From contig ONSU01000004.1 of the NCBI GenBank assembly GCA_900320545.1, positions 62,001 through 126,000 on the forward strand: a stretch of 64,000 bases of DNA. Reading direction: 5' to 3'. Source of the DNA: an uncultured Bacteroidales bacterium. GTDB lineage: Bacteria > Bacteroidota > Bacteroidia > Bacteroidales > UBA932. How positions within the stretch are numbered: the first letter of the stretch is position 1; each line of letters opens with the position of its first letter. The position numbers were made by a program, and so were the translations under genes. Below the pieces are notes generated by a model. It had not been told where the DNA came from, searched no databases, and worked only from the letters and a program-made list of their open reading frames with translations. Shown in pieces: positions 1 to 64,000 of this stretch.

Positions 1-179
1 CCCTTGGGACGACCGGTGATGGAGCAACGGTTGTGGAGGCGGACAGGGCTCGCATTCTTGGGGAGCTTGTCCAGAGCGGCATAGTCGCCGGCCTCTTTGA
101 GGGCCTGCCTTTTGGCTGCATACTTGGCAACCAGTTTCGCGCGCTTGACCTCGCGGGCTTTCATTGATTCTTTTGCCAT
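1..179 (-). CDS. rpsN: 30S ribosomal protein S14 (partial, C-terminus outside window)
   Basis: The reverse strand from ATG at 179 encodes [20 protein letters not shown] and continues to a segment ending [10 protein letters not shown] at the window edge. This is the N-terminal two thirds (about 59 residues) of the zinc-free, roughly 89-residue form of S14. S14 helps assemble the head of the small subunit. It follows rplE by 10 bp, in the standard spc-operon order. The end is cut by the window, not by a stop codon. Confidence 0.95.
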
Positions 180-189
180 CTTGTATCGA

Positions 190-789
190 TTAATTGTTAT
201 GTTTCTTGAACGGAAGACCGAACTCCTTCAGAAGGGCGTGGGCCTCTTCGTCGGTGCGGGCCGTAGTAACGAACGTAATCTCAAGACCGTGGATGCGCGG
301 GTTCTTGTCGATGTCGATCTCGGGGAAGATGATCTGCTCCTTGATACCGAGGGTGTAGTTGCCCTGGCCGTCCATCTTCTCGGAAATACCGTTGAAGTCG
401 CGGATACGCGGGAGGGCGACACGGATGAGCCTCTCGAGGAATTCGTACATCTTGACGTTGCGGAGGGTCACCTTGGCGCCGATGGCCATACCCTTACGGA
501 GCTTGAAGTTGGAGATATCCTTCCGGGAGGAAGTGATGACCGCCTTCTGACCGGCGATGACGGAGAGTTCCTCGGCGGCTTCCTCGACCATCTTGTGGTC
601 CTGGGTGGCGTCGCCGACACCTTCGTTGATGTTGATCTTGACGAGGCGGGGAACCTGCATCACGGTAGTATAGGAGAACTGCTTCATCAGAGCGGGAACG
701 ATCTCCTCGTTGTAGACCTTCTTGAGGGAAGGGACATATCCTGCGGGAAGCGCCTGGGCCTCTGCGGGTTTTGCGTTTTTCTTTGCCAT
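190..789 (-). CDS. rplE: 50S ribosomal protein L5
   Basis: This 199-residue protein contains the L5 signatures: [12 protein letters not shown] near residue 50, an [16 protein letters not shown] stretch near 85, and an ending with [18 protein letters not shown]5 binds 5S rRNA in the central protuberance of the large subunit. It is slightly longer than the usual 180 residues because of an N-terminal [12 protein letters not shown] extension. It sits 2 bp after rplX and 10 bp before rpsN, so it is almost certainly cotranscribed with both. Confidence 0.97.
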
Positions 790-791
790 AA

Positions 792-1106
792 TTACTTGAT
801 CTCCTCTCCGGATTTACGGGCGAAACGAATCTTCTTTCCATCCTCGATCCTGTGACCGACCTTGACCGGCTTGCCGGTGGAGTCCATCAGCTGGACATTG
901 GAAATGTGGATACCCGCCTCGCGTTTAACAATAGCGCCCTGGGGATGCTGGGAGTTGGGTTTGGTATGCTTGGACACCATATTGACACCCTCTACGATGA
1001 CGCGGTCTTTCTCACGGAGCACCTCGAGGACCTTACCGGTCTTGCCTTTGTCGTTGCCGGCGTTGACATACACGGTGTCGCCTTTCTTGATATTGAACTT
1101 TTTCAT
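792..1106 (-). CDS. rplX: 50S ribosomal protein L24
   Basis: The protein is 104 residues from the ATG at 1106. I chose this start over the upstream ATG at 1148 because it begins [20 protein letters not shown], the expected start of the KOW motif of L24, and the longer version would overlap rplN. L24 is an early-assembly protein of the large subunit that nucleates folding of 23S rRNA. It has the usual place between rplN and rplE. Confidence 0.97.
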
Positions 1107-1119
1107 AATCTCGTGCTTT

Positions 1120-1485
1120 TTAGAGGACCTCCGGTGCCAGTGAAACAATCTTCATATAGTTCTCACGCAGCTCACGGGCGACGGGACCGAAAATACGGGT
1201 TCCGCGAAGCTCGCCGGCATTGTTGAGGAGGACACAGGCGTTGTCATCGAAACGGATGTAGCTTCCGTCCGGCCTGCGGATTTCTTTCTTGGTGCGAACG
1301 ATCACGGCGCGGGATACCGTACCTTTCTTGGCATCACCGCCGGAAATGGCGCTCTTGACGGTCACGACGATCTTGTCGCCGACCGTGGCATAACGATGGT
1401 GGGTACCGCCCAGCACGCGGATGCAAAGGACCTCCTTCGCGCCGCTGTTGTCGGCCACCTGTAAACGTGTTTCCTGCTGTATCAT
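1120..1485 (-). CDS. rplN: 50S ribosomal protein L14
   Basis: The 121-residue product starts [19 protein letters not shown], the family hallmark, and ends [20 protein letters not shown]14 lies at the subunit interface and contacts 16S rRNA. Its length matches the family. It lies 4 bp downstream of rpsQ and 13 bp upstream of rplX in the normal order. Confidence 0.98.
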
Positions 1486-1489
1486 GGTA

Positions 1490-1744
1490 CTACTTGGCTT
1501 TTTCTACGATTTCTACTAATCTCCACCTCTTGGTCTTGCTCAGGGGACGGGTTTCCATAATGCGGACGGTATCGCCCTCTCCGCACTCGTTCTTGTCGTC
1601 CTGGGCGGTGAATTTGGTGGTCTTCTTGACGAACTTGCCGTACAGGGGGTGCTTCTCGCGGCTCTCGACGGCCACGACGATGGTCTTGTCGTTCTTGGCG
1701 CTGACCACGACACCTTGTCTTTCCTTACGAAGATTTCTTTCCAT
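1490..1744 (-). CDS. rpsQ: 30S ribosomal protein S17
   Basis: This 84-residue protein starts [20 protein letters not shown] and contains [20 protein letters not shown] and a [18 protein letters not shown] region, all typical of S17, an OB-fold 16S rRNA-binding protein of the small-subunit body. It is packed between rpmC (5 bp) and rplN (4 bp). Confidence 0.98.
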
Positions 1745-1749
1745 AATTA

Positions 1750-1944
1750 TTACTGCTGATTTTCTTTCTCCGCAAGAATCGTGATCATACGAGCGATATC
1801 CTGACGGGTCTTCTTGAACTTGGACGTATCCTCCAGCGGAGAGATAGCGTGGTTGAGCTTCATCGTATCGAGGTTGTGTTTCTCGACCTCAATGCGGTCG
1901 CGGAGATCCGCAATCGACATTTCGCGGGCTTCTGATACTTTCAT
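1750..1944 (-). CDS. rpmC: 50S ribosomal protein L29
   Basis: This 64-residue, alpha-helical protein starts [21 protein letters not shown]29 forms a helical hairpin beside the peptide exit tunnel. The length is typical. It lies 18 bp after rplP and 5 bp before rpsQ. Confidence 0.95.
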
Positions 1945-1962
1945 CTTGATTCCTCCACTGAT

Positions 1963-2385
1963 TTATTCTTCAACATAATCCCTGCGGACGACGAACTTGG
2001 TCGCGACGGGAAGTTTGTGGGATGCCAGGCGCATTGCCTCCTTGGCGATGGCGAGCGAAACGCCCTCGGCCTCGAAGAGGATACGACCGGGAGTGACGGG
2101 AGCGACGAATCCCTGGGGATCGCCCTTACCCTTACCCATACGGGTATCGAGCGGCTTCTTGGTGAACGGCTTCACAGGGAAGATCCTGATCCAGATCTGG
2201 CCTTCACGGTTCATACGGCGCGAAATAGCCTGACGGGCCGCCTCTATCTGCTGAGCAGTAAGCCAACAATTTTCAAGGGTCTTGAGTCCGAAAGAACCGA
2301 ATGCGAGCTGGTTGCCCCTGCCGGAGTTGCCCTTCATGCGGTTTTTCTGTTCCCTTCTGTACTTTGTTCTCTTAGGTTGTAACAT
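1963..2385 (-). CDS. rplP: 50S ribosomal protein L16, first gene of the detached second half of the S10-spc cluster
   Basis: The 140-residue protein starts [20 protein letters not shown] and contains [20 protein letters not shown], both diagnostic of L16, which binds near the A site and is needed for subunit maturation. In other bacteria rplP directly follows rpsC. Here rpsC ends at 49454, about 47 kb away, and a divergent DUF4294 gene takes its place upstream. The gene is intact and has its own promoter at 2473-2502, so the break has not damaged it. Confidence 0.98.
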
Positions 2386-2472
2386 TGCTGCAAACTTTAA
2401 AAATTTCCTAATTTGTCCCTAAATCATTGAGGCTCAACTGGTTGGGTATATTTAGCCCCAATTTTGGGATTG

Positions 2473-2502
2473 CAAAGTTAGTCAATTTTTCTGAAAAACA
2501 AA
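2473..2502 (-). promoter_or_regulatory. Bacteroidetes-type promoter for rplP and downstream ribosomal genes
   Basis: Read on the minus strand, TTTG (2502-2499) is followed after 18 bp by TAACTTTG (2480-2473), a full match to the Bacteroidetes -33/-7 consensus. The transcript would start about 80 bases upstream of the rplP ATG. The core TGCAAAGTTAG (plus strand) is identical to the core of the rplC promoter at 53377. Confidence 0.75.
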
Positions 2503-2612
2503 ACTTTTTTCAAATATTTTTCACAATTTTCGACCGCGAGTTTGAATACCTAACTTATTGAAGTTTCAACGAATTACGCAACAAAGCAAAATTTTTTTAC
2601 TCTGTTTTTCGA

Positions 2613-2658
2613 CCGGAGGCATTGCACCTCCGGGAAACCCGCCATTCCGGACGGCGGG
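2613..2658. repeat. Two adjacent small inverted repeats upstream of the DUF4294 gene
   Basis: CCGGAGG (2613-2619) pairs with CCTCCGG (2627-2633), and CCCGCC (2638-2643) pairs with GGCGGG (2653-2658). They lie in an otherwise AT-rich divergent spacer between rplP and the DUF4294 gene, just upstream of the latter's -7 box. They could be an operator or a degenerate repeat element. The rest of the 304-bp spacer holds only the two promoters. Confidence 0.4.
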
Positions 2659-2673
2659 GAAATTGAAAATTGC

Positions 2674-2681
2674 TATCTTTG
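2674..2681 (+). promoter_or_regulatory. -7 promoter element of the DUF4294 gene
   Basis: TATCTTTG fits the Bacteroidetes -7 consensus TAnnTTTG. It ends only 8 bp before the chosen ATG at 2690, so the 5' leader would be very short or absent. No convincing -33 TTTG is seen at the right spacing. Confidence 0.55.
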
Positions 2682-2689
2682 TAGACTGT

Positions 2690-3475
2690 ATGCCGAAGAA
2701 ACTCGCATATCTGCTGATCCTGCTGCTGGTGACGTCGGCGGCAGAGGCCTTCGCGCAGAACCACGTGGAGCGGGCGATGCAACGGGCCAGGCAGCAGCGG
2801 GAGGCGATGGCGAGCCGCCAGATCTTCAACGACAGGAGCGTCGCCCGGAGCGGCTATCTCGCCTATCGCGTGGAGAACGGCGACACCGTCTATTTCGACA
2901 CCATCGACCCGGTCTGGATATTCGCGCGCGGGAATAAAAAGAATAAGAACTGGAAGAAATACTACCGCCTCGTGTACAACTTCGCCAAGGTCTATCCCTT
3001 CGCCCGGGCCGCCGCGATCGTCGACCACCTCGCCGACAGCACCATCGCCGCCAACAAGATGACGCGGGGCCAGAAAGACAAATTCGTCGGCGCGGTCCAG
3101 AAACAGCTGTTCGCCGACTTCGAGAAAACCGCCCGCAACATGACCATCTCCCAGGGCGCCCTGATGCTCAAGCTCATCGACCGCGAGAGCGAAAAGACCG
3201 GCTACCAGATCATCAAGGACTACAAGAGCGGCATCGCCGCAGGATTCTGGCAGGGCATCGCCAGGATGTTCGACAACTCCCTCAAGACCGAATACGACGC
3301 CGAGGGGCAGGACAAAGACATCGAAGAACTGGTAGAAAGGTGGAACAACGGCACCTTCCCCGCCCTGTACTGGTCCATCTTCTTCGAGAATCCGCCCGAA
3401 GTCCCCATCCCCGAACACTACTTCGAGGGCGACCTCGGCGTGGAAGTCAAGATCAAAAACAGGAAAAAGAAATAG
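2690..3475 (+). CDS. DUF4294 family exported protein
   Basis: I start this 261-residue protein at ATG 2690. The upstream in-frame extension would run through the promoter and lacks a signal peptide, whereas MPKKLAYLLILLLVTSAAEAFAQ is a clear Sec signal peptide. After it come GDTVYFDTIDPVWIFA and a YYRLVYNFAKVYPFARAA block, which I recognise as the core of the Bacteroidetes DUF4294 family. The function is unknown, and the protein is presumably periplasmic. It converges with lpxH, with only 6 bp between the stop codons. It occupies the slot upstream of rplP where rpsC would be expected. Confidence 0.8.
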   Translation: MPKKLAYLLILLLVTSAAEAFAQNHVERAMQRARQQREAMASRQIFNDRSVARSGYLAYRVENGDTVYFDTIDPVWIFARGNKKNKNWKKYYRLVYNFAKVYPFARAAAIVDHLADSTIAANKMTRGQKDKFVGAVQKQLFADFEKTARNMTISQGALMLKLIDRESEKTGYQIIKDYKSGIAAGFWQGIARMFDNSLKTEYDAEGQDKDIEELVERWNNGTFPALYWSIFFENPPEVPIPEHYFEGDLGVEVKIKNRKKK

Positions 3476-3481
3476 TCCCCG

Positions 3482-4231
3482 CTATCTCAGCCAGGTGAAC
3501 GAGGACGTCTCGCCGTCGAGCCGGAGGGCGGAGGAGCCGTCCATCCAGTCTTTGAGGATCAGGAGGCGGGCGCCGGAGGGAAGTGGTGTGTCGACTTCGC
3601 AGTGATAGTGGCCGAAGATGAAGGCGTCGACCGGGCGGTCTTTTCCGCGCCCGGCCTGGAATGACTCGCAGAACTGCCAGAGCGGTTCGCTTTCGCCCTT
3701 GAAGACATACTCCTTACCGCGAGCGAGGCGGTTGTGGCGCGACCAGCCGTTGCCGAAGGCGAAGGCGATACGCGGATGCAGCGAGGAGAAGAGAACCTGC
3801 AGGAAACGACAGTGGAAGATCGCCCGGAGGATCTTGTATCCGTCCTTGACGGGGCCGAGACCGTCTCCGTGTCCGAGGCAGAGCGTCAGGGGGCCGACGG
3901 AGACCACACAGGGCTGCTTCAGCTTCGCCATTCCGAGCTCTTCGAAGTAACGATAGGTCCACACGTCGTGGTTTCCCTGGAAGAAATACACCTTGACGCC
4001 CGCGTCCATCAGGGCGGTCAGCGCAGAGAAAACCCGCACATAGCCCTTCGGCACGACATCCTTGTATTCATACCAGAAATCCCAGATGTCGCCGAGCAGG
4101 TACAGCGCCTCCGTCTCCTCCGCGGGGATACCCTTCAGGAATGACACGAAACGCGCCTCCCGGGCGGCGGGATCCTTCACGTCCAGCCCCAGGTGCACGT
4201 CGGCGGCGAAATATGTCAGATGGCGCGGCAT
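3482..4231 (-). CDS. lpxH: UDP-2,3-diacylglucosamine hydrolase-like metallophosphoesterase (lipid A pathway)
   Basis: From ATG 4231 the protein has 249 residues and shows the calcineurin-like metal-binding motifs in order: ADVHLG (D11, H13), LLGDIWDFW (D48), QGNHD (N87, H88), GHGD (H121) and, late in the protein, FGHYH. LpxH cleaves UDP-2,3-diacylglucosamine to lipid X at the inner membrane. The start was chosen because its ATG overlaps the uppP stop by one base (TGATG), implying coupled translation. A longer ORF to 4285 exists but lacks family similarity at its N-terminus. The assignment to LpxH rather than a related phosphoesterase is by motif pattern. Confidence 0.85.
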   Translation of the reverse strand: MPRHLTYFAADVHLGLDVKDPAAREARFVSFLKGIPAEETEALYLLGDIWDFWYEYKDVVPKGYVRVFSALTALMDAGVKVYFFQGNHDVWTYRYFEELGMAKLKQPCVVSVGPLTLCLGHGDGLGPVKDGYKILRAIFHCRFLQVLFSSLHPRIAFAFGNGWSRHNRLARGKEYVFKGESEPLWQFCESFQAGRGKDRPVDAFIFGHYHCEVDTPLPSGARLLILKDWMDGSSALRLDGETSSFTWLR

Positions 4232-5049
4232 CAGGCGAAGATGAACAGGAGAATGGAAACAAGGGCGCAGTAGGCCGCGAACCACATCAGCTTGGCCTTC
4301 CGCACGATGGCGATCATCACCTTGCAGGCGAACAGGCCGGAAGCGAAAGCGGCGAGCGCGCCGAGGACGAGCGCCAGGGCGCCGACGCCTTCACCGAAGG
4401 CCGCGTGGCCGGTGGCCATCTTCAGCAGATCGAGCGACTGCTCCCCGATGATCGGAACAAGGACCATCAGGAACGAGAACTGGGCCATATCGGGCCGCTT
4501 TGCCCCGCAGAGAAGGCCGGTCGCGATGGTGGAGCCGCTGCGGGACACGCCGGGAATCACCGAGAACGCCTGGGCGAGGCCGACGACGAACGCCTGCCAG
4601 TACGAGATCCCGTTCCTGGCGTCCTTCGCCGCAGGCACCCTGAACCACTTGCCCGCACCGTCCGACACCAGCAGCAGGGAGGCCGTGACGAGCAGGCCGA
4701 CGGCCACGTTGCGGAGCGTCCCGTCAAAGAGCGCGTCCACATAGTCCTTCAGGAGGAAGCCGACAAGGGCCACGGGAATCATCGAGACGAGGATCTTGCA
4801 GACATAGTCGGTCTCGTCGTTGTATCTGAATTTGAAAAAGCCCCTGAGCAGTTTCCAGATCACACCCCAGAACACCACGATGGTCGCCAGGACCGTCGCG
4901 AAATGCACCGCGACCGTGAAATCCAGGAACCCCTCGGCGTCGACGCCCAGCAGTTCCTTGAAAATCATCAGATGCCCGCTGGAAGAGACGGGAAGGAACT
5001 CGGTCAGCCCCTGGACGAGACCGAGCAGAAGAGACTGCCACCAGTTCAT
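4231..5049 (-). CDS. uppP: Undecaprenyl-diphosphatase UppP (BacA)
   Basis: This 272-residue polytopic membrane protein has the two signature motifs: QGLTEFLPVSSSGH at residues 13-26 and GVSRSGSTIATG in the middle. UppP dephosphorylates undecaprenyl pyrophosphate to recycle the lipid carrier for peptidoglycan and surface polysaccharides. It overlaps the DUF3098 gene upstream by 4 bp and lpxH downstream by 1 bp, so ftsX-DUF3098-uppP-lpxH is a cell-envelope operon. Confidence 0.97.
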   Translation of the reverse strand: MNWWQSLLLGLVQGLTEFLPVSSSGHLMIFKELLGVDAEGFLDFTVAVHFATVLATIVVFWGVIWKLLRGFFKFRYNDETDYVCKILVSMIPVALVGFLLKDYVDALFDGTLRNVAVGLLVTASLLLVSDGAGKWFRVPAAKDARNGISYWQAFVVGLAQAFSVIPGVSRSGSTIATGLLCGAKRPDMAQFSFLMVLVPIIGEQSLDLLKMATGHAAFGEGVGALALVLGALAAFASGLFACKVMIAIVRKAKLMWFAAYCALVSILLFIFA

Positions 5050-5294
5050 TGTCCGTCCTTTTTAGGGCGGGCGCCCATAATCGAGATGATGACGACCGCG
5101 ATCCCGCAGACGATCACGAGCGGAGCCGCCACCAGGCGCCTGAAATCAAACATCGCGTAATTGAACACGGCCGGATCGTCGCTGCCGCCGCCGGTCATCA
5201 GGATCAGCCCGGCCGCCATCACCAGGACGCCGGCGATCATCAGCCGGATGCCCTTGGCGGTCATCGCCATCTTGTCTTCCTTCTTGGTTTCCAT
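5046..5294 (-). CDS. DUF3098 family small membrane protein
   Basis: This 82-residue protein is taken from ATG 5294 (METKKEDKM), one base after the ftsX stop. A longer start at 5315 would overlap ftsX. Two hydrophobic segments (around residues 17-37 and 54-74) are separated by a short loop ending in FNYAMFDFRR, the arrangement of the Bacteroidetes DUF3098 family, which characteristically sits between ftsX and uppP. The function is unknown. It overlaps uppP by 4 bp. Confidence 0.8.
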   Translation of the reverse strand: METKKEDKMAMTAKGIRLMIAGVLVMAAGLILMTGGGSDDPAVFNYAMFDFRRLVAAPLVIVCGIAVVIISIMGARPKKDGQ

Positions 5295-5295
5295 A

Positions 5296-6180
5296 TTACG
5301 AATACAATTCTTCATTTGACATATCGATCATCTTGCCCGCCACGAGGAAAGCGCTGCCCACGCAGAGGAGGATGCCGGCGGCGAGGACAGTGAGGGCCAC
5401 GACCGCCAGGATTTCCCGGGAGAAGATCTCCAGGACGGGGGCGAACTCCCGGTCGAAGAGATACAGGCCGGCGGCGAGGACCGCCAGGGCGATGAGCGCC
5501 GCCACAGTGCCCTGCAGGGCCGCCCGGCCCATGAAAGGCCGGCGGATGAATCCCCGCGTAGCCCCGACGAGCCGCATCGTATGCACCGAGAAACGCTTGG
5601 AGAACATGCTCAGCCGGACCGTATTGCCGATGAGCACCACGGAGATGAAGATCAGCAGGCCGATCAGAATGGCCGAGACAAGGGTGATCCGGCCGAGATT
5701 CTCGTTCAGACTGTCCACGAGCGACTCCTGATAGACCACTTCGTCCACCAGCGGAGAGGCCTTCAGGACCTCGCCCACCCGCTTCAGGCTGTCGGGCGAC
5801 ACATATTCCGCATGGAGGCATACGTCGAGGGAGACCGGCACGGGCGCGACGGCGAAGGCGTCCATAAAGTCCTCGCCGAGGAGTTCCTGCATCTCCCGGA
5901 TGCCCTGCTCGCGGGAGATGTACTCCGTCGTACGGACGTAAGGGAGGGAATCCAGCACCGCCTGATAGCCCTTCGCCGCCTCTTCGGAGACGTTTTCCTT
6001 CAGGATGACGGACACTTGCATCCGCTCCTTGAACCAGTCTCCGACGGACTTGGCGTTCAGAAGGACGAGCATCGCCGCGCCCAGCAGCACAAGCACCAGC
6101 GAGATGCTGATGACGGTCGAAACCCGGGAGCCCCACAGGCGCCTCCGGAGGGTTTTGTTCTCTTTTTTTCGCGTTGCCAT
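5296..6180 (-). CDS. ftsX: FtsX-like cell-division permease
   Basis: From ATG 6180 (MATRKKENKTLRRR) the protein has 294 residues: a short basic cytoplasmic start, TM1 at about 20-42, a periplasmic domain of about 125 residues with GIREMQELLGEDF, then three C-terminal TM segments, the second preceded by GATRGFIRRPF. This is the FtsX layout. FtsX pairs with the ATPase FtsE to activate peptidoglycan hydrolases at the septum. ftsE is not in the window. The upstream ATG at 6270 was rejected because it would read through the divergent promoters. Confidence 0.9.
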   Translation of the reverse strand: MATRKKENKTLRRRLWGSRVSTVISISLVLVLLGAAMLVLLNAKSVGDWFKERMQVSVILKENVSEEAAKGYQAVLDSLPYVRTTEYISREQGIREMQELLGEDFMDAFAVAPVPVSLDVCLHAEYVSPDSLKRVGEVLKASPLVDEVVYQESLVDSLNENLGRITLVSAILIGLLIFISVVLIGNTVRLSMFSKRFSVHTMRLVGATRGFIRRPFMGRAALQGTVAALIALAVLAAGLYLFDREFAPVLEIFSREILAVVALTVLAAGILLCVGSAFLVAGKMIDMSNEELYS

Positions 6181-6195
6181 ACTCCAAAAATCCTT

Positions 6196-6233
6196 CAAAG
6201 GTAGTAATTTTTGCATTTTTATCGTTATCTTTG
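6196..6233. promoter_or_regulatory. Divergent -7 elements for ftsX operon (minus) and GT5-domain gene (plus)
   Basis: On the minus strand TACCTTTG (6203-6196) lies 16 bp before the ftsX ATG. On the plus strand TATCTTTG (6226-6233) lies 19 bp before the GT5 gene ATG. Both match TAnnTTTG. Neither has a clean TTTG at -33. They sit in the 72-bp divergent spacer. Confidence 0.5.
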
Positions 6234-6252
6234 TAGAATAAAATGAATTATT

Positions 6253-7071
6253 ATGGATAATTCCGCGCAAAAAGTCCTATTCGTCAATTCGGAGATCTTC
6301 CCGTATCTCCCGGAAAACCATATTTCCCGGATCGGCCGCTATCTTCCGCAGGGCATCCAGGAAAAGAAGAAAGAGATCCGCGCCTTTATGCCGCGCTACG
6401 GATGCATCGGCGACAGGACCCACCAGCTTCACGAAGTCATCCGCCTTTCCGGAATGAATATCATCATCGATGACGTCGACCGCCCGCTGGTCATCAAGGT
6501 CGGCTCCATCGCCGCCGCCAGGATCCAGGTCTACTTCATCGACAACGAGGATTATTTCCGTCGCAAGCACGTCTACTTCGACGGCAAGGGCAAATTCTTC
6601 AAGGACAACGGCGAGAGGGCCGTCTTCTTCGCCCGCGGGGTGATGGAGACCGTCAAGAAACTCCGCTGGGCGCCGGACATCATCCACTGCCACGGCTGGA
6701 TTTCTCACCTCCTTCCGCTCTATCTGAAGAAGGCCTACAAGGACGACCCCATCTTCTCGCAGAGCAAGATCGTCCTGTCGCTCTACGGCGACACACCGAC
6801 GGAGAAGTTCAGCAAGACCTTCCACCAGACGGCCCTTTTCGGCGCCATCAAGCCCAAGGACACCCTCCTCGGCCCCGATGCGAGCGGCCTTGACCTCGCC
6901 CGCGTCGCCGTCCGCTATTCCGACGGCGTCATCCTCGGCTCCGAAGACGTCCACCCCGACCTCGCCCGCTTCGCCGGCAGGATGGACATCCCGATTCTCA
7001 ACTACGACGCCGCATCCTTCGAGGACGGCAGTTACATTGACGCGTACAACGCATTTTACGATAAACTGTAA
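6253..7071 (+). CDS. Stand-alone glycogen/starch synthase N-terminal (GT5) domain protein
   Basis: This 272-residue protein resembles the N-terminal half of glycogen synthase: KVLFVNSEIFPYLPENHISR at the start, IRAFMPRYGCIGDR, an FDGKGKFFKDNGERAVFFARG stretch and PDIIHCHGWISHLLPLYLK. It lacks the C-terminal GT1 domain that completes a glycogen synthase. Such single-domain proteins are common in Bacteroidales, so the short length is probably native and not a truncation. Catalysis is doubtful without a partner. Its TAA overlaps the ATG of the DUF4270 gene (TAATG), indicating translational coupling. Confidence 0.75.
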   Translation: MDNSAQKVLFVNSEIFPYLPENHISRIGRYLPQGIQEKKKEIRAFMPRYGCIGDRTHQLHEVIRLSGMNIIIDDVDRPLVIKVGSIAAARIQVYFIDNEDYFRRKHVYFDGKGKFFKDNGERAVFFARGVMETVKKLRWAPDIIHCHGWISHLLPLYLKKAYKDDPIFSQSKIVLSLYGDTPTEKFSKTFHQTALFGAIKPKDTLLGPDASGLDLARVAVRYSDGVILGSEDVHPDLARFAGRMDIPILNYDAASFEDGSYIDAYNAFYDKL

Positions 7072-8801
7072 TGAACTTGAAACAATTCACGGCGGCACTC
7101 CTTGCCGTGGCGCTGGCGGTTCCCTCCTGTGTCAACGTCAACGAGGAACTCGGCAGCGACAACCTCGATAAAGAGTATCTGATCGATATCTACTCCGTCG
7201 ACATTCCCCTGACGGAAACCCGCCTCCAGATGGCCGACAGCATCTCGGGATACTCCACTTCCCGCCTGACGGTCGGCGCCGTCCGCGACGACGTCTTCGG
7301 CGAGACCGTCCGGGGCTCGGCCTTCACGCTGGTTCCCGCCCTCGACACCATCGACTTCGGCAAAGACCCCGTCGTCAGGCGCTTCCACATCGCATTCGCG
7401 CAGGATACCATCTCCGCGCCGACCGAAAGCGACCGCTACATCCTCCAGAACGTGGACGTCTACGCGCTCACCAAGCCGATGAACCCCGCCAAGAGCGGCA
7501 CCAACGACCCCCTTTCCTTTGACGAGAGCAAGCGGATTTCCAGCGGCATACCCGTCTACGCGGGGAGCGACTCGCTCAGTTTCGACTTTACCAAAGAATT
7601 CGCGATGAGCTACATCGAGGGCATCCGCAGGGTGGCCCGCGACGGCAAGATCCTCATCACGCGGGAAGGCGCGCAGCCCGGCGACACCGTTTCGATGGAA
7701 GACTACACGGCCGAGCTGCCGGGCGTCTATGTCCGCATCAAGCCGGGCGCGGGCAACGGCGGCCGCATCAATATGTTCAAGCTCTCCAGCATGACCCTGG
7801 TCACGGATCAGAGCAGGACCTATTATGACCGCAACAATAACATCGCCGTTCTCCGCATCAATTCGGAATACGACGGCGTCCGCAAGGATACGGCCTTCCT
7901 CTTCTACCCCGGCCAGTCCGCGTTCGTCGACGAGGTCGAGGCGGTCGTCAACAGCACGAAATTCACCCAGTACGCCTTCAACTACACAGGCCAGTCCACC
8001 AGGGACCGCGAGGGCGTGGCGACGGGCGATCTGCTGGTCGAAGGCGGAGGCGGGCTCAAACCCGTCATCCAGGCCTCCGAGCTGCGGGAAAAGGTCCTTC
8101 AGGACATCCTGACCCGCGACGGCAATCCCGACAAGGCCATCATCAACCTCGCCACCATCTACCTTCCCTTCGAGGAGCCGGCCGATTACCGGGATCTCGA
8201 CCTCTATCCCACGACGCTGAGTCCGACCTGCCAGACCCTGACAAAGTCCGAGGACGGCACCGTCAGGAGCACGTTCAACGGCCTCCCGGATGCGGCGGCC
8301 GACGTGGAGAACCAGGGCGGCATCAACCGTTCCCTCCTCCAGTATCAGCCCGACATCACCTGGCACCTGTCTAAGATTCTCCAGCTGGACGAATCCGAAC
8401 TCGCGGCGGATCCCGACCTCATCCACAACTACGACATCTGGCTCTTCACGATCCACGACGAAATCGTCGAATCCTCCGCCACCTCCTCCTACGACCAGGA
8501 CTATCTCCAGCAGATGCTGCTCTACCAGTACCTCAACAACATCTACGGCGGATACGGAGGGTATGGCGGATATGGTTACGGCGGCTACGGATACGGCGGA
8601 TATGGCTACGGATACGACAGTTACGGGTACTCGAACTATATGAACATGTACCTGCTGTCTTCAATGTTCGCGTCCTCGGGCACCACCTCCACCACGACCC
8701 AGACCCTCGACAAAGACCGCTATTACAAGGGCATCCTCAACGGGCCCGCCGCGGCGCGCCACCCGCACCTGAAAGTGACGTATTCGCTGCCGAAGGAATA
8801 A
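7071..8801 (+). CDS. DUF4270 family lipoprotein with Gly/Tyr-rich insertion
   Basis: This 576-residue lipoprotein has a signal peptide ending in AVPSC (Cys about residue 21). The body matches the Bacteroidetes DUF4270 family by its position after a GT5-domain gene and its overall layout, with YPGQSAFVDEVEAVVN in mid protein and a terminal HLKVTYSLPKE. Near residue 490 is a run of about 30 residues made almost only of Gly and Tyr, in GGYG units. The function is unknown, probably at the outer membrane. It starts overlapping the GT5 gene and ends before a terminator. Confidence 0.72.
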   Translation: MNLKQFTAALLAVALAVPSCVNVNEELGSDNLDKEYLIDIYSVDIPLTETRLQMADSISGYSTSRLTVGAVRDDVFGETVRGSAFTLVPALDTIDFGKDPVVRRFHIAFAQDTISAPTESDRYILQNVDVYALTKPMNPAKSGTNDPLSFDESKRISSGIPVYAGSDSLSFDFTKEFAMSYIEGIRRVARDGKILITREGAQPGDTVSMEDYTAELPGVYVRIKPGAGNGGRINMFKLSSMTLVTDQSRTYYDRNNNIAVLRINSEYDGVRKDTAFLFYPGQSAFVDEVEAVVNSTKFTQYAFNYTGQSTRDREGVATGDLLVEGGGGLKPVIQASELREKVLQDILTRDGNPDKAIINLATIYLPFEEPADYRDLDLYPTTLSPTCQTLTKSEDGTVRSTFNGLPDAAADVENQGGINRSLLQYQPDITWHLSKILQLDESELAADPDLIHNYDIWLFTIHDEIVESSATSSYDQDYLQQMLLYQYLNNIYGGYGGYGGYGYGGYGYGGYGYGYDSYGYSNYMNMYLLSSMFASSGTTSTTTQTLDKDRYYKGILNGPAAARHPHLKVTYSLPKE

Positions 8802-8821
8802 CGACGGCGCGACAGCGTGAC

Positions 8822-8855
8822 AAAAAAAGCGGCAACCGTAAGTTGTCGCTTTTTT
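8822..8855. terminator. Bidirectional intrinsic terminator between DUF4270 gene and acpP
   Basis: A-rich AAAAAAAGCG, CAAC and GTTG, CGCTTTTTT form a hairpin with A and T runs on opposite sides, so it can end transcripts arriving from both convergent genes. Confidence 0.85.
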
Positions 8856-8876
8856 ATTTGGGAGGTCAAGACGGAA

Positions 8877-9125
8877 TTACTCGGTACCGAGCTTCTCCTC
8901 TACCTTGGCGATCGCATCGGCCACGGTGGCGATGTTGTTGGTCTCGTCATCGGGAATCTTGATTCCGAAAACGCGCTCAAACTCCATGAGGAGCTCGACG
9001 GTATCCAGGGAGTCGGCGCCAAGATCATTGGTGAAGTTGGCGGCCTCGGTCACATTGGACTCTTCGACACCCAGTTTGTCAACGATGATGTCTTTGACCT
9101 TCTTAACGATTTCTTCGTGAGTCAT
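8877..9125 (-). CDS. acpP: Acyl carrier protein
   Basis: This 82-residue acidic protein contains the phosphopantetheine site [15 protein letters not shown] with the attachment serine at residue 39, flanked by FTNDLGADS and [11 protein letters not shown] carries growing acyl chains in type II fatty-acid synthesis and supplies lipid A acylation. No other fab gene is adjacent, which differs from the common acpP-fabF pair. It has its own promoter and ends at the bidirectional terminator. Confidence 0.96.
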
Positions 9126-9174
9126 GATGAATAATTTTATGTTTTTTACTTTTTACAGATGTCAAATAAACGCA

Positions 9175-9206
9175 CAAAGGTAATCAAACTTTCTTTTGTT
9201 TGCAAC
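9175..9206 (-). promoter_or_regulatory. Promoter of acpP
   Basis: On the minus strand, GTTG (9206-9203) is followed after 20 bp by TACCTTTG (9182-9175), a good -7 match and a near match at -33. It lies about 50 bp upstream of the acpP ATG and overlaps the end of pnuC. Confidence 0.6.
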
Positions 9207-9956
9207 TCAACCGCGCATTTTTGATGATTTTCGGCCCAGTTTGAGCCAGATACGGAGGCCGTTGAGGGAATTGAGGAGGTAAAAACAGTACTTCGCGATC
9301 ATCACCGGAGCATAGGATCCTGCACCGAAGGCCACGGCCCGGTTGACCCAGAGGGCGATGGAAAACACATTCACCAGATTCCAGATAAACCACGAATCGG
9401 CGAAGGCCAGCGACAGGAGAATCTGTCCGGCGATATTGAGCACCATCACGGTCGCGTCGAGGGCGATCTTGCCGTGCTCCACCGGCACGCCGGGGCCGAG
9501 GCGGCGGACATCGATCCACCAGAGCAGGGCGTATACGGCGGCGATTCCCACGAGGACACCTCCCGCCACCAGGGCCCATTGCCATCCCTTCAGGCGGCGC
9601 ACTTCCGGGGTCTCCCCCTTCCCGGCACCGCGCTTCTTCCACTGCCAGATCCCCACGAACTGCATCGGAAGGAAATACAGCATGTGCAGGAGGAACTGCC
9701 CGATGTTGCCGCTGTCGTAATTGGTATAGGCGCAGATGCTGACGTTCACCACTCCGAAAAGGAAGTTCCAGATGAGGCCGTTCGCGGAGAGGACGCTGCA
9801 GAACACGCCCATCACGGCACCCAGGGTCACGATCGCGAGTTTGAGGATGTCGGCTTCGGGCTCGCTCATCTTGAGGGCGTTGATGACGACGGCGAGGGTG
9901 ATCATCCCGATGAGGATGAACAGGTTGAAGATCCGGTTGAATTTTTTCTCAGTCAT
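9207..9956 (-). CDS. pnuC: Nicotinamide mononucleotide/riboside transporter, PnuC family
   Basis: This 249-residue membrane protein has about seven hydrophobic segments and the PnuC core: WNFLFGVVNVSICAYTNYDS followed by LHMLYFLPMQFVGIWQWKKR. PnuC-type carriers take up nicotinamide riboside, and relatives carry thiamine or riboflavin, so the substrate is uncertain. Its start overlaps the uvrC stop by 8 bp, making it the last gene of a tlpA-like, uvrC, pnuC operon. Confidence 0.88.
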   Translation of the reverse strand: MTEKKFNRIFNLFILIGMITLAVVINALKMSEPEADILKLAIVTLGAVMGVFCSVLSANGLIWNFLFGVVNVSICAYTNYDSGNIGQFLLHMLYFLPMQFVGIWQWKKRGAGKGETPEVRRLKGWQWALVAGGVLVGIAAVYALLWWIDVRRLGPGVPVEHGKIALDATVMVLNIAGQILLSLAFADSWFIWNLVNVFSIALWVNRAVAFGAGSYAPVMIAKYCFYLLNSLNGLRIWLKLGRKSSKMRG

Positions 9957-11748
9957 GGGCGTTCAGGGCTTGGTGGATACGGGCGGCGAGTTTCGGCCCG
10001 ACCTGCGCGGAGATGTCCTCCACGGTCGCCGCGGCAATCCGCGCCACGCTGCCGAAATGCAGCAGCAGCCGCTGCTGCGTCTTCTCGCCCACGCCGGGGA
10101 TATCGCTGAGGGCGGAGTGGATCTGCCCCTTGCTGCGGAGGTTCCGGTGGAAGGTGATGCCGAAGCGGTGCGCCTCGTCGCGGATCCGCTGCAGAACCTT
10201 GAGCGCCTGCGAGTTGCGGTCGATGAAGAGCGGATAGGGATCGCCCACCCGGATGACTTCCTCCAGCCGCTTGGCGAGACCGACGACGGTCAGCCGGCCG
10301 GTCAGGTCGAGTTCCGCGAGCGCCTGATAGGCCGCGTCGAGCTGCCCCTTGCCGCCGTCGATGACGATCAGTTGCGGCAGGTCGTCCGGCACCTCGGCGA
10401 GCATCCGGGAATAGCGGCGGTTGACGACCTCCTTCATCGAGGCGAAGTCGTTGGCCCCGATGACGGTCTTGATCTTGAACTTCCGGTAGTCCTTCTTGGA
10501 CGGCTCCGCGTTTCGGAACACCACGCAGGACGCCACGGGATTGGTTCCCTGGATGTTGGAGTTGTCGAAACACTCGATGTGGACCGGAGATGCCGTCATC
10601 CCGAGGGCCTTCCGGAGCTCCTCCACCACACCGGCGCGGAATTCGTCCGGGTTGGTATGCTCCTCCGTCTTGAGACTGTGGAACTGATATTCACGGGCGT
10701 TCTTGGCGCTGAGTTCCAGCAGGGCGAGCTTGTCCCCCTTCCGGGGAATGCGGAACGTGACCCCCTCCAGCTCCACATCCGGCAGGAACGGCACGACGAC
10801 CTCTTTCGACAGGGCGCCGAACTTGGATTCGATCTCCGCGATGAACGCGCTCAGCACCGCTTCCCGGCTCTCCTCGATGTGCGGCTTGAAGCCCAGATTG
10901 AGACTCTGGATGATGGCGCCGCCCCGGATGCGGAGGAAATTCCCGTAGGCGTCCGTCCCGGAGAAGACCAGCGAAAAGACATCGGCGTCCACGTCGGCCG
11001 AAGAGGTGATGACGGACTTGGCGTAATGCTTCCGGATGCGCTCCATCCGGTCCTTCTGCACCTGCGCCTCCTCGAAATCGAGGCGGCCGGCGGCTTCCTG
11101 CATCCGGTCGCGGCACTGCTGGACGACCGTCCCGCCCCGGCCGGAGAGGATGTGCACGATCTCGGCGATATTGGAGTCGTATTCCGCCTTGGAGATACCC
11201 CCGACGCAGCAGCCCTTACAGCGGCCGAGATGGAAGTCGAGGCAGGGGCGGAATTTCTTTTTGAGGATGGCCTCGGAGGTGATTTTTAGTTTGCAGGTCC
11301 GCAGCGGATACACGTCGGCGAAGAATTCCAGCAGGGCCCGGGCGTGCAGGACCGAACTGTAGGGCCCGAAATAACGGTTGCCGCCGGAGCGCTCGATGCG
11401 TCGCGTCAGGAACACCCGGGGGAAGTCCTCCCCGCTGATGCAGATCCATGGATAGGTCTTGGAATCCTTCAGGAGGATGTTGTAGCGGGGTTTGTACTGC
11501 TTGATGAGGTTGTTCTCCAGGAGGAGGGCGTCCGCCTCGGAATCCACCACGCTGTACTCGGCGTCGGCGATCTTGCTCACCAGGATGCGGGTCTTGGCCG
11601 TAAGACGCTCCGCCGGGACGAAATACTGCGCGACCCGCTTGTGGAGGTCCTTGGCCTTCCCGACATAGATCACCTTGCCCTCGGCGTCATAATAGCGGTA
11701 GACACCGGGACTGTGGGGGAAGAGGGCTATTTTCTCCCGGAGGGTCAC
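9949..11748 (-). CDS. uvrC: Excinuclease ABC subunit C
   Basis: The 599 residues carry the full UvrC layout: GIY-YIG nuclease at the N-terminus (GVYRYYDAEGKVIYVGKAKD), a Cys-containing LGRCKGCC segment, a UVR helix pair near 200-235, the RNase H-like endonuclease domain with VIDGGKGQLDAAYQAL, and C-terminal helix-hairpin-helix repeats (SDIPGVGEKTQQRLL). UvrC makes both incisions in nucleotide excision repair. Its ATG overlaps the stop of the tlpA-like gene by 4 bp, and it overlaps pnuC downstream. Confidence 0.97.
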   Translation of the reverse strand: MTLREKIALFPHSPGVYRYYDAEGKVIYVGKAKDLHKRVAQYFVPAERLTAKTRILVSKIADAEYSVVDSEADALLLENNLIKQYKPRYNILLKDSKTYPWICISGEDFPRVFLTRRIERSGGNRYFGPYSSVLHARALLEFFADVYPLRTCKLKITSEAILKKKFRPCLDFHLGRCKGCCVGGISKAEYDSNIAEIVHILSGRGGTVVQQCRDRMQEAAGRLDFEEAQVQKDRMERIRKHYAKSVITSSADVDADVFSLVFSGTDAYGNFLRIRGGAIIQSLNLGFKPHIEESREAVLSAFIAEIESKFGALSKEVVVPFLPDVELEGVTFRIPRKGDKLALLELSAKNAREYQFHSLKTEEHTNPDEFRAGVVEELRKALGMTASPVHIECFDNSNIQGTNPVASCVVFRNAEPSKKDYRKFKIKTVIGANDFASMKEVVNRRYSRMLAEVPDDLPQLIVIDGGKGQLDAAYQALAELDLTGRLTVVGLAKRLEEVIRVGDPYPLFIDRNSQALKVLQRIRDEAHRFGITFHRNLRSKGQIHSALSDIPGVGEKTQQRLLLHFGSVARIAAATVEDISAQVGPKLAARIHQALNAHD

Positions 11749-12842
11749 TGGAGGAATTTCGCGAGGGTCTCCTCGATCTCGGCGCCGCGGAAGCCGCGCG
11801 CGAGAATGGTGCCGTCGGGGGCGAAAAGGATCAGATGCGGAATGGTATTGATGCCGTAGAGTTCCCCGGGCTTCGTGCCGGCGCCGATGAGACTGTTCCA
11901 GACGATGCCGAGGTCGACGGCCGCCACGGCGGAATCGTCCGGATCGTCATTCAGGGCGACGCTCACCACGTCGAAGTTGTCGCCGATATGGGCTTCGTAG
12001 GCGGCCTTGATGTAGGGAACCTCCGCCCGACACGGGCCGCACCAGGAGGCCCAGAAGTCGAGAAGGATGAATTTACCCTTCCCCACATAGTCGGAGAGAT
12101 GGACCCTGGTGCCTTCAAGATTGTTCGGATCGAGCGACGCCTCGAAGTCGAAGAAGCGGCCGCCGGGCGAAGTGGCGCCGGCCGAAGAGAGCTGGTCCAG
12201 CAGGAGCTTGACGTCCTTACGGGCCTTGATCTCCGGCGAAAGGCCCTGCAGGAGGGCCGGGAAGTCCTGGTCCATTTCGGAGGACATCAGCACGTAGACC
12301 GCGATGACGTTGTCGGAATTCTCACGGATCGCATTGACATTCAGGTCTTTGATCTTCGGCTTGTAGGGCTCGAGCAGTTCGGCGGCCTTCGCCATCATCT
12401 CGGCTTCGGTGAACTCGTCCGGGTCGTACTGCGGCATCTCCGCCATCACTTCCATCTGGATGTCCATCATCGCCTTCATATAGTTGTTCAGGCGGCCCGT
12501 GAGTCCGATCTCGCCGCCGGGAGCGGCGACCAGTTTCGGATTCTCCTCCGCCTTGAGCGAGAGGGTCAGTGCGCTCCCGTCGGAGACGAAGGGCGTCTGG
12601 AAGTACGGAGTCGCCAGAATGCCCAACTTGGTAATGTCCACAGGGACCTCGATCTTGTAAGCCCCGCTGACGGTATCCACAGGCATGCTCACGAGCAGCG
12701 AATCCTCGAAGAACACCGACAGGGTATCGATAAACTGGTAATCGAGCGGCAGCGTCCCGGAAATCACGGTCTTCTTCCCGCCCGGACCGCACGCAACGGC
12801 AAGCACTATCGCCGCGGCCGATAAGATGTTTCTAAGTTTCAT
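11745..12842 (-). CDS. TlpA/ResA-like thioredoxin lipoprotein
   Basis: From ATG 12842 (MKLRNILSAAAIVLAVAC) this is a 365-residue lipoprotein with Cys18 as the acylated residue. The first ~100 residues resemble the DUF4369-type beta domain often found before Bacteroidetes thioredoxins, then a helical segment, then an AhpC/TSA-thioredoxin domain with FWASWCGPCRAEVP near residues 262-274. It probably reduces periplasmic disulfides. A longer start at 12878 was rejected because it overlaps the -7 promoter box. It is translationally coupled to uvrC, an unusual partner. Confidence 0.85.
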   Translation of the reverse strand: MKLRNILSAAAIVLAVACGPGGKKTVISGTLPLDYQFIDTLSVFFEDSLLVSMPVDTVSGAYKIEVPVDITKLGILATPYFQTPFVSDGSALTLSLKAEENPKLVAAPGGEIGLTGRLNNYMKAMMDIQMEVMAEMPQYDPDEFTEAEMMAKAAELLEPYKPKIKDLNVNAIRENSDNVIAVYVLMSSEMDQDFPALLQGLSPEIKARKDVKLLLDQLSSAGATSPGGRFFDFEASLDPNNLEGTRVHLSDYVGKGKFILLDFWASWCGPCRAEVPYIKAAYEAHIGDNFDVVSVALNDDPDDSAVAAVDLGIVWNSLIGAGTKPGELYGINTIPHLILFAPDGTILARGFRGAEIEETLAKFLQ

Positions 12843-12875
12843 TCCTGTAAATGATGATGCAATTTGTTGGAATGA

Positions 12876-12907
12876 CAAATTTAGGGGATTTCTCCCGAAA
12901 TTGCAAC
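12876..12907 (-). promoter_or_regulatory. Promoter of the tlpA-like-uvrC-pnuC operon
   Basis: On the minus strand GTTG (12907-12904), 20 bp, then TAAATTTG (12883-12876). The arrangement matches the acpP promoter, with the same GTTG variant at -33. Confidence 0.6.
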
Positions 12908-12976
12908 TGCACCACCGGGAGGCCCGAATCCCCCTTTTGCCCCGCCCCCCTCTCCCGGTCTCCGTCCCGGCCGGGT

Positions 12977-13064
12977 GTCGATAACCCTCCGAAAGGTCGG
13001 ATGGTTGTCGACGATTTCGACCTTTTTCGTCGATAACCCTCCAGATGCCCGGAGGGTTGTCGAC
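12977..13064. repeat. REP-like palindrome pair, left side of the RAYT gene
   Basis: Two 36-bp imperfect palindromes at 12977-13012 and 13029-13064. Each opens with GTCGATAACCCTCC and closes with GGnnGGTTGTCGAC, and they are separated by a 16-bp linker. The second ends 11 bp before the stop codon of the transposase gene. Almost the same pair recurs at 14128-14215. Confidence 0.85.
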
Positions 13065-13075
13065 AGTGAGAGAGT

Positions 13076-13939
13076 TTATTCCTTTGATAGCATCGCGGAG
13101 ACATCGCGTGGCCTGAGGCCAAGAACCCGGGCCAACTGGCCGACATCCGAGCCGCTTCGACGGGACAATTCGTACACCAGTCGCTGAAGTTCCGCTTCTT
13201 CAAGCTCTATGATCTCGGACTTGCGGAACAAAGAGAGACAGATATCCTTTGCGAACAGGACAAGACTTTGGTCCTTGAACGAAGGTAACATTGCCTTTCG
13301 CTCCTCCAAAATCCGCCTGGCCTTGGAAGAATTGCGCAAAAAGAACGACATCCGATTGGGCGTCCTATACAATGCCTCAACCTTACTCCAACAGACATAC
13401 GACTCGGGAAGGATATACCCGTCTTCTCCCAAGATGCAGTCTTCGCCCGCCGGAAGAATACTATGCAACACCCGGGACCGTTCGCGGACACTCAGTTCAC
13501 TTACCTTCCGCCCGGATGTTCTGCGGGAAGAAAAGTAGCAGCATCCCGACCCCCAGGGGTATCCCTCCGCAGCCAGACAGATATTGGCGACAACCGGATT
13601 CATAAGTACATAGGCAATTACACATTCCAATCCTTCCCTCAGAGAGGATATTTCCCTGCAGTCCAATGCGTTCTCTCGCAGAAACCGGGATGTACCGTAC
13701 TTCCTGCGCATATACTTTGAATACAAAAGTTTGAACATGGAGTAGAACTCCTTCATCTGATGTTCGTCTCCCATCAGCACAAAATGCACGTGATTGGACA
13801 TCAGAACAAATGCAATTACAAACACGTGGCAGCGTAGCGCCGCAATAGGAACGAAATTCATTCCCGACTTGAAATCCTCATCGTCCCTGAACCAGATCCT
13901 GTCCTCCAGATGGGAGGAACTTAGAAAATAATACTTCAT
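13076..13939 (-). mobile_element. REP-associated tyrosine transposase (RAYT), Y1/HUH family
   Basis: This 287-residue protein has the Y1 transposase features: the HUH motif SNHVHFVL at residues 48-55 (H50, H52) and a candidate catalytic Tyr110 in AYVLMNPVVAN. A C-terminal helix-turn-helix-like part contains GSDVGQLARVLGLRPRDVS. RAYTs are single-copy, usually non-self-mobile HUH enzymes that cut at flanking REP hairpins. Here REP-like pairs lie immediately downstream and 188 bp upstream, a classic REPtron layout. The upstream 188 bp is AT-rich and shows a -7 match (TAGGTTTG at 13967-13960) but no matched -33 box. Confidence 0.88.
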
Positions 13940-14127
13940 CCTATCACGTTTTTTTGAGACAAACCTACTGAAATTGAAGCACTCTTCCCACTCAGAATCA
14001 AAAAAAGGGAAAAGATTTTGAAGAATCTTTCACTTTTGATGTAATTCTTTCATTTTTTGAGCTTTTTTTTCATTCAGCTTTCAACTTTTTCAATACCTTT
14101 TTCGGCACTGTAACTTTCCTCCGCAGT

Positions 14128-14215
14128 GTCGATAACCCTCCGAAGGGACGGAGGGTTGTCGACGATTTCGGCCTTTTTCGTCGATAACCCTCCAGATGCC
14201 CGGAGGGTTGTCGAC
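14128..14215. repeat. REP-like palindrome pair, right side of the RAYT gene
   Basis: 36-bp palindromes at 14128-14163 and 14180-14215 with the same outer arms (GTCGATAACCCTCC and GGAGGGTTGTCGAC) and the same 16-bp linker type as the left pair, and in the same orientation. The inner unit (14180) is identical to its left counterpart (13029). The outer one differs only around the loop. Confidence 0.85.
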
Positions 14216-14222
14216 AGTACCA

Positions 14223-14365
14223 AAGTGCGGCCCCGAAAGGGGGTCGCACTTAGTGGAGAGTGGCAGCGAAGGCTGAGCGACGAGGCCGGGCAGGACTGCG
14301 GGCGCAACGGCTATGCTGCGGTAGCGGCGGGAGCTTCGGCGGGCGCAACGGCTATGCTGCGGTAG
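14223..14365. repeat. Hairpin plus 25-bp direct repeats downstream of the EF-hand gene
   Basis: A strong hairpin, AAGTGCG with CGCACTT (14223-14251), closes on a GAAA loop but has no T run. Next to it a 25-bp unit beginning GGGCGCAACGGCTATGC is repeated at 14300-14324 and 14341-14365, with a decayed third copy running into the 3' end of the EF-hand gene. No gene is visible in this stretch. Confidence 0.6.
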
Positions 14366-14378
14366 GGGTGTGCACCGG

Positions 14379-16646
14379 CTATGCAGCGTCGGGGGCGGGA
14401 GCGTCGGCGGGCGCAGCGGCCTCGGCGGGAATCTCGGCGGGGGCGGCGGGGGCGGCGGGGGCAGGGTCAACGACCTCCTCGGCGGGCTTGTGGTAAGGGT
14501 GGCCCGGGATGCGGTCGGTGAAGTAGCAGAAGGCGGCGGCGCCGAGCAGGAGGATGACCAGGGTCCAGAGGATGCGGCGGCACCAGGCGCGGCGGCGGGC
14601 CTTCTTGTCGACGGCTGTGAGTTTCGGGTACTGCGCGAGCGAGGTGAGCGTGCGGCCGAACTTGACGCGGACGAGGGACTTGGCGTTGATGGCCCAGCCG
14701 TTGGCGTTCAGGAGCGGGCCCAGATCGCGACGGCGGAGTTTCCGCCAGGCGATGAACATGGCCGGGCCGGAGATCACGAGCATGATCGCCAGAATGACCA
14801 GCAGGACCTTCCAGGGACCGATCGAAACCGCCCCCTTCACGAGCGAGGCGAGGGCCGATCCGAGGAAGCCGAGCGCCATGCCGATGGCGGCGAAGATGCC
14901 GGCGAACTTGGCGATGTCGAAACTCGACTTGACGGCTGCGCCCGCCTCTTTCGGCTGGGCGGCGGCGCTGTCGGCCGTCGCGGTCATATCCGCGAACGCC
15001 TTGTCGTTCTTCTCCGTCGCGCTCTTGTTGATCTTCTCGTTGATCCACTTGCCGACCTTACGGTAGGGATCCCAGAAGGCCTGGCGTACGCTGAGCGGAT
15101 TGTCGATGATATTCACGACCACGGCATCCCAGTCGACGTTGTCCCGGTCATAGAACACGGCGTTCTTGCCGACACGCAGGCCGTCGATATCCCCTGCCGT
15201 CAGCACGGCGGCGATATTCATCGAGGCCGCCTTGACCTTGGAATGGCAGGCGCAGATGAGGATATACATCCCGCTGTAGCCGGAGAGTTCACTGACCTTG
15301 CCCATATCCGCGATGCGGACGCAGAGCTCGGTGCAGCGCTGGTCGATATAGAGCCGGCCGGCCTGGAAGATGGCCTTCTTGTCTTTCTTCTTGCTGTAGA
15401 AGTCCGTGAAGGACACATAGTTGTTGAGATACTTGAAGAAATCCCGGTAGAGATGCGTAAGTTTATCGACCTTCTCGATCGAAAGGGCCTCCGCCTCCAG
15501 GGCCTTGTCGGCCTCGATGACGGCGAGCAGGTCGGCCTTGCGGTCTTCCTTCAGGATGGTGCCGACGGCCTCTTCGCCGAGGGACTCCACCGCGTCGCCC
15601 TTCTTCTCGCCCAGCCAGGCGGCGTAGGCACCGAAAGAAGCGACCACCTCATTCCACTGGGCCTCGGTAATGGCCTCCGCCTTCGGGAATTTCTTATCCA
15701 GAATCAGGCTCTTCAGCGAGGCGAATGCACCCTGCCAGGCCGGGTTGATGCCGACCCCGAGCGGGAGCAGGCCTTCGGCCGAAGGGCGGGCCAGCGGGCT
15801 TGACTCGATCTCGGCGACACCGCCGCTCAGGTCAGACCCGCTCACGGCGAGAATCTTCTCGGTGGAGATATCCACGGCCTCAGACAGATTGCCGTCGAAG
15901 CCGATGAGCTTGCAGCGCATGAAGTAGTCGGCAATCTTGGCCTTGAGGGCATTGCAGGCATCATAGGCGGCCGCGGTATCATCCCCGTACGGGAAGATCT
16001 CGGCGGCGCCGTCCGCTGCGGCCTTCCGCCAGGCGGCGAAGTCGGCGCAGGCGGCGTAGAACGCCTCGATATGGTCAGCCGTGACGCCCTCGACGCCGCT
16101 CCGGTCGGTCGCGCTGCCGATGAGCTTCACGATGTTCTCAATCAGCTCTTTCAGTTTCTCGTCATCGGTGGAAGCCGGCGTGATGATGCCGTCACCGTTG
16201 AATTTCGTATCGGCGAAGATTTTCACCTTGTCGACCGTATCCTCAACGGCGATTTCTTCCTTCTCCAGGCCCAGGTTGGACAGAATCTGCTTCGCGGATC
16301 CCTGCAGCGTCGCGCCTTCCTCATCCTCGGTATTGAAGGCCGAGAGCGGAATGACAGACTCCCCCTTGAGGAGCATGTCGGGTTCCTTCAAGACCTTCGT
16401 GAGCCACTGCGCGGCAGCGATAACCTCATCGACGCGGATCTTGCCGTCGCCATCGGTATCGAGGTAACGAAGCGTCGCCTCGTCAAATTCCAGTCCCGTC
16501 ACCGGGCAGCTGAGCACCGTCCAAAGCTTGCGGTCGAGCTCTCCAAGATGCGCGATGTCCTTCCCGCTCTGAATCTTCACGCGGACCTGCCCCCCGACGG
16601 AAGCGAACGTCCACTTGTAGCCGTTCTGTTTTTTCTTTTTGCACAT
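14379..16646 (-). CDS. Large EF-hand protein with C-terminal membrane segments, function unknown
   Basis: From ATG 16646 (MCKKKKQNGYKWTFASVGGQ) the protein has 755 residues. A calcium-binding loop DTDGDGKIRVDE lies near residue 60, and a second similar region (FNGDGIITPASTDDE) follows near 160. The middle is helical and Ala-rich. Hydrophobic segments near 600-625 and 635-660 and a third near 715-735 suggest membrane anchoring. The end is a Pro/Ala-rich tail whose codons merge with the direct repeats downstream. I do not recognise a named family. The longer start at 16754 would overlap the divergent promoter region and has no support. Confidence 0.75.
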   Translation of the reverse strand: MCKKKKQNGYKWTFASVGGQVRVKIQSGKDIAHLGELDRKLWTVLSCPVTGLEFDEATLRYLDTDGDGKIRVDEVIAAAQWLTKVLKEPDMLLKGESVIPLSAFNTEDEEGATLQGSAKQILSNLGLEKEEIAVEDTVDKVKIFADTKFNGDGIITPASTDDEKLKELIENIVKLIGSATDRSGVEGVTADHIEAFYAACADFAAWRKAAADGAAEIFPYGDDTAAAYDACNALKAKIADYFMRCKLIGFDGNLSEAVDISTEKILAVSGSDLSGGVAEIESSPLARPSAEGLLPLGVGINPAWQGAFASLKSLILDKKFPKAEAITEAQWNEVVASFGAYAAWLGEKKGDAVESLGEEAVGTILKEDRKADLLAVIEADKALEAEALSIEKVDKLTHLYRDFFKYLNNYVSFTDFYSKKKDKKAIFQAGRLYIDQRCTELCVRIADMGKVSELSGYSGMYILICACHSKVKAASMNIAAVLTAGDIDGLRVGKNAVFYDRDNVDWDAVVVNIIDNPLSVRQAFWDPYRKVGKWINEKINKSATEKNDKAFADMTATADSAAAQPKEAGAAVKSSFDIAKFAGIFAAIGMALGFLGSALASLVKGAVSIGPWKVLLVILAIMLVISGPAMFIAWRKLRRRDLGPLLNANGWAINAKSLVRVKFGRTLTSLAQYPKLTAVDKKARRRAWCRRILWTLVILLLGAAAFCYFTDRIPGHPYHKPAEEVVDPAPAAPAAPAEIPAEAAAPADAPAPDAA

Positions 16647-16682
16647 AAGATATAAGGTTTTTGAATTTTCGCAGTAACTTAC

Positions 16683-16751
16683 AAATATAAGAAATCTCCC
16701 GTCATTCCCGGCCTGAAGGGGAATCTTTTTACAAATAATTCCGTATTTTTG
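16683..16751. promoter_or_regulatory. Divergent -7 elements between EF-hand gene and multidomain lipoprotein gene
   Basis: On the minus strand TATATTTG (16690-16683) precedes the EF-hand gene. On the plus strand TATTTTTG (16744-16751) precedes the lipoprotein gene by 32 bp. Both fit TAnnTTTG. Matching -33 boxes are not clear. Confidence 0.45.
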
Positions 16752-16783
16752 CATCGATTCCGATTGATGACAGAGTTTTGCTT

Positions 16784-18811
16784 ATGAAACGTTCCCTGCT
16801 CCTGGCTCTTCTGGTCTGCGCCTTCCTGGCGCCTTCTTGCAAAAAACACACATATACGCCCGAAGAGGAAGAAGATCCGACACAGGAGGAGACCCCCTCA
16901 ACTCCCGAAGAGCCCACGCCCCCTCTCTGTACCATTACGCTGGGGGAGCCTGATTTCTCCGATGAATCATACGTTACCCTGACCGCAGAGGTTGATTATG
17001 AGGAAGGAGCGGCCTTTGACCGGGCCTGTCTTTATTACAACGAAAGCCTGACGGACAAGGAAAACCTTGTCAAGAGCGGCACATACGAGACTGTCTTCAG
17101 CAACGATGGAGGCTCTTCACTTTATGCACACCTGTGGGATCTGCCGTCCGAAAAAGGAATCAATTATATCTTTGTCGTTACACTGGAGGACAGCTTTAAG
17201 AAGGTGGTTTCAGAAGTGGGGCATTTCACATCCCCGTACAAGGAACCGGAAACGATAGGCTCCGTCGAATTCCACGGAGCCACCCGGGTTGAAAGCCACT
17301 CGGCACAACTGCTTGGCTCGCTCAGTACCAAATATTATGATTTCACCGGACGCACCTGCGGCTTCCTGGTCAGTGAAACGGCAGATAACCTGACGGCACT
17401 TTCCACCTCCGGAAAGAAGTACCCGGCTCCCGAGATCCTGCAGTTAGGGCAATTTTACTCCACGTTGAACGACCTCGAGCCGGCGACCACCTACTACTAC
17501 ATCCCTTACGTAGAGTGGCTCGGAGAATATGCCTACGGCACGGAAGTCCGCAGCTTCACCACCCCGGATATCCTGTTTGCCCTCGTCACAAAAGACCCCG
17601 AAAACATAACGGCTTCCTCCGCTACCCTGGGCGGCAAACTGACGGTCGCCCGGAATGAAACGGTTCCCGTCTCCGGTACCGGCATCCTCTGGAAGGAAGG
17701 CCTCTGTGACCAGCAGTCCCTAATTTCCGACGGGTCATTCGTCTCCGCCGGGCGTAATTCAGACGGAGAATTTGCAGCCGCTTTGTCCGGATTGAAACCG
17801 GGGACCAGATACTCTTATATGTCCTGCGCGACGATTGACGGGAAAAGACGGGTTGGAGAGGTCCGGCAAGTTACGATTCCGAATCCTTCCGTCGCCTACG
17901 GGACGGGGGAAGCCGTCCGGGTGACGACCCAATCGGCCCTCCTTACCGGATGGGTCAGTGACCCCAATAATTTCCGGCATATCGCCTTCCAGATCAGCCA
18001 GACACCGGAGTTTGATCCGTCTTCATCCCCCGACTGGAACAATATCTCCTCCGAATCCCTACCGGGCTCGGGGATAAAAAAAGTCCAGGCTCTGGCCGAA
18101 GGCCTCAATCCCGGGACAACCTACTATTTCAAGATATTTGTTATAGATGGATCTCAACAGTTTCAGGGAGAAACACATAGTTTTGTCGCCAAAGACAACG
18201 ACACCCTCGCCGCCCCTGTCGATATGGGACTCCCTTCCGGAACAAAATGGTCCAGTGTCAATCTCGGACAAACGCAGCCGTACCAACAGTCCCCCTTCTT
18301 CTGCTGGGGAGAAACCTATACCAAAGACTATTTCTTCATCAACAACTACAGGTGGAAGGATTACGCCGATATGAATCTCACAAAATACTGCACGGATTCC
18401 TCCAAGGGGCACAATGGCTTTACGGACGGTAAAACCATACTGGACGCCGAAGACGACCCCTCGAGCGTTTTTCTAGGAGGGAAATGGCATACCCCGACGC
18501 AGGAGCAGTGGCGGGAACTTATGTTTAACGAGAATATGGAATGGGGGGCAACAGTATATAACAGTACCCCCTGCTGGAAAGTCTCCAGCAAGATTACGTT
18601 GAATACTCTCTACATTCCGAAAGCTACCGGAAAAGAATTTGACATCGTTTTCTACGGCCTTTACTGGAGCTGCGAACTGGATCCCGCAGACAACGATCAG
18701 GCGAAATGCGCCTATCTTAAAGATCCCTATGGCATTTACCAGGAAAACGAGGTCTTGCGGTCCTATTTCCGTACCACAGGCGCCTCCATCCGCCCGGTCT
18801 GCAACGAATAA
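16784..18811 (+). CDS. Multidomain surface lipoprotein with fibronectin-like repeats and a FISUMP-like C-terminal domain
   Basis: I start at ATG 16784 (MKRSLLLALLVCAFLAPSC); the preceding TTG-started two codons add nothing. The 675-residue lipoprotein has a Glu/Pro/Thr-rich linker (about 30-50), then four or so repeating beta units of fibronectin III character with recurring phrases such as LEPATTYYYIPYVEW, LKPGTRYSYMSC and LNPGTTYYFKIFV. The last 200 residues (VDMGLPSGTKWSSVNLG, FFCWGETYTKDYF, GKWHTPTQEQWREL) resemble the Fibrobacter succinogenes major paralogous domain found in Bacteroidetes surface proteins. It is probably cell-surface exposed, with no known activity. Codon use is less GC-rich than the neighbours. 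Confidence 0.78.
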   Translation: MKRSLLLALLVCAFLAPSCKKHTYTPEEEEDPTQEETPSTPEEPTPPLCTITLGEPDFSDESYVTLTAEVDYEEGAAFDRACLYYNESLTDKENLVKSGTYETVFSNDGGSSLYAHLWDLPSEKGINYIFVVTLEDSFKKVVSEVGHFTSPYKEPETIGSVEFHGATRVESHSAQLLGSLSTKYYDFTGRTCGFLVSETADNLTALSTSGKKYPAPEILQLGQFYSTLNDLEPATTYYYIPYVEWLGEYAYGTEVRSFTTPDILFALVTKDPENITASSATLGGKLTVARNETVPVSGTGILWKEGLCDQQSLISDGSFVSAGRNSDGEFAAALSGLKPGTRYSYMSCATIDGKRRVGEVRQVTIPNPSVAYGTGEAVRVTTQSALLTGWVSDPNNFRHIAFQISQTPEFDPSSSPDWNNISSESLPGSGIKKVQALAEGLNPGTTYYFKIFVIDGSQQFQGETHSFVAKDNDTLAAPVDMGLPSGTKWSSVNLGQTQPYQQSPFFCWGETYTKDYFFINNYRWKDYADMNLTKYCTDSSKGHNGFTDGKTILDAEDDPSSVFLGGKWHTPTQEQWRELMFNENMEWGATVYNSTPCWKVSSKITLNTLYIPKATGKEFDIVFYGLYWSCELDPADNDQAKCAYLKDPYGIYQENEVLRSYFRTTGASIRPVCNE

Positions 18812-18833
18812 TCTCTCTGGTTGGGAATTCCAT

Positions 18834-18865
18834 AAAAAAGGCTCCGCCCAATGGACGGAGCCTTT
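18834..18865. terminator. Intrinsic terminator closing the minus-strand locus A
   Basis: GGCTCCG (18840-18846) and CGGAGCC (18856-18862) form the stem. On the minus strand the stem is followed by TTTTTTA. It sits 24 bp past the stop of the 1220-residue beta-helix gene, ending the operon that begins with the sigma factor. It may also stop the convergent lipoprotein gene. Confidence 0.85.
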
Positions 18866-18889
18866 GAAAACTACAGAGGTAGATATCGA

Positions 18890-21800
18890 CTAATTCTGAT
18901 AGGCACCCGGCCACCAGGGGGCGGTGCGGGCAACGCCGCGGCCGTCCTGGCCAATGGCACCAATCTCAACAAGCCAATTGTAGAAGTCGAGACCAATATT
19001 GGTGACATCCGTGTGGACGGAATCCGTCTCGGGATAGCCCGTCTTCATCGCACTCTCGACATCAGCCTGCGCAGCGGCCGTGAAGCCGGAAAGGCTGTTC
19101 GTCCACTGATAGACGCCATACTTGTCGGAAGCATTCCATACCTCGGAATAACTGCCTCCGAGGGAAGCATCGCTCTGGCCGATCAGGTCTGTCGTCGCAA
19201 GCGTCGGGCTTTCCGGAGCCGCCGTGAAACTGTAGACATTGTGCCCAAGATCGTTGAAAATGCCGGCCGACTTCAGCACAAAGATGTTGTCCGCCGTATT
19301 GCGGTTGATGAAGATGTTGTTGCAGACCGTCGCCTTGCGCGAGCCGTTGGCGCGAAGGACTGCCGTGACATTATCATCCACCACCGTCGTGTTGACAACC
19401 AGCCATCCACCGTCGGAGTTCAGGGAGATATTGCTGCCCGGGTTGGCGTTGGTACACTTGTTCCCGTACAGCGTGCAGTTGTTCAGGCAGGCGTTGTTGT
19501 TGCCGTTGTGGAGCGCGACACCCCATCCGCCGGAGTTCGTCGTGTAGTTGTTGTAGAAGGTAACCTGATTCATATAGATCAGTGCGTTGGCGCCACCCTG
19601 AATCATACCGCCGCTGGCCGCATAGTTGTTCTTGATGACACAGCGGTTCATCTTGAGGCGGGTACTGGCATTGAGGCCGAAGAGACCGCCGCGGTAGCGT
19701 GAATGGTTGCCGTCAAACTCACAATCCGTGTAAGACACGGCGGCATTGCCCTGGACGCGCATCACGGCGCCGAACGCATTGCCGCTACCGTTGATATAGT
19801 TCTCCTTGAACGAGCAGCCCGTGGCTTCCAGCGTAGGATCTTTCCCGTCCTTGGAATCCAGATAAATAACGCCACCGTTGCGGACGGTGCTTCCGGAAAC
19901 GACGTGATTGTCAGAGAAGGAACATCCGTCCAGATAGAGGGCGCCATATTCCAGGGTTATACAACCGCCGTTACCGTTGTCGCACCAGTTGCCGGAGATC
20001 GTGCAATCCTTCATCCGGGCCGTCGCCACAGTATTGACGTGCAGGACGCCCGATCCATTATAGGCGGTATTCTGCGTAAAGGTGCACCGCTCAAACTCGG
20101 CCGTACCGGAGCCGCCGAGACGTGCCGCGCCGCCGTGGAAGTTGCCGGAAGTGCCATCCTTGCTCCCGCCCGACTTTCCGATATTCTTGTCGAACTTGCA
20201 GTCCGTGAACTTGCAGACGCTTGCAGCTACGGGTTCGAGATTGAGAGCATTGCCGTTGCGGCCGCGACAGGCCGTAAACTCGGAGTGATCGACGACAAGG
20301 GAAGAGGATTCCTTCACCGAGATGGCGCCGCCGTTGGAATAGTTGACGGTCGAGCCGTCTTCCTGGCCCGCTTCGCAGCCGTCGAACTTCGCATAGCTGA
20401 TCGTGGCAGCGGCCGAGGATGACAGATAGATGGCGCCGCCGTTGGCGTGCTGATTGCCCGGAGCAAGGGTTTTTTCACCGGTGAAAGTCACCAAAGACCC
20501 GGATGTTCCCGCAACGGTGACTTTACCCAGGCTGTGGATGGAGGCGCCGTGGAAGTATGCCGTATTGTCGATGAATGACGTACCGGCACCAACAGTCAGC
20601 TGGGCGTCCTTGTCCGTAACGGCGATGGCACCACCGGCGCCGTTCGTGGCCTTGTTGGCCTCGAGCACGCAATCATTGAGCGTACAGACCGACTCGGAAG
20701 TCCTGAGGAGGATGGCGCCGCCTGCGGTATTGCCGGAGACCGCCGTCTTGCTCTCTCCCTGACCCGCCAGAGCCTGATCGCCATAGCTGGCGGTATTGCC
20801 GGTGAAGGAGCAGCTCGTAAAGGTGATATTGCCCTTCTCGATACTGATGGCGCCGGCCCGGGGAGCGGAATTGCCTACGAAATCGCAGCCCGTGAACAGG
20901 GTCTCCGCCGAGCCGTTGGTATGGAAGGCGCCGCCGCCCCAGCTGCCGGCCGTATTGTTCTTGAAGATGCAGTTAAGGAAGGTTACGTCCGTCGAACCGC
21001 CGTTCTGGGCGGCGCCGGAGGTATTGTAGGAACTGTTGTTCTCGAACTTGCAATTCTTGATTTCTGCACTGGCTCCCGCATTGATATGAAGGGCCGGGGA
21101 ATTCCGGGCATAATTTTCCGCGAAGTAGCAATCCTCGATGGACGCGGATGCATTCTTGCCCAAGGTAATCGAGGCTCCGGTATGGTCATCCGTGTTGCGG
21201 TTGTTCGTAAAGCGGCAGTCGGTCACCGTAACCAAAGCGGCAGAGCCGTCCGCGGCCGCCACATACAAGGCACCTGCATTCTCGGAGTCCACGCTGACAT
21301 CTTTGAAGGTGATCCCGTTGAAGAGCAAAGTGGCTTGACTTCCGATTCCAAAAATCCCGGTCTCACTGCCGCCGGAGAAAGCGGTGACGTTCTCAGCCGC
21401 GTCGCGGCCGGTCTGTGCCGTTCCGTGAAGGTTCTCGGGATAGCCGCCGAGGAAGGTCATTCCAATGGGCCCGGACGCATTTTCAAAGTCAATGGTAATC
21501 TTGTCGAGCCCTTCGGCGAGATAATAGGTGCCCGCGGCGAAGTGGAAGGTGACGCCGTCAAAAGCATCCGCACGGGCGGAAGCACCGCCGAGCAGCATCC
21601 GAAGGCCCTCTGCATTCATCGCGTTATCCCAATTCTCGCCGCTCTGGTTGCCGGCACCGGAGACGCTAATGAAATAATCGGAGAATACCTCCACGCCACC
21701 GTCGGAAGTCAACTTGATCGTGTTGAGCTTGCCACCTTTGAGGGCCGTCGCCTGCGGGACTTCGAAGGACTTGCTGTACTCTTTCGCGTCGTCGTCGACC

Positions 21801-22552
21801 ACCTTCACTGTGAGCGTCTGGCCCGCCTCGAGGGGCACGTCAATCGCGGAAATGTTCATATAGGCCGTCAGGACCTGGCCGGAGGCGGACACATCCACAT
21901 TCTCCAGTGCCACGGCGATCCTGTCCGTCTTCACAGTGCCCATATTGTTGGCATTGAAAATGGCTGAAGAGGCTACCAGGGCGGCTTCCTTGACCACACT
22001 GACCTCGCCGGGCAGCGACACGACGAGTTTCAGCACGCCGTTCTGGAGGAAGTCGCCGCCGTGAGCGGCCGCCCATTCCTCGGTAAAGGCCACCTCCTCA
22101 TACGTATCCACGCCGGAAATCAGGGCGTTGTAGGTAAGGTGGTCGGAATTGCCGTTACCGTTCTGGGTCTGATTGGCATAACTCCGGGCCCCGAGGGCTT
22201 CCTTTGTCTCGAAAGAGCCGGGATAGAGAATGGTGAAGGTGCTACCCTCAACCGGGTTGCCGGTAAATTCGGCGCTGTGGCCGGAGAATCCGTCCGCGAT
22301 GGAATAGAGCTCGGAGGTCTCACCGATAACACGGAGGGCATCACCCTCCTGCCAGGCAAGGGCCATTCCGTTGCCGGAAGGGGCCTGATCGGTCAGGGAA
22401 ACTTTGGTAAGCGCATCGGGAATGGTGACCCGAATCACATTGGAGCCGGGTTCAGGACCGGGTTTCACGGGTTCCTGGGTCTCCTTGTTGCAGGCGGCGA
22501 AAACAGCCGCGGCCGCCATCAAAGAAGCGGCAAGATACATCATCCTTCTCAT
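18890..22552 (-). CDS. Fimbrillin-like/parallel beta-helix surface lipoprotein (locus A)
   Basis: This 1220-residue lipoprotein has its lipobox at about residue 20 (AVFAACNK). Residues 35-290 form a fimbrillin-like domain: TKVSLTDQAPSG, LAWQEGDALRVI, FTILYPGSF and late GQVLTAYMNI. After FSDYFISVSGAGNQSGENWD begins a right-handed beta-helix of roughly 800 residues, dense in GGAI-type turns and CxFxxN repeats like chlamydial polymorphic membrane proteins. It ends DGRGVARTAPWWPGAYQN, a variant of the choice-of-anchor Q end. Likely an adhesin or ligand-binding surface protein, or a polysaccharide lyase-like fold without visible catalytic residues. Its ATG overlaps the stop of a tiny ORF upstream. 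Confidence 0.85.
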   Translation of the reverse strand: MRRMMYLAASLMAAAAVFAACNKETQEPVKPGPEPGSNVIRVTIPDALTKVSLTDQAPSGNGMALAWQEGDALRVIGETSELYSIADGFSGHSAEFTGNPVEGSTFTILYPGSFETKEALGARSYANQTQNGNGNSDHLTYNALISGVDTYEEVAFTEEWAAAHGGDFLQNGVLKLVVSLPGEVSVVKEAALVASSAIFNANNMGTVKTDRIAVALENVDVSASGQVLTAYMNISAIDVPLEAGQTLTVKVVDDDAKEYSKSFEVPQATALKGGKLNTIKLTSDGGVEVFSDYFISVSGAGNQSGENWDNAMNAEGLRMLLGGASARADAFDGVTFHFAAGTYYLAEGLDKITIDFENASGPIGMTFLGGYPENLHGTAQTGRDAAENVTAFSGGSETGIFGIGSQATLLFNGITFKDVSVDSENAGALYVAAADGSAALVTVTDCRFTNNRNTDDHTGASITLGKNASASIEDCYFAENYARNSPALHINAGASAEIKNCKFENNSSYNTSGAAQNGGSTDVTFLNCIFKNNTAGSWGGGAFHTNGSAETLFTGCDFVGNSAPRAGAISIEKGNITFTSCSFTGNTASYGDQALAGQGESKTAVSGNTAGGAILLRTSESVCTLNDCVLEANKATNGAGGAIAVTDKDAQLTVGAGTSFIDNTAYFHGASIHSLGKVTVAGTSGSLVTFTGEKTLAPGNQHANGGAIYLSSSAAATISYAKFDGCEAGQEDGSTVNYSNGGAISVKESSSLVVDHSEFTACRGRNGNALNLEPVAASVCKFTDCKFDKNIGKSGGSKDGTSGNFHGGAARLGGSGTAEFERCTFTQNTAYNGSGVLHVNTVATARMKDCTISGNWCDNGNGGCITLEYGALYLDGCSFSDNHVVSGSTVRNGGVIYLDSKDGKDPTLEATGCSFKENYINGSGNAFGAVMRVQGNAAVSYTDCEFDGNHSRYRGGLFGLNASTRLKMNRCVIKNNYAASGGMIQGGANALIYMNQVTFYNNYTTNSGGWGVALHNGNNNACLNNCTLYGNKCTNANPGSNISLNSDGGWLVVNTTVVDDNVTAVLRANGSRKATVCNNIFINRNTADNIFVLKSAGIFNDLGHNVYSFTAAPESPTLATTDLIGQSDASLGGSYSEVWNASDKYGVYQWTNSLSGFTAAAQADVESAMKTGYPETDSVHTDVTNIGLDFYNWLVEIGAIGQDGRGVARTAPWWPGAYQN

Positions 22553-22674
22553 GGCTGTTCCTCCTCGTCAAAAATTACATTCTCACCGAAATCGGCGAGA
22601 GCCGACGCCAGGAACATACGCTCCGGGCAAGTCGTTTTGCAGCGAACTGCAGGGGTTACATAAGATTTTTTCAT
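22549..22674 (-). CDS. Small ORF (41 aa) coupled to the 1220-aa fimbrillin-beta-helix gene
   Basis: ATG 22674 encodes MKKSYVTPAVRC and continues to an acidic tail FDEEEQP. The TGA overlaps the ATG of the following lipoprotein gene (ATGA), a strong sign that both are translated together. It has no signal peptide. Two similarly placed small ORFs (38604-38756 and 61867-62022) share the MKK/MKN start, early Pro, internal hydrophobic patch and acidic, aromatic end. The function is unknown: it could be a leader that couples translation, or a real small protein. Confidence 0.65.
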   Translation of the reverse strand: MKKSYVTPAVRCKTTCPERMFLASALADFGENVIFDEEEQP

Positions 22675-22691
22675 ACTATAATGAACATTAG

Positions 22692-25340
22692 TTATTTCTG
22701 ATAAGCACCCGGCCACCAGGCATCGCCGCGGGCGGTGCCGAGGGCATCCTTGCCAAGGGCGCCGATTTCACTCAGCCAGGCGTAATAGAACTCACCGAGG
22801 GTGTTGTCGCCGATGTAGGCATTGAACTCGTTGTACTTCATATTGAGACTCTCCTTGACTGCCGTCTCAAACCCTGCAGGTGTAATCTTCGTGAAAGACT
22901 CCGCCGGGCCGTTCCAGGTATAAACATTATTTTCCGTGTCGAAGGTACTGGTTCCGAGGCTCGCCAAAGTAGCGTCATAGATATTTCCGGATTCGGTCAG
23001 ATTGACATCCGTCCCGTCGATGGCCGGCCCCATAATGTTATTATACGCATAGAGCGGGCACTTCATCTTGTCGAACGGACCGAAGACGAGCGGATTCTCG
23101 ACGGTCGAGGTGTTGATGATGAGCGAATTGGCCAGCAGCACGGAAGCGTTGTTGGAAGCATCCGTATTGCGGACGGCAACCAGGTCGGCCGCCCCGATGA
23201 GCGTCGAGTTGGTGAAGATAATGAGGCCGTCATTATTCAGCAGGACGCCGTTGCCGCCTTCCTGCTGACGCTCGTTGCCGTAAATCGTACAGTTGTTGAA
23301 GCAGGCGATGCCCGGGTTGCCGCCGTGGAGGATGAAGCCCCACTGGTTGGTGCGCATCGTATTGTTATAGAAGACGCAGTTATTGAAGAAACCGATGGCC
23401 CCCTGCTTGTTGCTCTTGCTGCCGTTGGCCTGGATGAGGCCGCGGTCGGAGGCGCGGTTGCCGATGAACTTGGTGTTGTTGCACTTGAACCAGCCGCCGG
23501 AGGCCTCTCCGGAGCCGCCTGCCTGCAGGAATATCAGCGCGCCCGTCACGGCCTCGCAGTCCTCGAAGACACAGTTATCAATGGTGAAATCAGCCTGCTG
23601 GACGGAGATGATGCCCGCACCCTTGTTGGTGCTGGAAGCCATCGGGGTCACCGTGCTCGCCTTGCAGGAATGGAACCGGCATCCTTCGACGGTAACGACG
23701 GCATCCACGGCATTGGCGTGAATTGCACCGCCGTTCCCTTTTTCCGTCTCGGTATAGCATCCCTCGAACAGGCAGTTTTTGTAAATCTGGGTTCCCTTGG
23801 AATTGTTTGCCGCGCCGCCGGTATTGAGCGAATGACTCTTGAAGGTGCAGCCGGTAAACGTCACATGGGCCGCATCATTGTCGGTATAGACAGAGCCGCC
23901 GTTCCGGGCATAATTCCCGGTACCGAACTCGCAGTCCGTCGCCACGACCGTTCCCTTGGAGCAGCGGATGGCACCGCCGCTGTTGCTGGCCGTAGCGGTC
24001 TTGTTGTTGTCGAAGAAGGTGCCCTCGAGCGTGAGCGTCGCATCGCCCGAGCCGCCGGCCGCGACATGGATGCCGCCGCCGTTATCTGATCCGCGGTATC
24101 CGTTTGCAATCGTCATACCCTTGATGGTAAGGTTGGTCTGATTGCCCAGGAGAAGGACACGGTACTGTCCGTCGCCGCTCAGGATGGCGTCCTTCGAGCC
24201 GACGAAGGTCAGGTCCACCTGCTTGGAATAGCCGTTGTACTCGATCTTGAGGCCATTCTCATTCTCCGCATCCGGAAGCACATACGTACCGTCCGCAAAG
24301 TGGAAGGTCGCGCCGTCCAGTTTTGCGGCGTTGGCGTCGGAAGTCGCCTGGCCGGAAGGATTACTCTCGCCGGTCACAACTGTCCGAAGGAGCGACTTGA
24401 GTTGATTGACGTCGATCGCGTTGTCGGCATCGACACCGGTCTTCTCGCCCGCTCCCGTCACGCTGACATAATAGTCGGTAAGGATGGTCACGACCTCGGG
24501 CTCCAGACGGATGATGCTGAGTTTGCCGCCCTGCATCACGACATCGTTCTCCACCGTGAAACTCTGGCTGTAGACATTGTCATCCGCCGCGGTCACCTTC
24601 ACGGTGAGTTCCAGCCCGGCGGCAAGGGCGATGTCCTGCGCAGGCACGTTCAGATAGGCCGTCAGGATCTGTCCGGAGGCGGATACGTCCACATCCGACA
24701 GGCTCAGGGCCAGGGAAGCGCTCTTCACGGCGCCGGCATTGTCGAGACAGAAGATCTCAGTGGGTGCCTCGAGCGCAACACTCTTCACCGCCGCATATTC
24801 GGAAGGAAGGGTCACGACCATCTTGAGCACACCGCACTGATGAAGGGCGCCGCCGTGGGCGGTCGCCCAGTCCGGGCTGAAGGCGACTTTGTCATAGGCG
24901 TCCACCCCGGTCAGCCAGGTGTGATACACGAGGTGGTCCGCGTTGCCGTTGCCGGTCTGGGTCTGATTGGCGTAACTGTAGGCAGTCACATCGGCAAGCG
25001 TGGCGAATGTCCCGGGATAAATGATATCGAAGGATGTTCCTTCGACCGCGTTGCCGGTGAAATCCGCCGCGTGGCCGCTGAAGCCGTTCTTGATGGCAAA
25101 AAGTTCCGAATTGCTGCCGGAGATCACGCGGATGGCGTCACCCGCCTCCCAGGCGAGGGCCATTCCGCCGCCGGAGGCCGTCCGGTCGGTCAGGGACACC
25201 TTGGTAACATCCGAAGGAATGGTGACGTGCATCACCGTTCCGTCCTGCGGGAGCGGCTCGGACACTTTATTACAGGCCGCCAGAAGGGCGGCGGAGGCCG
25301 CTGTCAGCGCGGCATATTTAAGTATTCTGTTCATTGTCAT
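22692..25340 (-). CDS. Fimbrillin-like/parallel beta-helix surface lipoprotein, paralogue of the 653-aa protein
   Basis: Up to 882 residues; translation may start two codons later at MNRILKYAAL. The lipobox is LLAACNK. Residues ~30-285 form a fimbrillin-like domain closely related to that of the 1220-aa protein (VTKVSLTDRTASG, AWEAGDAIRVIS). The beta-helix half, from FFDNNKTATASNSGG onward, is nearly the same as in the protein at 47357-49318, with shared phrases such as NNTMRTNQWGFILHG and NNCTIYGNERQQEGG, and ends DAWWPGAYQK. The gene is 5 bp from the 573-aa gene upstream and 17 bp from the small ORF downstream. A role in surface binding is inferred. Confidence 0.85.
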   Translation of the reverse strand: MTMNRILKYAALTAASAALLAACNKVSEPLPQDGTVMHVTIPSDVTKVSLTDRTASGGGMALAWEAGDAIRVISGSNSELFAIKNGFSGHAADFTGNAVEGTSFDIIYPGTFATLADVTAYSYANQTQTGNGNADHLVYHTWLTGVDAYDKVAFSPDWATAHGGALHQCGVLKMVVTLPSEYAAVKSVALEAPTEIFCLDNAGAVKSASLALSLSDVDVSASGQILTAYLNVPAQDIALAAGLELTVKVTAADDNVYSQSFTVENDVVMQGGKLSIIRLEPEVVTILTDYYVSVTGAGEKTGVDADNAIDVNQLKSLLRTVVTGESNPSGQATSDANAAKLDGATFHFADGTYVLPDAENENGLKIEYNGYSKQVDLTFVGSKDAILSGDGQYRVLLLGNQTNLTIKGMTIANGYRGSDNGGGIHVAAGGSGDATLTLEGTFFDNNKTATASNSGGAIRCSKGTVVATDCEFGTGNYARNGGSVYTDNDAAHVTFTGCTFKSHSLNTGGAANNSKGTQIYKNCLFEGCYTETEKGNGGAIHANAVDAVVTVEGCRFHSCKASTVTPMASSTNKGAGIISVQQADFTIDNCVFEDCEAVTGALIFLQAGGSGEASGGWFKCNNTKFIGNRASDRGLIQANGSKSNKQGAIGFFNNCVFYNNTMRTNQWGFILHGGNPGIACFNNCTIYGNERQQEGGNGVLLNNDGLIIFTNSTLIGAADLVAVRNTDASNNASVLLANSLIINTSTVENPLVFGPFDKMKCPLYAYNNIMGPAIDGTDVNLTESGNIYDATLASLGTSTFDTENNVYTWNGPAESFTKITPAGFETAVKESLNMKYNEFNAYIGDNTLGEFYYAWLSEIGALGKDALGTARGDAWWPGAYQK

Positions 25341-25345
25341 TCCTC

Positions 25346-27067
25346 CTAATGAATGATTACCGGATCCATGTCGATGAGCGAGTCGCCGGGCAGTTCCTGC
25401 ATCTCTCCCTGGAAAGCGCCGGGCCAGAAGGCGGTGCCACGGACCTCACCCCGGCCGTCCACGGCATATCCCTTCGGGGACATTCCGTCAAGCCAGTCGT
25501 AGAAGGCGGCGCCGATGCCGGACATTACATCCGAGAGTTCCACATCGAAACGATCCGTCATCGTCCGCGTCACGTCATCCTGCGACGCCGCCGTAAAGCC
25601 GGGCAGAACGCCGTTCCAGGTATACACGTTCGAAGCGTAGGCATGCGAGCCGAAACTATCTTCGGTGCAGTCGGTAAGATCGGTCGCGTCGGCGGTAAAC
25701 GCGGTGAAGCCGACGGGGCTCGTCGCATTGTGACCCGCCGAGAGCGTGACCGCGGAAGCATTGCCGACCAGGACCGGCTTGCCTGCCGTATTGATGAGGA
25801 TATTGTTGCAGAAGATCTGCCTGCCGGCGGCGTCGTCGATACGGAGAAGCCCCAGCTGGCAGGATTCGATCAGCGTGCAGTTGACCATCAGGAGGGAATG
25901 ATAGCCGTTGATGGAGACATTGTTGTTGCCCTCCGTCGTGCTGGCGTTACCGTTCCCGTAAATGGTGCAGTTGTTCATGCAGACATATCCCTTGCCGTGC
26001 ATGACGACGCCCCAGCCGTTATTGTCGGACGTGCGGTTGGAGTAGAAGGTGCTGCCGTTGACGAAGACCGTTCCGCCGGCCATCTGGATCATACCGCGGG
26101 AATTGGCGGTGTTGCCGCTGAAGAGGCAATTATTGATCTTCAGACGGGTCTTGGCATTGACGCTGATGCAGGGGGCCTGCTTGGCGAAGTTCCCGGTGAA
26201 CGAGCAGTTCTCGAAGGATACGTCATTGGCCTGCGAGGCGCCCTCGATACGGACCGCGCCGCCATACTGGTCGGTAGAGGTGGTCTCGATCCGGTTGTTG
26301 GCGAATGAGCAGCCCGTGAAGACGGCCGAAGTCACGTCTTTGGCCAGGTAGACGGCCGCGCCGTTGTTTCCGTTCTTTTCGGAGCTCCCTTCGGACCGGT
26401 TCCCCTTGATGGTGCAGTCCTGCAGCGTAAGGGAACAGCCCGTAGCGAACAGGGCGGCGCCGTGATCCGGCGTGAGGCCGTCCGAAAGGGTAATTCCCTT
26501 CAGGGTAAGCCGCATCTTGCCGGAGGCCCTCAGGATCCGGTACTGGCTGCTGCCGGTGAAGACCGTTCCCGCAGAGCCCTCGAGGGTCAGCCGGGCCGTC
26601 TTGTTGGTCCCGTCAAAACCGAGGGAAAGGCCTTCGGGGTGCTCCCCGTCCCAAAGCGGGTAGGTGCCGTCGGCGAAGTGGAAGGTGACGCCGTCCAGCG
26701 CTTCGACCTGCTTGTCGATATCCTCCTGCGAGGAATCGAGCAGACTGCGCTTGCGGGCGAAAGTCTTGAAAGTGGCGAGGTCCATCGCATCCGCGGCGGA
26801 AGAGCCGTTCTTCTCGCCGGCGCCCATCACGCTGACATAGTAGTCCTTGAGACCGGGCGTGACCGGGCTGTCGGGATCTTCCGGCTGCGGCGGAACGTCC
26901 GGATCTTCCGGACCCGGAGGCGTATCGGGCTCATCCACGGGATAATTCTTGTTGTGCTCGTCGATCTCGGCCTGGGTCAGCACCTGTGCCTGACGGATCT
27001 CCGCGGTGGAACAGCCGATCCACAGCAGCGTCACGAGCGCCAGAAAGATATAGGTTGATTTTCTCAT
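25346..27067 (-). CDS. Parallel beta-helix lipoprotein without fimbrillin domain (locus A)
   Basis: 573 residues. The lipobox LLWIGCST is followed by a Pro/Asp-rich spacer with PPGPEDPD and PPQPEDPD repeats, then DYYVSVMGAGEKNGSSA, the shared start of the beta-helix module, and LDGVTFHFADGTYPLWDG. The helix carries GAAVYLA, GGAVRI and CSFTGNFA repeats. The characteristic end FWPGAFQ is followed by 22 extra residues, unlike its paralogues. No catalytic motif is visible. It lies 12 bp after the 480-aa gene and 5 bp before the 882-aa gene. Confidence 0.82.
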   Translation of the reverse strand: MRKSTYIFLALVTLLWIGCSTAEIRQAQVLTQAEIDEHNKNYPVDEPDTPPGPEDPDVPPQPEDPDSPVTPGLKDYYVSVMGAGEKNGSSAADAMDLATFKTFARKRSLLDSSQEDIDKQVEALDGVTFHFADGTYPLWDGEHPEGLSLGFDGTNKTARLTLEGSAGTVFTGSSQYRILRASGKMRLTLKGITLSDGLTPDHGAALFATGCSLTLQDCTIKGNRSEGSSEKNGNNGAAVYLAKDVTSAVFTGCSFANNRIETTSTDQYGGAVRIEGASQANDVSFENCSFTGNFAKQAPCISVNAKTRLKINNCLFSGNTANSRGMIQMAGGTVFVNGSTFYSNRTSDNNGWGVVMHGKGYVCMNNCTIYGNGNASTTEGNNNVSINGYHSLLMVNCTLIESCQLGLLRIDDAAGRQIFCNNILINTAGKPVLVGNASAVTLSAGHNATSPVGFTAFTADATDLTDCTEDSFGSHAYASNVYTWNGVLPGFTAASQDDVTRTMTDRFDVELSDVMSGIGAAFYDWLDGMSPKGYAVDGRGEVRGTAFWPGAFQGEMQELPGDSLIDMDPVIIH

Positions 27068-27079
27068 AGCGCTGATGTT

Positions 27080-28522
27080 TTATTCGTCCAAATTAGGATC
27101 GTACGATCCGGGCTGGAAGTCCTCCCCGCGCATCTCTCCCCGGCCGTCCAGGGCAAAAGCGTTCGGCGTCACCCAGGTGGCGTAAGCCCGCCCCAGCACG
27201 GCGATGTTGCAATAGGCGGACGGATCGAAGGAAACGGCGGCATCGTAGATTTCATCCGCGCCGATGAATCCCTTCAGGTCCGCCTCGACCTGGGAAATGT
27301 CCCATTTCCAGCAGTTGGCCTCAACCGACCCGGAGAGGACCATATCCTTCTTCAGGTCTTCCGCGGAGGAAGGATCCGAGAGACCCTCCGCGCAGGTGAC
27401 CGTCTTGAAGACATTATAGCCGCGGGAGATGAACGTCGCGCCGTTGGAATTCAGGGTAAGTCCGCAGCCGTCTGTCCGGGTATTCCCGAATACATTGTTG
27501 ATCAGGATCGACTTGCGGTCCTGCTTGGATTCGCAGCGGAAAGCCGCGTTGTTGGTCCCGTTCGGGGACGCGTCGTCGATAATGGTGTTGCTTGACAGGA
27601 AAAATCCGCCGCCGCCGTTGATGGAAGAGCCGTTGCCGGAATGTCCGATGATGGTGCAGTTGTTGGCGCAGAGGACACCGTCGGAGACCTGAATAGCCTT
27701 CCCCCAGGTATCGGAGAGGGAATTCCCGCTGAAGAAGCAGCGGTCCAGGAAGACCACGGCCGAGCGGGAAGCGGTACGGATCGCGCCGCCGCGGCTGTTG
27801 GCGGAGTTGTTCTTGAAGACACAGTCACGGGCCTTGAAATATCCTTCGCTCACAAAGGCGCAGGGGCCTCCCTGATAGGCGGTCTCGCCCGTGAACCCGC
27901 TGACGTTATCCTCGAAAATGCAGTTGTTGCACTCCAGGGACGTCCCTACATAAGGGCCGTTAATGCCGAAGACGGCTCCGATCTTTCCCTCCGTCTCCTT
28001 GTCAAGGCTGTTGCTCTTGTAGAAGTTCCGGAAAGTGATGTTCTCGAAACGGACCACGCCGCCGGTCAGATAGGCGAAGGCGCCGTCCCCCTCGTCGGGC
28101 GTACCGTCCCCGTTCACATCTCCCGTGAAGATGGTCGGGTAGGCCACGGGGTCGCAATTCTCGAGTTCGTCATAGGTCAGCTCCTTGCTGTATCCGCCGC
28201 GGATGCAGAGGATATCCTTGGAGATCGTCAGGAATTTCCCGGCCTCTTTCGGCACGATATAGGTGCCTTCCTGGATATGGATGCCCGCATCCTCGAGGCC
28301 GGTGGTCGTGTTGGAGATCATCGACAGGAAATCGCTGAAGGAAAGGGCGTTGTTCCAGCTGCTGCCGGTCTTGGCGCCGGATCCGTCCCGGGTCACGAAC
28401 CAGTTGTCGGCAAATTCCTGCTGGACGCCGCCGCCACCGGTACCGGGAGGAACCATGTCCCAATGGGGCTGGCAGGCGGCCAGAAAGCAAAGCGGAATAA
28501 TATATTTGAATAAGTGTTTCAT
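27080..28522 (-). CDS. Parallel beta-helix lipoprotein with a calcium-loop-like segment (locus A)
   Basis: 480 residues, lipobox FLAACQP, then a Gly-rich stretch (GTGGGG). The module start NWFVTRDGSGAKTGSSWNN is shared with its relatives. Near residue 155 is DVNGDGTPDEGDG, similar to EF-hand or dockerin calcium loops. The C-terminus (DGRGEMRGEDFQPGSYD) is the most diverged version of the WPGAYQ end. It directly follows SusD by 12 bp, the slot where surface glycan-binding proteins often sit, so a substrate-binding role is a reasonable inference. Confidence 0.8.
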   Translation of the reverse strand: MKHLFKYIIPLCFLAACQPHWDMVPPGTGGGGVQQEFADNWFVTRDGSGAKTGSSWNNALSFSDFLSMISNTTTGLEDAGIHIQEGTYIVPKEAGKFLTISKDILCIRGGYSKELTYDELENCDPVAYPTIFTGDVNGDGTPDEGDGAFAYLTGGVVRFENITFRNFYKSNSLDKETEGKIGAVFGINGPYVGTSLECNNCIFEDNVSGFTGETAYQGGPCAFVSEGYFKARDCVFKNNSANSRGGAIRTASRSAVVFLDRCFFSGNSLSDTWGKAIQVSDGVLCANNCTIIGHSGNGSSINGGGGFFLSSNTIIDDASPNGTNNAAFRCESKQDRKSILINNVFGNTRTDGCGLTLNSNGATFISRGYNVFKTVTCAEGLSDPSSAEDLKKDMVLSGSVEANCWKWDISQVEADLKGFIGADEIYDAAVSFDPSAYCNIAVLGRAYATWVTPNAFALDGRGEMRGEDFQPGSYDPNLDE

Positions 28523-28534
28523 ACGCTTGCGGAT

Positions 28535-30331
28535 TTATTTGGAGATCGTAGGATAGCCGGGATTCTGCACCAGGTAGGGATTCAGCTCCAGCGTACTCTG
28601 GCACAGCGGATAGATGCGGTGGTGAGTGTCCTTGTCGGCCGGCTTGTCCCACCAGGCCTCCTCGAAACGGCCGAAGCGGATCAGGTCGTCACGACGATGG
28701 CCTTCGAAGATAAACTCACGCATCAGCTCATCGAGGAATTCCTGGTCGTCCAGCACGACGGTGCCGCTGTCGGAGCCGACGTATGCGATGTTGCTGCGGA
28801 AATTCTCGTAATTGCGCTTGCGGACCGAATTCAGCAGGGCGCCCGCACCGGACTTGTCGCCGTTCCGGTAGAGGCATTCCGCCTTGGCGTACACCACCTC
28901 GGCCAGACGCATGTCGGTATAGTCGGACTCGATGAAATAACCGCCGCCATACGGATAGAACGGATATTTGACGCAGTACAGGCCCGAATTCATATCCCCG
29001 TTGAAGAGGGTGGACGCGGCCCGTGCCGGATCGGTGATGTCCCCGGTCGGGGCGCCGGTCATGAAGCCGCCCACCTGGTCGAGCAGGTAGATGTCGTAAC
29101 CGGCGTGCGCCTGGGCTTTTTTGCCGTCCTTGTCGATGATGTATCCTTCCAGGAAGAACATGCCCTCGCGCGTATTGCTGCTGAGGTTCTTGTACTGCTT
29201 GTAGCGCAGGTCGCCGGGATACTTCTCGAATTTCTGCGTCGGGCAGCCCAGTCTGTAGTTGTACGGAGCCCCGCTGAAAGAGCGGCGCGGCTTGTTGTTG
29301 TCGTACGACGGGGACAGGTGCCAGCGCGGGTTGCGGTTACCGTTCTCCGTAATCTCCAGATAGGACTGGGAGTTGTACGGGAGGCCGCGGCCGTAGATGG
29401 TGCGGCGGTCGTTCTGCATGTGCCAGGACGTGGTACCGAACGAGGCCGGGAAGCCGAAGATCACCTCCGGGCAGGTCTCGTTGTTCCAGTCGAAGGGCTC
29501 GTACCAGTTCTCCGCCAGTCTGTAATTGCCGAATTCTCCGTCGAGGATGCGGTCGCACATCGCGATGCACTTGTCGTAGGCCTTGTAGCCCATCCAGGCC
29601 TCGGTATTGAGGTAGAGCCGGACGAGGATCATCGCGGCGGCCGCCTTGGTGAACTCGCCCTGGTGGACGCCGGGGCCGGCGTTGCCCTCCTTGGCGGGAA
29701 GAAGCCGGATGCAATCGAGGAGTTCGCTCTCGATGAAATCGTACATCACCTCGGGCGAAACCTGTTTCTTGCGCTCGATCTTCTCATTCTCCTCGGTGGA
29801 GGAGGAAGTGATGAGCTGGCAGTTGCGATAGAAATCGAAAAGTTTGAAATAGGCGTATGCGCGCATCGCGCGAAGCTGCGCCTCGAAGGAATCCCATTCG
29901 GCCTCGCGAATGTCGGGGAACTTGGAATGGTCCAGCCGCTTGATGTCGTCCAGCACCAAGTTGCACTGGGCGATGCCCTGATAGGAATTGACCCAGAAGT
30001 TGCCGAGGTAGCTCTCGACGAGACCGCCGGAAATATCTTCCCAGGTATGCGTATGCCAGTCGGACCACTGTCCGCCGTCCCACCAGCCGTAGGAATCCAT
30101 CTGGGGCGTCATGAAGACGTCCGCGGGGAGTTCCTGCATCGGGACGTAGCGCTGCACGGACTCGAAGAAATGCTCGAAAGGACGGAAGACGGCCTTGATG
30201 ACGTCGGTCCGCTTCTGGTAATAGTTGGCGGACATCAGGGACGAATACACGTTCTCGTCCAGATTGGTGCAGGAAAGAAGGCCTGCCAGGACGGCCAGGG
30301 CCGAAAGAATGATTTTATTGGTCTTTTTCAT
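28535..30331 (-). CDS. SusD/RagB family nutrient-binding outer-membrane lipoprotein (locus A)
   Basis: 598 residues with lipobox LLSCTN and the SusD pattern: NYYQKRTDVIKAVF near 40, an EAQLRAMRAYAYFKLFDFYRN helix near 150, and a C-terminal RRDDLIRFGRFEEAWW followed by TLELNPYLVQNPGY. SusD caps the SusC transporter and captures substrate at the surface. It follows susC by 15 bp. The substrate is not determined by sequence. Confidence 0.93.
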   Translation of the reverse strand: MKKTNKIILSALAVLAGLLSCTNLDENVYSSLMSANYYQKRTDVIKAVFRPFEHFFESVQRYVPMQELPADVFMTPQMDSYGWWDGGQWSDWHTHTWEDISGGLVESYLGNFWVNSYQGIAQCNLVLDDIKRLDHSKFPDIREAEWDSFEAQLRAMRAYAYFKLFDFYRNCQLITSSSTEENEKIERKKQVSPEVMYDFIESELLDCIRLLPAKEGNAGPGVHQGEFTKAAAAMILVRLYLNTEAWMGYKAYDKCIAMCDRILDGEFGNYRLAENWYEPFDWNNETCPEVIFGFPASFGTTSWHMQNDRRTIYGRGLPYNSQSYLEITENGNRNPRWHLSPSYDNNKPRRSFSGAPYNYRLGCPTQKFEKYPGDLRYKQYKNLSSNTREGMFFLEGYIIDKDGKKAQAHAGYDIYLLDQVGGFMTGAPTGDITDPARAASTLFNGDMNSGLYCVKYPFYPYGGGYFIESDYTDMRLAEVVYAKAECLYRNGDKSGAGALLNSVRKRNYENFRSNIAYVGSDSGTVVLDDQEFLDELMREFIFEGHRRDDLIRFGRFEEAWWDKPADKDTHHRIYPLCQSTLELNPYLVQNPGYPTISK

Positions 30332-30346
30332 AGAACTCTCCTCCTG

Positions 30347-33313
30347 TTAGAAACCGATCTGGGCGCCGAAGACAAACTGGAAGGCCGACGGATAGTACGT
30401 CTTATCCCCGCCGAATGTGCCCGGCGTCATACCGTTGACGGGATAGACCGAAGGGTCGATGCCCGTGAACCGGGTGAGTGTATAGAGGTTGGAAGCCGTG
30501 AAGAACAGGCGGATCTTCTCGAGGAACTTCCGGTCGAAATTGCGCGTCCATCCGAGACTGATCTGGTCGAGCTTGAGGTAGTCGCCCGGCTCCAGGAAGT
30601 AGTCGGTGATGACGTTGCGGCCCCGGGTGACGGCGGCGTTGCGGGCGTAAGCCGAAGTGAGCACGTTGGTCGTCATGCTCTGCAGGCCGTAATAGAAGTC
30701 GTGGACATTGAAAATCTCGAAACCGAGCGCCGTGCGGAGGGCGAGCGTGATGTCGAACTCCTTGACGCGCAGGTTGGTGGTCAGCGCGCCCGTGAATTTC
30801 GGGAGGCCGTTGCCGGTGACGGTCTTGTCGGCGTCCGTGCCCTGGCCCACCGGGATGATCCGGCCGTTGGCGGCGTAGATCAGCCAGTCGCCGCGGCTGT
30901 CGACGCCGGCGTAGCGGTAGGTGTAATAGTTACCCACCCGCTGGCCTTCCTCGAGGCGCTGCAGGTTGCCGGGGCTGTTCGGATTGGTCATGTTGCACAT
31001 CGACACGTAACTCTGGCCGTGATAAATGTCATTGGAGAAACTCTCGAACTTGTTGGCGGAAGTCGCGCCGATGACGGTGATGGTCCAGTTGATGTCCTGT
31101 TTGCGGATCGGGTTGAACGTGACGTCGAACTCGAATCCCTGGTTGCGCATCGAACCCACATTGGCCGTGATGGTGGCGGACAGGTTCGGCGGTACGGCCA
31201 CGTCGTAGTCGCCCAGGAGGTCGACCTGATGGCGGTTGAAGTAGTTCAGACTACCCGTGATGCGGTACTTGAGGAAACTGAAGTCGATACCCACATTCTG
31301 GTTGTAACCCTTCTCCCAGCGCAGGTCGGTGTTGACGTTGCCGCTCGGACCCCACACCTTGAAGCGCGTGCCGGCGTACTGCCAGTAGCCGTAGGAGCGG
31401 TATGTGGACAGCGACAGGTAGTTGCCGATATCCTGGTTGCCGGTGACGCCGAAGTCGTAGCGGAGCTTGAGGTCGTCGAGCCAGGAAGAGGTCTTCTTCA
31501 TGAACGGCTCGTCGCTCAGACGCCAGCCCACGGAGACGGCGGGGAAATTACCCCACTTGTGGTCGGCGCCGAAACGGGACGAACCCTCGTGGCGGATGGA
31601 GACCGAAAGGAGATAGCGCTCCTTCCAGTCGTAGTTGGCACGGGCGAAGAATGCGATGAGCTTATGGTCGGACTTGGAGGAAGACATGTTGACCTTGCCG
31701 TCCTCGGCCGCCAGCGTACCTTCCCCGATGTTGTGGACCGTCGTGGCGTCGGTGGTGAAATTGGTGTTGTTCATGCTCATCGACTCGCTCACGCCGTAGG
31801 CGTAGGAATAGCCGGCCATCAGGCGGAGGCGGTGGTCCTTGACCTTCATCATGAAGTTGGTCACCCACTCGAGGTTGACCGTCTGGGACATCGAGGACTC
31901 CTTCTGGGCGTAGCCCGTGGTGCCGTTGTTAACCTGCCCCGAATAGGTGGACGGCTGGTAGTCGTTGTTGATCCGGTCGGTCAGATGGTCGGAAACGGTG
32001 ATCTGCGAATTCAGTTCATAATTGGGATGGGCGGGGGCGAAGAGCGGCAGGAGATTGATCCGGGCCGAGGCGCTCATCTCGAAGACGTGCACTTTGTCGT
32101 AATCCTCCACCTGCGTGGCCGCCTCCACGATGTTGTGACCGGTCACGCCCGCCGCGAACTGATAGTATCCGTTCGGGGAGTTGTCGTCATACACCGGGTA
32201 GGTCGGGTTGTTCTCGAGGATGGCGCCGAAGCCGACCGAATTCTTCTTCCGGATGATACGGGGGGCGATGTTGGCCGTGAAGGAGAACAGACCGCTCTTG
32301 GTGGTGTGGCTGACCGTGGCGCGGGCACCGTATTCGCGGCGCTGGGAGCGCAGATCGATACCCCGCGCGAAGCGGTAGTCGGCCGTCACGCGGTAGTTGG
32401 TGCGGACATTGCCTCCCGAAACGGTGAGCGTATGCATGTGCGTCAGGCCCGTGCGGGTCGCCGCCTTGAACCAGTCCGTACTGGCGCCGAAATCGGCGAG
32501 CGGATTGGTGATGCAGCGGTAATCCCTGTACTGCTGGGCCGTGAGAGGATGTAGTTCACGCTTGGCCTGGTTGATGGTGAACGAGGCGCTGTACTGCGTA
32601 TGGACCGCGCCGTCGCGGGAACCCTTCTTGAGGTTGACGAGGATGACGCCGTTACCGCCCCGGGTACCGTAGATGGCGGATGCCGCACCGTCCTTTAGGA
32701 CGTCGATGGACTCGATATCGGCCGGGTTGATGTTGGTCATGTCACCGCCGGGGATACCGTCGATCACGTAGAGCGGCCCGGTGCCGGCCTGACGGGAGGA
32801 TACGCCGCGGATCTGGATGTTACCCTGGTGGTTGGGGTCGCCGGTCGCGCTGTTGTCGACCGTCACACCGGAGACCTTGCCCTGCAGCAGCATCCGGCTG
32901 TCGAGGGAAGTCACCTGGTTGAGGTCCTTGGCCGCCACGTGGGAAATGGCCGAGGTCATTTCCTTCTTGGTGAGAGTACCGTACCCGACGACGACGACCT
33001 CGTCCAGCGCGGTCAGGGCTGTGGAGAGCACGATCCGGAGGTCCTGCTGACCTTGATAACGGATCGTCTTGTCTTCAAAACCGATCGAGGAGACGACCAC
33101 CTCCCGCCCCTTCTCGAGGGCGATGGAGAACTTGCCGTCCAGATCGGTCACGACACCGGTCTGGGTGCCGGGAATCATAATGGAGGCGCCGATGACGGGC
33201 TCTCCATCCTGATCCACCACCGTTCCGGTAAACAGTCCCTGTGCCGCCGCCGCAAGCGGAAGCATCAGCAGCAGCGCGGCCGTGCACAGGGATTCGGTGA
33301 ACTTGTTCAGCAT
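30347..33313 (-). CDS. SusC/RagA family TonB-dependent transporter (locus A)
   Basis: 988 residues: signal peptide, carboxypeptidase-regulatory-like domain (GTVVDQDGEPVIGASIMIPG), TonB-box region (ALDEVVVVGYGTLTKKE), plug (RGVSSRQAGTGPLYVIDGIPG) and a long beta-barrel ending in Phe (FVFGAQIGF). It lacks the N-terminal STN signalling domain present in the locus B SusC, so it probably does not signal to an anti-sigma factor. It is 12 bp downstream of the GDPD gene and 15 bp upstream of susD. Confidence 0.95.
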   Translation of the reverse strand: MLNKFTESLCTAALLLMLPLAAAAQGLFTGTVVDQDGEPVIGASIMIPGTQTGVVTDLDGKFSIALEKGREVVVSSIGFEDKTIRYQGQQDLRIVLSTALTALDEVVVVGYGTLTKKEMTSAISHVAAKDLNQVTSLDSRMLLQGKVSGVTVDNSATGDPNHQGNIQIRGVSSRQAGTGPLYVIDGIPGGDMTNINPADIESIDVLKDGAASAIYGTRGGNGVILVNLKKGSRDGAVHTQYSASFTINQAKRELHPLTAQQYRDYRCITNPLADFGASTDWFKAATRTGLTHMHTLTVSGGNVRTNYRVTADYRFARGIDLRSQRREYGARATVSHTTKSGLFSFTANIAPRIIRKKNSVGFGAILENNPTYPVYDDNSPNGYYQFAAGVTGHNIVEAATQVEDYDKVHVFEMSASARINLLPLFAPAHPNYELNSQITVSDHLTDRINNDYQPSTYSGQVNNGTTGYAQKESSMSQTVNLEWVTNFMMKVKDHRLRLMAGYSYAYGVSESMSMNNTNFTTDATTVHNIGEGTLAAEDGKVNMSSSKSDHKLIAFFARANYDWKERYLLSVSIRHEGSSRFGADHKWGNFPAVSVGWRLSDEPFMKKTSSWLDDLKLRYDFGVTGNQDIGNYLSLSTYRSYGYWQYAGTRFKVWGPSGNVNTDLRWEKGYNQNVGIDFSFLKYRITGSLNYFNRHQVDLLGDYDVAVPPNLSATITANVGSMRNQGFEFDVTFNPIRKQDINWTITVIGATSANKFESFSNDIYHGQSYVSMCNMTNPNSPGNLQRLEEGQRVGNYYTYRYAGVDSRGDWLIYAANGRIIPVGQGTDADKTVTGNGLPKFTGALTTNLRVKEFDITLALRTALGFEIFNVHDFYYGLQSMTTNVLTSAYARNAAVTRGRNVITDYFLEPGDYLKLDQISLGWTRNFDRKFLEKIRLFFTASNLYTLTRFTGIDPSVYPVNGMTPGTFGGDKTYYPSAFQFVFGAQIGF

Positions 33314-33325
33314 ATAATCTGGGTT

Positions 33326-34564
33326 TTAGATTTCGTCATTACTGATGGGATTCAGCAGATGATATCCCGCGTTCAGGATGGCCTTGCGGGCCTCGAGACC
33401 CGTGTCCACGTGGATGCACTGGCAAGCTGGGAAGGTGGTGCGGATATCGTTGACCTGGGCCACCTTGAAGTCCTGCGGCCAGAACTGGGCGGTGTTGAGC
33501 GTATAGATGGCGTTGACAGACAGGAGCGTTCCCGCGTTGACGGCATTGGCCACGGTCGAACGGCTGGTGGGCTGCTTGCCCGAATCCACGGCACCGGTTC
33601 TGGAGGCCTCGGGGGTCGTGGGATTCCAGCCGCACTGAGTCCAGTAGACATGATCCGGAAGGCCTTTGCCGACCAGCGTGGTGGCGGATCCCACCCACGA
33701 ATACACGTTGCACTCCGGATTGGAGGCGAAGGCCGAAATGATTTTCTCATCCGAATTGCAATAGACGAGGACCTGGTCGGTCATCCCCTTCCGCGCGATG
33801 GCGGTCACCACGTCCGGGATGGAGGCGATGCGGTCGCCGAGGTCCACATTGATGTAAATCCGGCCCTTGCAGGCGTCGAGATACTCGTCAAACGTAAGCA
33901 TCTTCTGGTCCGTGACCCTGTTGTTGCGATCCCGGAGGAAGAGATCCTTGATCTGGGCGAGGGTCTTGTCCTTGATCTCGCCGGAGCCGTTGGTCTCGCG
34001 GTTGAGGTTGGAGTCATGAGAGACCACAAGGTAGCCGTCCTTGGTCGTATAGAGGTCATTCTCGACAATATCGACCTTATCCTTGATGCACTTCTCGATG
34101 GCCGGAAGGGAATTCTCCGGAATCGAGAAATCGGACGAATTGGCCCGGTGCGCCATCACGAGAATCAGGTCCTTGTCGGCACGGAGGCGCTGCGCGAGCG
34201 ACTGGAGGGTTTCCAGATTCTCCACCGTGATCCGGAAGGTCTGCTTCTCCATCTCGGCGGGAGCCATCGTCACCGTGATCGTCTTGAGGCCGCCCGTCTC
34301 GAACGCATAGGACACCAGGCCGGGGCCCGTCCGGGTGAGGGTCTTCTCCCGGCCGAACTTGACCGACACCTCGGTCGATGCGGCAATGTTGGCCACATTG
34401 ACGGAGACCTTCACGCCCCTCAGGATCGTGGCGCCGTCCTGGGCGCAGGTCACCGAAGGCTTCAGCTTTTCGCCTTCCTTCCCCCCGCCGTTCTTCTCGC
34501 AGGAAACCAGCGTCAGGGCGGCCAGGATGCACCACAAGCAGATTTTGAATCTTCTCATAGACAT
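33326..34564 (-). CDS. Glycerophosphodiester phosphodiesterase-like lipoprotein (locus A)
   Basis: 412 residues. Lipobox LTLVSCEK; an Ig-like domain of about 110 residues; then a GDPD TIM-barrel with MAHRANSSDFSIPENSL, IVENDLYTTKDG and VVSHDSNL, which supply the expected His, Glu, Asp and His catalytic residues. The family hydrolyses glycerophosphodiesters to an alcohol and glycerol 3-phosphate. It is inserted between the sigma factor (3 bp) and susC (12 bp), tying the enzyme to the transporter. It is related to, but longer than, the GDPD of locus B. Confidence 0.88.
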   Translation of the reverse strand: MSMRRFKICLWCILAALTLVSCEKNGGGKEGEKLKPSVTCAQDGATILRGVKVSVNVANIAASTEVSVKFGREKTLTRTGPGLVSYAFETGGLKTITVTMAPAEMEKQTFRITVENLETLQSLAQRLRADKDLILVMAHRANSSDFSIPENSLPAIEKCIKDKVDIVENDLYTTKDGYLVVSHDSNLNRETNGSGEIKDKTLAQIKDLFLRDRNNRVTDQKMLTFDEYLDACKGRIYINVDLGDRIASIPDVVTAIARKGMTDQVLVYCNSDEKIISAFASNPECNVYSWVGSATTLVGKGLPDHVYWTQCGWNPTTPEASRTGAVDSGKQPTSRSTVANAVNAGTLLSVNAIYTLNTAQFWPQDFKVAQVNDIRTTFPACQCIHVDTGLEARKAILNAGYHLLNPISNDEI

Positions 34565-34567
34565 ATT

Positions 34568-35092
34568 TTATTTTTTGATTTCTTCAACGAACGCTTCCCG
34601 GAGCTGCCTGCCGGCAAGGGTGATGTGGCGCTCCACAGTTTTCTCGGAGAGGGAGAGCGCCCGGGCGATCTCCCGGTTGGACATCCCCTGCAGGCGGCTC
34701 ATCTCGAAAACCCTGCGCCGCTGGGGAGGGAGTTGGCTGAACTGCTCCCGCACCAGGGCGACATCCGCCCGCTTCTCCGGATCGGAGCCCTTCTCCGCCA
34801 GGGATTCCATCGCCTCGACCGGCTCCGTCGCCTTGCAGGCACGCAGGTGATTGAGCACCTCACGCTTGGTGAGGACATACAGATAATTGCCCAGGGAGAG
34901 CGACTCGTCGAGGCGGTCGCGATACCGCCAGACCTTCAGGAAAACATTCTGTACCAGGTCCTTGGCAGTGGACAGATCCTTCACGATGTACTCGGCGAAA
35001 CGGACAAAACGCGGATAATACAGGTGGAAAGCCTGCTCGTATGCAGACATCTCCCCCTTTTTGAGTCCGGTTATCAGTTTCCGTTCGGTCAT
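34568..35092 (-). CDS. ECF RNA polymerase sigma factor, Bacteroidetes type
   Basis: 174 residues. Region 2 contains YYPRFVRFAEYIVKDLSTAKDLVQNVFLKVW and region 4 contains QLPPQRRRVFEMSRLQGMSNREIA followed by LSLSEKTVERHI, the sigma-70 ECF pattern of Bacteroides polysaccharide loci. It would direct RNA polymerase to locus promoters when released by a FecR-type anti-sigma factor. No fecR follows it. The only fecR is 12 kb upstream in locus B. It is the first gene of locus A and has a strong promoter. Confidence 0.93.
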   Translation of the reverse strand: MTERKLITGLKKGEMSAYEQAFHLYYPRFVRFAEYIVKDLSTAKDLVQNVFLKVWRYRDRLDESLSLGNYLYVLTKREVLNHLRACKATEPVEAMESLAEKGSDPEKRADVALVREQFSQLPPQRRRVFEMSRLQGMSNREIARALSLSEKTVERHITLAGRQLREAFVEEIKK

Positions 35093-35115
35093 CGATAAGT
35101 CCGTGGTTTAACTTA

Positions 35116-35146
35116 CAAATTTATAAAAAAGTGTAAAATTATCAAA
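35116..35146 (-). promoter_or_regulatory. Promoter of the ECF sigma factor and locus A
   Basis: On the minus strand TTTG (35146-35143), 19 bp, then TAAATTTG (35123-35116), a complete match to the Bacteroidetes housekeeping promoter, 23 bp from the ATG. So the sigma gene appears to be transcribed by the primary sigma factor. Confidence 0.75.
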
Positions 35147-35159
35147 TAATCAGGCCTTT

Positions 35160-35202
35160 TTGACAAGGGACGGACCGTCTTTCCGACCGCCCGTCCCGTC
35201 AA
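35160..35202. repeat. Inverted repeat between loci B and A
   Basis: TTGACAAGGGACGG (35160-35173) pairs with CCGTCCCGTCAA (35191-35202) with small bulges. It lies just after locus B and upstream of the sigma promoter. There is no T run on the minus-strand side, so it is not a standard intrinsic terminator; an RNA structure or an operator is possible. Confidence 0.5.
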
Positions 35203-35217
35203 AAGATTCAAAGCTTA

Positions 35218-38200
35218 TCAATTCTGCTGATACGCCCCCGGCCACCAGGGAGTACCGCGGGTCTCACCTCTGGCATCTTTGCCCAGAGCGCCGATGCTAT
35301 TGAGCCAGTTGTAAAAGTCCTTCCCGATGTCACTGCCGCCAAATTCAAGAGTAACCTTACTATCCGTTTCGGTGTAACCTGCTTTCATGGCATTCTCGAC
35401 CTCTGTCTGAGTTGCCGCCGTAAAACCAGTCAGGCTGCCACTCCAGGTGTAAACACCGTAATAAGGGCTGGTTGTCCAATTACTGGAATAGCTGAGGGTT
35501 CCGAGACCCGACTCGGCAACACCCTGAAGATCAGTGGAAGCCCAGGCATCTGAAGAGGACGGTGCCGCCGTTCCGCTTACAACATTATGGCCACAGTCAT
35601 TCAGCTTACCTGTCGTCTGAAGAAGAATTACATTCCCGGCCGTATTATTATTGATCAGAATATCGTTGCAAATCGTAATCTGGCGACTCTTGCCCCTGAT
35701 CAAGGCAAGCGGGGTCTTGTCAAGGATGGAACTGTTGACAATCAGCCAGCCTCCATCACTGTTAAAACTCACGCAGTTGCCGGGAGATGCATTCGAACAA
35801 TAATTATTGTAAGAGGTAACATTGTTCATACAGATGTTCGCAGCGTTTGCGTGGATATTCACGCCCCAGCCGTTGCCTCCTGTCGTGTAATTATCCTTAA
35901 AGGTTACATCGTTCAGGTACACGAGCGTGTTGTTGGCCGGATTAATCATTCCCCTGGTATTACCGTGGTTGCCTTCGAACAGGCATCGGTTCATATAGAG
36001 ACGGTTCCCTGTTTTTTCCATCTTAATGCAAACATTGTTTGACTGGCATTCATTTCCGGACAGCACGCAGTCGGTGAACCGGGCAATGACGTTATCCGCA
36101 TTCATGTGCAAGACGGCAGAGGCATTGTTGACCACATTCTTCTTGAACAGACACTTTTCGAACTCCACCGTGCCGCCGCCCAGCCGGGCTACCGCACCGC
36201 TGAAATTCCCGCTGGTACCATCCTTATTTGCGCCAGAGCGGCAGATGTTATCATGGAAATTGCAGTTGGTAATCTTACAGACGGATGAACTACCCAATTC
36301 CATATTGATGCATCCGCCATTACGTCCCCGGTTGCCGGAGAATTCGCATTGGTCCATCAGGAACGAGGTCACATCCCGCATCGAGATGGCGCCGCCGTTG
36401 GAATAATTGACCGTCGATCCTTCTTCCTGACCGGCTTCACAATTGGTGAAGACCGCATATACCAGGGAAGAAGTCGTACTGCCGGTTATATAGACGGAGC
36501 CACCGTTGGAAACACCGGAGCCCGTGGAAAGGGTCTTTTCTCCAGTAAATGTAACCTTTTTGGACTCCGTTCCCTTGATGTTCAGGACGCCCATCGAGAA
36601 AATGGACGCTCCGTGCATGAAGGCCGTGTTGCCGGAGAAGGTGGTCCCTTCATTAACATTGATGGTTGCCTCTGTGGCTTGTGAAGCGATAGCACCGCCG
36701 TTCCCGTTCGGAGCGATGTTGCCTTCGAACGTACAGTTGTTGAGCGTCAGTACGTCCGCGGCCTGGCGGAGGATGATGGCACCACCGCCGACATTGTCTT
36801 TAGCGGCTGTTTTACCCTGACCTTGTCCTGCCAGAGATTGGTCGCCCTGATCCGCACGGTTGCCTGTGAAGGTGCAGTCCGTACAGGTCACGGTAGCGCC
36901 CTCCAGACTGATCGCACCACCGCAGCGTTTGGCGATATTGTCCTTAAAGGTACATCCCACAAAACTGGTCTCTGCGGATCCAGCCGTATGGAACGCGCCG
37001 CCGCCCCAGCTATTGACGCTTTCATCGTATGCCTTGTTGCTGTCGAAGACGCAGCCGGTGAACGTCACATTCGTGAGGCCGGCGTTCTGTGCTGCTCCGG
37101 ACGTGTTGACCCCCCTGTTATTGTAGAACAGACAGTTGGTAACCGATACAGGGCCCTCGCCCGAGATCAGGAACAGCGCTCCGGCATTACGCGCCAGGTT
37201 GCCGGCGAAATAGGAATTCTCCACCGTAAGGGCGCCCCCATCCAGAATAACACTGGCGCCGGACTTGCTGCTGTCGCTGTTGACGTTGTTCACGAAGCGG
37301 CAACTCTTGAGCGTGACGGCCGAACCGTCTCCGTTCACCCTCAGCGCGCCGTATTCCGGCGTCGTAGTGGACACGTCCTTGAAAGTCAGGCCCTCGAAGA
37401 TCGCATCGACTTTGTCGCCGATGGTCAGGATGCCCGTCTCGTTATTACCCGTGAAGGCCGTACGATACTGCGTGGTATCGCGGCCGGCGGTGGTCGTGCC
37501 GGTCAGACCCGCAGGATAACCGCCGAGGAAGGTCATTTCAACCTTCTCGCCGTACCCCGTATAGTCAACTTTCACATAATTTTCCTCCGTACCTTCGGCG
37601 AGATAGTAGTCGCCGGCGGCCATGTGGAAAGTAACACCGTCGAGGATCGCGGCTTTGTTGAAGGCAGCCGCATTATCTTGTGATGTCCCATTCATCGGCT
37701 GCTTGATGAGAGCGCGAAGTTCGGCCGTTCCGAGGGCGTTCTCCCAGGTCCTGCCGTTCTTCTTTCCCGCGCCGGAGGGGGTGACGAAGTAGTTGGAGAT
37801 GCTTCTGCCGTCGATGGCGCCGAGGTTGGTGATGGTGGCTCTCTCGAGGGCGACCTCAACGGGGAGATAGGCGGCCGGAGCGGTCGTGTCGCCGTTGTAG
37901 AGCGAGATGGAGAAGCCGCCTTCCAGCGTGCACGGGAGGACCGAAATATAATAGTCGCCCGCACCGTTAAGCGTTACTTCGATCTCCTTGGCGGGAGTGC
38001 TTACCTTACCGAGGACAGGTGCACCGGACATATCGACGGGGAGCGTACCGGCGAGGGTTTCGCCCTTCGCTCCGCGGAAGACCGCCTTGGTGTAACTGCC
38101 GCTCACGGTGAATTTCACCAGGGCCGTGAGATTGGTGAACTGGAAGTCTCGCTCCAGATCCGTCGTCTTCGCCACGGCGATGTTGGCATTGGCGAAGGAG

Positions 38201-38592
38201 CCGTCCTGGGTGGCAGGGATCTTGACGGTCAGTGCACCATCGCTGAACGCAGTGGCAACCGAGGACGGATAAGCGGCATAGTACATATCCCCACTGGGAG
38301 TCCCGGAAGGCGTGAAGGTCGTGGACGTACCCGCCGCGCCGGCCGTGGCGGTCGTGTTGCCGCCATCCCAATACACGGAGATCTCGTCTCCGGCCGCCCA
38401 TTTGACGATACGCTCCGTTCCTTCGCCGTTCTCGACGGTGGTCTTGCTGCGCGCCTGGTCGGTCGAGGCGGTGAAAACAAATTCAGATCCGGCAGGAATA
38501 TCCTCCCCGGCCGGGCTCTGTTCTCTTTCGCAGGAAATCGCCGCAGCGGCTATCGCCGCCAGGGCAAGCATATAGAAAGTATTCTTTTTCAT
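35218..38592 (-). CDS. Fimbrillin-like/parallel beta-helix surface lipoprotein (locus B)
   Basis: 1124 residues. Lipobox AAAISCER, fimbrillin-like domain to about residue 270 (FTASTDQARSKTTV, VKWAAGDEISVYWD, MYYAAYPSS), then NYFVTPSGAGKKNGRTWENA and a long beta-helix with GGAFHTAGSAET, GGAIILRQ and SGAAQNAG repeats. It ends ARGETRGTPWWPGAYQQN. The helix is clearly paralogous to that of the 1220-aa protein of locus A, while its fimbrillin domain is of a different subtype. It is the last gene of locus B, 11 bp after a tiny ORF. Confidence 0.85.
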   Translation of the reverse strand: MKKNTFYMLALAAIAAAAISCEREQSPAGEDIPAGSEFVFTASTDQARSKTTVENGEGTERIVKWAAGDEISVYWDGGNTTATAGAAGTSTTFTPSGTPSGDMYYAAYPSSVATAFSDGALTVKIPATQDGSFANANIAVAKTTDLERDFQFTNLTALVKFTVSGSYTKAVFRGAKGETLAGTLPVDMSGAPVLGKVSTPAKEIEVTLNGAGDYYISVLPCTLEGGFSISLYNGDTTAPAAYLPVEVALERATITNLGAIDGRSISNYFVTPSGAGKKNGRTWENALGTAELRALIKQPMNGTSQDNAAAFNKAAILDGVTFHMAAGDYYLAEGTEENYVKVDYTGYGEKVEMTFLGGYPAGLTGTTTAGRDTTQYRTAFTGNNETGILTIGDKVDAIFEGLTFKDVSTTTPEYGALRVNGDGSAVTLKSCRFVNNVNSDSSKSGASVILDGGALTVENSYFAGNLARNAGALFLISGEGPVSVTNCLFYNNRGVNTSGAAQNAGLTNVTFTGCVFDSNKAYDESVNSWGGGAFHTAGSAETSFVGCTFKDNIAKRCGGAISLEGATVTCTDCTFTGNRADQGDQSLAGQGQGKTAAKDNVGGGAIILRQAADVLTLNNCTFEGNIAPNGNGGAIASQATEATINVNEGTTFSGNTAFMHGASIFSMGVLNIKGTESKKVTFTGEKTLSTGSGVSNGGSVYITGSTTSSLVYAVFTNCEAGQEEGSTVNYSNGGAISMRDVTSFLMDQCEFSGNRGRNGGCINMELGSSSVCKITNCNFHDNICRSGANKDGTSGNFSGAVARLGGGTVEFEKCLFKKNVVNNASAVLHMNADNVIARFTDCVLSGNECQSNNVCIKMEKTGNRLYMNRCLFEGNHGNTRGMINPANNTLVYLNDVTFKDNYTTGGNGWGVNIHANAANICMNNVTSYNNYCSNASPGNCVSFNSDGGWLIVNSSILDKTPLALIRGKSRQITICNDILINNNTAGNVILLQTTGKLNDCGHNVVSGTAAPSSSDAWASTDLQGVAESGLGTLSYSSNWTTSPYYGVYTWSGSLTGFTAATQTEVENAMKAGYTETDSKVTLEFGGSDIGKDFYNWLNSIGALGKDARGETRGTPWWPGAYQQN

Positions 38593-38603
38593 AGCCTCAG
38601 CAA

Positions 38604-38756
38604 TTAATTGTTATCGTCTCCCCAATATTCATCCCAGTCGATGGGTTTCTCCTGGTAGTTCGATGCTCCGGCCAAGATATCTTCCCGGACGAGGACCTCT
38701 ATGTCCTCGATGGCGGGAGCCACATAGCGGCCCCTTTCAAAAAGTGGATTTTTCAT
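38604..38756 (-). CDS. Small ORF (50 aa) upstream of the 1124-aa fimbrillin-beta-helix gene
   Basis: ATG 38756 encodes MKNPLFERGRYVAPAIEDIE, then a VLVREDILAG patch, and ends in the acidic, aromatic IDWDEYWGDDNN. No signal peptide. It lies 11 bp before the 1124-aa gene and 43 bp after the GDPD gene. Its layout matches the small ORFs at 22549-22674 and 61867-62022, each directly upstream of a fimbrillin-like lipoprotein. Function unknown. Confidence 0.65.
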   Translation of the reverse strand: MKNPLFERGRYVAPAIEDIEVLVREDILAGASNYQEKPIDWDEYWGDDNN

Positions 38757-38799
38757 CAATCTCTGTCTGGTTATCAGTTAGTGGATGCAAATATAAATC

Positions 38800-39828
38800 T
38801 TAGCGCAGCCCTTTTCCCTTGAGATACAGCTCGGCCAGCTCGAAGCAATCGGTCTGGACGAAGTCGGAGCCGGAGGCGATGAACTGGTCGAGGACCTTGC
38901 AGGGAGCTTCGATATCGTTTACGTAATAATTTGAATACCAGCTCCGTATTTCACTATCCCAGGTAAGGGAGTTGGAATAGGAAAGCCCGCCCAGGGCGTG
39001 GACCTTGTAGCCGAACTTCTCCGTCGTGCCCTTGTAATACGTATCGCCCGCATATTGGAATAGCAGCGCGCAGTTGCAATAGGCCATTGTGAGATATGAC
39101 CTGCAATCATTGGGCGAACCGATATACGGATGAACGGCGATCCAGGTGCTCATATTGTTGTACGCCCACTCGATAATCTCCTGTTTCTCATTGGCGGAGT
39201 AGCCGTAAATCATCACCTGATCGGCCATGTCGGCCTCCTGGATAACCTTCATCAGCGCATTGATCTTACAGTCCTTCACATCGAGATTGACATAGATCTT
39301 GTCCTTGCAGGCCAGAAGCGCCTCCAGCAGGGTCGGGACCTGGATCTCCTGCCCATCCTTCTTGTATGTGGAGGACTGGCCGCGGTACTTCATCCGGAGG
39401 GCCTTGATCTGGGCGAGGGTCATATTGGCGACACTGCCCGTGCCGTTGGTCGTCGCATTGACGGTCGCGTCGTGCATCAGCACAATGGCGCCGTCGGAGG
39501 TTGAACGCGGATCCAGTTCCACCATATCCGCCCCCTGGGCGATGGCTTCCTCGATGGCCGCGACGGAATTCTCCGGGATCTTCTTGTCGGCGGAACTCCA
39601 CGTATTGGCCCTGTGCGCGCAGATGTAGATACGGCTGGCAGGGACCTCCTGCTTGCCGTACTCATCGATCTTTTCCTGGAAAAGTTCCAGGAGTGTGGTG
39701 GTGCCGGGATGCACCCGTCCGTCATCGACCGGAGAAGGTGTCGGATTGTCTTTCCCTCCGTTCTTATCGCAGGCGGACGCCGCTCCGATAAGGAGCAGCG
39801 CCGCTGCAAATAACAAAAACCTCTTCAT
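38800..39828 (-). CDS. Glycerophosphodiester phosphodiesterase-like lipoprotein (locus B)
   Basis: 342 residues. Lipobox IGAASACDK, short Pro-rich linker, then the GDPD barrel: ICAHRANTWSS, KKIPENSVAAIEEA, MVELDPRSTSDG and IVLMHDATVN, keeping the His, Glu, Asp and His positions. Expected to cleave glycerophosphodiesters outside the inner membrane. It lies 8 bp after the PKD/PQQ gene. Compared with the locus A enzyme it lacks the extra N-terminal Ig-like domain. Confidence 0.88.
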   Translation of the reverse strand: MKRFLLFAAALLLIGAASACDKNGGKDNPTPSPVDDGRVHPGTTTLLELFQEKIDEYGKQEVPASRIYICAHRANTWSSADKKIPENSVAAIEEAIAQGADMVELDPRSTSDGAIVLMHDATVNATTNGTGSVANMTLAQIKALRMKYRGQSSTYKKDGQEIQVPTLLEALLACKDKIYVNLDVKDCKINALMKVIQEADMADQVMIYGYSANEKQEIIEWAYNNMSTWIAVHPYIGSPNDCRSYLTMAYCNCALLFQYAGDTYYKGTTEKFGYKVHALGGLSYSNSLTWDSEIRSWYSNYYVNDIEAPCKVLDQFIASGSDFVQTDCFELAELYLKGKGLR

Positions 39829-39836
39829 ATCGCTTT

Positions 39837-41498
39837 CTACTGTTTACAAGTATGACGACGGTCGTGACCCATCATCGGCCATTCGGTTTCGCCCGGGCCG
39901 GTGCAGCCTTCATAACTCAGGCAGGCGACACCGCCGAATTCACGGGAGTCATTGTCCGTGAAGCAGATATACATCTTGCCATCATCTCCGATGACCGGGG
40001 AGCACCAGATCTTGGCCGTGGACATAGCGCCGAAAGAGGTGGAGTAACGGCTGTCGGCGACGACGAGATCGGCCAGGTTGCGCTTCACGAGAAGTTCGCA
40101 CTTGGAACCTGAGAGCTTGACGATGTAGTAGTAGCCGGATTCCGTACCGAAGTGGATGTTGCCCGCCTTATCGATCGCCGGGGAACCGGAAACCTTTTCC
40201 TGCGTGCGGAAACGGGCCACAATCTCCTGTGTGGAAGGATTGACGATGGCGATACCGCCGTTGTCCTGTCCGACGGTGTTGTTGAGGGAGGCGACGATGT
40301 TGCCGTCCTTGTCGATGACGACGCCGCCCTGATCCTGCGTATTCGTATCCTCGATATAGACAGCACAGACCTTCTCACCGTCAGAGGCCTTTACGGCATA
40401 GACCTTGGTTCCGAGCGCGTCGGTTACAATACCGGCGACACAGTCTTCGCCGCCGACTTTCGTGCAGGCGATCTGTCCTTCATAATTGTTGACGGCACCT
40501 TCATCGCCGGAGCCGAAAGTTCTCCATTTCTCGGTGAGTTTATCGGCGCCGCCCGCATCGAGAACGGATTTCTCGATGCCGAATACGCCATACTTGCCGC
40601 CATACCAGTGAACGAGGCCGCTCTTAGAAAGGAGGATACCGCTGCGGGCGCCGCCGGCGGGAGCCAGGAAGCCCTTGCGGGCGCCGGTCGCCTTGTCGGC
40701 GGAGAGAACGATGCCGTTCTGGCCCGTGCAGCCGAAGTAAACCGTACTGGCGTCAATGGCGACAATCGGGCCCTGGCAAGTCGGGGCCGGGGTCGTGCCG
40801 TCCGAACGCCACCATTCTGTAAAGGTCCATTTCACGCTGCCGTCAGAGGGATTGAAGGCTTTGAGCGTGCCGTCGGAGGACACATTTCCGTCAGAAGTAT
40901 GGGAACCGGCGCCGATGAAGATGGTGCCGTCCGTGTCGATGGACGGAGTGCCGGAAGTGAACGATTTCTGATTTGCCTTACGGACGAAAATATCCTTTAC
41001 CCAGACGGACTCTCCGCTGGCGTTCCACTTGTAGAGTTTGTTGTTCTGGCAGGTGGAATAGACGGAACCGTCGTTGGCGACCGCGGCGGCAGATTTGGTG
41101 TTGTAACCCATCATCTTGCCGACCCAGTTCACCGTCAGTTCACCCGTTTCCGCAATTTGGGCGGCATCGACGATAACGGCTTTTTTCTTCTGGGCAGTGT
41201 TGCCCTTGGCGTCCGTCACGTCGAGGATCACGACCGTAGAACCGTTCTTGGCAAATGTATAGACGAGTGTCTTGGTGGTCTTCTCCTGCACGGTGCCGCC
41301 GACGGTCCACTTATAGGTATAAGGGGCCTTGCCACCGGTCACGTCCGCCTCGAACGACACGGCGTTACCGACATAGACCTTCTCGGGGGTAATGGTGAAA
41401 TTGGCGTTGAGCGGCGTGGTTTCACCGCCTTCTTTGTTCTTGTCGCAGCCGCAGAGCAGTCCCAGCACGGCGACCATCCATAAAAATGTTTTCTTCAT
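39837..41498 (-). CDS. PKD-domain/PQQ-like beta-propeller lipoprotein (locus B)
   Basis: 553 residues. Lipobox LGLLCGCDK; a PKD domain at about 30-110 (PEKVYVGNAVSFEADVTGGK, PYTYKWTVGG); then a PQQ-type propeller with blades marked by DGSVYSTCQNNKLYKW, DGTIFIGAGS, IDASTVYFGCTGQNG, DKDGNIVASLNN and DKAGNIHFGTESG. Such proteins usually scaffold or bind ligands and do not carry PQQ. Its place right after susD suggests a surface-exposed accessory binding protein of the uptake complex. Confidence 0.85.
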   Translation of the reverse strand: MKKTFLWMVAVLGLLCGCDKNKEGGETTPLNANFTITPEKVYVGNAVSFEADVTGGKAPYTYKWTVGGTVQEKTTKTLVYTFAKNGSTVVILDVTDAKGNTAQKKKAVIVDAAQIAETGELTVNWVGKMMGYNTKSAAAVANDGSVYSTCQNNKLYKWNASGESVWVKDIFVRKANQKSFTSGTPSIDTDGTIFIGAGSHTSDGNVSSDGTLKAFNPSDGSVKWTFTEWWRSDGTTPAPTCQGPIVAIDASTVYFGCTGQNGIVLSADKATGARKGFLAPAGGARSGILLSKSGLVHWYGGKYGVFGIEKSVLDAGGADKLTEKWRTFGSGDEGAVNNYEGQIACTKVGGEDCVAGIVTDALGTKVYAVKASDGEKVCAVYIEDTNTQDQGGVVIDKDGNIVASLNNTVGQDNGGIAIVNPSTQEIVARFRTQEKVSGSPAIDKAGNIHFGTESGYYYIVKLSGSKCELLVKRNLADLVVADSRYSTSFGAMSTAKIWCSPVIGDDGKMYICFTDNDSREFGGVACLSYEGCTGPGETEWPMMGHDRRHTCKQ

Positions 41499-41516
41499 AG
41501 TTTTTGTATTATTTAA

Positions 41517-42974
41517 TTATTCATATCCTTCATATCCGGGATTCTGGGTAAGGGCTCCGTAGGACTTGTCCCGTTCGGCCTGCGGAATGGGCCAGTACAT
41601 CAGCTGGTGACGGTCGTTCCAGCCGTCGATGGCATAGGAATCGTTGCCGGGATAGACCGTCCTGATCCAGGCCGGGAAGTCGCCGCTCTGATAATCGAGG
41701 GCGCTCACGTAGCCGTGACGGCGGATTGCGAGGCGCTTGATGTCGAACCAGCGGCGGCCCTCGGCGTAGAACTCCCGCTGGAGTTCGTCAAGCAGCAGGG
41801 CCTCGAATTCGTCATCCGTCATCGTTGCGGGCAGACTGACGGTTTCGTAACGCGTCTCCATCAGGGTTTTGAGCGTTCCGAGCGCCGTCCCGACGCTGCC
41901 GCCGAGCCATTCGGCCTCCGCCTTCATCAGATAGGCGTCCGCAAGACGGAAGACCACCAGCGGAGACTCCGAAGGGGCCGGATTGGGCATGAACTGCCCG
42001 GCCTGCCCGTTGGGAAATTTGATGACGCGCGAGGCCTCGGCGCCGAAGGTGGCTTTGCCCCTCCAGTCCCCGGTCTTACCGGTCGCGTCGGCGAACAGGC
42101 CTCCGTAGAGGGCCGCGGTCGGCGAATAGTTGAAGGAGCCGTCGGTGTCGTTTACCCGCTCGAAAAGGCGGATATAGTCCGTGGAACGGATGTTGACCGG
42201 GGCGAAGACGAGTTCGCGGGACGCGGATCCGTTGATGAACATCCGGGCCCAGTCTTCCGCCGAAGCGGAGAGCTGGAAGGCCGCGGCGGAGGTAATGACC
42301 TTGTCGGCCTCGGCGGCCGCCTCGGCATATTTACCCTCCCAGAGATACACCCGGGCGCGCAGCAGGGCCACGGCTTCCGGCGAGACGTATGCGTACGACT
42401 TGAATCCGACCTGGGCGGCCTCGAAATTCTCATCGGCCCGGTCGAGGTCGTCCTCGATGAATTCCCACACCTCGGCTTCGCTCTTGCGCCGGACAGAAGC
42501 GTCCAGGTTGGTCGGCGTCTCGATGACCGGCACGCCGCCGTAACGGGTCACGAGGTTGTAATACACGTAGGCCCGGAAGAAATAACCCACGGCCAGCGCC
42601 TCTTTCGCGGCCGCAGAACCGTTGTCGGCGGCCGATTTGATGAGGAGGTTGGCATACTGGAGCTTGCCGTAGCAGTAGGTCCAGCGGGAGAGGGCCGTCG
42701 ACGAAGCGGCGGACTGCGTCTCGGCGTGGGTGTCGCTGAAACTGAATCCCGGACCGGCCGCATAATTCTCGGCCAGGTAGTCGCCCTCGAACCAGAGGTT
42801 GCTGACGATGGCCTCGAACTGGTGCATCACGCCGTTCTGCAGGAGCGCGATGTCCGAATCCTTCAGTTTGTCGGTGGTGATGGATCCCTTCGGAGAGATC
42901 TGATCGAGCATCTTGCCGCAGGCGGAAACGGCCAGGACAGTCAAAATTGCGAAAATAATTCTGGATTTTTTCAT
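41517..42974 (-). CDS. SusD/RagB family nutrient-binding lipoprotein (locus B)
   Basis: 485 residues with lipobox AVSACGK and SusD features: LQNGVMHQFEAIVSNLWFEG near 50, KEALAVGYFFRAYVYYNLVTRYGGVPVIETP near 130, and EGRRWFDIKRLAIRRHG near 410, ending LTQNPGYEGYE. It forms the surface lid of the preceding SusC. It is 12 bp downstream of susC and 18 bp upstream of the PKD/PQQ gene. Confidence 0.94.
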   Translation of the reverse strand: MKKSRIIFAILTVLAVSACGKMLDQISPKGSITTDKLKDSDIALLQNGVMHQFEAIVSNLWFEGDYLAENYAAGPGFSFSDTHAETQSAASSTALSRWTYCYGKLQYANLLIKSAADNGSAAAKEALAVGYFFRAYVYYNLVTRYGGVPVIETPTNLDASVRRKSEAEVWEFIEDDLDRADENFEAAQVGFKSYAYVSPEAVALLRARVYLWEGKYAEAAAEADKVITSAAAFQLSASAEDWARMFINGSASRELVFAPVNIRSTDYIRLFERVNDTDGSFNYSPTAALYGGLFADATGKTGDWRGKATFGAEASRVIKFPNGQAGQFMPNPAPSESPLVVFRLADAYLMKAEAEWLGGSVGTALGTLKTLMETRYETVSLPATMTDDEFEALLLDELQREFYAEGRRWFDIKRLAIRRHGYVSALDYQSGDFPAWIRTVYPGNDSYAIDGWNDRHQLMYWPIPQAERDKSYGALTQNPGYEGYE

Positions 42975-42986
42975 AATACCTGCCGT

Positions 42987-45900
42987 TTAGAAGTTGATGC
43001 TTGCGCCGAAGAGCAGTGACCGGAGCGTCGGCTGCCAGCCGAAATCGACACCGTACTTGGCGGCGGCGGGCCCGTTGGCCATCGAGACCTCCGGATCATA
43101 GCCGTCGTACTTGGTGAAGGTGAAGGCGTTGTCTACCGTGAAGAAGACCTTCGCGCCCCGCATCTTTGCCCGTTCCATCCATTTCCGGGGGAAGTGGTAA
43201 GCCAGGGTGATGGTCTTGATCTTGAAATAGGACGCGCTCTCGAGATAGCGGTCGGAAGTGAGGATGTTGTAATCGACATCCCATCCGGTGTGCATTCCGG
43301 AAACGGTCGGACGCGGCATGGTGTTGGAGGTGCCGGGGCCTTTCCAGTAGTTGAGGGCGGCCGCCTGGCTCACGTTGAAATACTGCGTGTAGGACTTGCC
43401 GTCATCGCCGGTGACACCGCCGGAGGAGAGGCCGAGATGCTCGGTGCCCTCCTGTCCGCAGCCCTTCCAGGCCGCGAAGATCTTGCCGCCGATGGAGTAC
43501 TGGCAGAAGATATTGAGTTCCAGGCCTTTCCAGCTGAATGAAGAGGTAAGGCCGCCGAAGAAGTCGGGCGTCGCCTTGCCGGTAATCATCCGGTCGTTGT
43601 CGTAGTCGATGTCGCCGTCGCCGTTGAGGTCCCGGTATTTCACATCACCCGCACGGACGCCCTTGGCGTAGAGTTTCTCCGGGACTTCGCTGTCATTCTG
43701 GTAGATTCCCTCCGCATGCAGCATGTACCAGGTCGAGATCGGCTGCCCAGTGATGATGGCGTGCTTGTTGCCGCCGTAGAGGTTGGAGTCGGTGACATAG
43801 ATGATGTCCTGATCATCGAGCAGTCTGACGAGCTTGTTCTTCGCCCAGGAGAAATTGGCGCTCAGGTCCCAGAGGAAATCCCCCGCACGGACGACGGTGC
43901 CGCCGACGGTCAGTTCCACGCCGGCATTGGCCAGGACGCCGATATTCGACGAAAGGGTCGTATAGCCGGAGGTCGCGATGACCGGCCTGTTGTAGAGCAG
44001 GTCGTCGGTCTGGGAATAGAACACCTCGGCCTGCAGGGTCAGGCGGTCTTCCAGCCAGGACGAGTCGAAGCCGATGTTGTATTTTGTGGACTTCTCCCAT
44101 TTCAGGTCCTGGGCCGGCGTGCCGAACGCCAGGCCGGAGACGCCGTTGTAGGCCGATCCGGCATTCACCAGATCCATCGCGGCCCAGTTGCCGATGCCCG
44201 CCATCGAACCGGTCTGGCCGGCGGAGAGGCGGAATTTCAGCTCCGTGAGGACCTTGGTCTTGGGGAAGAATTTCTCATTGGTAAGGATCCAGGCGAAGGA
44301 GCCGGCCGGGAAGAAGCCGTAACGGTTCTTCTTGGGGAACCGGGATGATCCGTCCGCTCGGAACGAGAGGTTCAGGATGTAGCGGTTGTCCCAGTTGAAG
44401 GCGGCGCGGGAGAAGATGGATTCCAGCGCGTAGGCATTGTAGCCGATGCTGCCGGCGTAGATGTTCGAGCCGGAGGTGATCAGGTTGAAGGAAGAGGACG
44501 GGTAGGCCGCGTTGGCGTAATTGTCGGATCCCGCCCCGAAGGTGTTGTATTCGTACTTTTCGAAGGAGTGACCGGCCATCAGGCTGTAGGTCAGGCGGCC
44601 GACCTCCTGGTTCCAGCTGAGGACATTGTCGACGACCCAGCGCAGCGAATTGTTCTTCTGTTCGGTAAGCGCGTGCCAGCCGTCCTTGTAACCGCGTTCG
44701 GTATTGAGTTCGGTGAGTTTCTTGACGGTATGGTCGTAGATGGTGTACGCGCTCACGGACGGGGTGTACTTGAGCCCCTTGATGGGGGTGACGTCGAAGG
44801 AGACCGTTCCGGAAAGCTGGTATTTGTTGTTGTAATAGTCCTCTTCCTCGATGCACATCACGGGATTGTGGCGGGCCAGACCGTCCGTGGACATCGTCCG
44901 GTAGTCACCGCTCAGGGCGTTCTTACGGATCTCCCGGCCGTATTCGTTAAGACCGCGCTCGCAGTACGGCGTGTACCAGGGCTGCTCCTCGCGCGCGGCG
45001 CGAAGCACCTTCAGCGAGCCGTCGGTCTCCTCGCTCATATCGTAGCGGGCGTAGGCGCCGCCGATATTGAGGTTGAACTTGAGCCAGCGGGCGATCTCGT
45101 GCCCCAGGCGGGTACGGACCGTAAATTTGTTGAAATTGGTCTTGTTGAGGTAGCCCTGCTGGTTCTCATAGCCGCCGGAGACATAGAACGTGGTCTTGTC
45201 GCTTCCGCCGGACATCGCCACCGACGCGGCGCCGCGCAGGGCCCAGCGGCGGGAAATCGATCCGACCCAGTCGAAATCGGCCCGTTCGGCGGGGATATAC
45301 AGACTCTTGAGCTCTCCCGTTCCTTTCTCGGCCACATAGACGTTCCAGTTGTCCACCGCGGCCTGCATCACGTCAATGTACTGTGCTGTATTGGCCATCT
45401 TGATGTCGTGCGCCACCTGGGCCACGCCGAAATAGCCGTCCACGTCAATGTGCGTCTTGCCGGCCTTGCCGGATTTGGTCGTGATGAGGATGACGCCGGC
45501 ATTGGCGCGGCTGCCGTAGATGGCCGTCGCGGAGGCGTCCTTGAGGACCTCCATCCGCTCGATGTCGTTGGCGTTGATATTGGGATAGCTCTCGGCCGGG
45601 ATGCCGTCCACCACATAGAGCGGGGCGGAGGATCCGTTGATGGAGCTGACGCCGCGGACGATGATATTCGGGGCCGTGCCCGGGATGCCGGAGGGCGAAG
45701 TGATGCTGACGCCGGTGACGCGGCCCTGGAGGGATTTGACCGGATCCACTTCGGCGCCGCGGTCCACTTCGTCCATCTTGATCGAGGAGATCGAGGAGGA
45801 TACCAGGCGCTTGGATGCGGTACCGTAGCCGATGACGACCGCCTCGTCGAGGTTCTCGGACTTGGTCCGAAGGGTCATGTCGATCCGGTTGCGTCCGCGG

Positions 45901-46427
45901 ACCGGCTCATCCACCGTCTCGAATCCGATGAAGGAGAAGTTGAGCGTCCCCTCCTGGGAGACTTCCACGGAATAATTGCCGTCCAGATCGGTCGTCACGG
46001 CCTTTCCCGCCGCTCCGTCGGGGACGATGACGCAGCCGATGACGGGCTCGCCGCCCTGGTCGAGGATGCGGCCCTTCACGATATGCCGGGAAGGCTGGGG
46101 TGAAGAGGCGTCACGCGATTCCGCCGCGGGCCGGACGGTGCCGGAAACCTGGATTTTCTTGTCTTCTACGGAGAAGGTCACATCCTGACCGGCGAAAATC
46201 TGTGACAGGATGGTCCGGATATCTGCGCCGGTGGCCGACACCGATACGTTCCGGGCGAGGTCGACCTGGCTGCTCCGGATGATGACGGAGTAGCCGAACC
46301 GTTTCTGGATCTCGTCGACCGCCTCCTTCACCGTCACGTTCTGCAGCTGCAGCGTGTGCTGCGCCCAGGCCGGAACGGACAGGACTGCGAATAACAGCGA
46401 GATAATAAGTGCTTTTGTCCTATACAT
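42987..46427 (-). CDS. SusC/RagA family TonB-dependent transducer with STN domain (locus B)
   Basis: 1146 residues: signal peptide, STN domain at about 25-95 (TVKEAVDEIQKRFGYSVIIR, IRTILSQIFAGQDV), a carboxypeptidase-like domain (GRILDQGGEPVIGCVIVPDG), TonB-box region (NLDEAVVIGYGTASKR), plug with LYVVDGIPAESYPNINANDI, and barrel ending LLFGASINF. STN domains talk to FecR-type anti-sigma factors, and the fecR gene is 6 bp upstream. This transporter is therefore the likely sensor of the whole region. Confidence 0.95.
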   Translation of the reverse strand: MYRTKALIISLLFAVLSVPAWAQHTLQLQNVTVKEAVDEIQKRFGYSVIIRSSQVDLARNVSVSATGADIRTILSQIFAGQDVTFSVEDKKIQVSGTVRPAAESRDASSPQPSRHIVKGRILDQGGEPVIGCVIVPDGAAGKAVTTDLDGNYSVEVSQEGTLNFSFIGFETVDEPVRGRNRIDMTLRTKSENLDEAVVIGYGTASKRLVSSSISSIKMDEVDRGAEVDPVKSLQGRVTGVSITSPSGIPGTAPNIIVRGVSSINGSSAPLYVVDGIPAESYPNINANDIERMEVLKDASATAIYGSRANAGVILITTKSGKAGKTHIDVDGYFGVAQVAHDIKMANTAQYIDVMQAAVDNWNVYVAEKGTGELKSLYIPAERADFDWVGSISRRWALRGAASVAMSGGSDKTTFYVSGGYENQQGYLNKTNFNKFTVRTRLGHEIARWLKFNLNIGGAYARYDMSEETDGSLKVLRAAREEQPWYTPYCERGLNEYGREIRKNALSGDYRTMSTDGLARHNPVMCIEEEDYYNNKYQLSGTVSFDVTPIKGLKYTPSVSAYTIYDHTVKKLTELNTERGYKDGWHALTEQKNNSLRWVVDNVLSWNQEVGRLTYSLMAGHSFEKYEYNTFGAGSDNYANAAYPSSSFNLITSGSNIYAGSIGYNAYALESIFSRAAFNWDNRYILNLSFRADGSSRFPKKNRYGFFPAGSFAWILTNEKFFPKTKVLTELKFRLSAGQTGSMAGIGNWAAMDLVNAGSAYNGVSGLAFGTPAQDLKWEKSTKYNIGFDSSWLEDRLTLQAEVFYSQTDDLLYNRPVIATSGYTTLSSNIGVLANAGVELTVGGTVVRAGDFLWDLSANFSWAKNKLVRLLDDQDIIYVTDSNLYGGNKHAIITGQPISTWYMLHAEGIYQNDSEVPEKLYAKGVRAGDVKYRDLNGDGDIDYDNDRMITGKATPDFFGGLTSSFSWKGLELNIFCQYSIGGKIFAAWKGCGQEGTEHLGLSSGGVTGDDGKSYTQYFNVSQAAALNYWKGPGTSNTMPRPTVSGMHTGWDVDYNILTSDRYLESASYFKIKTITLAYHFPRKWMERAKMRGAKVFFTVDNAFTFTKYDGYDPEVSMANGPAAAKYGVDFGWQPTLRSLLFGASINF

Positions 46428-46433
46428 TGGATT

Positions 46434-47357
46434 CTATTTGAGAGAAAGGGATATGCTGTCCCCTTTCCACTTGATTTTCATATAATTCTGCGTATTGAGC
46501 GCCTGAAGGATAGCGGTAAGGTCCTCTCCGTTGATAAAGGAGGCGTAGAAGCGCTCCCCGGCGATCCGTTCGTCCTCGATGACGATCCGTACGCCGAACT
46601 TCCGCTCCAGGCAGCGGACAATGTCGTCCATCCGGCGGTTGGTAAACTGCAGGCCGCCGCGGAGGATATAATCCGTATAATTCCCGGAAGAGAAGCGCTG
46701 GCGCTCCACCGAGCCGGACTGATGGTCGTAGCGGACCAGGTCCCCGGTCTTCATCCGGAGGGTGTGGCCGCCGTCCTTGCCGGCGATGGCCATTTCCACC
46801 GAGCCGTCCACCAGGGCCAGTTCGGATTCGGCGTCACCCGGATAGGAGGAGAAATTGAATTCCGTTCCCAGCACCGTAACGGTGATGTCCCCCGAATGGA
46901 TTTCGAAGGGGCAACCCTCCAGATGGGTGATGTCGGCGTAGGCCTCCCCCTTCAGGAATACCTTGCGGGTCCCGTCGCGGAAATCCGACGGGTACACCAG
47001 CCGGGTGTCCGGCGCGAGGCGGAGGGTGGATCCGTCCGGAAGAGTGACCGTCTTCGTCTCGCCCGTATGGGTATAGGCCTCGGCCCATTCGACAGCGGCG
47101 GGCTTGCGGGTCAGCAGAACGGCGCCGAGGATGCATAGCGGCAGCAGGAGGGCCGCCGCCACGTGTTCCGCCACCCGCAGGATGCGACGGGGCCGGGACC
47201 GGCGGTTTTCCTCCCCTACGGCCTGTGAGAAGCGCGTGTAGCCCTCCTCGGCCATCGAGTAGTCGTCGGTCCCGAACTCATCGGCCAGTTTCTGGAAAGA
47301 TTTGTCAGCGACGCTGTCATCCGCGTGCTCCAGAAACCATTTTTGCAAATCGTCCAT
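46434..47357 (-). CDS. FecR family anti-sigma factor with DUF4974-like C-terminus
   Basis: I choose ATG 47357 (MDDLQKWFLEHADD, 307 residues) because it overlaps the stop of the upstream beta-helix gene as TAATG; an in-frame ATG at 47381 lies inside that gene. One TM segment (AALLLPLCILGAVLL) near residue 75 separates the cytoplasmic sigma-binding part from the FecR domain (VTLPDGSTLRLAPDTRLVYP, VTVLGTEFNFSSY) and the terminal DUF4974-type region (GLQFTNRRMDDIVRCLERKF). It normally holds an ECF sigma factor until the STN-SusC senses ligand. No sigma gene is adjacent. Confidence 0.92.
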   Translation of the reverse strand: MDDLQKWFLEHADDSVADKSFQKLADEFGTDDYSMAEEGYTRFSQAVGEENRRSRPRRILRVAEHVAAALLLPLCILGAVLLTRKPAAVEWAEAYTHTGETKTVTLPDGSTLRLAPDTRLVYPSDFRDGTRKVFLKGEAYADITHLEGCPFEIHSGDITVTVLGTEFNFSSYPGDAESELALVDGSVEMAIAGKDGGHTLRMKTGDLVRYDHQSGSVERQRFSSGNYTDYILRGGLQFTNRRMDDIVRCLERKFGVRIVIEDERIAGERFYASFINGEDLTAILQALNTQNYMKIKWKGDSISLSLK

Positions 47358-49318
47358 TATTTCTGATAGGCTCCGGGCCACCAGGCGTCACCGCGGTCAT
47401 TGCCGAGGGCGTCCTTGCCGAGGGCACCGATGCTCTCCAGCCACCCGTAATAGAACTCGCCGAGGGTGTTGTCGCCAATGTAGGCATTGAAATCGCTGTA
47501 CTTCATATCAAGGATTGACTTGACGTACGACTGGAATGAGGAGGGTATGATCTTTTTGAAAGTATCATCCGGTCCCTTCCAGGTGTACACATACTTGTCC
47601 GCATCGAATGCTCCGTTGCCGAGAGACTCCAGGCTGGCGTCATAGATATTTCCCGTACTTTCAATCGATACATCGGTATCGTCAATGGCAGGTCCCATGA
47701 TGTTATTATACGCATAGAGCGGGCTCTTCATCTTGTCGAACGGACCGAAGACGAGCGGTGTCTTGATGGTGGAAGTATTGATAATGATAGAGTTGGCCAG
47801 CAGCACCGAGGCGTTGTTGGAAGCATCCGTATTGCGGATCGCCACCAGGTCTGCCGCTCCGATGAGCGTCGAGTTGGTGAAGATGATGAGGCCGTCGTTA
47901 TTCAGAAGGACACCGTTCCCGCCTTCCTGCTGACGTTCGTTTCCGTAGATCGTGCAGTTGTTGAAGCAGGCGATGCCCGGGTTGCTGCCGTGGAGGATGA
48001 AGCCCCACTGGTTGGTACGCATCGTATTGTTGTAGAAGACGCAGTTGTTGAAGAAACCGATGGCGCCCTGTTTGTTGTTCTTGCTGCCGTTGACCTGGAT
48101 GAGGCCGCGGTCAGCGCCCCGGTTGCCGATGAACCTGGTATTGTTACACTTGAACCAGCCGCCTGTCGCTCCGGTAGATCCGTTGCCGGCCTGCAGGTAA
48201 ATCAGCGCGCCCGTTACGGCCTCGCAGTCCTCGAAGACGCAGTCGTCGATCGTGAAGTCGGCCTGCTGGACGGAGATGATGCCGGCGCCCTTGCCCGTAC
48301 TCGTCGCCATCGGATCATTGGTCCTGGCCTTGCAGGACTTGAACTGACATCCTTCGACAGTGACGATGGCATCCGCGGCGTTGGCGTGAATCGCGCCGCC
48401 GTTGCCGGTCTCCGTATAGCAGCCCTCAAAGAGGCAGTCTTTGTAATGCTGCTCACCCTTGGAGTTATTGACGGCTCCGCCGGTATTGAGGGAGTGACTC
48501 TTGAACGTGCAGTCCTCGCAGTTCACGACGGCGGCGTTATTGTTCGTAAAGACCGAACCGCCGTTCCTGCCATAGTTGTCCGCCTCGAAAACGCATTTAG
48601 ACGCGGAGACGACCGCCTTTCCGCAATGGATGGCGCCGCCGCTGGACGAGGTGCTGACCTGGTTGTTGGTGAACACCGTTCCGTCAAGAGTCAATTGGGC
48701 TTCCTCCCCCTCGGCGGAAGAGATGCTGATGCCGCCGCCGTTTCCTTCTTCAAGTTTGCCGTTCTTGATGGTCATTCCTTTGATCGAGAGATTGACCTGG
48801 CTGCCGATGGTGAGTACGCGGGCGCGTTCCGCGCCGCTCAGAATAGCTTCGGTGCTACCCTTGAAAGTAATCGCGATCGGCTCCGGAGCACCGGGAAGGG
48901 CAATCTCAAGACCGGCGAGGTCTTCATCGTTCCTGGGGGTTACATAAGTGCCGACGGCGAAAATGACGGTATAGCCGTCGATAAGGTCGAGATTTTCATA
49001 CAGGGGGGGCTGAGGAACGACAGGATCGTCTGTGACAGGAGGCTCTGTATCGCCGGCCGGGCCGGGCTCAACTGCCGGCTCCGTGGGCGCGATGGCAGCC
49101 ATCACCAAATCCTGAAGACCGTCGAAACTCATTGCATTCTCCGCGCTCGAGCCGTCCTTGAGACCGGCTCCTTCCGGAGAGACGTAGAGTTCTTTGGCCG
49201 GCTCCGGCGGTTCGGGCCCGTCGGTCGGGTCGTCGGTGTTCCCTTTGTTCTTGTCACAAGAGAATACAAGCGCTCCCGCCATAGCCAAAGCGCTAAAATA
49301 CAAAAAGAATTTTTTCAT
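47357..49318 (-). CDS. Parallel beta-helix surface lipoprotein without fimbrillin domain, first gene of locus B
   Basis: 653 residues. Lipobox ALVFSCDK, Asp/Pro linker, then ELYVSPEGAGLKDGSSAENA and an extra Pro-rich insertion (PAVEPGPAGDTEPPV). From about residue 200 the beta-helix is nearly identical to that of the 882-aa locus A protein, ending DAWWPGAYQK. It lacks the fimbrillin domain its paralogue has, so the shared helix has been joined to different N-termini. It lies between the terminator after rpsC and fecR, and I see no housekeeping promoter match upstream, so it may use an ECF-type promoter. Confidence 0.83.
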   Translation of the reverse strand: MKKFFLYFSALAMAGALVFSCDKNKGNTDDPTDGPEPPEPAKELYVSPEGAGLKDGSSAENAMSFDGLQDLVMAAIAPTEPAVEPGPAGDTEPPVTDDPVVPQPPLYENLDLIDGYTVIFAVGTYVTPRNDEDLAGLEIALPGAPEPIAITFKGSTEAILSGAERARVLTIGSQVNLSIKGMTIKNGKLEEGNGGGISISSAEGEEAQLTLDGTVFTNNQVSTSSSGGAIHCGKAVVSASKCVFEADNYGRNGGSVFTNNNAAVVNCEDCTFKSHSLNTGGAVNNSKGEQHYKDCLFEGCYTETGNGGAIHANAADAIVTVEGCQFKSCKARTNDPMATSTGKGAGIISVQQADFTIDDCVFEDCEAVTGALIYLQAGNGSTGATGGWFKCNNTRFIGNRGADRGLIQVNGSKNNKQGAIGFFNNCVFYNNTMRTNQWGFILHGSNPGIACFNNCTIYGNERQQEGGNGVLLNNDGLIIFTNSTLIGAADLVAIRNTDASNNASVLLANSIIINTSTIKTPLVFGPFDKMKSPLYAYNNIMGPAIDDTDVSIESTGNIYDASLESLGNGAFDADKYVYTWKGPDDTFKKIIPSSFQSYVKSILDMKYSDFNAYIGDNTLGEFYYGWLESIGALGKDALGNDRGDAWWPGAYQK

Positions 49319-49393
49319 AGACGTGTACTAATTTTGGTCAGTTTACATAAAGAACACGCCGGGCAGCCCTTTCCCCCCAACGGGGATGATAAA

Positions 49394-49428
49394 AAAACAA
49401 AGAGCCGGGCGGAAAATCCGTCCGGCTC
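49394..49428 (-). terminator. Intrinsic terminator ending the first half of the S10 cluster, after rpsC
   Basis: On the minus strand GAGCCGGACGG, loop ATTTT, CCGCCCGGCTC, then TTTGTTTTTTT: a GC-rich 11-bp stem with one mismatch and a T tract, about 26 bp past the rpsC stop. In a normal S10 cluster transcription continues from rpsC into rplP, so a terminator here fits the split arrangement. Confidence 0.9.
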
Positions 49429-49453
49429 CTGCCTCTGTGTAATCCCTTGAGGA

Positions 49454-50182
49454 TTAGCGGCGCTCGCCACGGTCGCGGTCGCGACCGCCACGGCCACCGC
49501 GGCGTCCGCCACGGTCTCCACCGCGTCCGCGGCCACCCTGGCCTGCGGCTGCGCCTGCGGAGATGCCGGCATTCGGAGAAAGATCCTGCTTGCCGAACTT
49601 CTCACCGTTGCAGATCCAAACCTTGATACCGAGGGCACCGACCTTGGTGCTGGCGACGGCCAGCGCGTAGTCGATGTCGGCACGGAAGGTATGGAGCGGA
49701 GTACGTCCTTCCTTGAACATTTCGCTGCGGGCCATTTCAGCACCGCCGACGCGGCCGCTGATCTGGACCTTGATGCCCTCGATCTTGATGGCGCGGCGAT
49801 AGCTCACGCGGCCTTCGATCTGGCGGGCGATGCTGTCGGCGACGATGTTGGCGTCGACCTCGGGCCTCTTCACTTCGTAAATGTTGATCTGGACATCCTT
49901 CTTCGTGACTTTCTTCAGCTCTTCCTTAAGCTTGTCGACCTCCTGGCCGCCCTTTCCGATGATGACACCGGGGCGGGCCGCCTGAATGGTGACGGTGATG
50001 AGCTTCAGCGTACGCTCGATGATGATCCTCGAGAGGCTCGCTTTCGCGAGACGGCTGCCGAGATACTGACGGATCTTGTAATCCTCGGCGATCTTCTCAG
50101 GGTAGTTACCACCGCACCAATTGGAGTCCCAACCACGGGTGATACCGATTCTGTTGCTGATAGGGTTTGTTTTCTGTCCCAT
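49454..50182 (-). CDS. rpsC: 30S ribosomal protein S3, last gene before the split
   Basis: 242 residues starting [20 protein letters not shown], with the KH-domain GKGG motif at about 76-79 and [11 protein letters not shown] near 195. S3 forms part of the mRNA entry tunnel. After about residue 205 comes a Gly/Ala linker and a Gly-Arg repeat tail ([15 protein letters not shown] and onward) rich in Arg and Asp. In other bacteria rplP follows at once; here there is a terminator and a 47-kb interval. Confidence 0.98.
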
Positions 50183-50185
50183 AGT

Positions 50186-50602
50186 TTACTCCTCCACGGT
50201 TGCGGGTTTCACATCAAGGATGATGGTAACGTGGTTGGAACGCTTGCGGATCCTTCCGGCACGACCCTGGGGGCAGGGGCGGATCCTCTTGAGGGTCCGG
50301 CCTTCGCCGACCATGATGGTCTTGACGTACACGTTGCCGTTGTCAAGCTCGCTGCTCTTGTCCTGGTTCTTGGCTTCCCAGTTGGCGATGGCGCTCTTGA
50401 GGAGTTTCTCAAGACGTGCCGAGGCCTCCTTCTTCGAGAAGTGAAGAAGATCGAGGGCGTGGTTGACCTCCACTCCGCGCACGGTGTCGGCGACGAGGCG
50501 CATCTTCCGCGGGGAAGTGGGGATGTCATTGAGCTTGGCGATTGCGGTCTGTTTCTTGACCTCTTTCAGCCTCTCGGCCATAATTCTTTTACGTTTTCCC
50601 AT
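50186..50602 (-). CDS. rplV: 50S ribosomal protein L22
   Basis: 138 residues with [22 protein letters not shown] and the tunnel-loop segment [20 protein letters not shown], both diagnostic of L22, whose extended loop lines the exit tunnel. An in-frame internal ATG (MAERLKEVK) seven codons later is the alternative start. It is 3 bp from rpsC. Confidence 0.97.
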
Positions 50603-50621
50603 AATGTCAATCCTTTAAACA

Positions 50622-50894
50622 TTACTTTTTATTATTGCCTGAGTGGCCTCTGAAAGTACGCGTGGGAGCGAACTCGCCGAGTTTGTGACCAACCATATTC
50701 TCAGTTACATAGACCGGAATGAACTTGTTTCCATTATGAACTGCGATCGTGTGGCCGACAAAGTCAGGGGAGATCATGCTGGCGCGCGACCAGGTCTTGA
50801 CAACCTCTTTCTTCTTGCTGCCTTCATTCATGGCAAGAACCCTTTTCTCCAGGGCTTCCTGGATGTACGGGCCTTTTTTAAGTGAACGACTCAT
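50622..50894 (-). CDS. rpsS: 30S ribosomal protein S19
   Basis: 90 residues starting [20 protein letters not shown], with [20 protein letters not shown] and [16 protein letters not shown]19 binds 16S rRNA in the small-subunit head with S13. Normal length and position between rplB and rplV. Confidence 0.98.
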
Positions 50895-50915
50895 AATTAG
50901 CTTAGTTTAATTCCG

Positions 50916-51743
50916 TTATTTCTTCTTTCTTCTTTCGATGATAAACTTGTTCGAAACCGCTTTCGGGTTGCGGGTCTTGTAACCCTTGGCGGGCAGACCC
51001 TTGCGCGAACGCGGATGACCACCGGAAGCACGGCCTTCACCACCACCCATCGGGTGATCGTGCGGGTTCATGACGACGCCCCGGTTGTGGGGACGACGAC
51101 CGAGCCAGCGGCTGCGGCCGGCCTTGCCGGAAGACTCGAGGTTGTGGTCGGTGTTGGAGACCACACCCACAGTGGCGCGGCAGGCGACGGGAACCATACG
51201 GGTCTCGCCCGAAGGGAGACGAAGGATCGCGTACTTGCCTTCGCGGGCGGCGAGCTGCGCATAGGTGCCGGCGGAGCGGGCCATCGTGGCGCCCTGTCCG
51301 GGACGGAGCTCGATCGCGTGAACAAGTGTACCAACGGGAATCTCACTGAGCGGGAGGCAGTTGCCGAGATCCGGAGAAGCGGCGGGGCCGTTGAGGATCT
51401 TCTGACCGACCTTGAGTCCGTCGGGAGCAATGATATAGGATTTGACGCCGTCCTCATACTGGACGAGGGCGATGCGGGCGCTGCGGTTCGGATCGTACTC
51501 GATCGTGAGAACCTCGGCGGGGATACCGTCCTTGCAGCGTTTGAAATCGATGATGCGGTACATCCTCTTGTGACCGCCGCCGATGTAACGGACCGTCATC
51601 TGGCCGGTGTTGTTGCGGCCGCCGGTCGACTTGAGCGGGGTGAGGAGGGGTTTGTAAGGCTTTTTCGCCGTAATCTCCGCGAAGGAGCTGATAGCTTTGT
51701 TGCGCTGACCGGGAGTTACCGGTTTGTATTTCTTGATTGCCAT
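50916..51743 (-). CDS. rplB: 50S ribosomal protein L2
   Basis: 275 residues starting [20 protein letters not shown] and containing [13 protein letters not shown], the conserved loop with the histidine near the peptidyl-transferase centre. L2 is among the most conserved large-subunit proteins and is required for subunit association. Order rplW-rplB-rpsS is normal. Confidence 0.99.
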
Positions 51744-51757
51744 GTCTTTGCTCCTTT

Positions 51758-52048
51758 TTAGATGTTAGCGTAGAAGTCGATCTTCTCGTCTCCGACGAGG
51801 GTGACGTAAGCCTTCTTGAAATGATTCATACGGCCGCGAAGAAGACCGGACTTGGTGTAGCGCTGTTTGCGCTTGCCGTGATAGTTGACGGTGTTGACGT
51901 CAGCGACGTTCACATTGTACATCTGCTCGACGGCCGCCTTAATCTGGATCTTGTTGGCGTCACGGTCTACGATGAAACCGTAGCGGTTGAGTTTCTCTCC
52001 CTGGTCGGTGAGTTTCTCAGTGACGATAGGCTTGAGTAAAATTCCCAT
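51758..52048 (-). CDS. rplW: 50S ribosomal protein L23
   Basis: 96 residues starting [20 protein letters not shown], with [20 protein letters not shown] and a [18 protein letters not shown] loop. L23 sits at the tunnel exit and docks trigger factor and SRP. It lies 12 bp from rplD and 14 bp from rplB. Confidence 0.97.
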
Positions 52049-52060
52049 TTCGCGTCCTCC

Positions 52061-52687
52061 TTATTTAACCCGGGCTGCGAGAATCTCCTGCACACCGTCG
52101 ACGAGGACCAGCTGATGGGCCTTCATAATGGCGTAGGTGTTGATCTCGTCAACGCTGATGACGTTGACCTCGGGAAGATTGCGGGATGAAAGATAAATGT
52201 TCTTCGCATTCTCGGGAAGGACGATAAGAACCTGCCGCTGACCGGCCTTGATGGCGTTGAGGATATTGAGCATATCCTTGGTCTTGGGGGCGTCCATCGA
52301 GAACGGCTCCACGATGGTGAGCTTGCCTTCCTGGGCCTTGTAGGTCAGGGCGCTGACGCGGGCAAGGGATTTCACCTTCTTGTTGAGCTTGGTGCGATAG
52401 TCGCGCGGGTCGGGTCCGAAGACGCGGCCGCCGCCGACGAAGATATTGGCTTTCAAGCTGCCGTGACGGGCGCCGCCGCCGCCTTTCTGCCGGCCAAGTT
52501 TCTTGGTCGAATAAGCGACTTCGCTGCGGTCCTTCGTCTTGGCCGTACCCTGACGCTGGTTGGCGAGGTACTGCTTGACATCGAGCCAGATGGCGTGATC
52601 GTTGGGTTCTACGCCGAAGACGTTCTCATCGAGAACCACCTTCTTTCCGGAAAGACTTCCGTCAATTTTCAAAACATCAAGTTCCAT
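52061..52687 (-). CDS. rplD: 50S ribosomal protein L4
   Basis: 208 residues with NQRQGTAKTKDRSEV, the Gly-rich GRQKGGGGARHGS loop that reaches the tunnel constriction, and VFGPDPRDYRTKLNKK. In some bacteria L4 also represses its own operon; no attenuator structure is evident here. It is 2 bp after rplC. Confidence 0.98.
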   Translation of the reverse strand: MELDVLKIDGSLSGKKVVLDENVFGVEPNDHAIWLDVKQYLANQRQGTAKTKDRSEVAYSTKKLGRQKGGGGARHGSLKANIFVGGGRVFGPDPRDYRTKLNKKVKSLARVSALTYKAQEGKLTIVEPFSMDAPKTKDMLNILNAIKAGQRQVLIVLPENAKNIYLSSRNLPEVNVISVDEINTYAIMKAHQLVLVDGVQEILAARVK

Positions 52688-52689
52688 AA

Positions 52690-53316
52690 TTAAGCCTCCA
52701 GAAGTAAATAAGAACCCTTGGCTCCGGGAACGGAACCCTTGACTACGAGAAGATTGTGCTCAGGGATGAGTTTGATAACCTCAAGGTTGAACACTTTGAC
52801 GCGCTCGTCGCCCATATGGCCTGCCATCCTCATACCGGGGAAAACCCTTGAAGGCCAAGAGGAAGCACCCATAGAACCGGGGTGACGGAGACGGTTGTGC
52901 TGGCCGTGGGTCTTCCCGCCGACACCGTTGAAATGATAACGGTGAACGACACCCTGGAAGCCCTTGCCCTTGGAAGTACCGACGACATCGACGAATTTGA
53001 CATCCTCCGTGAACACGTCCGTGAGGGTCAGCGTGTCGCCCAGTTTGAGCTCTCCCGCGAAGTCGGCCGGGAATTCGACCAGTTTCCGCTTGGGAGTGGT
53101 TCCTGCCTTTTCGAAGTGCCCCTTGAGGGCAGCGCTGGTGCGTTTCTCTGATTTTTCGTCATAGGCAAGCTGTACAGCGGCATAACCATCTTTTTCGACT
53201 GTACGTACCTGCGTGACAACACACGGCCCAGCTTCGACAACGGTGCATGGAATATTTTTTCCATCAGCACCGAAAACGGAAATCATTCCGATTTTCTTTC
53301 CAATTAATCCAGGCAT
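52690..53316 (-). CDS. rplC: 50S ribosomal protein L3, first gene of the detached first half
   Basis: 208 residues starting [20 protein letters not shown] and containing [20 protein letters not shown] and [20 protein letters not shown], all typical of L3, which starts 23S rRNA folding. rpsJ normally precedes rplC, but here the upstream region holds a promoter, tandem repeats and dapF. So the cluster is broken at this end as well. Confidence 0.98.
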
Positions 53317-53376
53317 TGGTTTGTTAATTAATTGTTTAATAATACTTTACATAGTCCGCACACATTTTGCGGGCTG

Positions 53377-53407
53377 CAAAGTTAGCATTTTTTCCTGGAT
53401 TTACAAA
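53377..53407 (-). promoter_or_regulatory. Bacteroidetes-type promoter for rplC-rpsC
   Basis: On the minus strand TTTG (53407-53404), 19 bp, TAACTTTG (53384-53377): a full consensus match, about 60 bp from the rplC ATG. The 11-nt core TGCAAAGTTAG (plus strand) is identical to that of the rplP promoter, hinting at matched strength or a common origin. Confidence 0.78.
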
Positions 53408-53483
53408 AAGTTTTGAACAATTTTTTCAACGGCGCCCATCCCGCCCCGGCCACGAAAACGCCTCCGGACGCGCACGTCACGAC

Positions 53484-53675
53484 CTCCCGCAGGAAGGGTA
53501 TGGCAGCGTTTGGGGGCCCTGGTGCGACTTAACCCCGCACGCAGAAAGCGTATGGAAGCATTTTGGGGCCGGAATGCGACTTAACCCAGCCCGTAGAAAG
53601 GGTATGGCAGCGTTTCGGGGCCAAAATGCGACTTAACCCAGCCGGCAGAGAGGGTATGGAAGCATTTTGGGGCCG
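53484..53675. repeat. 52-bp tandem repeat, about 3.7 copies
   Basis: Copies start at 53484, 53536, 53588 and 53640 (last one partial). The conserved part includes GTATGG, AGC, TTTnGGGGCC and GTGCGACTTAACCC/ATGCGACTTAACCC. Units alternate between a GGCAGCGTTT and a GGAAGCATTT version. No ORF or spacer structure is seen. It fills most of the 395 bp between dapF and rplC; the rest is the rplC promoter region. Confidence 0.9.
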
Positions 53676-53711
53676 CCCCTCCTGCAACAGGCAGTGAACT
53701 TGAGCGGAGGA

Positions 53712-54710
53712 CTATATGTAGATGGTGGCGACGCGCTCGGCGGGGCCGGTGAGGGTAACGTCGGAGAAGGACAGCTTCCGGATCGGGTCCGGATGGACGG
53801 CGGGGCTGAAGGTTACCGTGAGGTCGTGCAGGCGGGCGTGGACGCGGACGGTTTCCGGAGCGGAGCCGGCATGGATCACGGGACCGGCAGCCGGGGCGGC
53901 CGAGGCGTCCTGCGGACGGGAGGCGAGGGCGGCGATGGCCGGTGCGTCCTGCGGACAGGCGGCGAGCCAGGCGGCGATGGCGGAGGCGGTGATGCCCGTG
54001 CCGCAGGCGAGGGTTTCGCCTTCGACGCCTTTTTCGAAGGTGCGGACGGCGATTTCGCCGGGAGCGATGAGTTCGACGAAGTTGACGTTGACGCCCGCGG
54101 GGGCGAACTGCGGGAGGTGGCGGATCTGCCGGCCGAGGCCTTCGACGTCCACGTTGCGGACGGAGGGCACGAAGGTCACGAAGTGCCGGGTGCCGGTATC
54201 GACGAACCAGCCGGAGGAGATTCCAGGGACAGGGGTGACGGCGTAGTACTCCGTGACGGGCTTCATCCCGAGGCGGATTGTCTTGACGGGGCCGTCGTCG
54301 GAGATGAGCCAGGCCGTATGGGGGCCGTCCGGAGCCAGGAAGCGATAGCACTTGACGGCGGATGGCTCGGCAGCCGCAGTGCAACAAGCAGCCGAATCTT
54401 CAGCACCAGCGCAACAAGCGGCCGGGGCGGGCGGAGCCTGTGGCTCGATGCCCAGGTCGCGGGCGAAGGCGACGATGCAGCGGCCGCCGTTGCCGCACAT
54501 CATTCCGCCGGAGCCGTCCGGATTGAAGAATTCCATCCGGAAGTCATAGCCCGGCGCCTCCGAGAGGACCATCAGGCCGTCGGAGCCGATGCCGAGGTGA
54601 CGGTCACATAGCGACGCCACCCGGGAGGGCGTAAACACGGCGCCGTCTTCGCGGGCGTCGTACAGCAGGAAATCATTCCCTGCACCGTGGTATTTGTAGA
54701 ACTTCATCAT
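53712..54710 (-). CDS. dapF: Diaminopimelate epimerase with Ala/Cys-rich insertions
   Basis: 332 residues from ATG 54710 (MMKFYKYHGAGNDFLLYDAR). Catalytic cysteines are present: C72 in MCGNGGRC and about C236 in ETLACGTGITASA. DapF converts LL- to meso-diaminopimelate for lysine and peptidoglycan. Two low-complexity insertions interrupt it: residues about 90-118, Ala/Pro/Cys-rich with two CC pairs, and about 250-285, Ala/Pro-rich with two PQDA repeats. The family is usually about 275 residues. The start overlaps the stop of the GH78-like gene. The longer ORF to 55079 runs out of frame with that gene's sequence and was rejected. Confidence 0.93.
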   Translation of the reverse strand: MMKFYKYHGAGNDFLLYDAREDGAVFTPSRVASLCDRHLGIGSDGLMVLSEAPGYDFRMEFFNPDGSGGMMCGNGGRCIVAFARDLGIEPQAPPAPAACCAGAEDSAACCTAAAEPSAVKCYRFLAPDGPHTAWLISDDGPVKTIRLGMKPVTEYYAVTPVPGISSGWFVDTGTRHFVTFVPSVRNVDVEGLGRQIRHLPQFAPAGVNVNFVELIAPGEIAVRTFEKGVEGETLACGTGITASAIAAWLAACPQDAPAIAALASRPQDASAAPAAGPVIHAGSAPETVRVHARLHDLTVTFSPAVHPDPIRKLSFSDVTLTGPAERVATIYI

Positions 54711-56140
54711 TTTCCTGTCATAATCCGCCGGGTGTCGGCATACGGAGACGCGTCCTTGCCGAGCGCATTGGCGAATTTCTCCATCAAAGTATATTCTTCC
54801 AGACTCTTGCGGCGGGTAAAGGTGAGGTATGATTCCAGCGCCGGGAACGCTTCCTCCAGTATTTTCCGGTCGCCATACCGCGAGAAGAGCGTATCCACCC
54901 GGGTGAACGGGGCGCTGAACGGCACCGGATCCAGGACAAAGCCCTCCACTTCGCCCCGCATTTTCGCCCAGGTGGAGGGAGAAGGAGGAAGAATGTCGGA
55001 TACAACCTTGACCCGGGTCGACTTGGGGCAGACGACCGTCAGGGTCTGGAAGGTCCGCGAAGAGAATGCGTCCGTCCATCTGGCCCGCCCTTTCCGGCCC
55101 AGCACGACGGCATCCGTCCCGACCACCTTTCCGGCGGCGTCCTGATAGCGGAGTTCGACCACGTCCCCGGATTCGCCGGCGGAAAATTCAAAGATGCAGT
55201 TCGCCCGGATCTCCCCGCCGAAGAAGAAGGTCCGGAGGGAATCCGTCCGGAGATCCTCCCGCGGTACCAGCCGTTCCCGGGAGGGTAGCGGGGATTCGTC
55301 CGGAACCAGCACCGCACGCGCCTTTTCCACCGGAACGGCCGCCCCGAAGGACAGCGAATCCACCAGGGCGTCGTACTGGAGACCGCCCGGAATCAGGGTA
55401 TAGGCACTCCCGAGGGAGACCTCCCAGCTGCCGTCCGTGCAGATGATGTCGTGGCTGCCGTCTTTATATTCGAGATGCAATTCCGCAAGCAGCGCGGGCG
55501 CCTTTTCATCCACCACCTGCACCGTAAGGATATTGCTGCCGGAGGAGAGAAGCCCGGTCACGTCCTGAACGCGGTAAGTCCCGGCGATGCCGCGGTAGAG
55601 ATCGGTTGCGACGCTGTACGCGCCCTCGACCGGCTTTCCGCCGATCTCGACGAGACGCCCGCCTGACGAAGCGACGCAAAGGGTTGCCCGGCGAAGGCCT
55701 TTCCCGACCGTGAATTCCTTCCGGAAGAAGGGCTGCTGCACCCCGGGCCGGACCGGACCGATCCACCGCGCCGTCCAGTTGCCCGCGGGAAAGACCGCCG
55801 TACGGAATCTTCCCCCGCCGACTTTCCTGTGGCCGTCCCGGTCCCACGCCTCCACCTTCCAGCGGTAGGTAGTAAGACTTTTCAGCGCGATCTCTTCCGG
55901 CAGATAGAGCATCGGCGTGGGAGAATGGATCTCCCCGGAATCCCAGACGCCCTTGATTACGACGCGGCACCTGTCCTGCACGAATTCACCTTCCCCGTCG
56001 AACTGCCACGAGAAGATGGTCTCCGCGCTGCCGACGGCCACCGGCTTACGAATATAGTCCACCGCCACTTCCGGAATCCGGGAGCAGGAGGCGGCCAAAA
56101 GCAGGGCCAGAGCAAACGCAGTATGCAAGAGACGCTTCAT
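54707..56140 (-). CDS. GH78-like (alpha-L-rhamnosidase N-terminal domain) lipoprotein, apparently lacking the catalytic barrel
   Basis: 477 residues from ATG 56140 (MKRLLHTAFALALLLAASC), a lipoprotein. It has the Bacteroidetes rhamnosidase front part: TYRWKVEAWDRDGHRKVG, WTARWIGPVRPG, PFFRKEFTVGKGLRRATLCV and the beta-sandwich to about residue 290. The last 60 residues (FSRYGDRKILEEAFPALESY) resemble a piece of the (alpha/alpha)6 barrel, but the several hundred residues with the catalytic acids of a normal ~900-residue GH78 are missing. It may be a decayed enzyme or a lectin-like derivative. It overlaps dapF by 4 bp. The ORF's extra upstream 60 codons have no signal peptide. Confidence 0.7.
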   Translation of the reverse strand: MKRLLHTAFALALLLAASCSRIPEVAVDYIRKPVAVGSAETIFSWQFDGEGEFVQDRCRVVIKGVWDSGEIHSPTPMLYLPEEIALKSLTTYRWKVEAWDRDGHRKVGGGRFRTAVFPAGNWTARWIGPVRPGVQQPFFRKEFTVGKGLRRATLCVASSGGRLVEIGGKPVEGAYSVATDLYRGIAGTYRVQDVTGLLSSGSNILTVQVVDEKAPALLAELHLEYKDGSHDIICTDGSWEVSLGSAYTLIPGGLQYDALVDSLSFGAAVPVEKARAVLVPDESPLPSRERLVPREDLRTDSLRTFFFGGEIRANCIFEFSAGESGDVVELRYQDAAGKVVGTDAVVLGRKGRARWTDAFSSRTFQTLTVVCPKSTRVKVVSDILPPSPSTWAKMRGEVEGFVLDPVPFSAPFTRVDTLFSRYGDRKILEEAFPALESYLTFTRRKSLEEYTLMEKFANALGKDASPYADTRRIMTGK

Positions 56141-56193
56141 ATCTTGTAAAGATAATAAGGATCCGGGCAAAATCCCACCAAAACGGCCGGAAC

Positions 56194-58599
56194 CTAGAGC
56201 CGCAGGGCCGGGACGGAGCCGGAGAGGTCCCAGGTCGTTTCGGACCAGCCGATCGAACGGGCCACGGAGGAAGCCGTTGCCCCATTGGCCGCGGCCTTGC
56301 CGTGATACGGGCTGAACCACTTAGCCGATCCGGCCGGCTGCGCGAGCGGGCTGGAAGGCGAACTGTCGGCGTGGTCGAAGAGTTCGTTCAGGGAACTGTC
56401 CGAATAGAATTCAAACACCATAGAAGTACTTCTCCAGCAGTTCCGGAGCGTATTCGGACGCGAAGAGCATCCGACGACCGCGCCGCCGCTGTAATGGCTG
56501 GCCGGATTCTCGCCGCCGGTAGTCACGGTCTTGATGGAAGAATTGAAGGCGATGCAGTCCTCCACTGTCGTATTGATATCGGTATCCAGGCTGTTCGATG
56601 ATCCCTGCCGGCCAAAGGCCCGGCCGACAATGCCGCCCAGCGCATACACACCGCTGACGGCCCCCGTCGCGACGCAACGGCTGACGGTCGTATTCTTCGG
56701 AGCGTCGCCCAGGATACCGCCATTGTAAGACCCCGTACCAACGATGTCCATCGAAGACACGCAGTCCGAAACCGTAAGGCCCGTGTTGGAGGAGCGGCCA
56801 ATGATGCCGCCCATCACCGTCGTTCCCGCCGCGGAGCCGGCAGAAGCACACTCCTTGATCACACAACCGTCACCCGTAGAGGTATTGCACTGGCCGAGGA
56901 TGCCGGCAACTACGCCGGAGTAAGCACTGAGCGCACCCTTGTACGAGCAGCGAGTCAGGGAGACAGAACCGCTCGTATGGGCGGCGATGCCGCCGACATA
57001 GCTGGTCCCGGAACCCCTTTCCCGGACCGTGATGTTCGACTCGACCGTGCAGCCGGAGATGGTCCCGTTGCCATAGTATCCGACGATTCCACCAGCCACG
57101 TCATCGCGGGCGGTGATATTCATCGTGCTGGTGCAATTGGCGATATCCAATGCTGTACTGCACATACCCAGAATACCACCAGCCGCACGTCCACTCGCAG
57201 TTGTCAGCGTCCCGCTCGTCTGGCAGTCGCTGATAGAAACGTCTCCCAGTGCCTCTCCCAGAATGCCGCCGACGGAATGGTAGCCCGACTCATAGGTCAA
57301 TGCCGCCGTCCGTTCCACAACGCCGCTAAATGAGCAGTTCACGAACGTTCCAGCGCCGGAGCGTCCGGTCAGGCCGCCGATATTCGCATAAGTGGACGTA
57401 GACACCTTTCCTCTTACCACGTGCACATTCTCCAGACGGCCCTGCAGGGTGCTGTCGATATTGCCCACCCACGCGGCGACAATGCCGCAGGGGGAATTTG
57501 CGGTCGTCACGACCTCCGCATCCTCCACCGTCAGGTTCTTCACCTCGCCGTGCAGGATGCCGAACAGGCTCGCCCGGCTGGATGCCGTGCAGCTGAAATG
57601 CGTGATCTTGTGGTTCTGCCCGTCATACATCACGCCGAAAGCCTTGTTCTCGTCGTTCAGGGGAAGCCAGTTCTGCACACCCGAGAAATCGATATCCGCT
57701 ATCTGGCGGAACCAGGTGTAGGTATTCTCCTCAATCAGGTTGCGGATGTTGTTGAAGTCCTCAACGGACCCGATCAGATACGGGTCGCTCTCGCTGCCCT
57801 TGCCGGACAACGCCCGGCTCCAGGATGTCGAGGACGTAACCAAACGGTGCACATAGCCCTGATACAGGGTCTGCGGCCCCGGGAGGAACGTGTTCGTAAA
57901 GACATCTCCAGAGACCGTCGTCACGGTGATGGTCACCTCTTTGTCCGCGGAGAGGATAATTTCCCCGGCGGGAAGATACGCCGTGAAGCACAGGCCGTCC
58001 AGGGTACCGTCTTCCACGTCGATAGAGCATTCGTCAATGCCCTCCCCGGCGAAAGAGACCGAGGCGACGGCCGATGCTGACGCGGGCAGGTTGAGGACCA
58101 GGCAGAGGCAGCCCGACTGCGAGAAAGTCCCGCCGTGCTCCGCCGCCCAGCCGTAGTTGAAATGGATGTCCTCAAAGCTGTCGACCCCCGTCAGCGTTGC
58201 GTCATAATGGAGGTGCGAGAAATCCCCGTCCGCCTTCTGGACGATGGTCTGCGTCATATAATCAAGTGTGGCCGTCGTGATGTCGAAGCTGTCGCCAGAG
58301 GGCGCCTTCCCCTCGAAAACGCCTTTCGCGCCTTGGGAAGAAACCAGCGTGAACATTTCATTTCCGACGAGAATCTGGTCGCCCTCCTGCCAGGACGGGA
58401 TGAACCCGCCCTTCCCGTTCCCGGAGAGCGATACGCGGGTGTCAATCTTCTCTACTTCCGGCAGGGTAGCCGTAATTTGCACGGTCTCGCCGGCCTTGTA
58501 GGCCTTTTTAAGCGCCACAGTTGCCTCGGGCGCATTCTCCCGGGCGCAGGCAGCCGCCATCAGGACGGCAATGCCAAGAATGAACAATGTCTTTTTCAT
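56194..58599 (-). CDS. Fimbrillin-like/GLUG-repeat surface lipoprotein
   Basis: 801 residues. Lipobox MAAACARE; a fimbrillin-like domain to about 270 (DTRVSLSGNGKGGFIPSWQEGD, GLCFTAYLPAGEI) related to those in loci A and B; then a repeated beta-solenoid with GGILG, GGIVGYYGNG, GGIAAHTSG, GGIIGRSS and GGIVGRAFG turns, the pattern of GLUG-type motifs. A C-terminal segment (AVVGCSSRPNTLRNCWRST) caps it. Likely a surface adhesin. It is 6 bp after the SGNH gene and 53 bp before the GH78-like gene. Confidence 0.8.
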   Translation of the reverse strand: MKKTLFILGIAVLMAAACARENAPEATVALKKAYKAGETVQITATLPEVEKIDTRVSLSGNGKGGFIPSWQEGDQILVGNEMFTLVSSQGAKGVFEGKAPSGDSFDITTATLDYMTQTIVQKADGDFSHLHYDATLTGVDSFEDIHFNYGWAAEHGGTFSQSGCLCLVLNLPASASAVASVSFAGEGIDECSIDVEDGTLDGLCFTAYLPAGEIILSADKEVTITVTTVSGDVFTNTFLPGPQTLYQGYVHRLVTSSTSWSRALSGKGSESDPYLIGSVEDFNNIRNLIEENTYTWFRQIADIDFSGVQNWLPLNDENKAFGVMYDGQNHKITHFSCTASSRASLFGILHGEVKNLTVEDAEVVTTANSPCGIVAAWVGNIDSTLQGRLENVHVVRGKVSTSTYANIGGLTGRSGAGTFVNCSFSGVVERTAALTYESGYHSVGGILGEALGDVSISDCQTSGTLTTASGRAAGGILGMCSTALDIANCTSTMNITARDDVAGGIVGYYGNGTISGCTVESNITVRERGSGTSYVGGIAAHTSGSVSLTRCSYKGALSAYSGVVAGILGQCNTSTGDGCVIKECASAGSAAGTTVMGGIIGRSSNTGLTVSDCVSSMDIVGTGSYNGGILGDAPKNTTVSRCVATGAVSGVYALGGIVGRAFGRQGSSNSLDTDINTTVEDCIAFNSSIKTVTTGGENPASHYSGGAVVGCSSRPNTLRNCWRSTSMVFEFYSDSSLNELFDHADSSPSSPLAQPAGSAKWFSPYHGKAAANGATASSVARSIGWSETTWDLSGSVPALRL

Positions 58600-58605
58600 A
58601 GCGCT

Positions 58606-59847
58606 CTACGGTAAATAGTCCTTGCAAGTGTCATAAATCTTGTCCGCCATCTGCTTGAAAGCGGGAGCGGTGGGATGGCTGCCTTTGCACTTCTCGATGG
58701 TGTCGCCGACGAAGTTGACGTACGGCAGGCCGAAATGCTCGGCGACAGCCTTGTTGGCCGCCTCGTAGTTGGTCGACAGGCGGTCACCGATGAGCATAAT
58801 GATCTGCACGCCCTCATAACGGTTCTGCAGCATCTTCACCAGCAGAATCATCGCGCTCCGGTAGCTGTTCGCATCGAGCTGTCCGATGGGAAGGTCCCAG
58901 TCGAAGGTGCCCAGCGGCGAACTTTGGTTGACGTCATTGGTGCCGCCGTGGATGATGATGATGTCGGGATCCTCGAAGGCGTATGCCCTGTCCACGAAAC
59001 CGGCAGGCGTAGGCTTGCCGCTCGAACGGCCGTTCTTGACCTCGTGGACCACGCGGGTGCCGGACCAGGAATTGTTCACGTCCAGCGTACCGTGCTGCAT
59101 ATTGTCGTAGATGACGCGCCACCACCAGGTCTTCTCCTTGCTGTCGACCGCCTTGGCCGCGAGCGTCGCATCGGCATTGCCGACGTTCGGGTCGTTCGCC
59201 GGATAGAAGGCCGTATATTCGGGACTGCACATCGTCCCGTCGAAGGTGGAGATGGAGTCGCCGATAATGCCGACCTTCCGGGTGGGCTGTTCGTCCGGTG
59301 CCGCGAAATCCAGCGTGACGGTTACCGTCTGCCCAGCCACCGCCGTCACCGTCTTGGTGAACTCATACGTATAGCGGCTGGTCGTCACGGTGAATTTCCC
59401 GGTGAATGTGCCCGGCAGGCACAGGAGGCCGAACTCGGCCGCCTCCGGAGCGTGACCGACGGCAGGGCGGTGGACGGGATCCTCCGATGACCACGTCATC
59501 GTGACGGTCTTGCCGCCGCCGACGGGCTCGTCGTCCTTGATCTCACCGACGATATCCTTATCGGCCGCGTAACTCACGGAGAGCACCCGCTCCCCGACCG
59601 CGTAATACTTGCTGTCCTGCAGCAGAACCTTGAGTCCCGCCGTCTTGGGCGTCACCCGGCCGTCCAGATCCTCCGCCGCCGTCAGATAATATTTCGGCTG
59701 CGAAGCCGCAATGGTGGTATTTTCCTTAGGGGCCGGCGGATTGGGATCATCCGGTCCCGGTCCCGGCTCCGGCCTGGGCTGCTTCCCGCAGGAGACTGCC
59801 CCTGCGAGAAGAACCAGCAAAATGCAATTTTTCAAAATAGGTTTCAT
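58606..59847 (-). CDS. SGNH/GDSL-family hydrolase lipoprotein
   Basis: 413 residues. Lipobox LAGAVSCGK, Pro-rich linker, an Ig-like beta domain to about residue 185, then the SGNH fold: block I VGIIGDSISTFDG with the Ser nucleophile, block III IIHGGTNDVN, and a late SHPTAPAF with the His. The Asp normally three residues before this His is replaced by Lys (KGSH), so the catalytic dyad or triad may differ. Family members remove acyl groups from glycans and lipids. First gene of the SGNH-GLUG-GH78-dapF run. Confidence 0.85.
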   Translation of the reverse strand: MKPILKNCILLVLLAGAVSCGKQPRPEPGPGPDDPNPPAPKENTTIAASQPKYYLTAAEDLDGRVTPKTAGLKVLLQDSKYYAVGERVLSVSYAADKDIVGEIKDDEPVGGGKTVTMTWSSEDPVHRPAVGHAPEAAEFGLLCLPGTFTGKFTVTTSRYTYEFTKTVTAVAGQTVTVTLDFAAPDEQPTRKVGIIGDSISTFDGTMCSPEYTAFYPANDPNVGNADATLAAKAVDSKEKTWWWRVIYDNMQHGTLDVNNSWSGTRVVHEVKNGRSSGKPTPAGFVDRAYAFEDPDIIIIHGGTNDVNQSSPLGTFDWDLPIGQLDANSYRSAMILLVKMLQNRYEGVQIIMLIGDRLSTNYEAANKAVAEHFGLPYVNFVGDTIEKCKGSHPTAPAFKQMADKIYDTCKDYLP

Positions 59848-59851
59848 ATTG

Positions 59852-59859
59852 CAAAATTA
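59852..59859 (-). promoter_or_regulatory. -7 promoter element immediately before the SGNH gene
   Basis: TAATTTTG on the minus strand ends 4 bp before the ATG at 59847, so transcription would begin at or next to the start codon (possible leaderless mRNA). No good -33 box is seen. Confidence 0.45.
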
Positions 59860-59917
59860 CAAAAAAAGTTCGTTTGTTCTGCGTAAAATGCAACTATTTA
59901 ACAATCAGCTTCTTACC

Positions 59918-59952
59918 AAAAAGACCTTGCTCGAAAACAAGTAAGGTCTTTT
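59918..59952 (-). terminator. Intrinsic terminator after the NHL-propeller lipoprotein gene
   Basis: AAGACCTT (59921-59928) and AAGGTCTT (59943-59950) form the stem. On the minus strand it is followed by a TTTTT run. It ends the operon that enters from the right edge of the window and separates it from the SGNH gene. Confidence 0.8.
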
Positions 59953-59984
59953 GCGTAATGTGCTAATAATCAATCTGGTACATT

Positions 59985-61853
59985 CTACGGCTCAATCGTC
60001 ACTTTGCGGAGAGTGTAACGCCAGTCGAAGAAGTAGAAGACCTTGGGGTTCTTCGGATCAAAAATCAAATCCTGCGGAGTCTGCGTAATCTGGCAAAGAG
60101 CCCCGACGCTTGAAAGGTAAGAATTACCTCCACCGAGGATGGTTGTCACAACAGCATCTGTCCATCCTGACTCTCCTTTGACAATCCTGCGGACAGCATA
60201 GTCGTCAAGCATATATATCGCTCCGTCGGGTCCATAAACCAATCCGTTCACATTGGAACCGAAGGTCGCAGCAGATACGGAGCCATCCGTCAGCGCGCCG
60301 AAGGATCCAGATTTGGTACCCTTACCAATAGTGGCGATTACCCCAGTAGAAGAAATGACATAAACCTTGTAACCCGAAGGAGAAGTGCCTTTTGCCGTGG
60401 ACATCGTCAGGAGCAAATTTCCATCCCCATCGAAATCCATTGCGACAGGCCAGTTCGTTTCGCCGGATGTCGACCCGACTCCTAAGGTGGAACAATCAAA
60501 GAAAATCGATTTTGTTCCCCCGAATCCACCAGCCCACTTGTAGATGACAGACCCGTTACGGCATCCGACATAAGCATCATCACCGTTAAAACGGACACAC
60601 ATGGGATTGTTCAGCCCTTCCGTCACAACGTCGGCCACGGCATTCGTAGAAATATTCCAGCTACGGACCTTGTTGGCACCCTTGTCGGCATAATAGAAGA
60701 CTCCGTTATGGACTTCTCCCTGCCAGGGGGCACCCCCACCGAGGGTGACGGCTGAGCTTACCGCGTGCGTACTCTTATTATATTGGCGAAGCACCTTGCT
60801 GCCGTTAGATTCTGTCAGCAGTAGGTTGGCATTGTCCTTCCAGCAGAGGCCGCGGACCTGGTTGAACTTCGCCGCCGTACCCGTGCCGTCGACGGTCCCG
60901 GCGCTCCCGTCGGTTCCCGCCACGACCTCGACGCTGTACTTCGTCAGCGTGATGGGCTGCATTTCCTTGATGACGGCACGCTCGATCTTGACGTTTTTAC
61001 CCGTACGCTCGGAGCCGGGGACGGTGGTGCCGTCGGCGAAGGCCAGGCGGACTTTGATTTCGGGATAGACGTGGTCGTTGCCGGGACCTACGGGAAGCGG
61101 GACGTAGACAGTTAGCCCGTCCTCGGATGCACGCTGCGCAGCCGTAGCCGAGGTGATCGTCTGGGTAATCTCATATTTGTCTGAATGCGAATAAGCCTGG
61201 ACGTATGGAGTAGCTCCCGTGAATCCACCCTGATCCGTACTCCAGCCGAACGTCTCCTTCATGGTCGAACAAATCTTGTAGGAAGTTTTCCCGTCCTCAT
61301 AGCAGGGAGCCCAAACCACCAGTTTGGCCGCCTTCGGAGGAAGATACTTGTAAGTAAGCTTCAATAGACCGCCGACATGCTTGAACTGAAGATTTGTGCC
61401 ATCATCAGTCACCTGGGCAAGCATCGGAGCCTCCACATTGCCCTCAAACCAAGTATAGCCCGTTTTAAGGTTCATCTTGAGGCTTCCGTCCTCTTCCCGC
61501 GCCCCGGTAGCCGGATAAACGGCAAAGCTGCTCGGACCGGTCACGATCCTGTCAGCCGCATCGGCTTCCTTGATGTCGAATGTCGCCGGACCGGCCGTAT
61601 CATCACCGGTATACGTAAAGACCGTGTAACCGGCAGCATTGTTGGAGCGAACGTTGATGTTGTTGTTCTTCTTCCACATAAATTCGCCGCCCACAAATGC
61701 CGTCTTCGTGCTCTCCGGAGCGGCGACAGTAAGGGTTTTAAGGCTCTTGGACTCAAGTCCCGGCGTGTCTGTTGAGTTGTCGAGGTTTTCCTTTGCGCAG
61801 GAAAAAACCAGAGTCAGCAATGCAGCTGCAAAAAAGATGTTTCTTGTTTTCAT
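59985..61853 (-). CDS. Fimbrillin-like/NHL beta-propeller lipoprotein
   Basis: 622 residues. Lipobox LVFSCAK; a fimbrillin-like domain to about 290 (PESTKTAFVGGEFMWKKNNN, SSFAVYPATGA, GLTVYVPLPVGPG); then an NHL-type propeller: VVAGTDGSAGTVDGTGTAAK, NLLLTESNGSKVLRQYN, VYGPDGAIYMLDDYAVRRIV and DPKNPKVFYFFDWRYTLRKV. The same propeller type is fused to other domains in the next gene. Ligand unknown; surface display is likely. It lies 13 bp after a tiny ORF. Confidence 0.82.
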   Translation of the reverse strand: MKTRNIFFAAALLTLVFSCAKENLDNSTDTPGLESKSLKTLTVAAPESTKTAFVGGEFMWKKNNNINVRSNNAAGYTVFTYTGDDTAGPATFDIKEADAADRIVTGPSSFAVYPATGAREEDGSLKMNLKTGYTWFEGNVEAPMLAQVTDDGTNLQFKHVGGLLKLTYKYLPPKAAKLVVWAPCYEDGKTSYKICSTMKETFGWSTDQGGFTGATPYVQAYSHSDKYEITQTITSATAAQRASEDGLTVYVPLPVGPGNDHVYPEIKVRLAFADGTTVPGSERTGKNVKIERAVIKEMQPITLTKYSVEVVAGTDGSAGTVDGTGTAAKFNQVRGLCWKDNANLLLTESNGSKVLRQYNKSTHAVSSAVTLGGGAPWQGEVHNGVFYYADKGANKVRSWNISTNAVADVVTEGLNNPMCVRFNGDDAYVGCRNGSVIYKWAGGFGGTKSIFFDCSTLGVGSTSGETNWPVAMDFDGDGNLLLTMSTAKGTSPSGYKVYVISSTGVIATIGKGTKSGSFGALTDGSVSAATFGSNVNGLVYGPDGAIYMLDDYAVRRIVKGESGWTDAVVTTILGGGNSYLSSVGALCQITQTPQDLIFDPKNPKVFYFFDWRYTLRKVTIEP

Positions 61854-61866
61854 AGCTGGTCCTCCA

Positions 61867-62022
61867 TTATTCCCATTCTCCCTCTTCGGGATCTACGAAC
61901 CAGCCTTCCAGACCGTTCTGGCTTCCCGTAGAAACACCCGGGACTTTGGTGCTCGCACAAAAATTCATATCCGAGTGTATTCTTGCGAGTGAGAATACCG
62001 GCGAAAAATAGACTTTTTTCAT
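61867..62022 (-). CDS. Small ORF (51 aa) upstream of the fimbrillin/NHL gene
   Basis: ATG 62022 encodes MKKVYFSPVFSLARIHSDMN followed by FCASTKVPGVSTG and ends GWFVDPEEGEWE, acidic and aromatic. No signal peptide. It lies 6 bp after the NHL-phosphatase gene and 13 bp before the fimbrillin/NHL gene. Third member, with 22549-22674 and 38604-38756, of a set placed right before fimbrillin-like lipoprotein genes. Confidence 0.65.
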   Translation of the reverse strand: MKKVYFSPVFSLARIHSDMNFCASTKVPGVSTGSQNGLEGWFVDPEEGEWE

Positions 62023-62028
62023 ATCCGT

Positions 62029-63951
62029 TTATTTATAAATATAATCTACAAGAACCGGCCAGTGGTCGGAAGGGAGGACACCGTCGTAATTGATGCGAAG
62101 CACCAAATAGCGACTTACATCCAAATCCCCTTTATAATACTGATAATCATAGCGGTGATACCACTTTTTCGCCTGTTCGTCAGTGTCAGACCAGGCGTTA
62201 TAGGTAGCAATGGGATTCGGATTGACTCCAAGTTCGGCACTGCGATAATAGGTATCGGTGAAATATGTCTTAAAATAGTCGGCGTGGGTCGACTCAGTCG
62301 TCGGGGAGTTCATATCACCGGTCAGAATAACAGGAGAGCCGTCCGAAATCATCCCCCGGACCTTTTCGATAATCAACTCGGCCGATTTGACGCGGATGGT
62401 AAGCGCCTCGTCCTCCGTAATGGAAGTGCCGGAACTGGCCACTTCCAGATGGGTCGTCAGGAAATAGAAATCCTTGTCGGCATCCTTGTCGTGCAGTTTC
62501 ACCCACACGCAAAGGCGCTTGCGGCCCGGATCCGTTTCGACCCAGCCCGGAGCGGGCGAACTCGCCACATCCGGGGTCGGCGAAAGGTAGAATACCCCTT
62601 CATCCAGCCGGGTGAATTTCTCCGTCTTCCACGCCAGGCAGGGCTCTTCGTCAGTCTCCTTGAAAGTATAGCCGGGAAGATTTTCCTTGAGGAATGTCCG
62701 CTGCTCGGGACGGGACTCCTGGAAGCCGATGACATCGAAGGCATAATCCTTCAGCAACTGGAGCACCGCCGCCTTGCGGACATCCCAGTGCCGGTTACCC
62801 TCGTCGGCATCGTTGTAGAAACGGATGTTGTAGGTTCCGGCCCGAAGTTTCTTTTCAGTGGAAACGGGAATGACGCCGTCGCCGATCCAGAGTTCCCGGA
62901 TCATTCCGGCCGCCTGGTCGGAAATATAGAGCCGCTTCCCGTCCTCCGACATTAGCAGGCCGCCGATCAGGTTGAATGAGGCCGCGGTGCCAACCCCGTT
63001 GGCAATCTGCGCACGGTTTTTCTGCTGAATGCTTCCGGCGACTGTCTCCACCTGGGCATCAGCATACCCGCCGGACCCCTTTCTGATGCGGCGGATCCGG
63101 TGGGAATCGGCCACGTACAGATCCCCGTTAGGGGCAATAGCCACGTCGGCGATGTTGGCCGTAAACTTGGCGGTGAGCGGAGACCCGGGAATGCCGTCAT
63201 CAAAGGTCTTGGCATCCTTCACGCCCGCAATCACCTCGGTGGCACCCGTCATGGGATCCACCTTGACAATCTGGCAGCCGTTGGTGGAGACGATCAGGTT
63301 GCCGTCGGCATCGAATACCAGCGAGAGCGGCCAGGCCCCCAGGTCGATCGTCAGGGCCGGAGCGGCCGTGAAGTCACCTCCGGTGAATTTGTAAACGGCA
63401 TTGAGGTCGCGGACGGCCACAAAGGCGTCCCCTCCCTCATTGAACGCGATATCTATCACGCTCTTCCCTGCCCATTCCGAACGGGCTGCTTCGGTCTGAT
63501 TGACCCGGGAAGCTGGGTCGTACGTACGGATTTCGGCCTTGGCCTTGTCGGCAAACCAGACCTTTCCTCCGTGCAGAATCCCGAGCCAGGGCACGTTTTG
63601 ATCCGTTCCGTAGGTATACGGCATCGAGAGGCGCTTCTTCTCCAAATCCCACAAACGGATGGTCTGGGATTGCTCCAGGATGAAGGCGGTCTTGCCCGCC
63701 TCGATCCAGCCCATTCCGCGGACGGCGCCGAGCACCGCTTCGCTCTCGCCCCCGTCTTTCTTCCCCGAAACGGGGTTGCTGAAACCGGCGGTGCCGAACA
63801 GGGTGGTCACCGTGAAGGAGGGCGTCGACGGATCGGGAATGACGGGGCCGGGAGGATCGACCGGATTGTCAGGGCCCGGATTATCAGCGGGCGTTTTGGT
63901 ACAGCCGAAGAGTGTCAACAGCGCGGCTGAGAGTAGGAGAATGCGTTTCAT
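62029..63951 (-). CDS. NHL beta-propeller fused to an endonuclease/exonuclease/phosphatase (EEP) domain, lipoprotein
   Basis: 640 residues. Lipobox LTLFGCTK, Pro-rich linker, NHL propeller at about 45-350 (VDPMTGATEVIAGVKDAKTF, VAIAPNGDLYVADSHRIRRI, VGTAASFNLIGGLLMSEDGK), then a full EEP domain from about 370: AGTYNIRF, VIGFQES, LTTHLE, LTGDMNSP and SDHWPV, covering the metal-binding and catalytic Asn, Glu, Asp and His positions. EEP enzymes cleave phosphodiester or phosphomonoester bonds in nucleic acids, lipids or inositol phosphates. The fusion on a lipoprotein is unusual. Its ATG overlaps the stop of the previous gene. Confidence 0.85.
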   Translation of the reverse strand: MKRILLLSAALLTLFGCTKTPADNPGPDNPVDPPGPVIPDPSTPSFTVTTLFGTAGFSNPVSGKKDGGESEAVLGAVRGMGWIEAGKTAFILEQSQTIRLWDLEKKRLSMPYTYGTDQNVPWLGILHGGKVWFADKAKAEIRTYDPASRVNQTEAARSEWAGKSVIDIAFNEGGDAFVAVRDLNAVYKFTGGDFTAAPALTIDLGAWPLSLVFDADGNLIVSTNGCQIVKVDPMTGATEVIAGVKDAKTFDDGIPGSPLTAKFTANIADVAIAPNGDLYVADSHRIRRIRKGSGGYADAQVETVAGSIQQKNRAQIANGVGTAASFNLIGGLLMSEDGKRLYISDQAAGMIRELWIGDGVIPVSTEKKLRAGTYNIRFYNDADEGNRHWDVRKAAVLQLLKDYAFDVIGFQESRPEQRTFLKENLPGYTFKETDEEPCLAWKTEKFTRLDEGVFYLSPTPDVASSPAPGWVETDPGRKRLCVWVKLHDKDADKDFYFLTTHLEVASSGTSITEDEALTIRVKSAELIIEKVRGMISDGSPVILTGDMNSPTTESTHADYFKTYFTDTYYRSAELGVNPNPIATYNAWSDTDEQAKKWYHRYDYQYYKGDLDVSRYLVLRINYDGVLPSDHWPVLVDYIYK

Positions 63952-64000
63952 TTGATGGTTATTTTACGGATCAGGCAGTTCTGAACGTCGCAGACGTACA
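63948..64000 (-). CDS. C-terminal end of a further propeller-type protein (partial)
   Basis: The frame enters from the right edge and ends YVCDVQNCLIRKITIK with a TGA that overlaps the next gene's ATG. The last residues resemble the end of the 622-aa NHL protein (FDWRYTLRKVTIEP), so this is probably another NHL-propeller lipoprotein in the same operon. Confidence 0.55.
   Translation of the reverse strand, partial: YVCDVQNCLIRKITIK

Follow-up and report, generated by a model that had tools for sequence, protein, structure and literature searches.

The str-S10-spc-alpha ribosomal protein cluster, among the most conserved gene neighbourhoods of bacteria, is present as three units in an uncultured Bacteroidales genome (rpsL-rpsG-fusA-rpsJ, rplC-rpsC and rplP-to-alpha). 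The best account of this arrangement, with a probability that we put at roughly 0.88, is a single ancient fission within the S10 operon, followed by independent transcription. The genome is a draft of 58 contigs placed near Candidatus Cryptobacteroides, and the window that we analysed is a stretch of 64,000 nucleotides from the contig of 187,925 bases that carries both rpsC and rplP.

Within the window the middle piece of the cluster, rplC-rplD-rplW-rplB-rpsS-rplV-rpsC, lies on the minus strand at 49454–53316, and the third piece starts with rplP-rpmC-rpsQ-rplN-rplX-rplE-rpsN on the same strand at 1–2385 (rplP itself, 2385–1963). The window edge truncates rpsN, and the piece continues through spc-alpha beyond it. 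Pfam matched all 14 frames, seven per piece, to their own ribosomal families, in agreement with a first-pass annotation of this DNA that had called the reading frames at the break intact. The rplC to rpsC order is that of the canonical cluster, and strand and order are unchanged across the gap; the canonical rpsC-rplP adjacency is absent, the two genes standing 47 kb apart. Also absent is the canonical rpsJ-rplC adjacency. The rpsJ gene lies outside the window (G000:C25:136561–136845, minus strand), at a distance of 21 kb on the upstream side of rplC, and behind it come fusA, rpsG and rpsL. The first-pass annotation had recognized the rpsC|rplP break, which we confirm, and overlooked this second one. 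The spc-alpha link is retained, with gene families F9 to F42 following rpsN in locus L082 as in the intact clusters of genomes G007 and G024 (these were compared as gene families, without Pfam names). Across the genome there is a single match to rpsC and a single match to rplP, both on one contig.

The separation recurs in relatives. Our family sample comprised 199 genomes, and both genes were located in 172. They are adjacent in 32 of these, all within six genera (g7, g8, g9, g20, g21 and g24), and non-adjacent in 140, from 19 other genera; no genus is mixed. The split genomes carry the two genes on one contig in 23 cases and on different contigs in 117, and the single-contig genomes G003, G010 and G077 are all split. 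In a phylum sample of 138 genomes, our own counted, both genes were found in 132 others, every one of which keeps them adjacent, with start-to-start distances no greater than 790 bases, and neither was matched in five. Among 80 GTDB loci, 71 are not adjacent (counted only with at least 1.5 kb downstream), five are too short to judge and four are adjacent; some genomes are represented in both collections (DNA is shared by L036 and L097, for example), and the counts are not fully independent. A tree of 12 ribosomal proteins with 41 tips unites the split genera in one clade with a bootstrap (UFBoot) of 100, which gives the split a single origin. The members of this clade are uncultured Bacteroidales, a large number of which come from animal guts. 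Instead of contiguous close relatives around a join unique to one assembly, the outcome that the first-pass annotation had named as speaking against its claim, we found that the split extends over 19 genera and includes three single-contig genomes, and the separation of about 47 kb is real. As judged from these genome comparisons, the rpsC|rplP break is common to the clade and old, and is not an assembly error.

The positions of the pieces differ across the clade. The distance from rpsC to rplP in split genomes ranges from ~11 to 454 kb, with relative orientation sometimes inverted, and the neighbours of each piece vary between genera. The rpsJ gene adjoins rplC in 8/8 intact-cluster loci that extend that far; in the 19 split genomes, our own included, that carry rpsJ and rpsC on a single contig, the two genes are 10–403 kb apart. 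In the fetched split-genus loci, the rplC-to-rpsC piece is separate from both rpsJ and rplP. Measured from dnaA, which may not mark the origin, the pieces lie at 346–788 kb in G003, 429–766 kb in G010 and 965–1155 kb in G077.

Both new ends bear promoter motifs. Using TTG-N-TAnnTTTG, which we take to be the Bacteroidota promoter consensus, we found matches on the minus strand before rplC (53377–53406) and before rplP (2473–2501). The rplC motif occurs in 66/67 split loci versus 0/11 intact-cluster loci, and the rplP motif in 88/88 split loci (28/28 and 60/60) versus 2/13 intact-cluster loci. The middle piece is followed, after rpsC, by a terminator-like hairpin with a U run (49391–49432, minus strand; MFE −21.7 kcal/mol, z −4.77), and none of 200 shuffled sequences folded as well; a simple consensus terminator scan did not list this hairpin among its hits. 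We infer from sequence that the motifs function as promoters, and each piece appears to be switched on separately.

Between each motif and its first gene lies a 5′ leader, on the minus strand in both cases. The rplC leader (53317–53377) has a 5′-terminal hairpin (CCGCA...UGCGG) and the rplP leader (2386–2473) is a structured candidate, both on the strength of a clade-level fold signal: the 5′ parts fold better than shuffles, with mean z-scores of −2.05 for rplC (64 distinct leaders) and −1.85 for rplP (87 distinct). Alignment folds of the rplP leader have support in g22, g4/g10 and g15/16/17/5/3, weak support in g6/12/2/19 and g11/13, and no support in g1 (z 0.19). Taken singly, the window's own leaders are not significant (rplC z 0.10, rplP z −0.67), and no consensus structure emerged when 63 rplC leaders, or 61 short rplP leaders, were folded as plain alignments. 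The new leaders look structured clade-wide, as the pooled z-scores and some sub-clades suggest. Rfam searches recovered no known RNA family at gathering score in six relative loci, and two sub-threshold hits with nothing above in window positions 1900–54000. A copying of the rplC and rplP promoters from the rpsL promoter and leader is not supported: the rplC leader is hardly closer to rpsL (mean z 1.95, n = 17) than to rpsP (1.74, n = 13), and the rpsL-rplP value is 0.14 (n = 17).

A tentative reading is that the fission cut one feedback domain into three, and that rplC-rpsC and rplP-spc-alpha may each have evolved a fast-changing structured leader that binds a ribosomal protein of its own unit, restoring autogenous control. 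Predicted ligands would be, for example, L4 or L2 for rplC-rpsC, and S8, L16 or another protein for rplP onward. In the parts of PMC7247131 drawn on here, 20 candidate ribosomal-protein leaders are described, with Bacteroidia entries for L13 and S4 and none before rplC or rplP. Our candidates resemble these in being short, apparently structured, lineage-specific 5′ leaders before ribosomal protein operons, and differ in preceding rplC and rplP and in matching no Rfam family over the stretches that were searched.

The 47 kb interval is composed of a ~10.1 kb block beside rplP (2690–12806) and a ~35 kb SusC-type region (14379–49318). This two-part nature, like the clade-wide distribution and the promoter motifs that mark the new ends, was missed in the first-pass interpretation, which had the split itself right. 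By Pfam, the block comprises DUF4294 (+), an lpxH-like metallophosphatase (−), uppP/BacA (−), DUF3098 (−), ftsX (−), a glgA-like gene (+), an unknown gene (+), acpP (−), pnuC (−), uvrC (−) and a thioredoxin-like tlpA (−); the names lpxH, glgA and tlpA are presumptive, taken from fold family and position. Block gene order is the same in loci L097, L098, L100 and L101, the block occupies the same place in relatives, several genomes of the genus among them, and the rplP-DUF4294 join is also present in other assemblies of the genus. It is absent upstream of rplP in the g14 and g23 representatives, which form one deep branch. Two 93-nt direct repeats (12975–13067 and 14126–14218), each with hairpin motifs, lie where the block gives way to the SusC-type region; of repeats that could bound a mobile element, these alone were found.

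The SusC-type region encodes, by Pfam, beta-helix proteins, two TonB-plug (SusC-type) receptors (30347–33313 and 42987–46427), an ECF sigma factor (34568–35092), FecR (46434–47381), two GDPD proteins and others. Of the two SusCD loci proposed at first pass, the SusC-type receptors are borne out, and the partners at 28535–30331 and 41517–42911 are putative SusD proteins by position. Among 114 other loci that hold rpsC, eight have matches to genes of the region, and these are only weak paralogue matches (24–32% identity); the region, with the join of rpsC to a 653-aa gene (47357–49318), is found in this one assembly only. A simple transposon insertion, already doubted at first pass, has no support: no transposase, integrase or other mobile-element gene is present among the scanned interval proteins, a set that excludes at least 28535–30331, 35218–38592 and 41517–42911.

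We propose that the S10 operon was broken twice internally, at rpsJ|rplC and at rpsC|rplP, the latter once, in the common ancestor of the 19 genera; both breaks may stem from that same ancestor. Each new end has its own promoter motif with a 5′ leader, so the three pieces would be transcribed as separate units regardless of location. Later rearrangements would have shifted the pieces relative to each other, inverting some. At the root of the window's genus, the piece from rplC to rpsC would have been placed ~10 kb upstream of rplP, beyond the block that runs from uvrC to DUF4294; the ~35 kb SusC-type region would then have entered that gap in this genome.

As the route of the break, we give slightly better than even odds to an ancient inversion or translocation that cut at rpsJ|rplC and rpsC|rplP, with promoters gained afterwards. 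The pieces are found in both orientations and at widely varying distances, their neighbours differ among genera, and in intact-cluster genera a separate uppP locus carries counterparts of the block's glgA, ftsX and DUF3098. However, two breaks in an essential operon would have to have been tolerated, and no breakpoint scar is identifiable today. The tandem duplication with differential loss suggested at first pass (the SNAP model in PMC8046335) is the less likely route. It needs no unexpressed intermediate and fits the order and orientation kept here, and a fumarase/aspartase-family lyase gene, which in G024 lies upstream of rpsL by ~18 kb, provides a lead: in G018 and G009 its reciprocal best matches (56–66% identity) are found immediately upstream of rplC. 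In all, 5 of 49 intact-flank genes, the lyase included, have reciprocal best matches scattered in split loci. Yet leftover copies of rpsC or rplP are absent in nearly all genomes (exceptions in copy number are a second, partial rplP in G152 and two rpsJ in G051), no block gene is among the 49 genes in the fetched intact-cluster flanks of G024 and G007, the rplC leader is not specially rpsL-like, and piece order is lost in many genomes. Since old duplicates would have vanished, duplication keeps some plausibility, with little to support it.

The arrangement in the window's genus, in which ~10 kb separates rpsC from rplP, is improbable as the original insertion from which all other genera moved away. 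In its favour, no other interval is as short, and the pieces are in unchanged order and orientation. Among fetched loci, however, it is limited to this genus, whose position on the tree is deep within the split clade, and it is absent from the representatives of the sister genus g17 and of outer lineages. An assembly or binning artefact that misplaced two ribosomal protein pieces onto one contig is rejected as highly implausible: the genome is a draft, the rpsC-side join and 35 kb region are unique to it, and any one of the 117 different-contig cases could be an assembly break, but the distribution across the family, phylum sample and GTDB loci (0/140 adjacent versus 32/32 in the other genera, many in more fragmented assemblies), the promoter motifs at both new ends and the single-copy rpsC and rplP all speak against it.

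The fission preferred here has partial parallels. In the portions of PMC8046335 used here, 75/115 str-S10-spc-alpha rearrangements in Gammaproteobacteria and Bacilli hit between-operon links with the operons intact, and spc-alpha is joined in every genome surveyed. Our clade is similar in its lineage-fixed breaks, in the neighbourhood drift after the first break and in the joined spc-alpha of the loci examined; unlike those cases, both breaks fall within the S10 operon, one of them shown in 19 genera. Aquifex aeolicus, in the section of PMC3879981 that treats it at operon level, likewise has cluster operons dispersed in one lineage and together in relatives, whereas here the S10 operon itself is in three and its cut ends bear promoter motifs.

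Tools that presume rpsC-rplP synteny would misjudge genomes of the split clade. A clade with the S10 operon in three and intact near relatives offers a before-and-after comparison, which bears on the value of ribosomal protein co-transcription, on how promoters and leaders are acquired once co-transcription is lost, and on whether autogenous control alone keeps stoichiometry. If the reading of divided feedback domains is true, the clade would be a natural replay of ribosomal protein autoregulation arising after operon break-up.

The ribosomal protein genes rplC-rplD-rplW-rplB-rpsS-rplV-rpsC (53316-49454) and rplP-rpmC-rpsQ-rplN-rplX-rplE-rpsN (2385-1, the window edge cutting rpsN) are both encoded on the minus strand and follow the standard order. 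As the first-pass annotation had claimed, the ribosomal reading frames at the break are intact; those of both pieces match their respective Pfam ribosomal families, and the genome (2,546,607 bases in 58 contigs, 93.3% complete, 1.5% contaminated) gave a single match each for rpsC and rplP. A search for rpsJ placed it on the 187,925-base contig that bears the window (C25:62001-126000), at C25:136561-136845 on the minus strand and 21 kb upstream of rplC; fusA, rpsG and rpsL lie behind it. What is normally one run is thus present here as three pieces, with order and orientation kept throughout. The closest loci by rpsC protein are from Bacteroidales metagenome-assembled genomes, many of rumen or gut source by their record titles, and include Candidatus Cryptobacteroides faecipullorum, gallistercoris and intestinipullorum (82–85% rpsC identity), a genus listed as Bacteroidales incertae sedis in the NCBI taxonomy.

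To describe the distribution of the split we located rpsC and rplP in 199 genomes drawn from the family. Both genes were placed in 172, the other 27 having no match or listed place for at least one of them. The two genes are adjacent in 32 of the 172, every one in genera g7, g8, g9, g20, g21 or g24, and non-adjacent in 140 spread over 19 further genera, so that each genus shows one state alone. They share one contig, 10.9–454 kb apart, in 23 of the 140 and lie on separate contigs in 117, where individual cases could be assembly breaks; three of the split genomes (G003, G010 and G077) consist of a single contig. In a phylum-wide draw (138 genomes at least 95% complete, the window's own counted among them), the match starts are at most 790 bases apart in all 132 other genomes with both genes, while five genomes gave no match to either rpsC or rplP. 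Among 80 GTDB loci found by rpsC, 71 extend 1.5 kb or more beyond that gene and have no adjacent rplP, five are too short to judge and four have an adjacent rplP, with rpsC identities of 67–76%. In a maximum-likelihood tree of 12 ribosomal proteins from 41 genomes or loci, representatives of all 19 split genera form one clade (UFBoot 100), outside which the intact-cluster genera and outgroup loci fall. One locus titled Prevotellaceae (L080) groups with g9 in this tree, so that its label looks wrong.

Breaks of the str-S10-spc-alpha cluster as such are known. A survey of 204 genomes of Gammaproteobacteria and Bacilli reports that 75 of 115 rearrangements left operons intact and that spc-alpha was never broken among those genomes (PMC8046335), and dispersed ribosomal protein operons are described for Aquifex (PMC3879981). 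Among the open-access PMC matches listed, we found no description of the split arrangement in Bacteroidota or Cryptobacteroides.

In our loci, too, spc-alpha is continuous wherever examined. The position of rpsJ varies: it adjoins rplC in all eight intact-cluster loci long enough to include it and lies 10–403 kb from rpsC in 19 split genomes, that of the window included, with both genes on one contig. In several split genomes (G004, G009, G003, G130 and G118) rpsJ and rplP share a strand, with rpsJ 38–58 kb upstream and rpsC elsewhere. In two genomes of the window's genus (G189 and G183) it lies 10–11 kb downstream of rpsC, and the 21 kb rpsJ-rplC gap of the window genome therefore need not be old. 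One split-genus genome has two rpsJ matches (G051:C2:166654-166938 and G051:C18:954-1238), possibly through a relic of duplication or a binning error.

The interval between rpsC and rplP takes a compact form of ~10.5 kb in four window-genus genomes (L097, L098, L100 and L101; our two locus collections overlap, L036 being the same DNA as L097). The order is rpsC, tlpA (thioredoxin-like), uvrC, pnuC, acpP, an unknown gene, a glgA-like gene, ftsX, DUF3098, uppP, an lpxH-like gene, DUF4294 and rplP, with the unknown gene, the glgA-like gene and DUF4294 on the opposite strand. The uvrC-to-DUF4294 block occupies 2690-12806 of the window. On the rpsC strand, lpxH lies 7.8–9.8 kb downstream of rpsC in 25 of the 80 GTDB loci, all inside the window's genus clade in a tree of the rplC-to-rpsC piece, and it is inverted at 0.9 kb in one. 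The seven loci grouping with other genera do not have this arrangement, nor do many other window-genus loci, in which other genes fill the 10 kb downstream of rpsC. The glgA-to-DUF4294 part is found upstream of rplP, with rplC-rpsC elsewhere, in representatives of g3, g4, g5, g6, g10, g11, g13, g16, g17 and g22, and was not found there in those of g14 and g23. In the intact-cluster genera, uppP and the cluster are on different contigs in all six genomes queried (G006, G007, G008, G020, G024 and G055). The compact arrangement is therefore best explained as secondary, the rplC-rpsC piece having come to lie near rplP in the ancestor of the window's genus. Four adjacent uppP-neighbor genes of G006 occur downstream of rpsC in G017 at 62–84% identity (L130:14918-17738 and L215:15826-18586), and the flank of the G007 cluster holds one of the four as well. 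Beside the uppP match near rplP, G108 and G015 show a further, weak match to BacA that contains one in-frame stop (G108:C12:49577-49855 and G015:C1:58964-59209); the BacA match of G003 is in two parts in the same frame.

The SusC-type region of the window (14379-49318) encodes beta-helix proteins, two TonB-plug receptors, GDPD proteins, an ECF sigma factor and FecR, and its genes have only weak matches (24–32%) in 8 of 114 other rpsC-bearing loci. Two of these eight (L023 and L040) carry, in the stretch 1–6 kb downstream of rpsC, their own receptor genes (at 3–6 kb), 24–32% like those of the window, and L023 also a sigma factor and FecR; such regions may thus have been inserted near the gap independently, more than once. 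At the region's edge are two 93-nt direct repeats, 96% alike (12975-13067 and 14126-14218), containing GTCGATAACCCTCC...GGAGGGTTGTCGAC hairpins, an exact motif not found in the 285 loci compared. Before rplC, a tandem repeat whose unit recurs every 52 bases (53486-53675) lies between the rplC promoter motif and dapF (diaminopimelate epimerase, 53712-54711), in which Ala/Pro/Cys-rich stretches seem by eye to be inserted.

As to how the cluster broke, inversion or translocation fits the varying orientation and distance of the pieces. Duplication of the cluster followed by loss, discussed in PMC8046335 as a general route, is a less likely alternative: 5 of 49 flank genes, chief among them a lyase gene found upstream of rplC in G018 and G009, have scattered matches in split loci and favor it, while the single copies of rpsC and rplP, the lack of any block gene in the retrieved flanks of the intact cluster and the leader comparison are against it or neutral.

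We searched the 300 bases upstream of each gene for TTG, 17–21 bases, TAnnTTTG, which we take to be the Bacteroidota promoter pattern. It precedes rplP in 28 of 28 split loci (60 of 60 in a second set) and rplC in 66 of 67. Where the cluster is intact, the pattern precedes rplP in 2 of 13 loci, at 194 and 243 bases and hence within rpsC, and rplC in 0 of 11. Shuffle averages for the first set were 0.55 (rplP) and 0.6 (rplC) in split loci and 0.15 and 0.1 in intact ones, and the internal genes rpsC, rplB, rplE and rplN gave no pattern in either group. In the window, the predicted motifs lie at 2473-2501 (rplP) and 53377-53406 (rplC), and rpsC is followed by a terminator-like hairpin and U run (49391-49432; -21.7 kcal/mol, z -4.77) that a simple terminator scan did not list. 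From these sequence features we infer that the pieces would be transcribed separately.

In their 5' parts the leaders are more stably folded than dinucleotide-shuffled sequences, with a mean z of -2.05 for the first 34 nt before rplC (64 distinct) and -1.85 for the first 60 nt before rplP (87 distinct), none above +1. The 3' parts fold no better than such shuffles (z -0.04 for rplC and -0.25 for rplP), and other promoter-led genes in the same loci gave 0.06 over 34 nt (n = 40) and -0.24 over 60 nt (n = 23). The helix sequences are highly variable (34 distinct for rplC, 76 for rplP). Judged against column shuffles by genus group, the rplP alignment fold had z -5.9 in g22 (double change in 2 of 27 pairs), -3.5 in g4/g10 (7 of 12) and -2.8 in g15/16/17/5/3 (4 of 12), was weak in g6/12/2/19 (-2.3, 0 of 3) and g11/13 (-1.3), and was no better than the shuffles in the window's genus (0.19). 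The window's own leaders are singly non-significant (rplP z -0.67, rplC z 0.10). A 5'-terminal hairpin is thus well supported at the level of the clade, and a specific regulatory fold is at most a candidate.

A distinct hairpin leader lies upstream of rpsP (S16) in these genomes (L261-L285). Its core is UUUUCUCGAGAAGAUAAGG in many split-genus genomes, and some genomes with an intact cluster have a shorter form resembling CCUUACGGGAUAAGG; it is a candidate S16 leader of this Bacteroidales family. The few rpsL leaders gave z -0.42 over 34 nt (n = 5) and -1.19 over 60 nt (n = 3) and by eye often start with a hairpin. The rpsP and rpsL leaders suggest that structured leaders are common on the ribosomal protein genes of these genomes.
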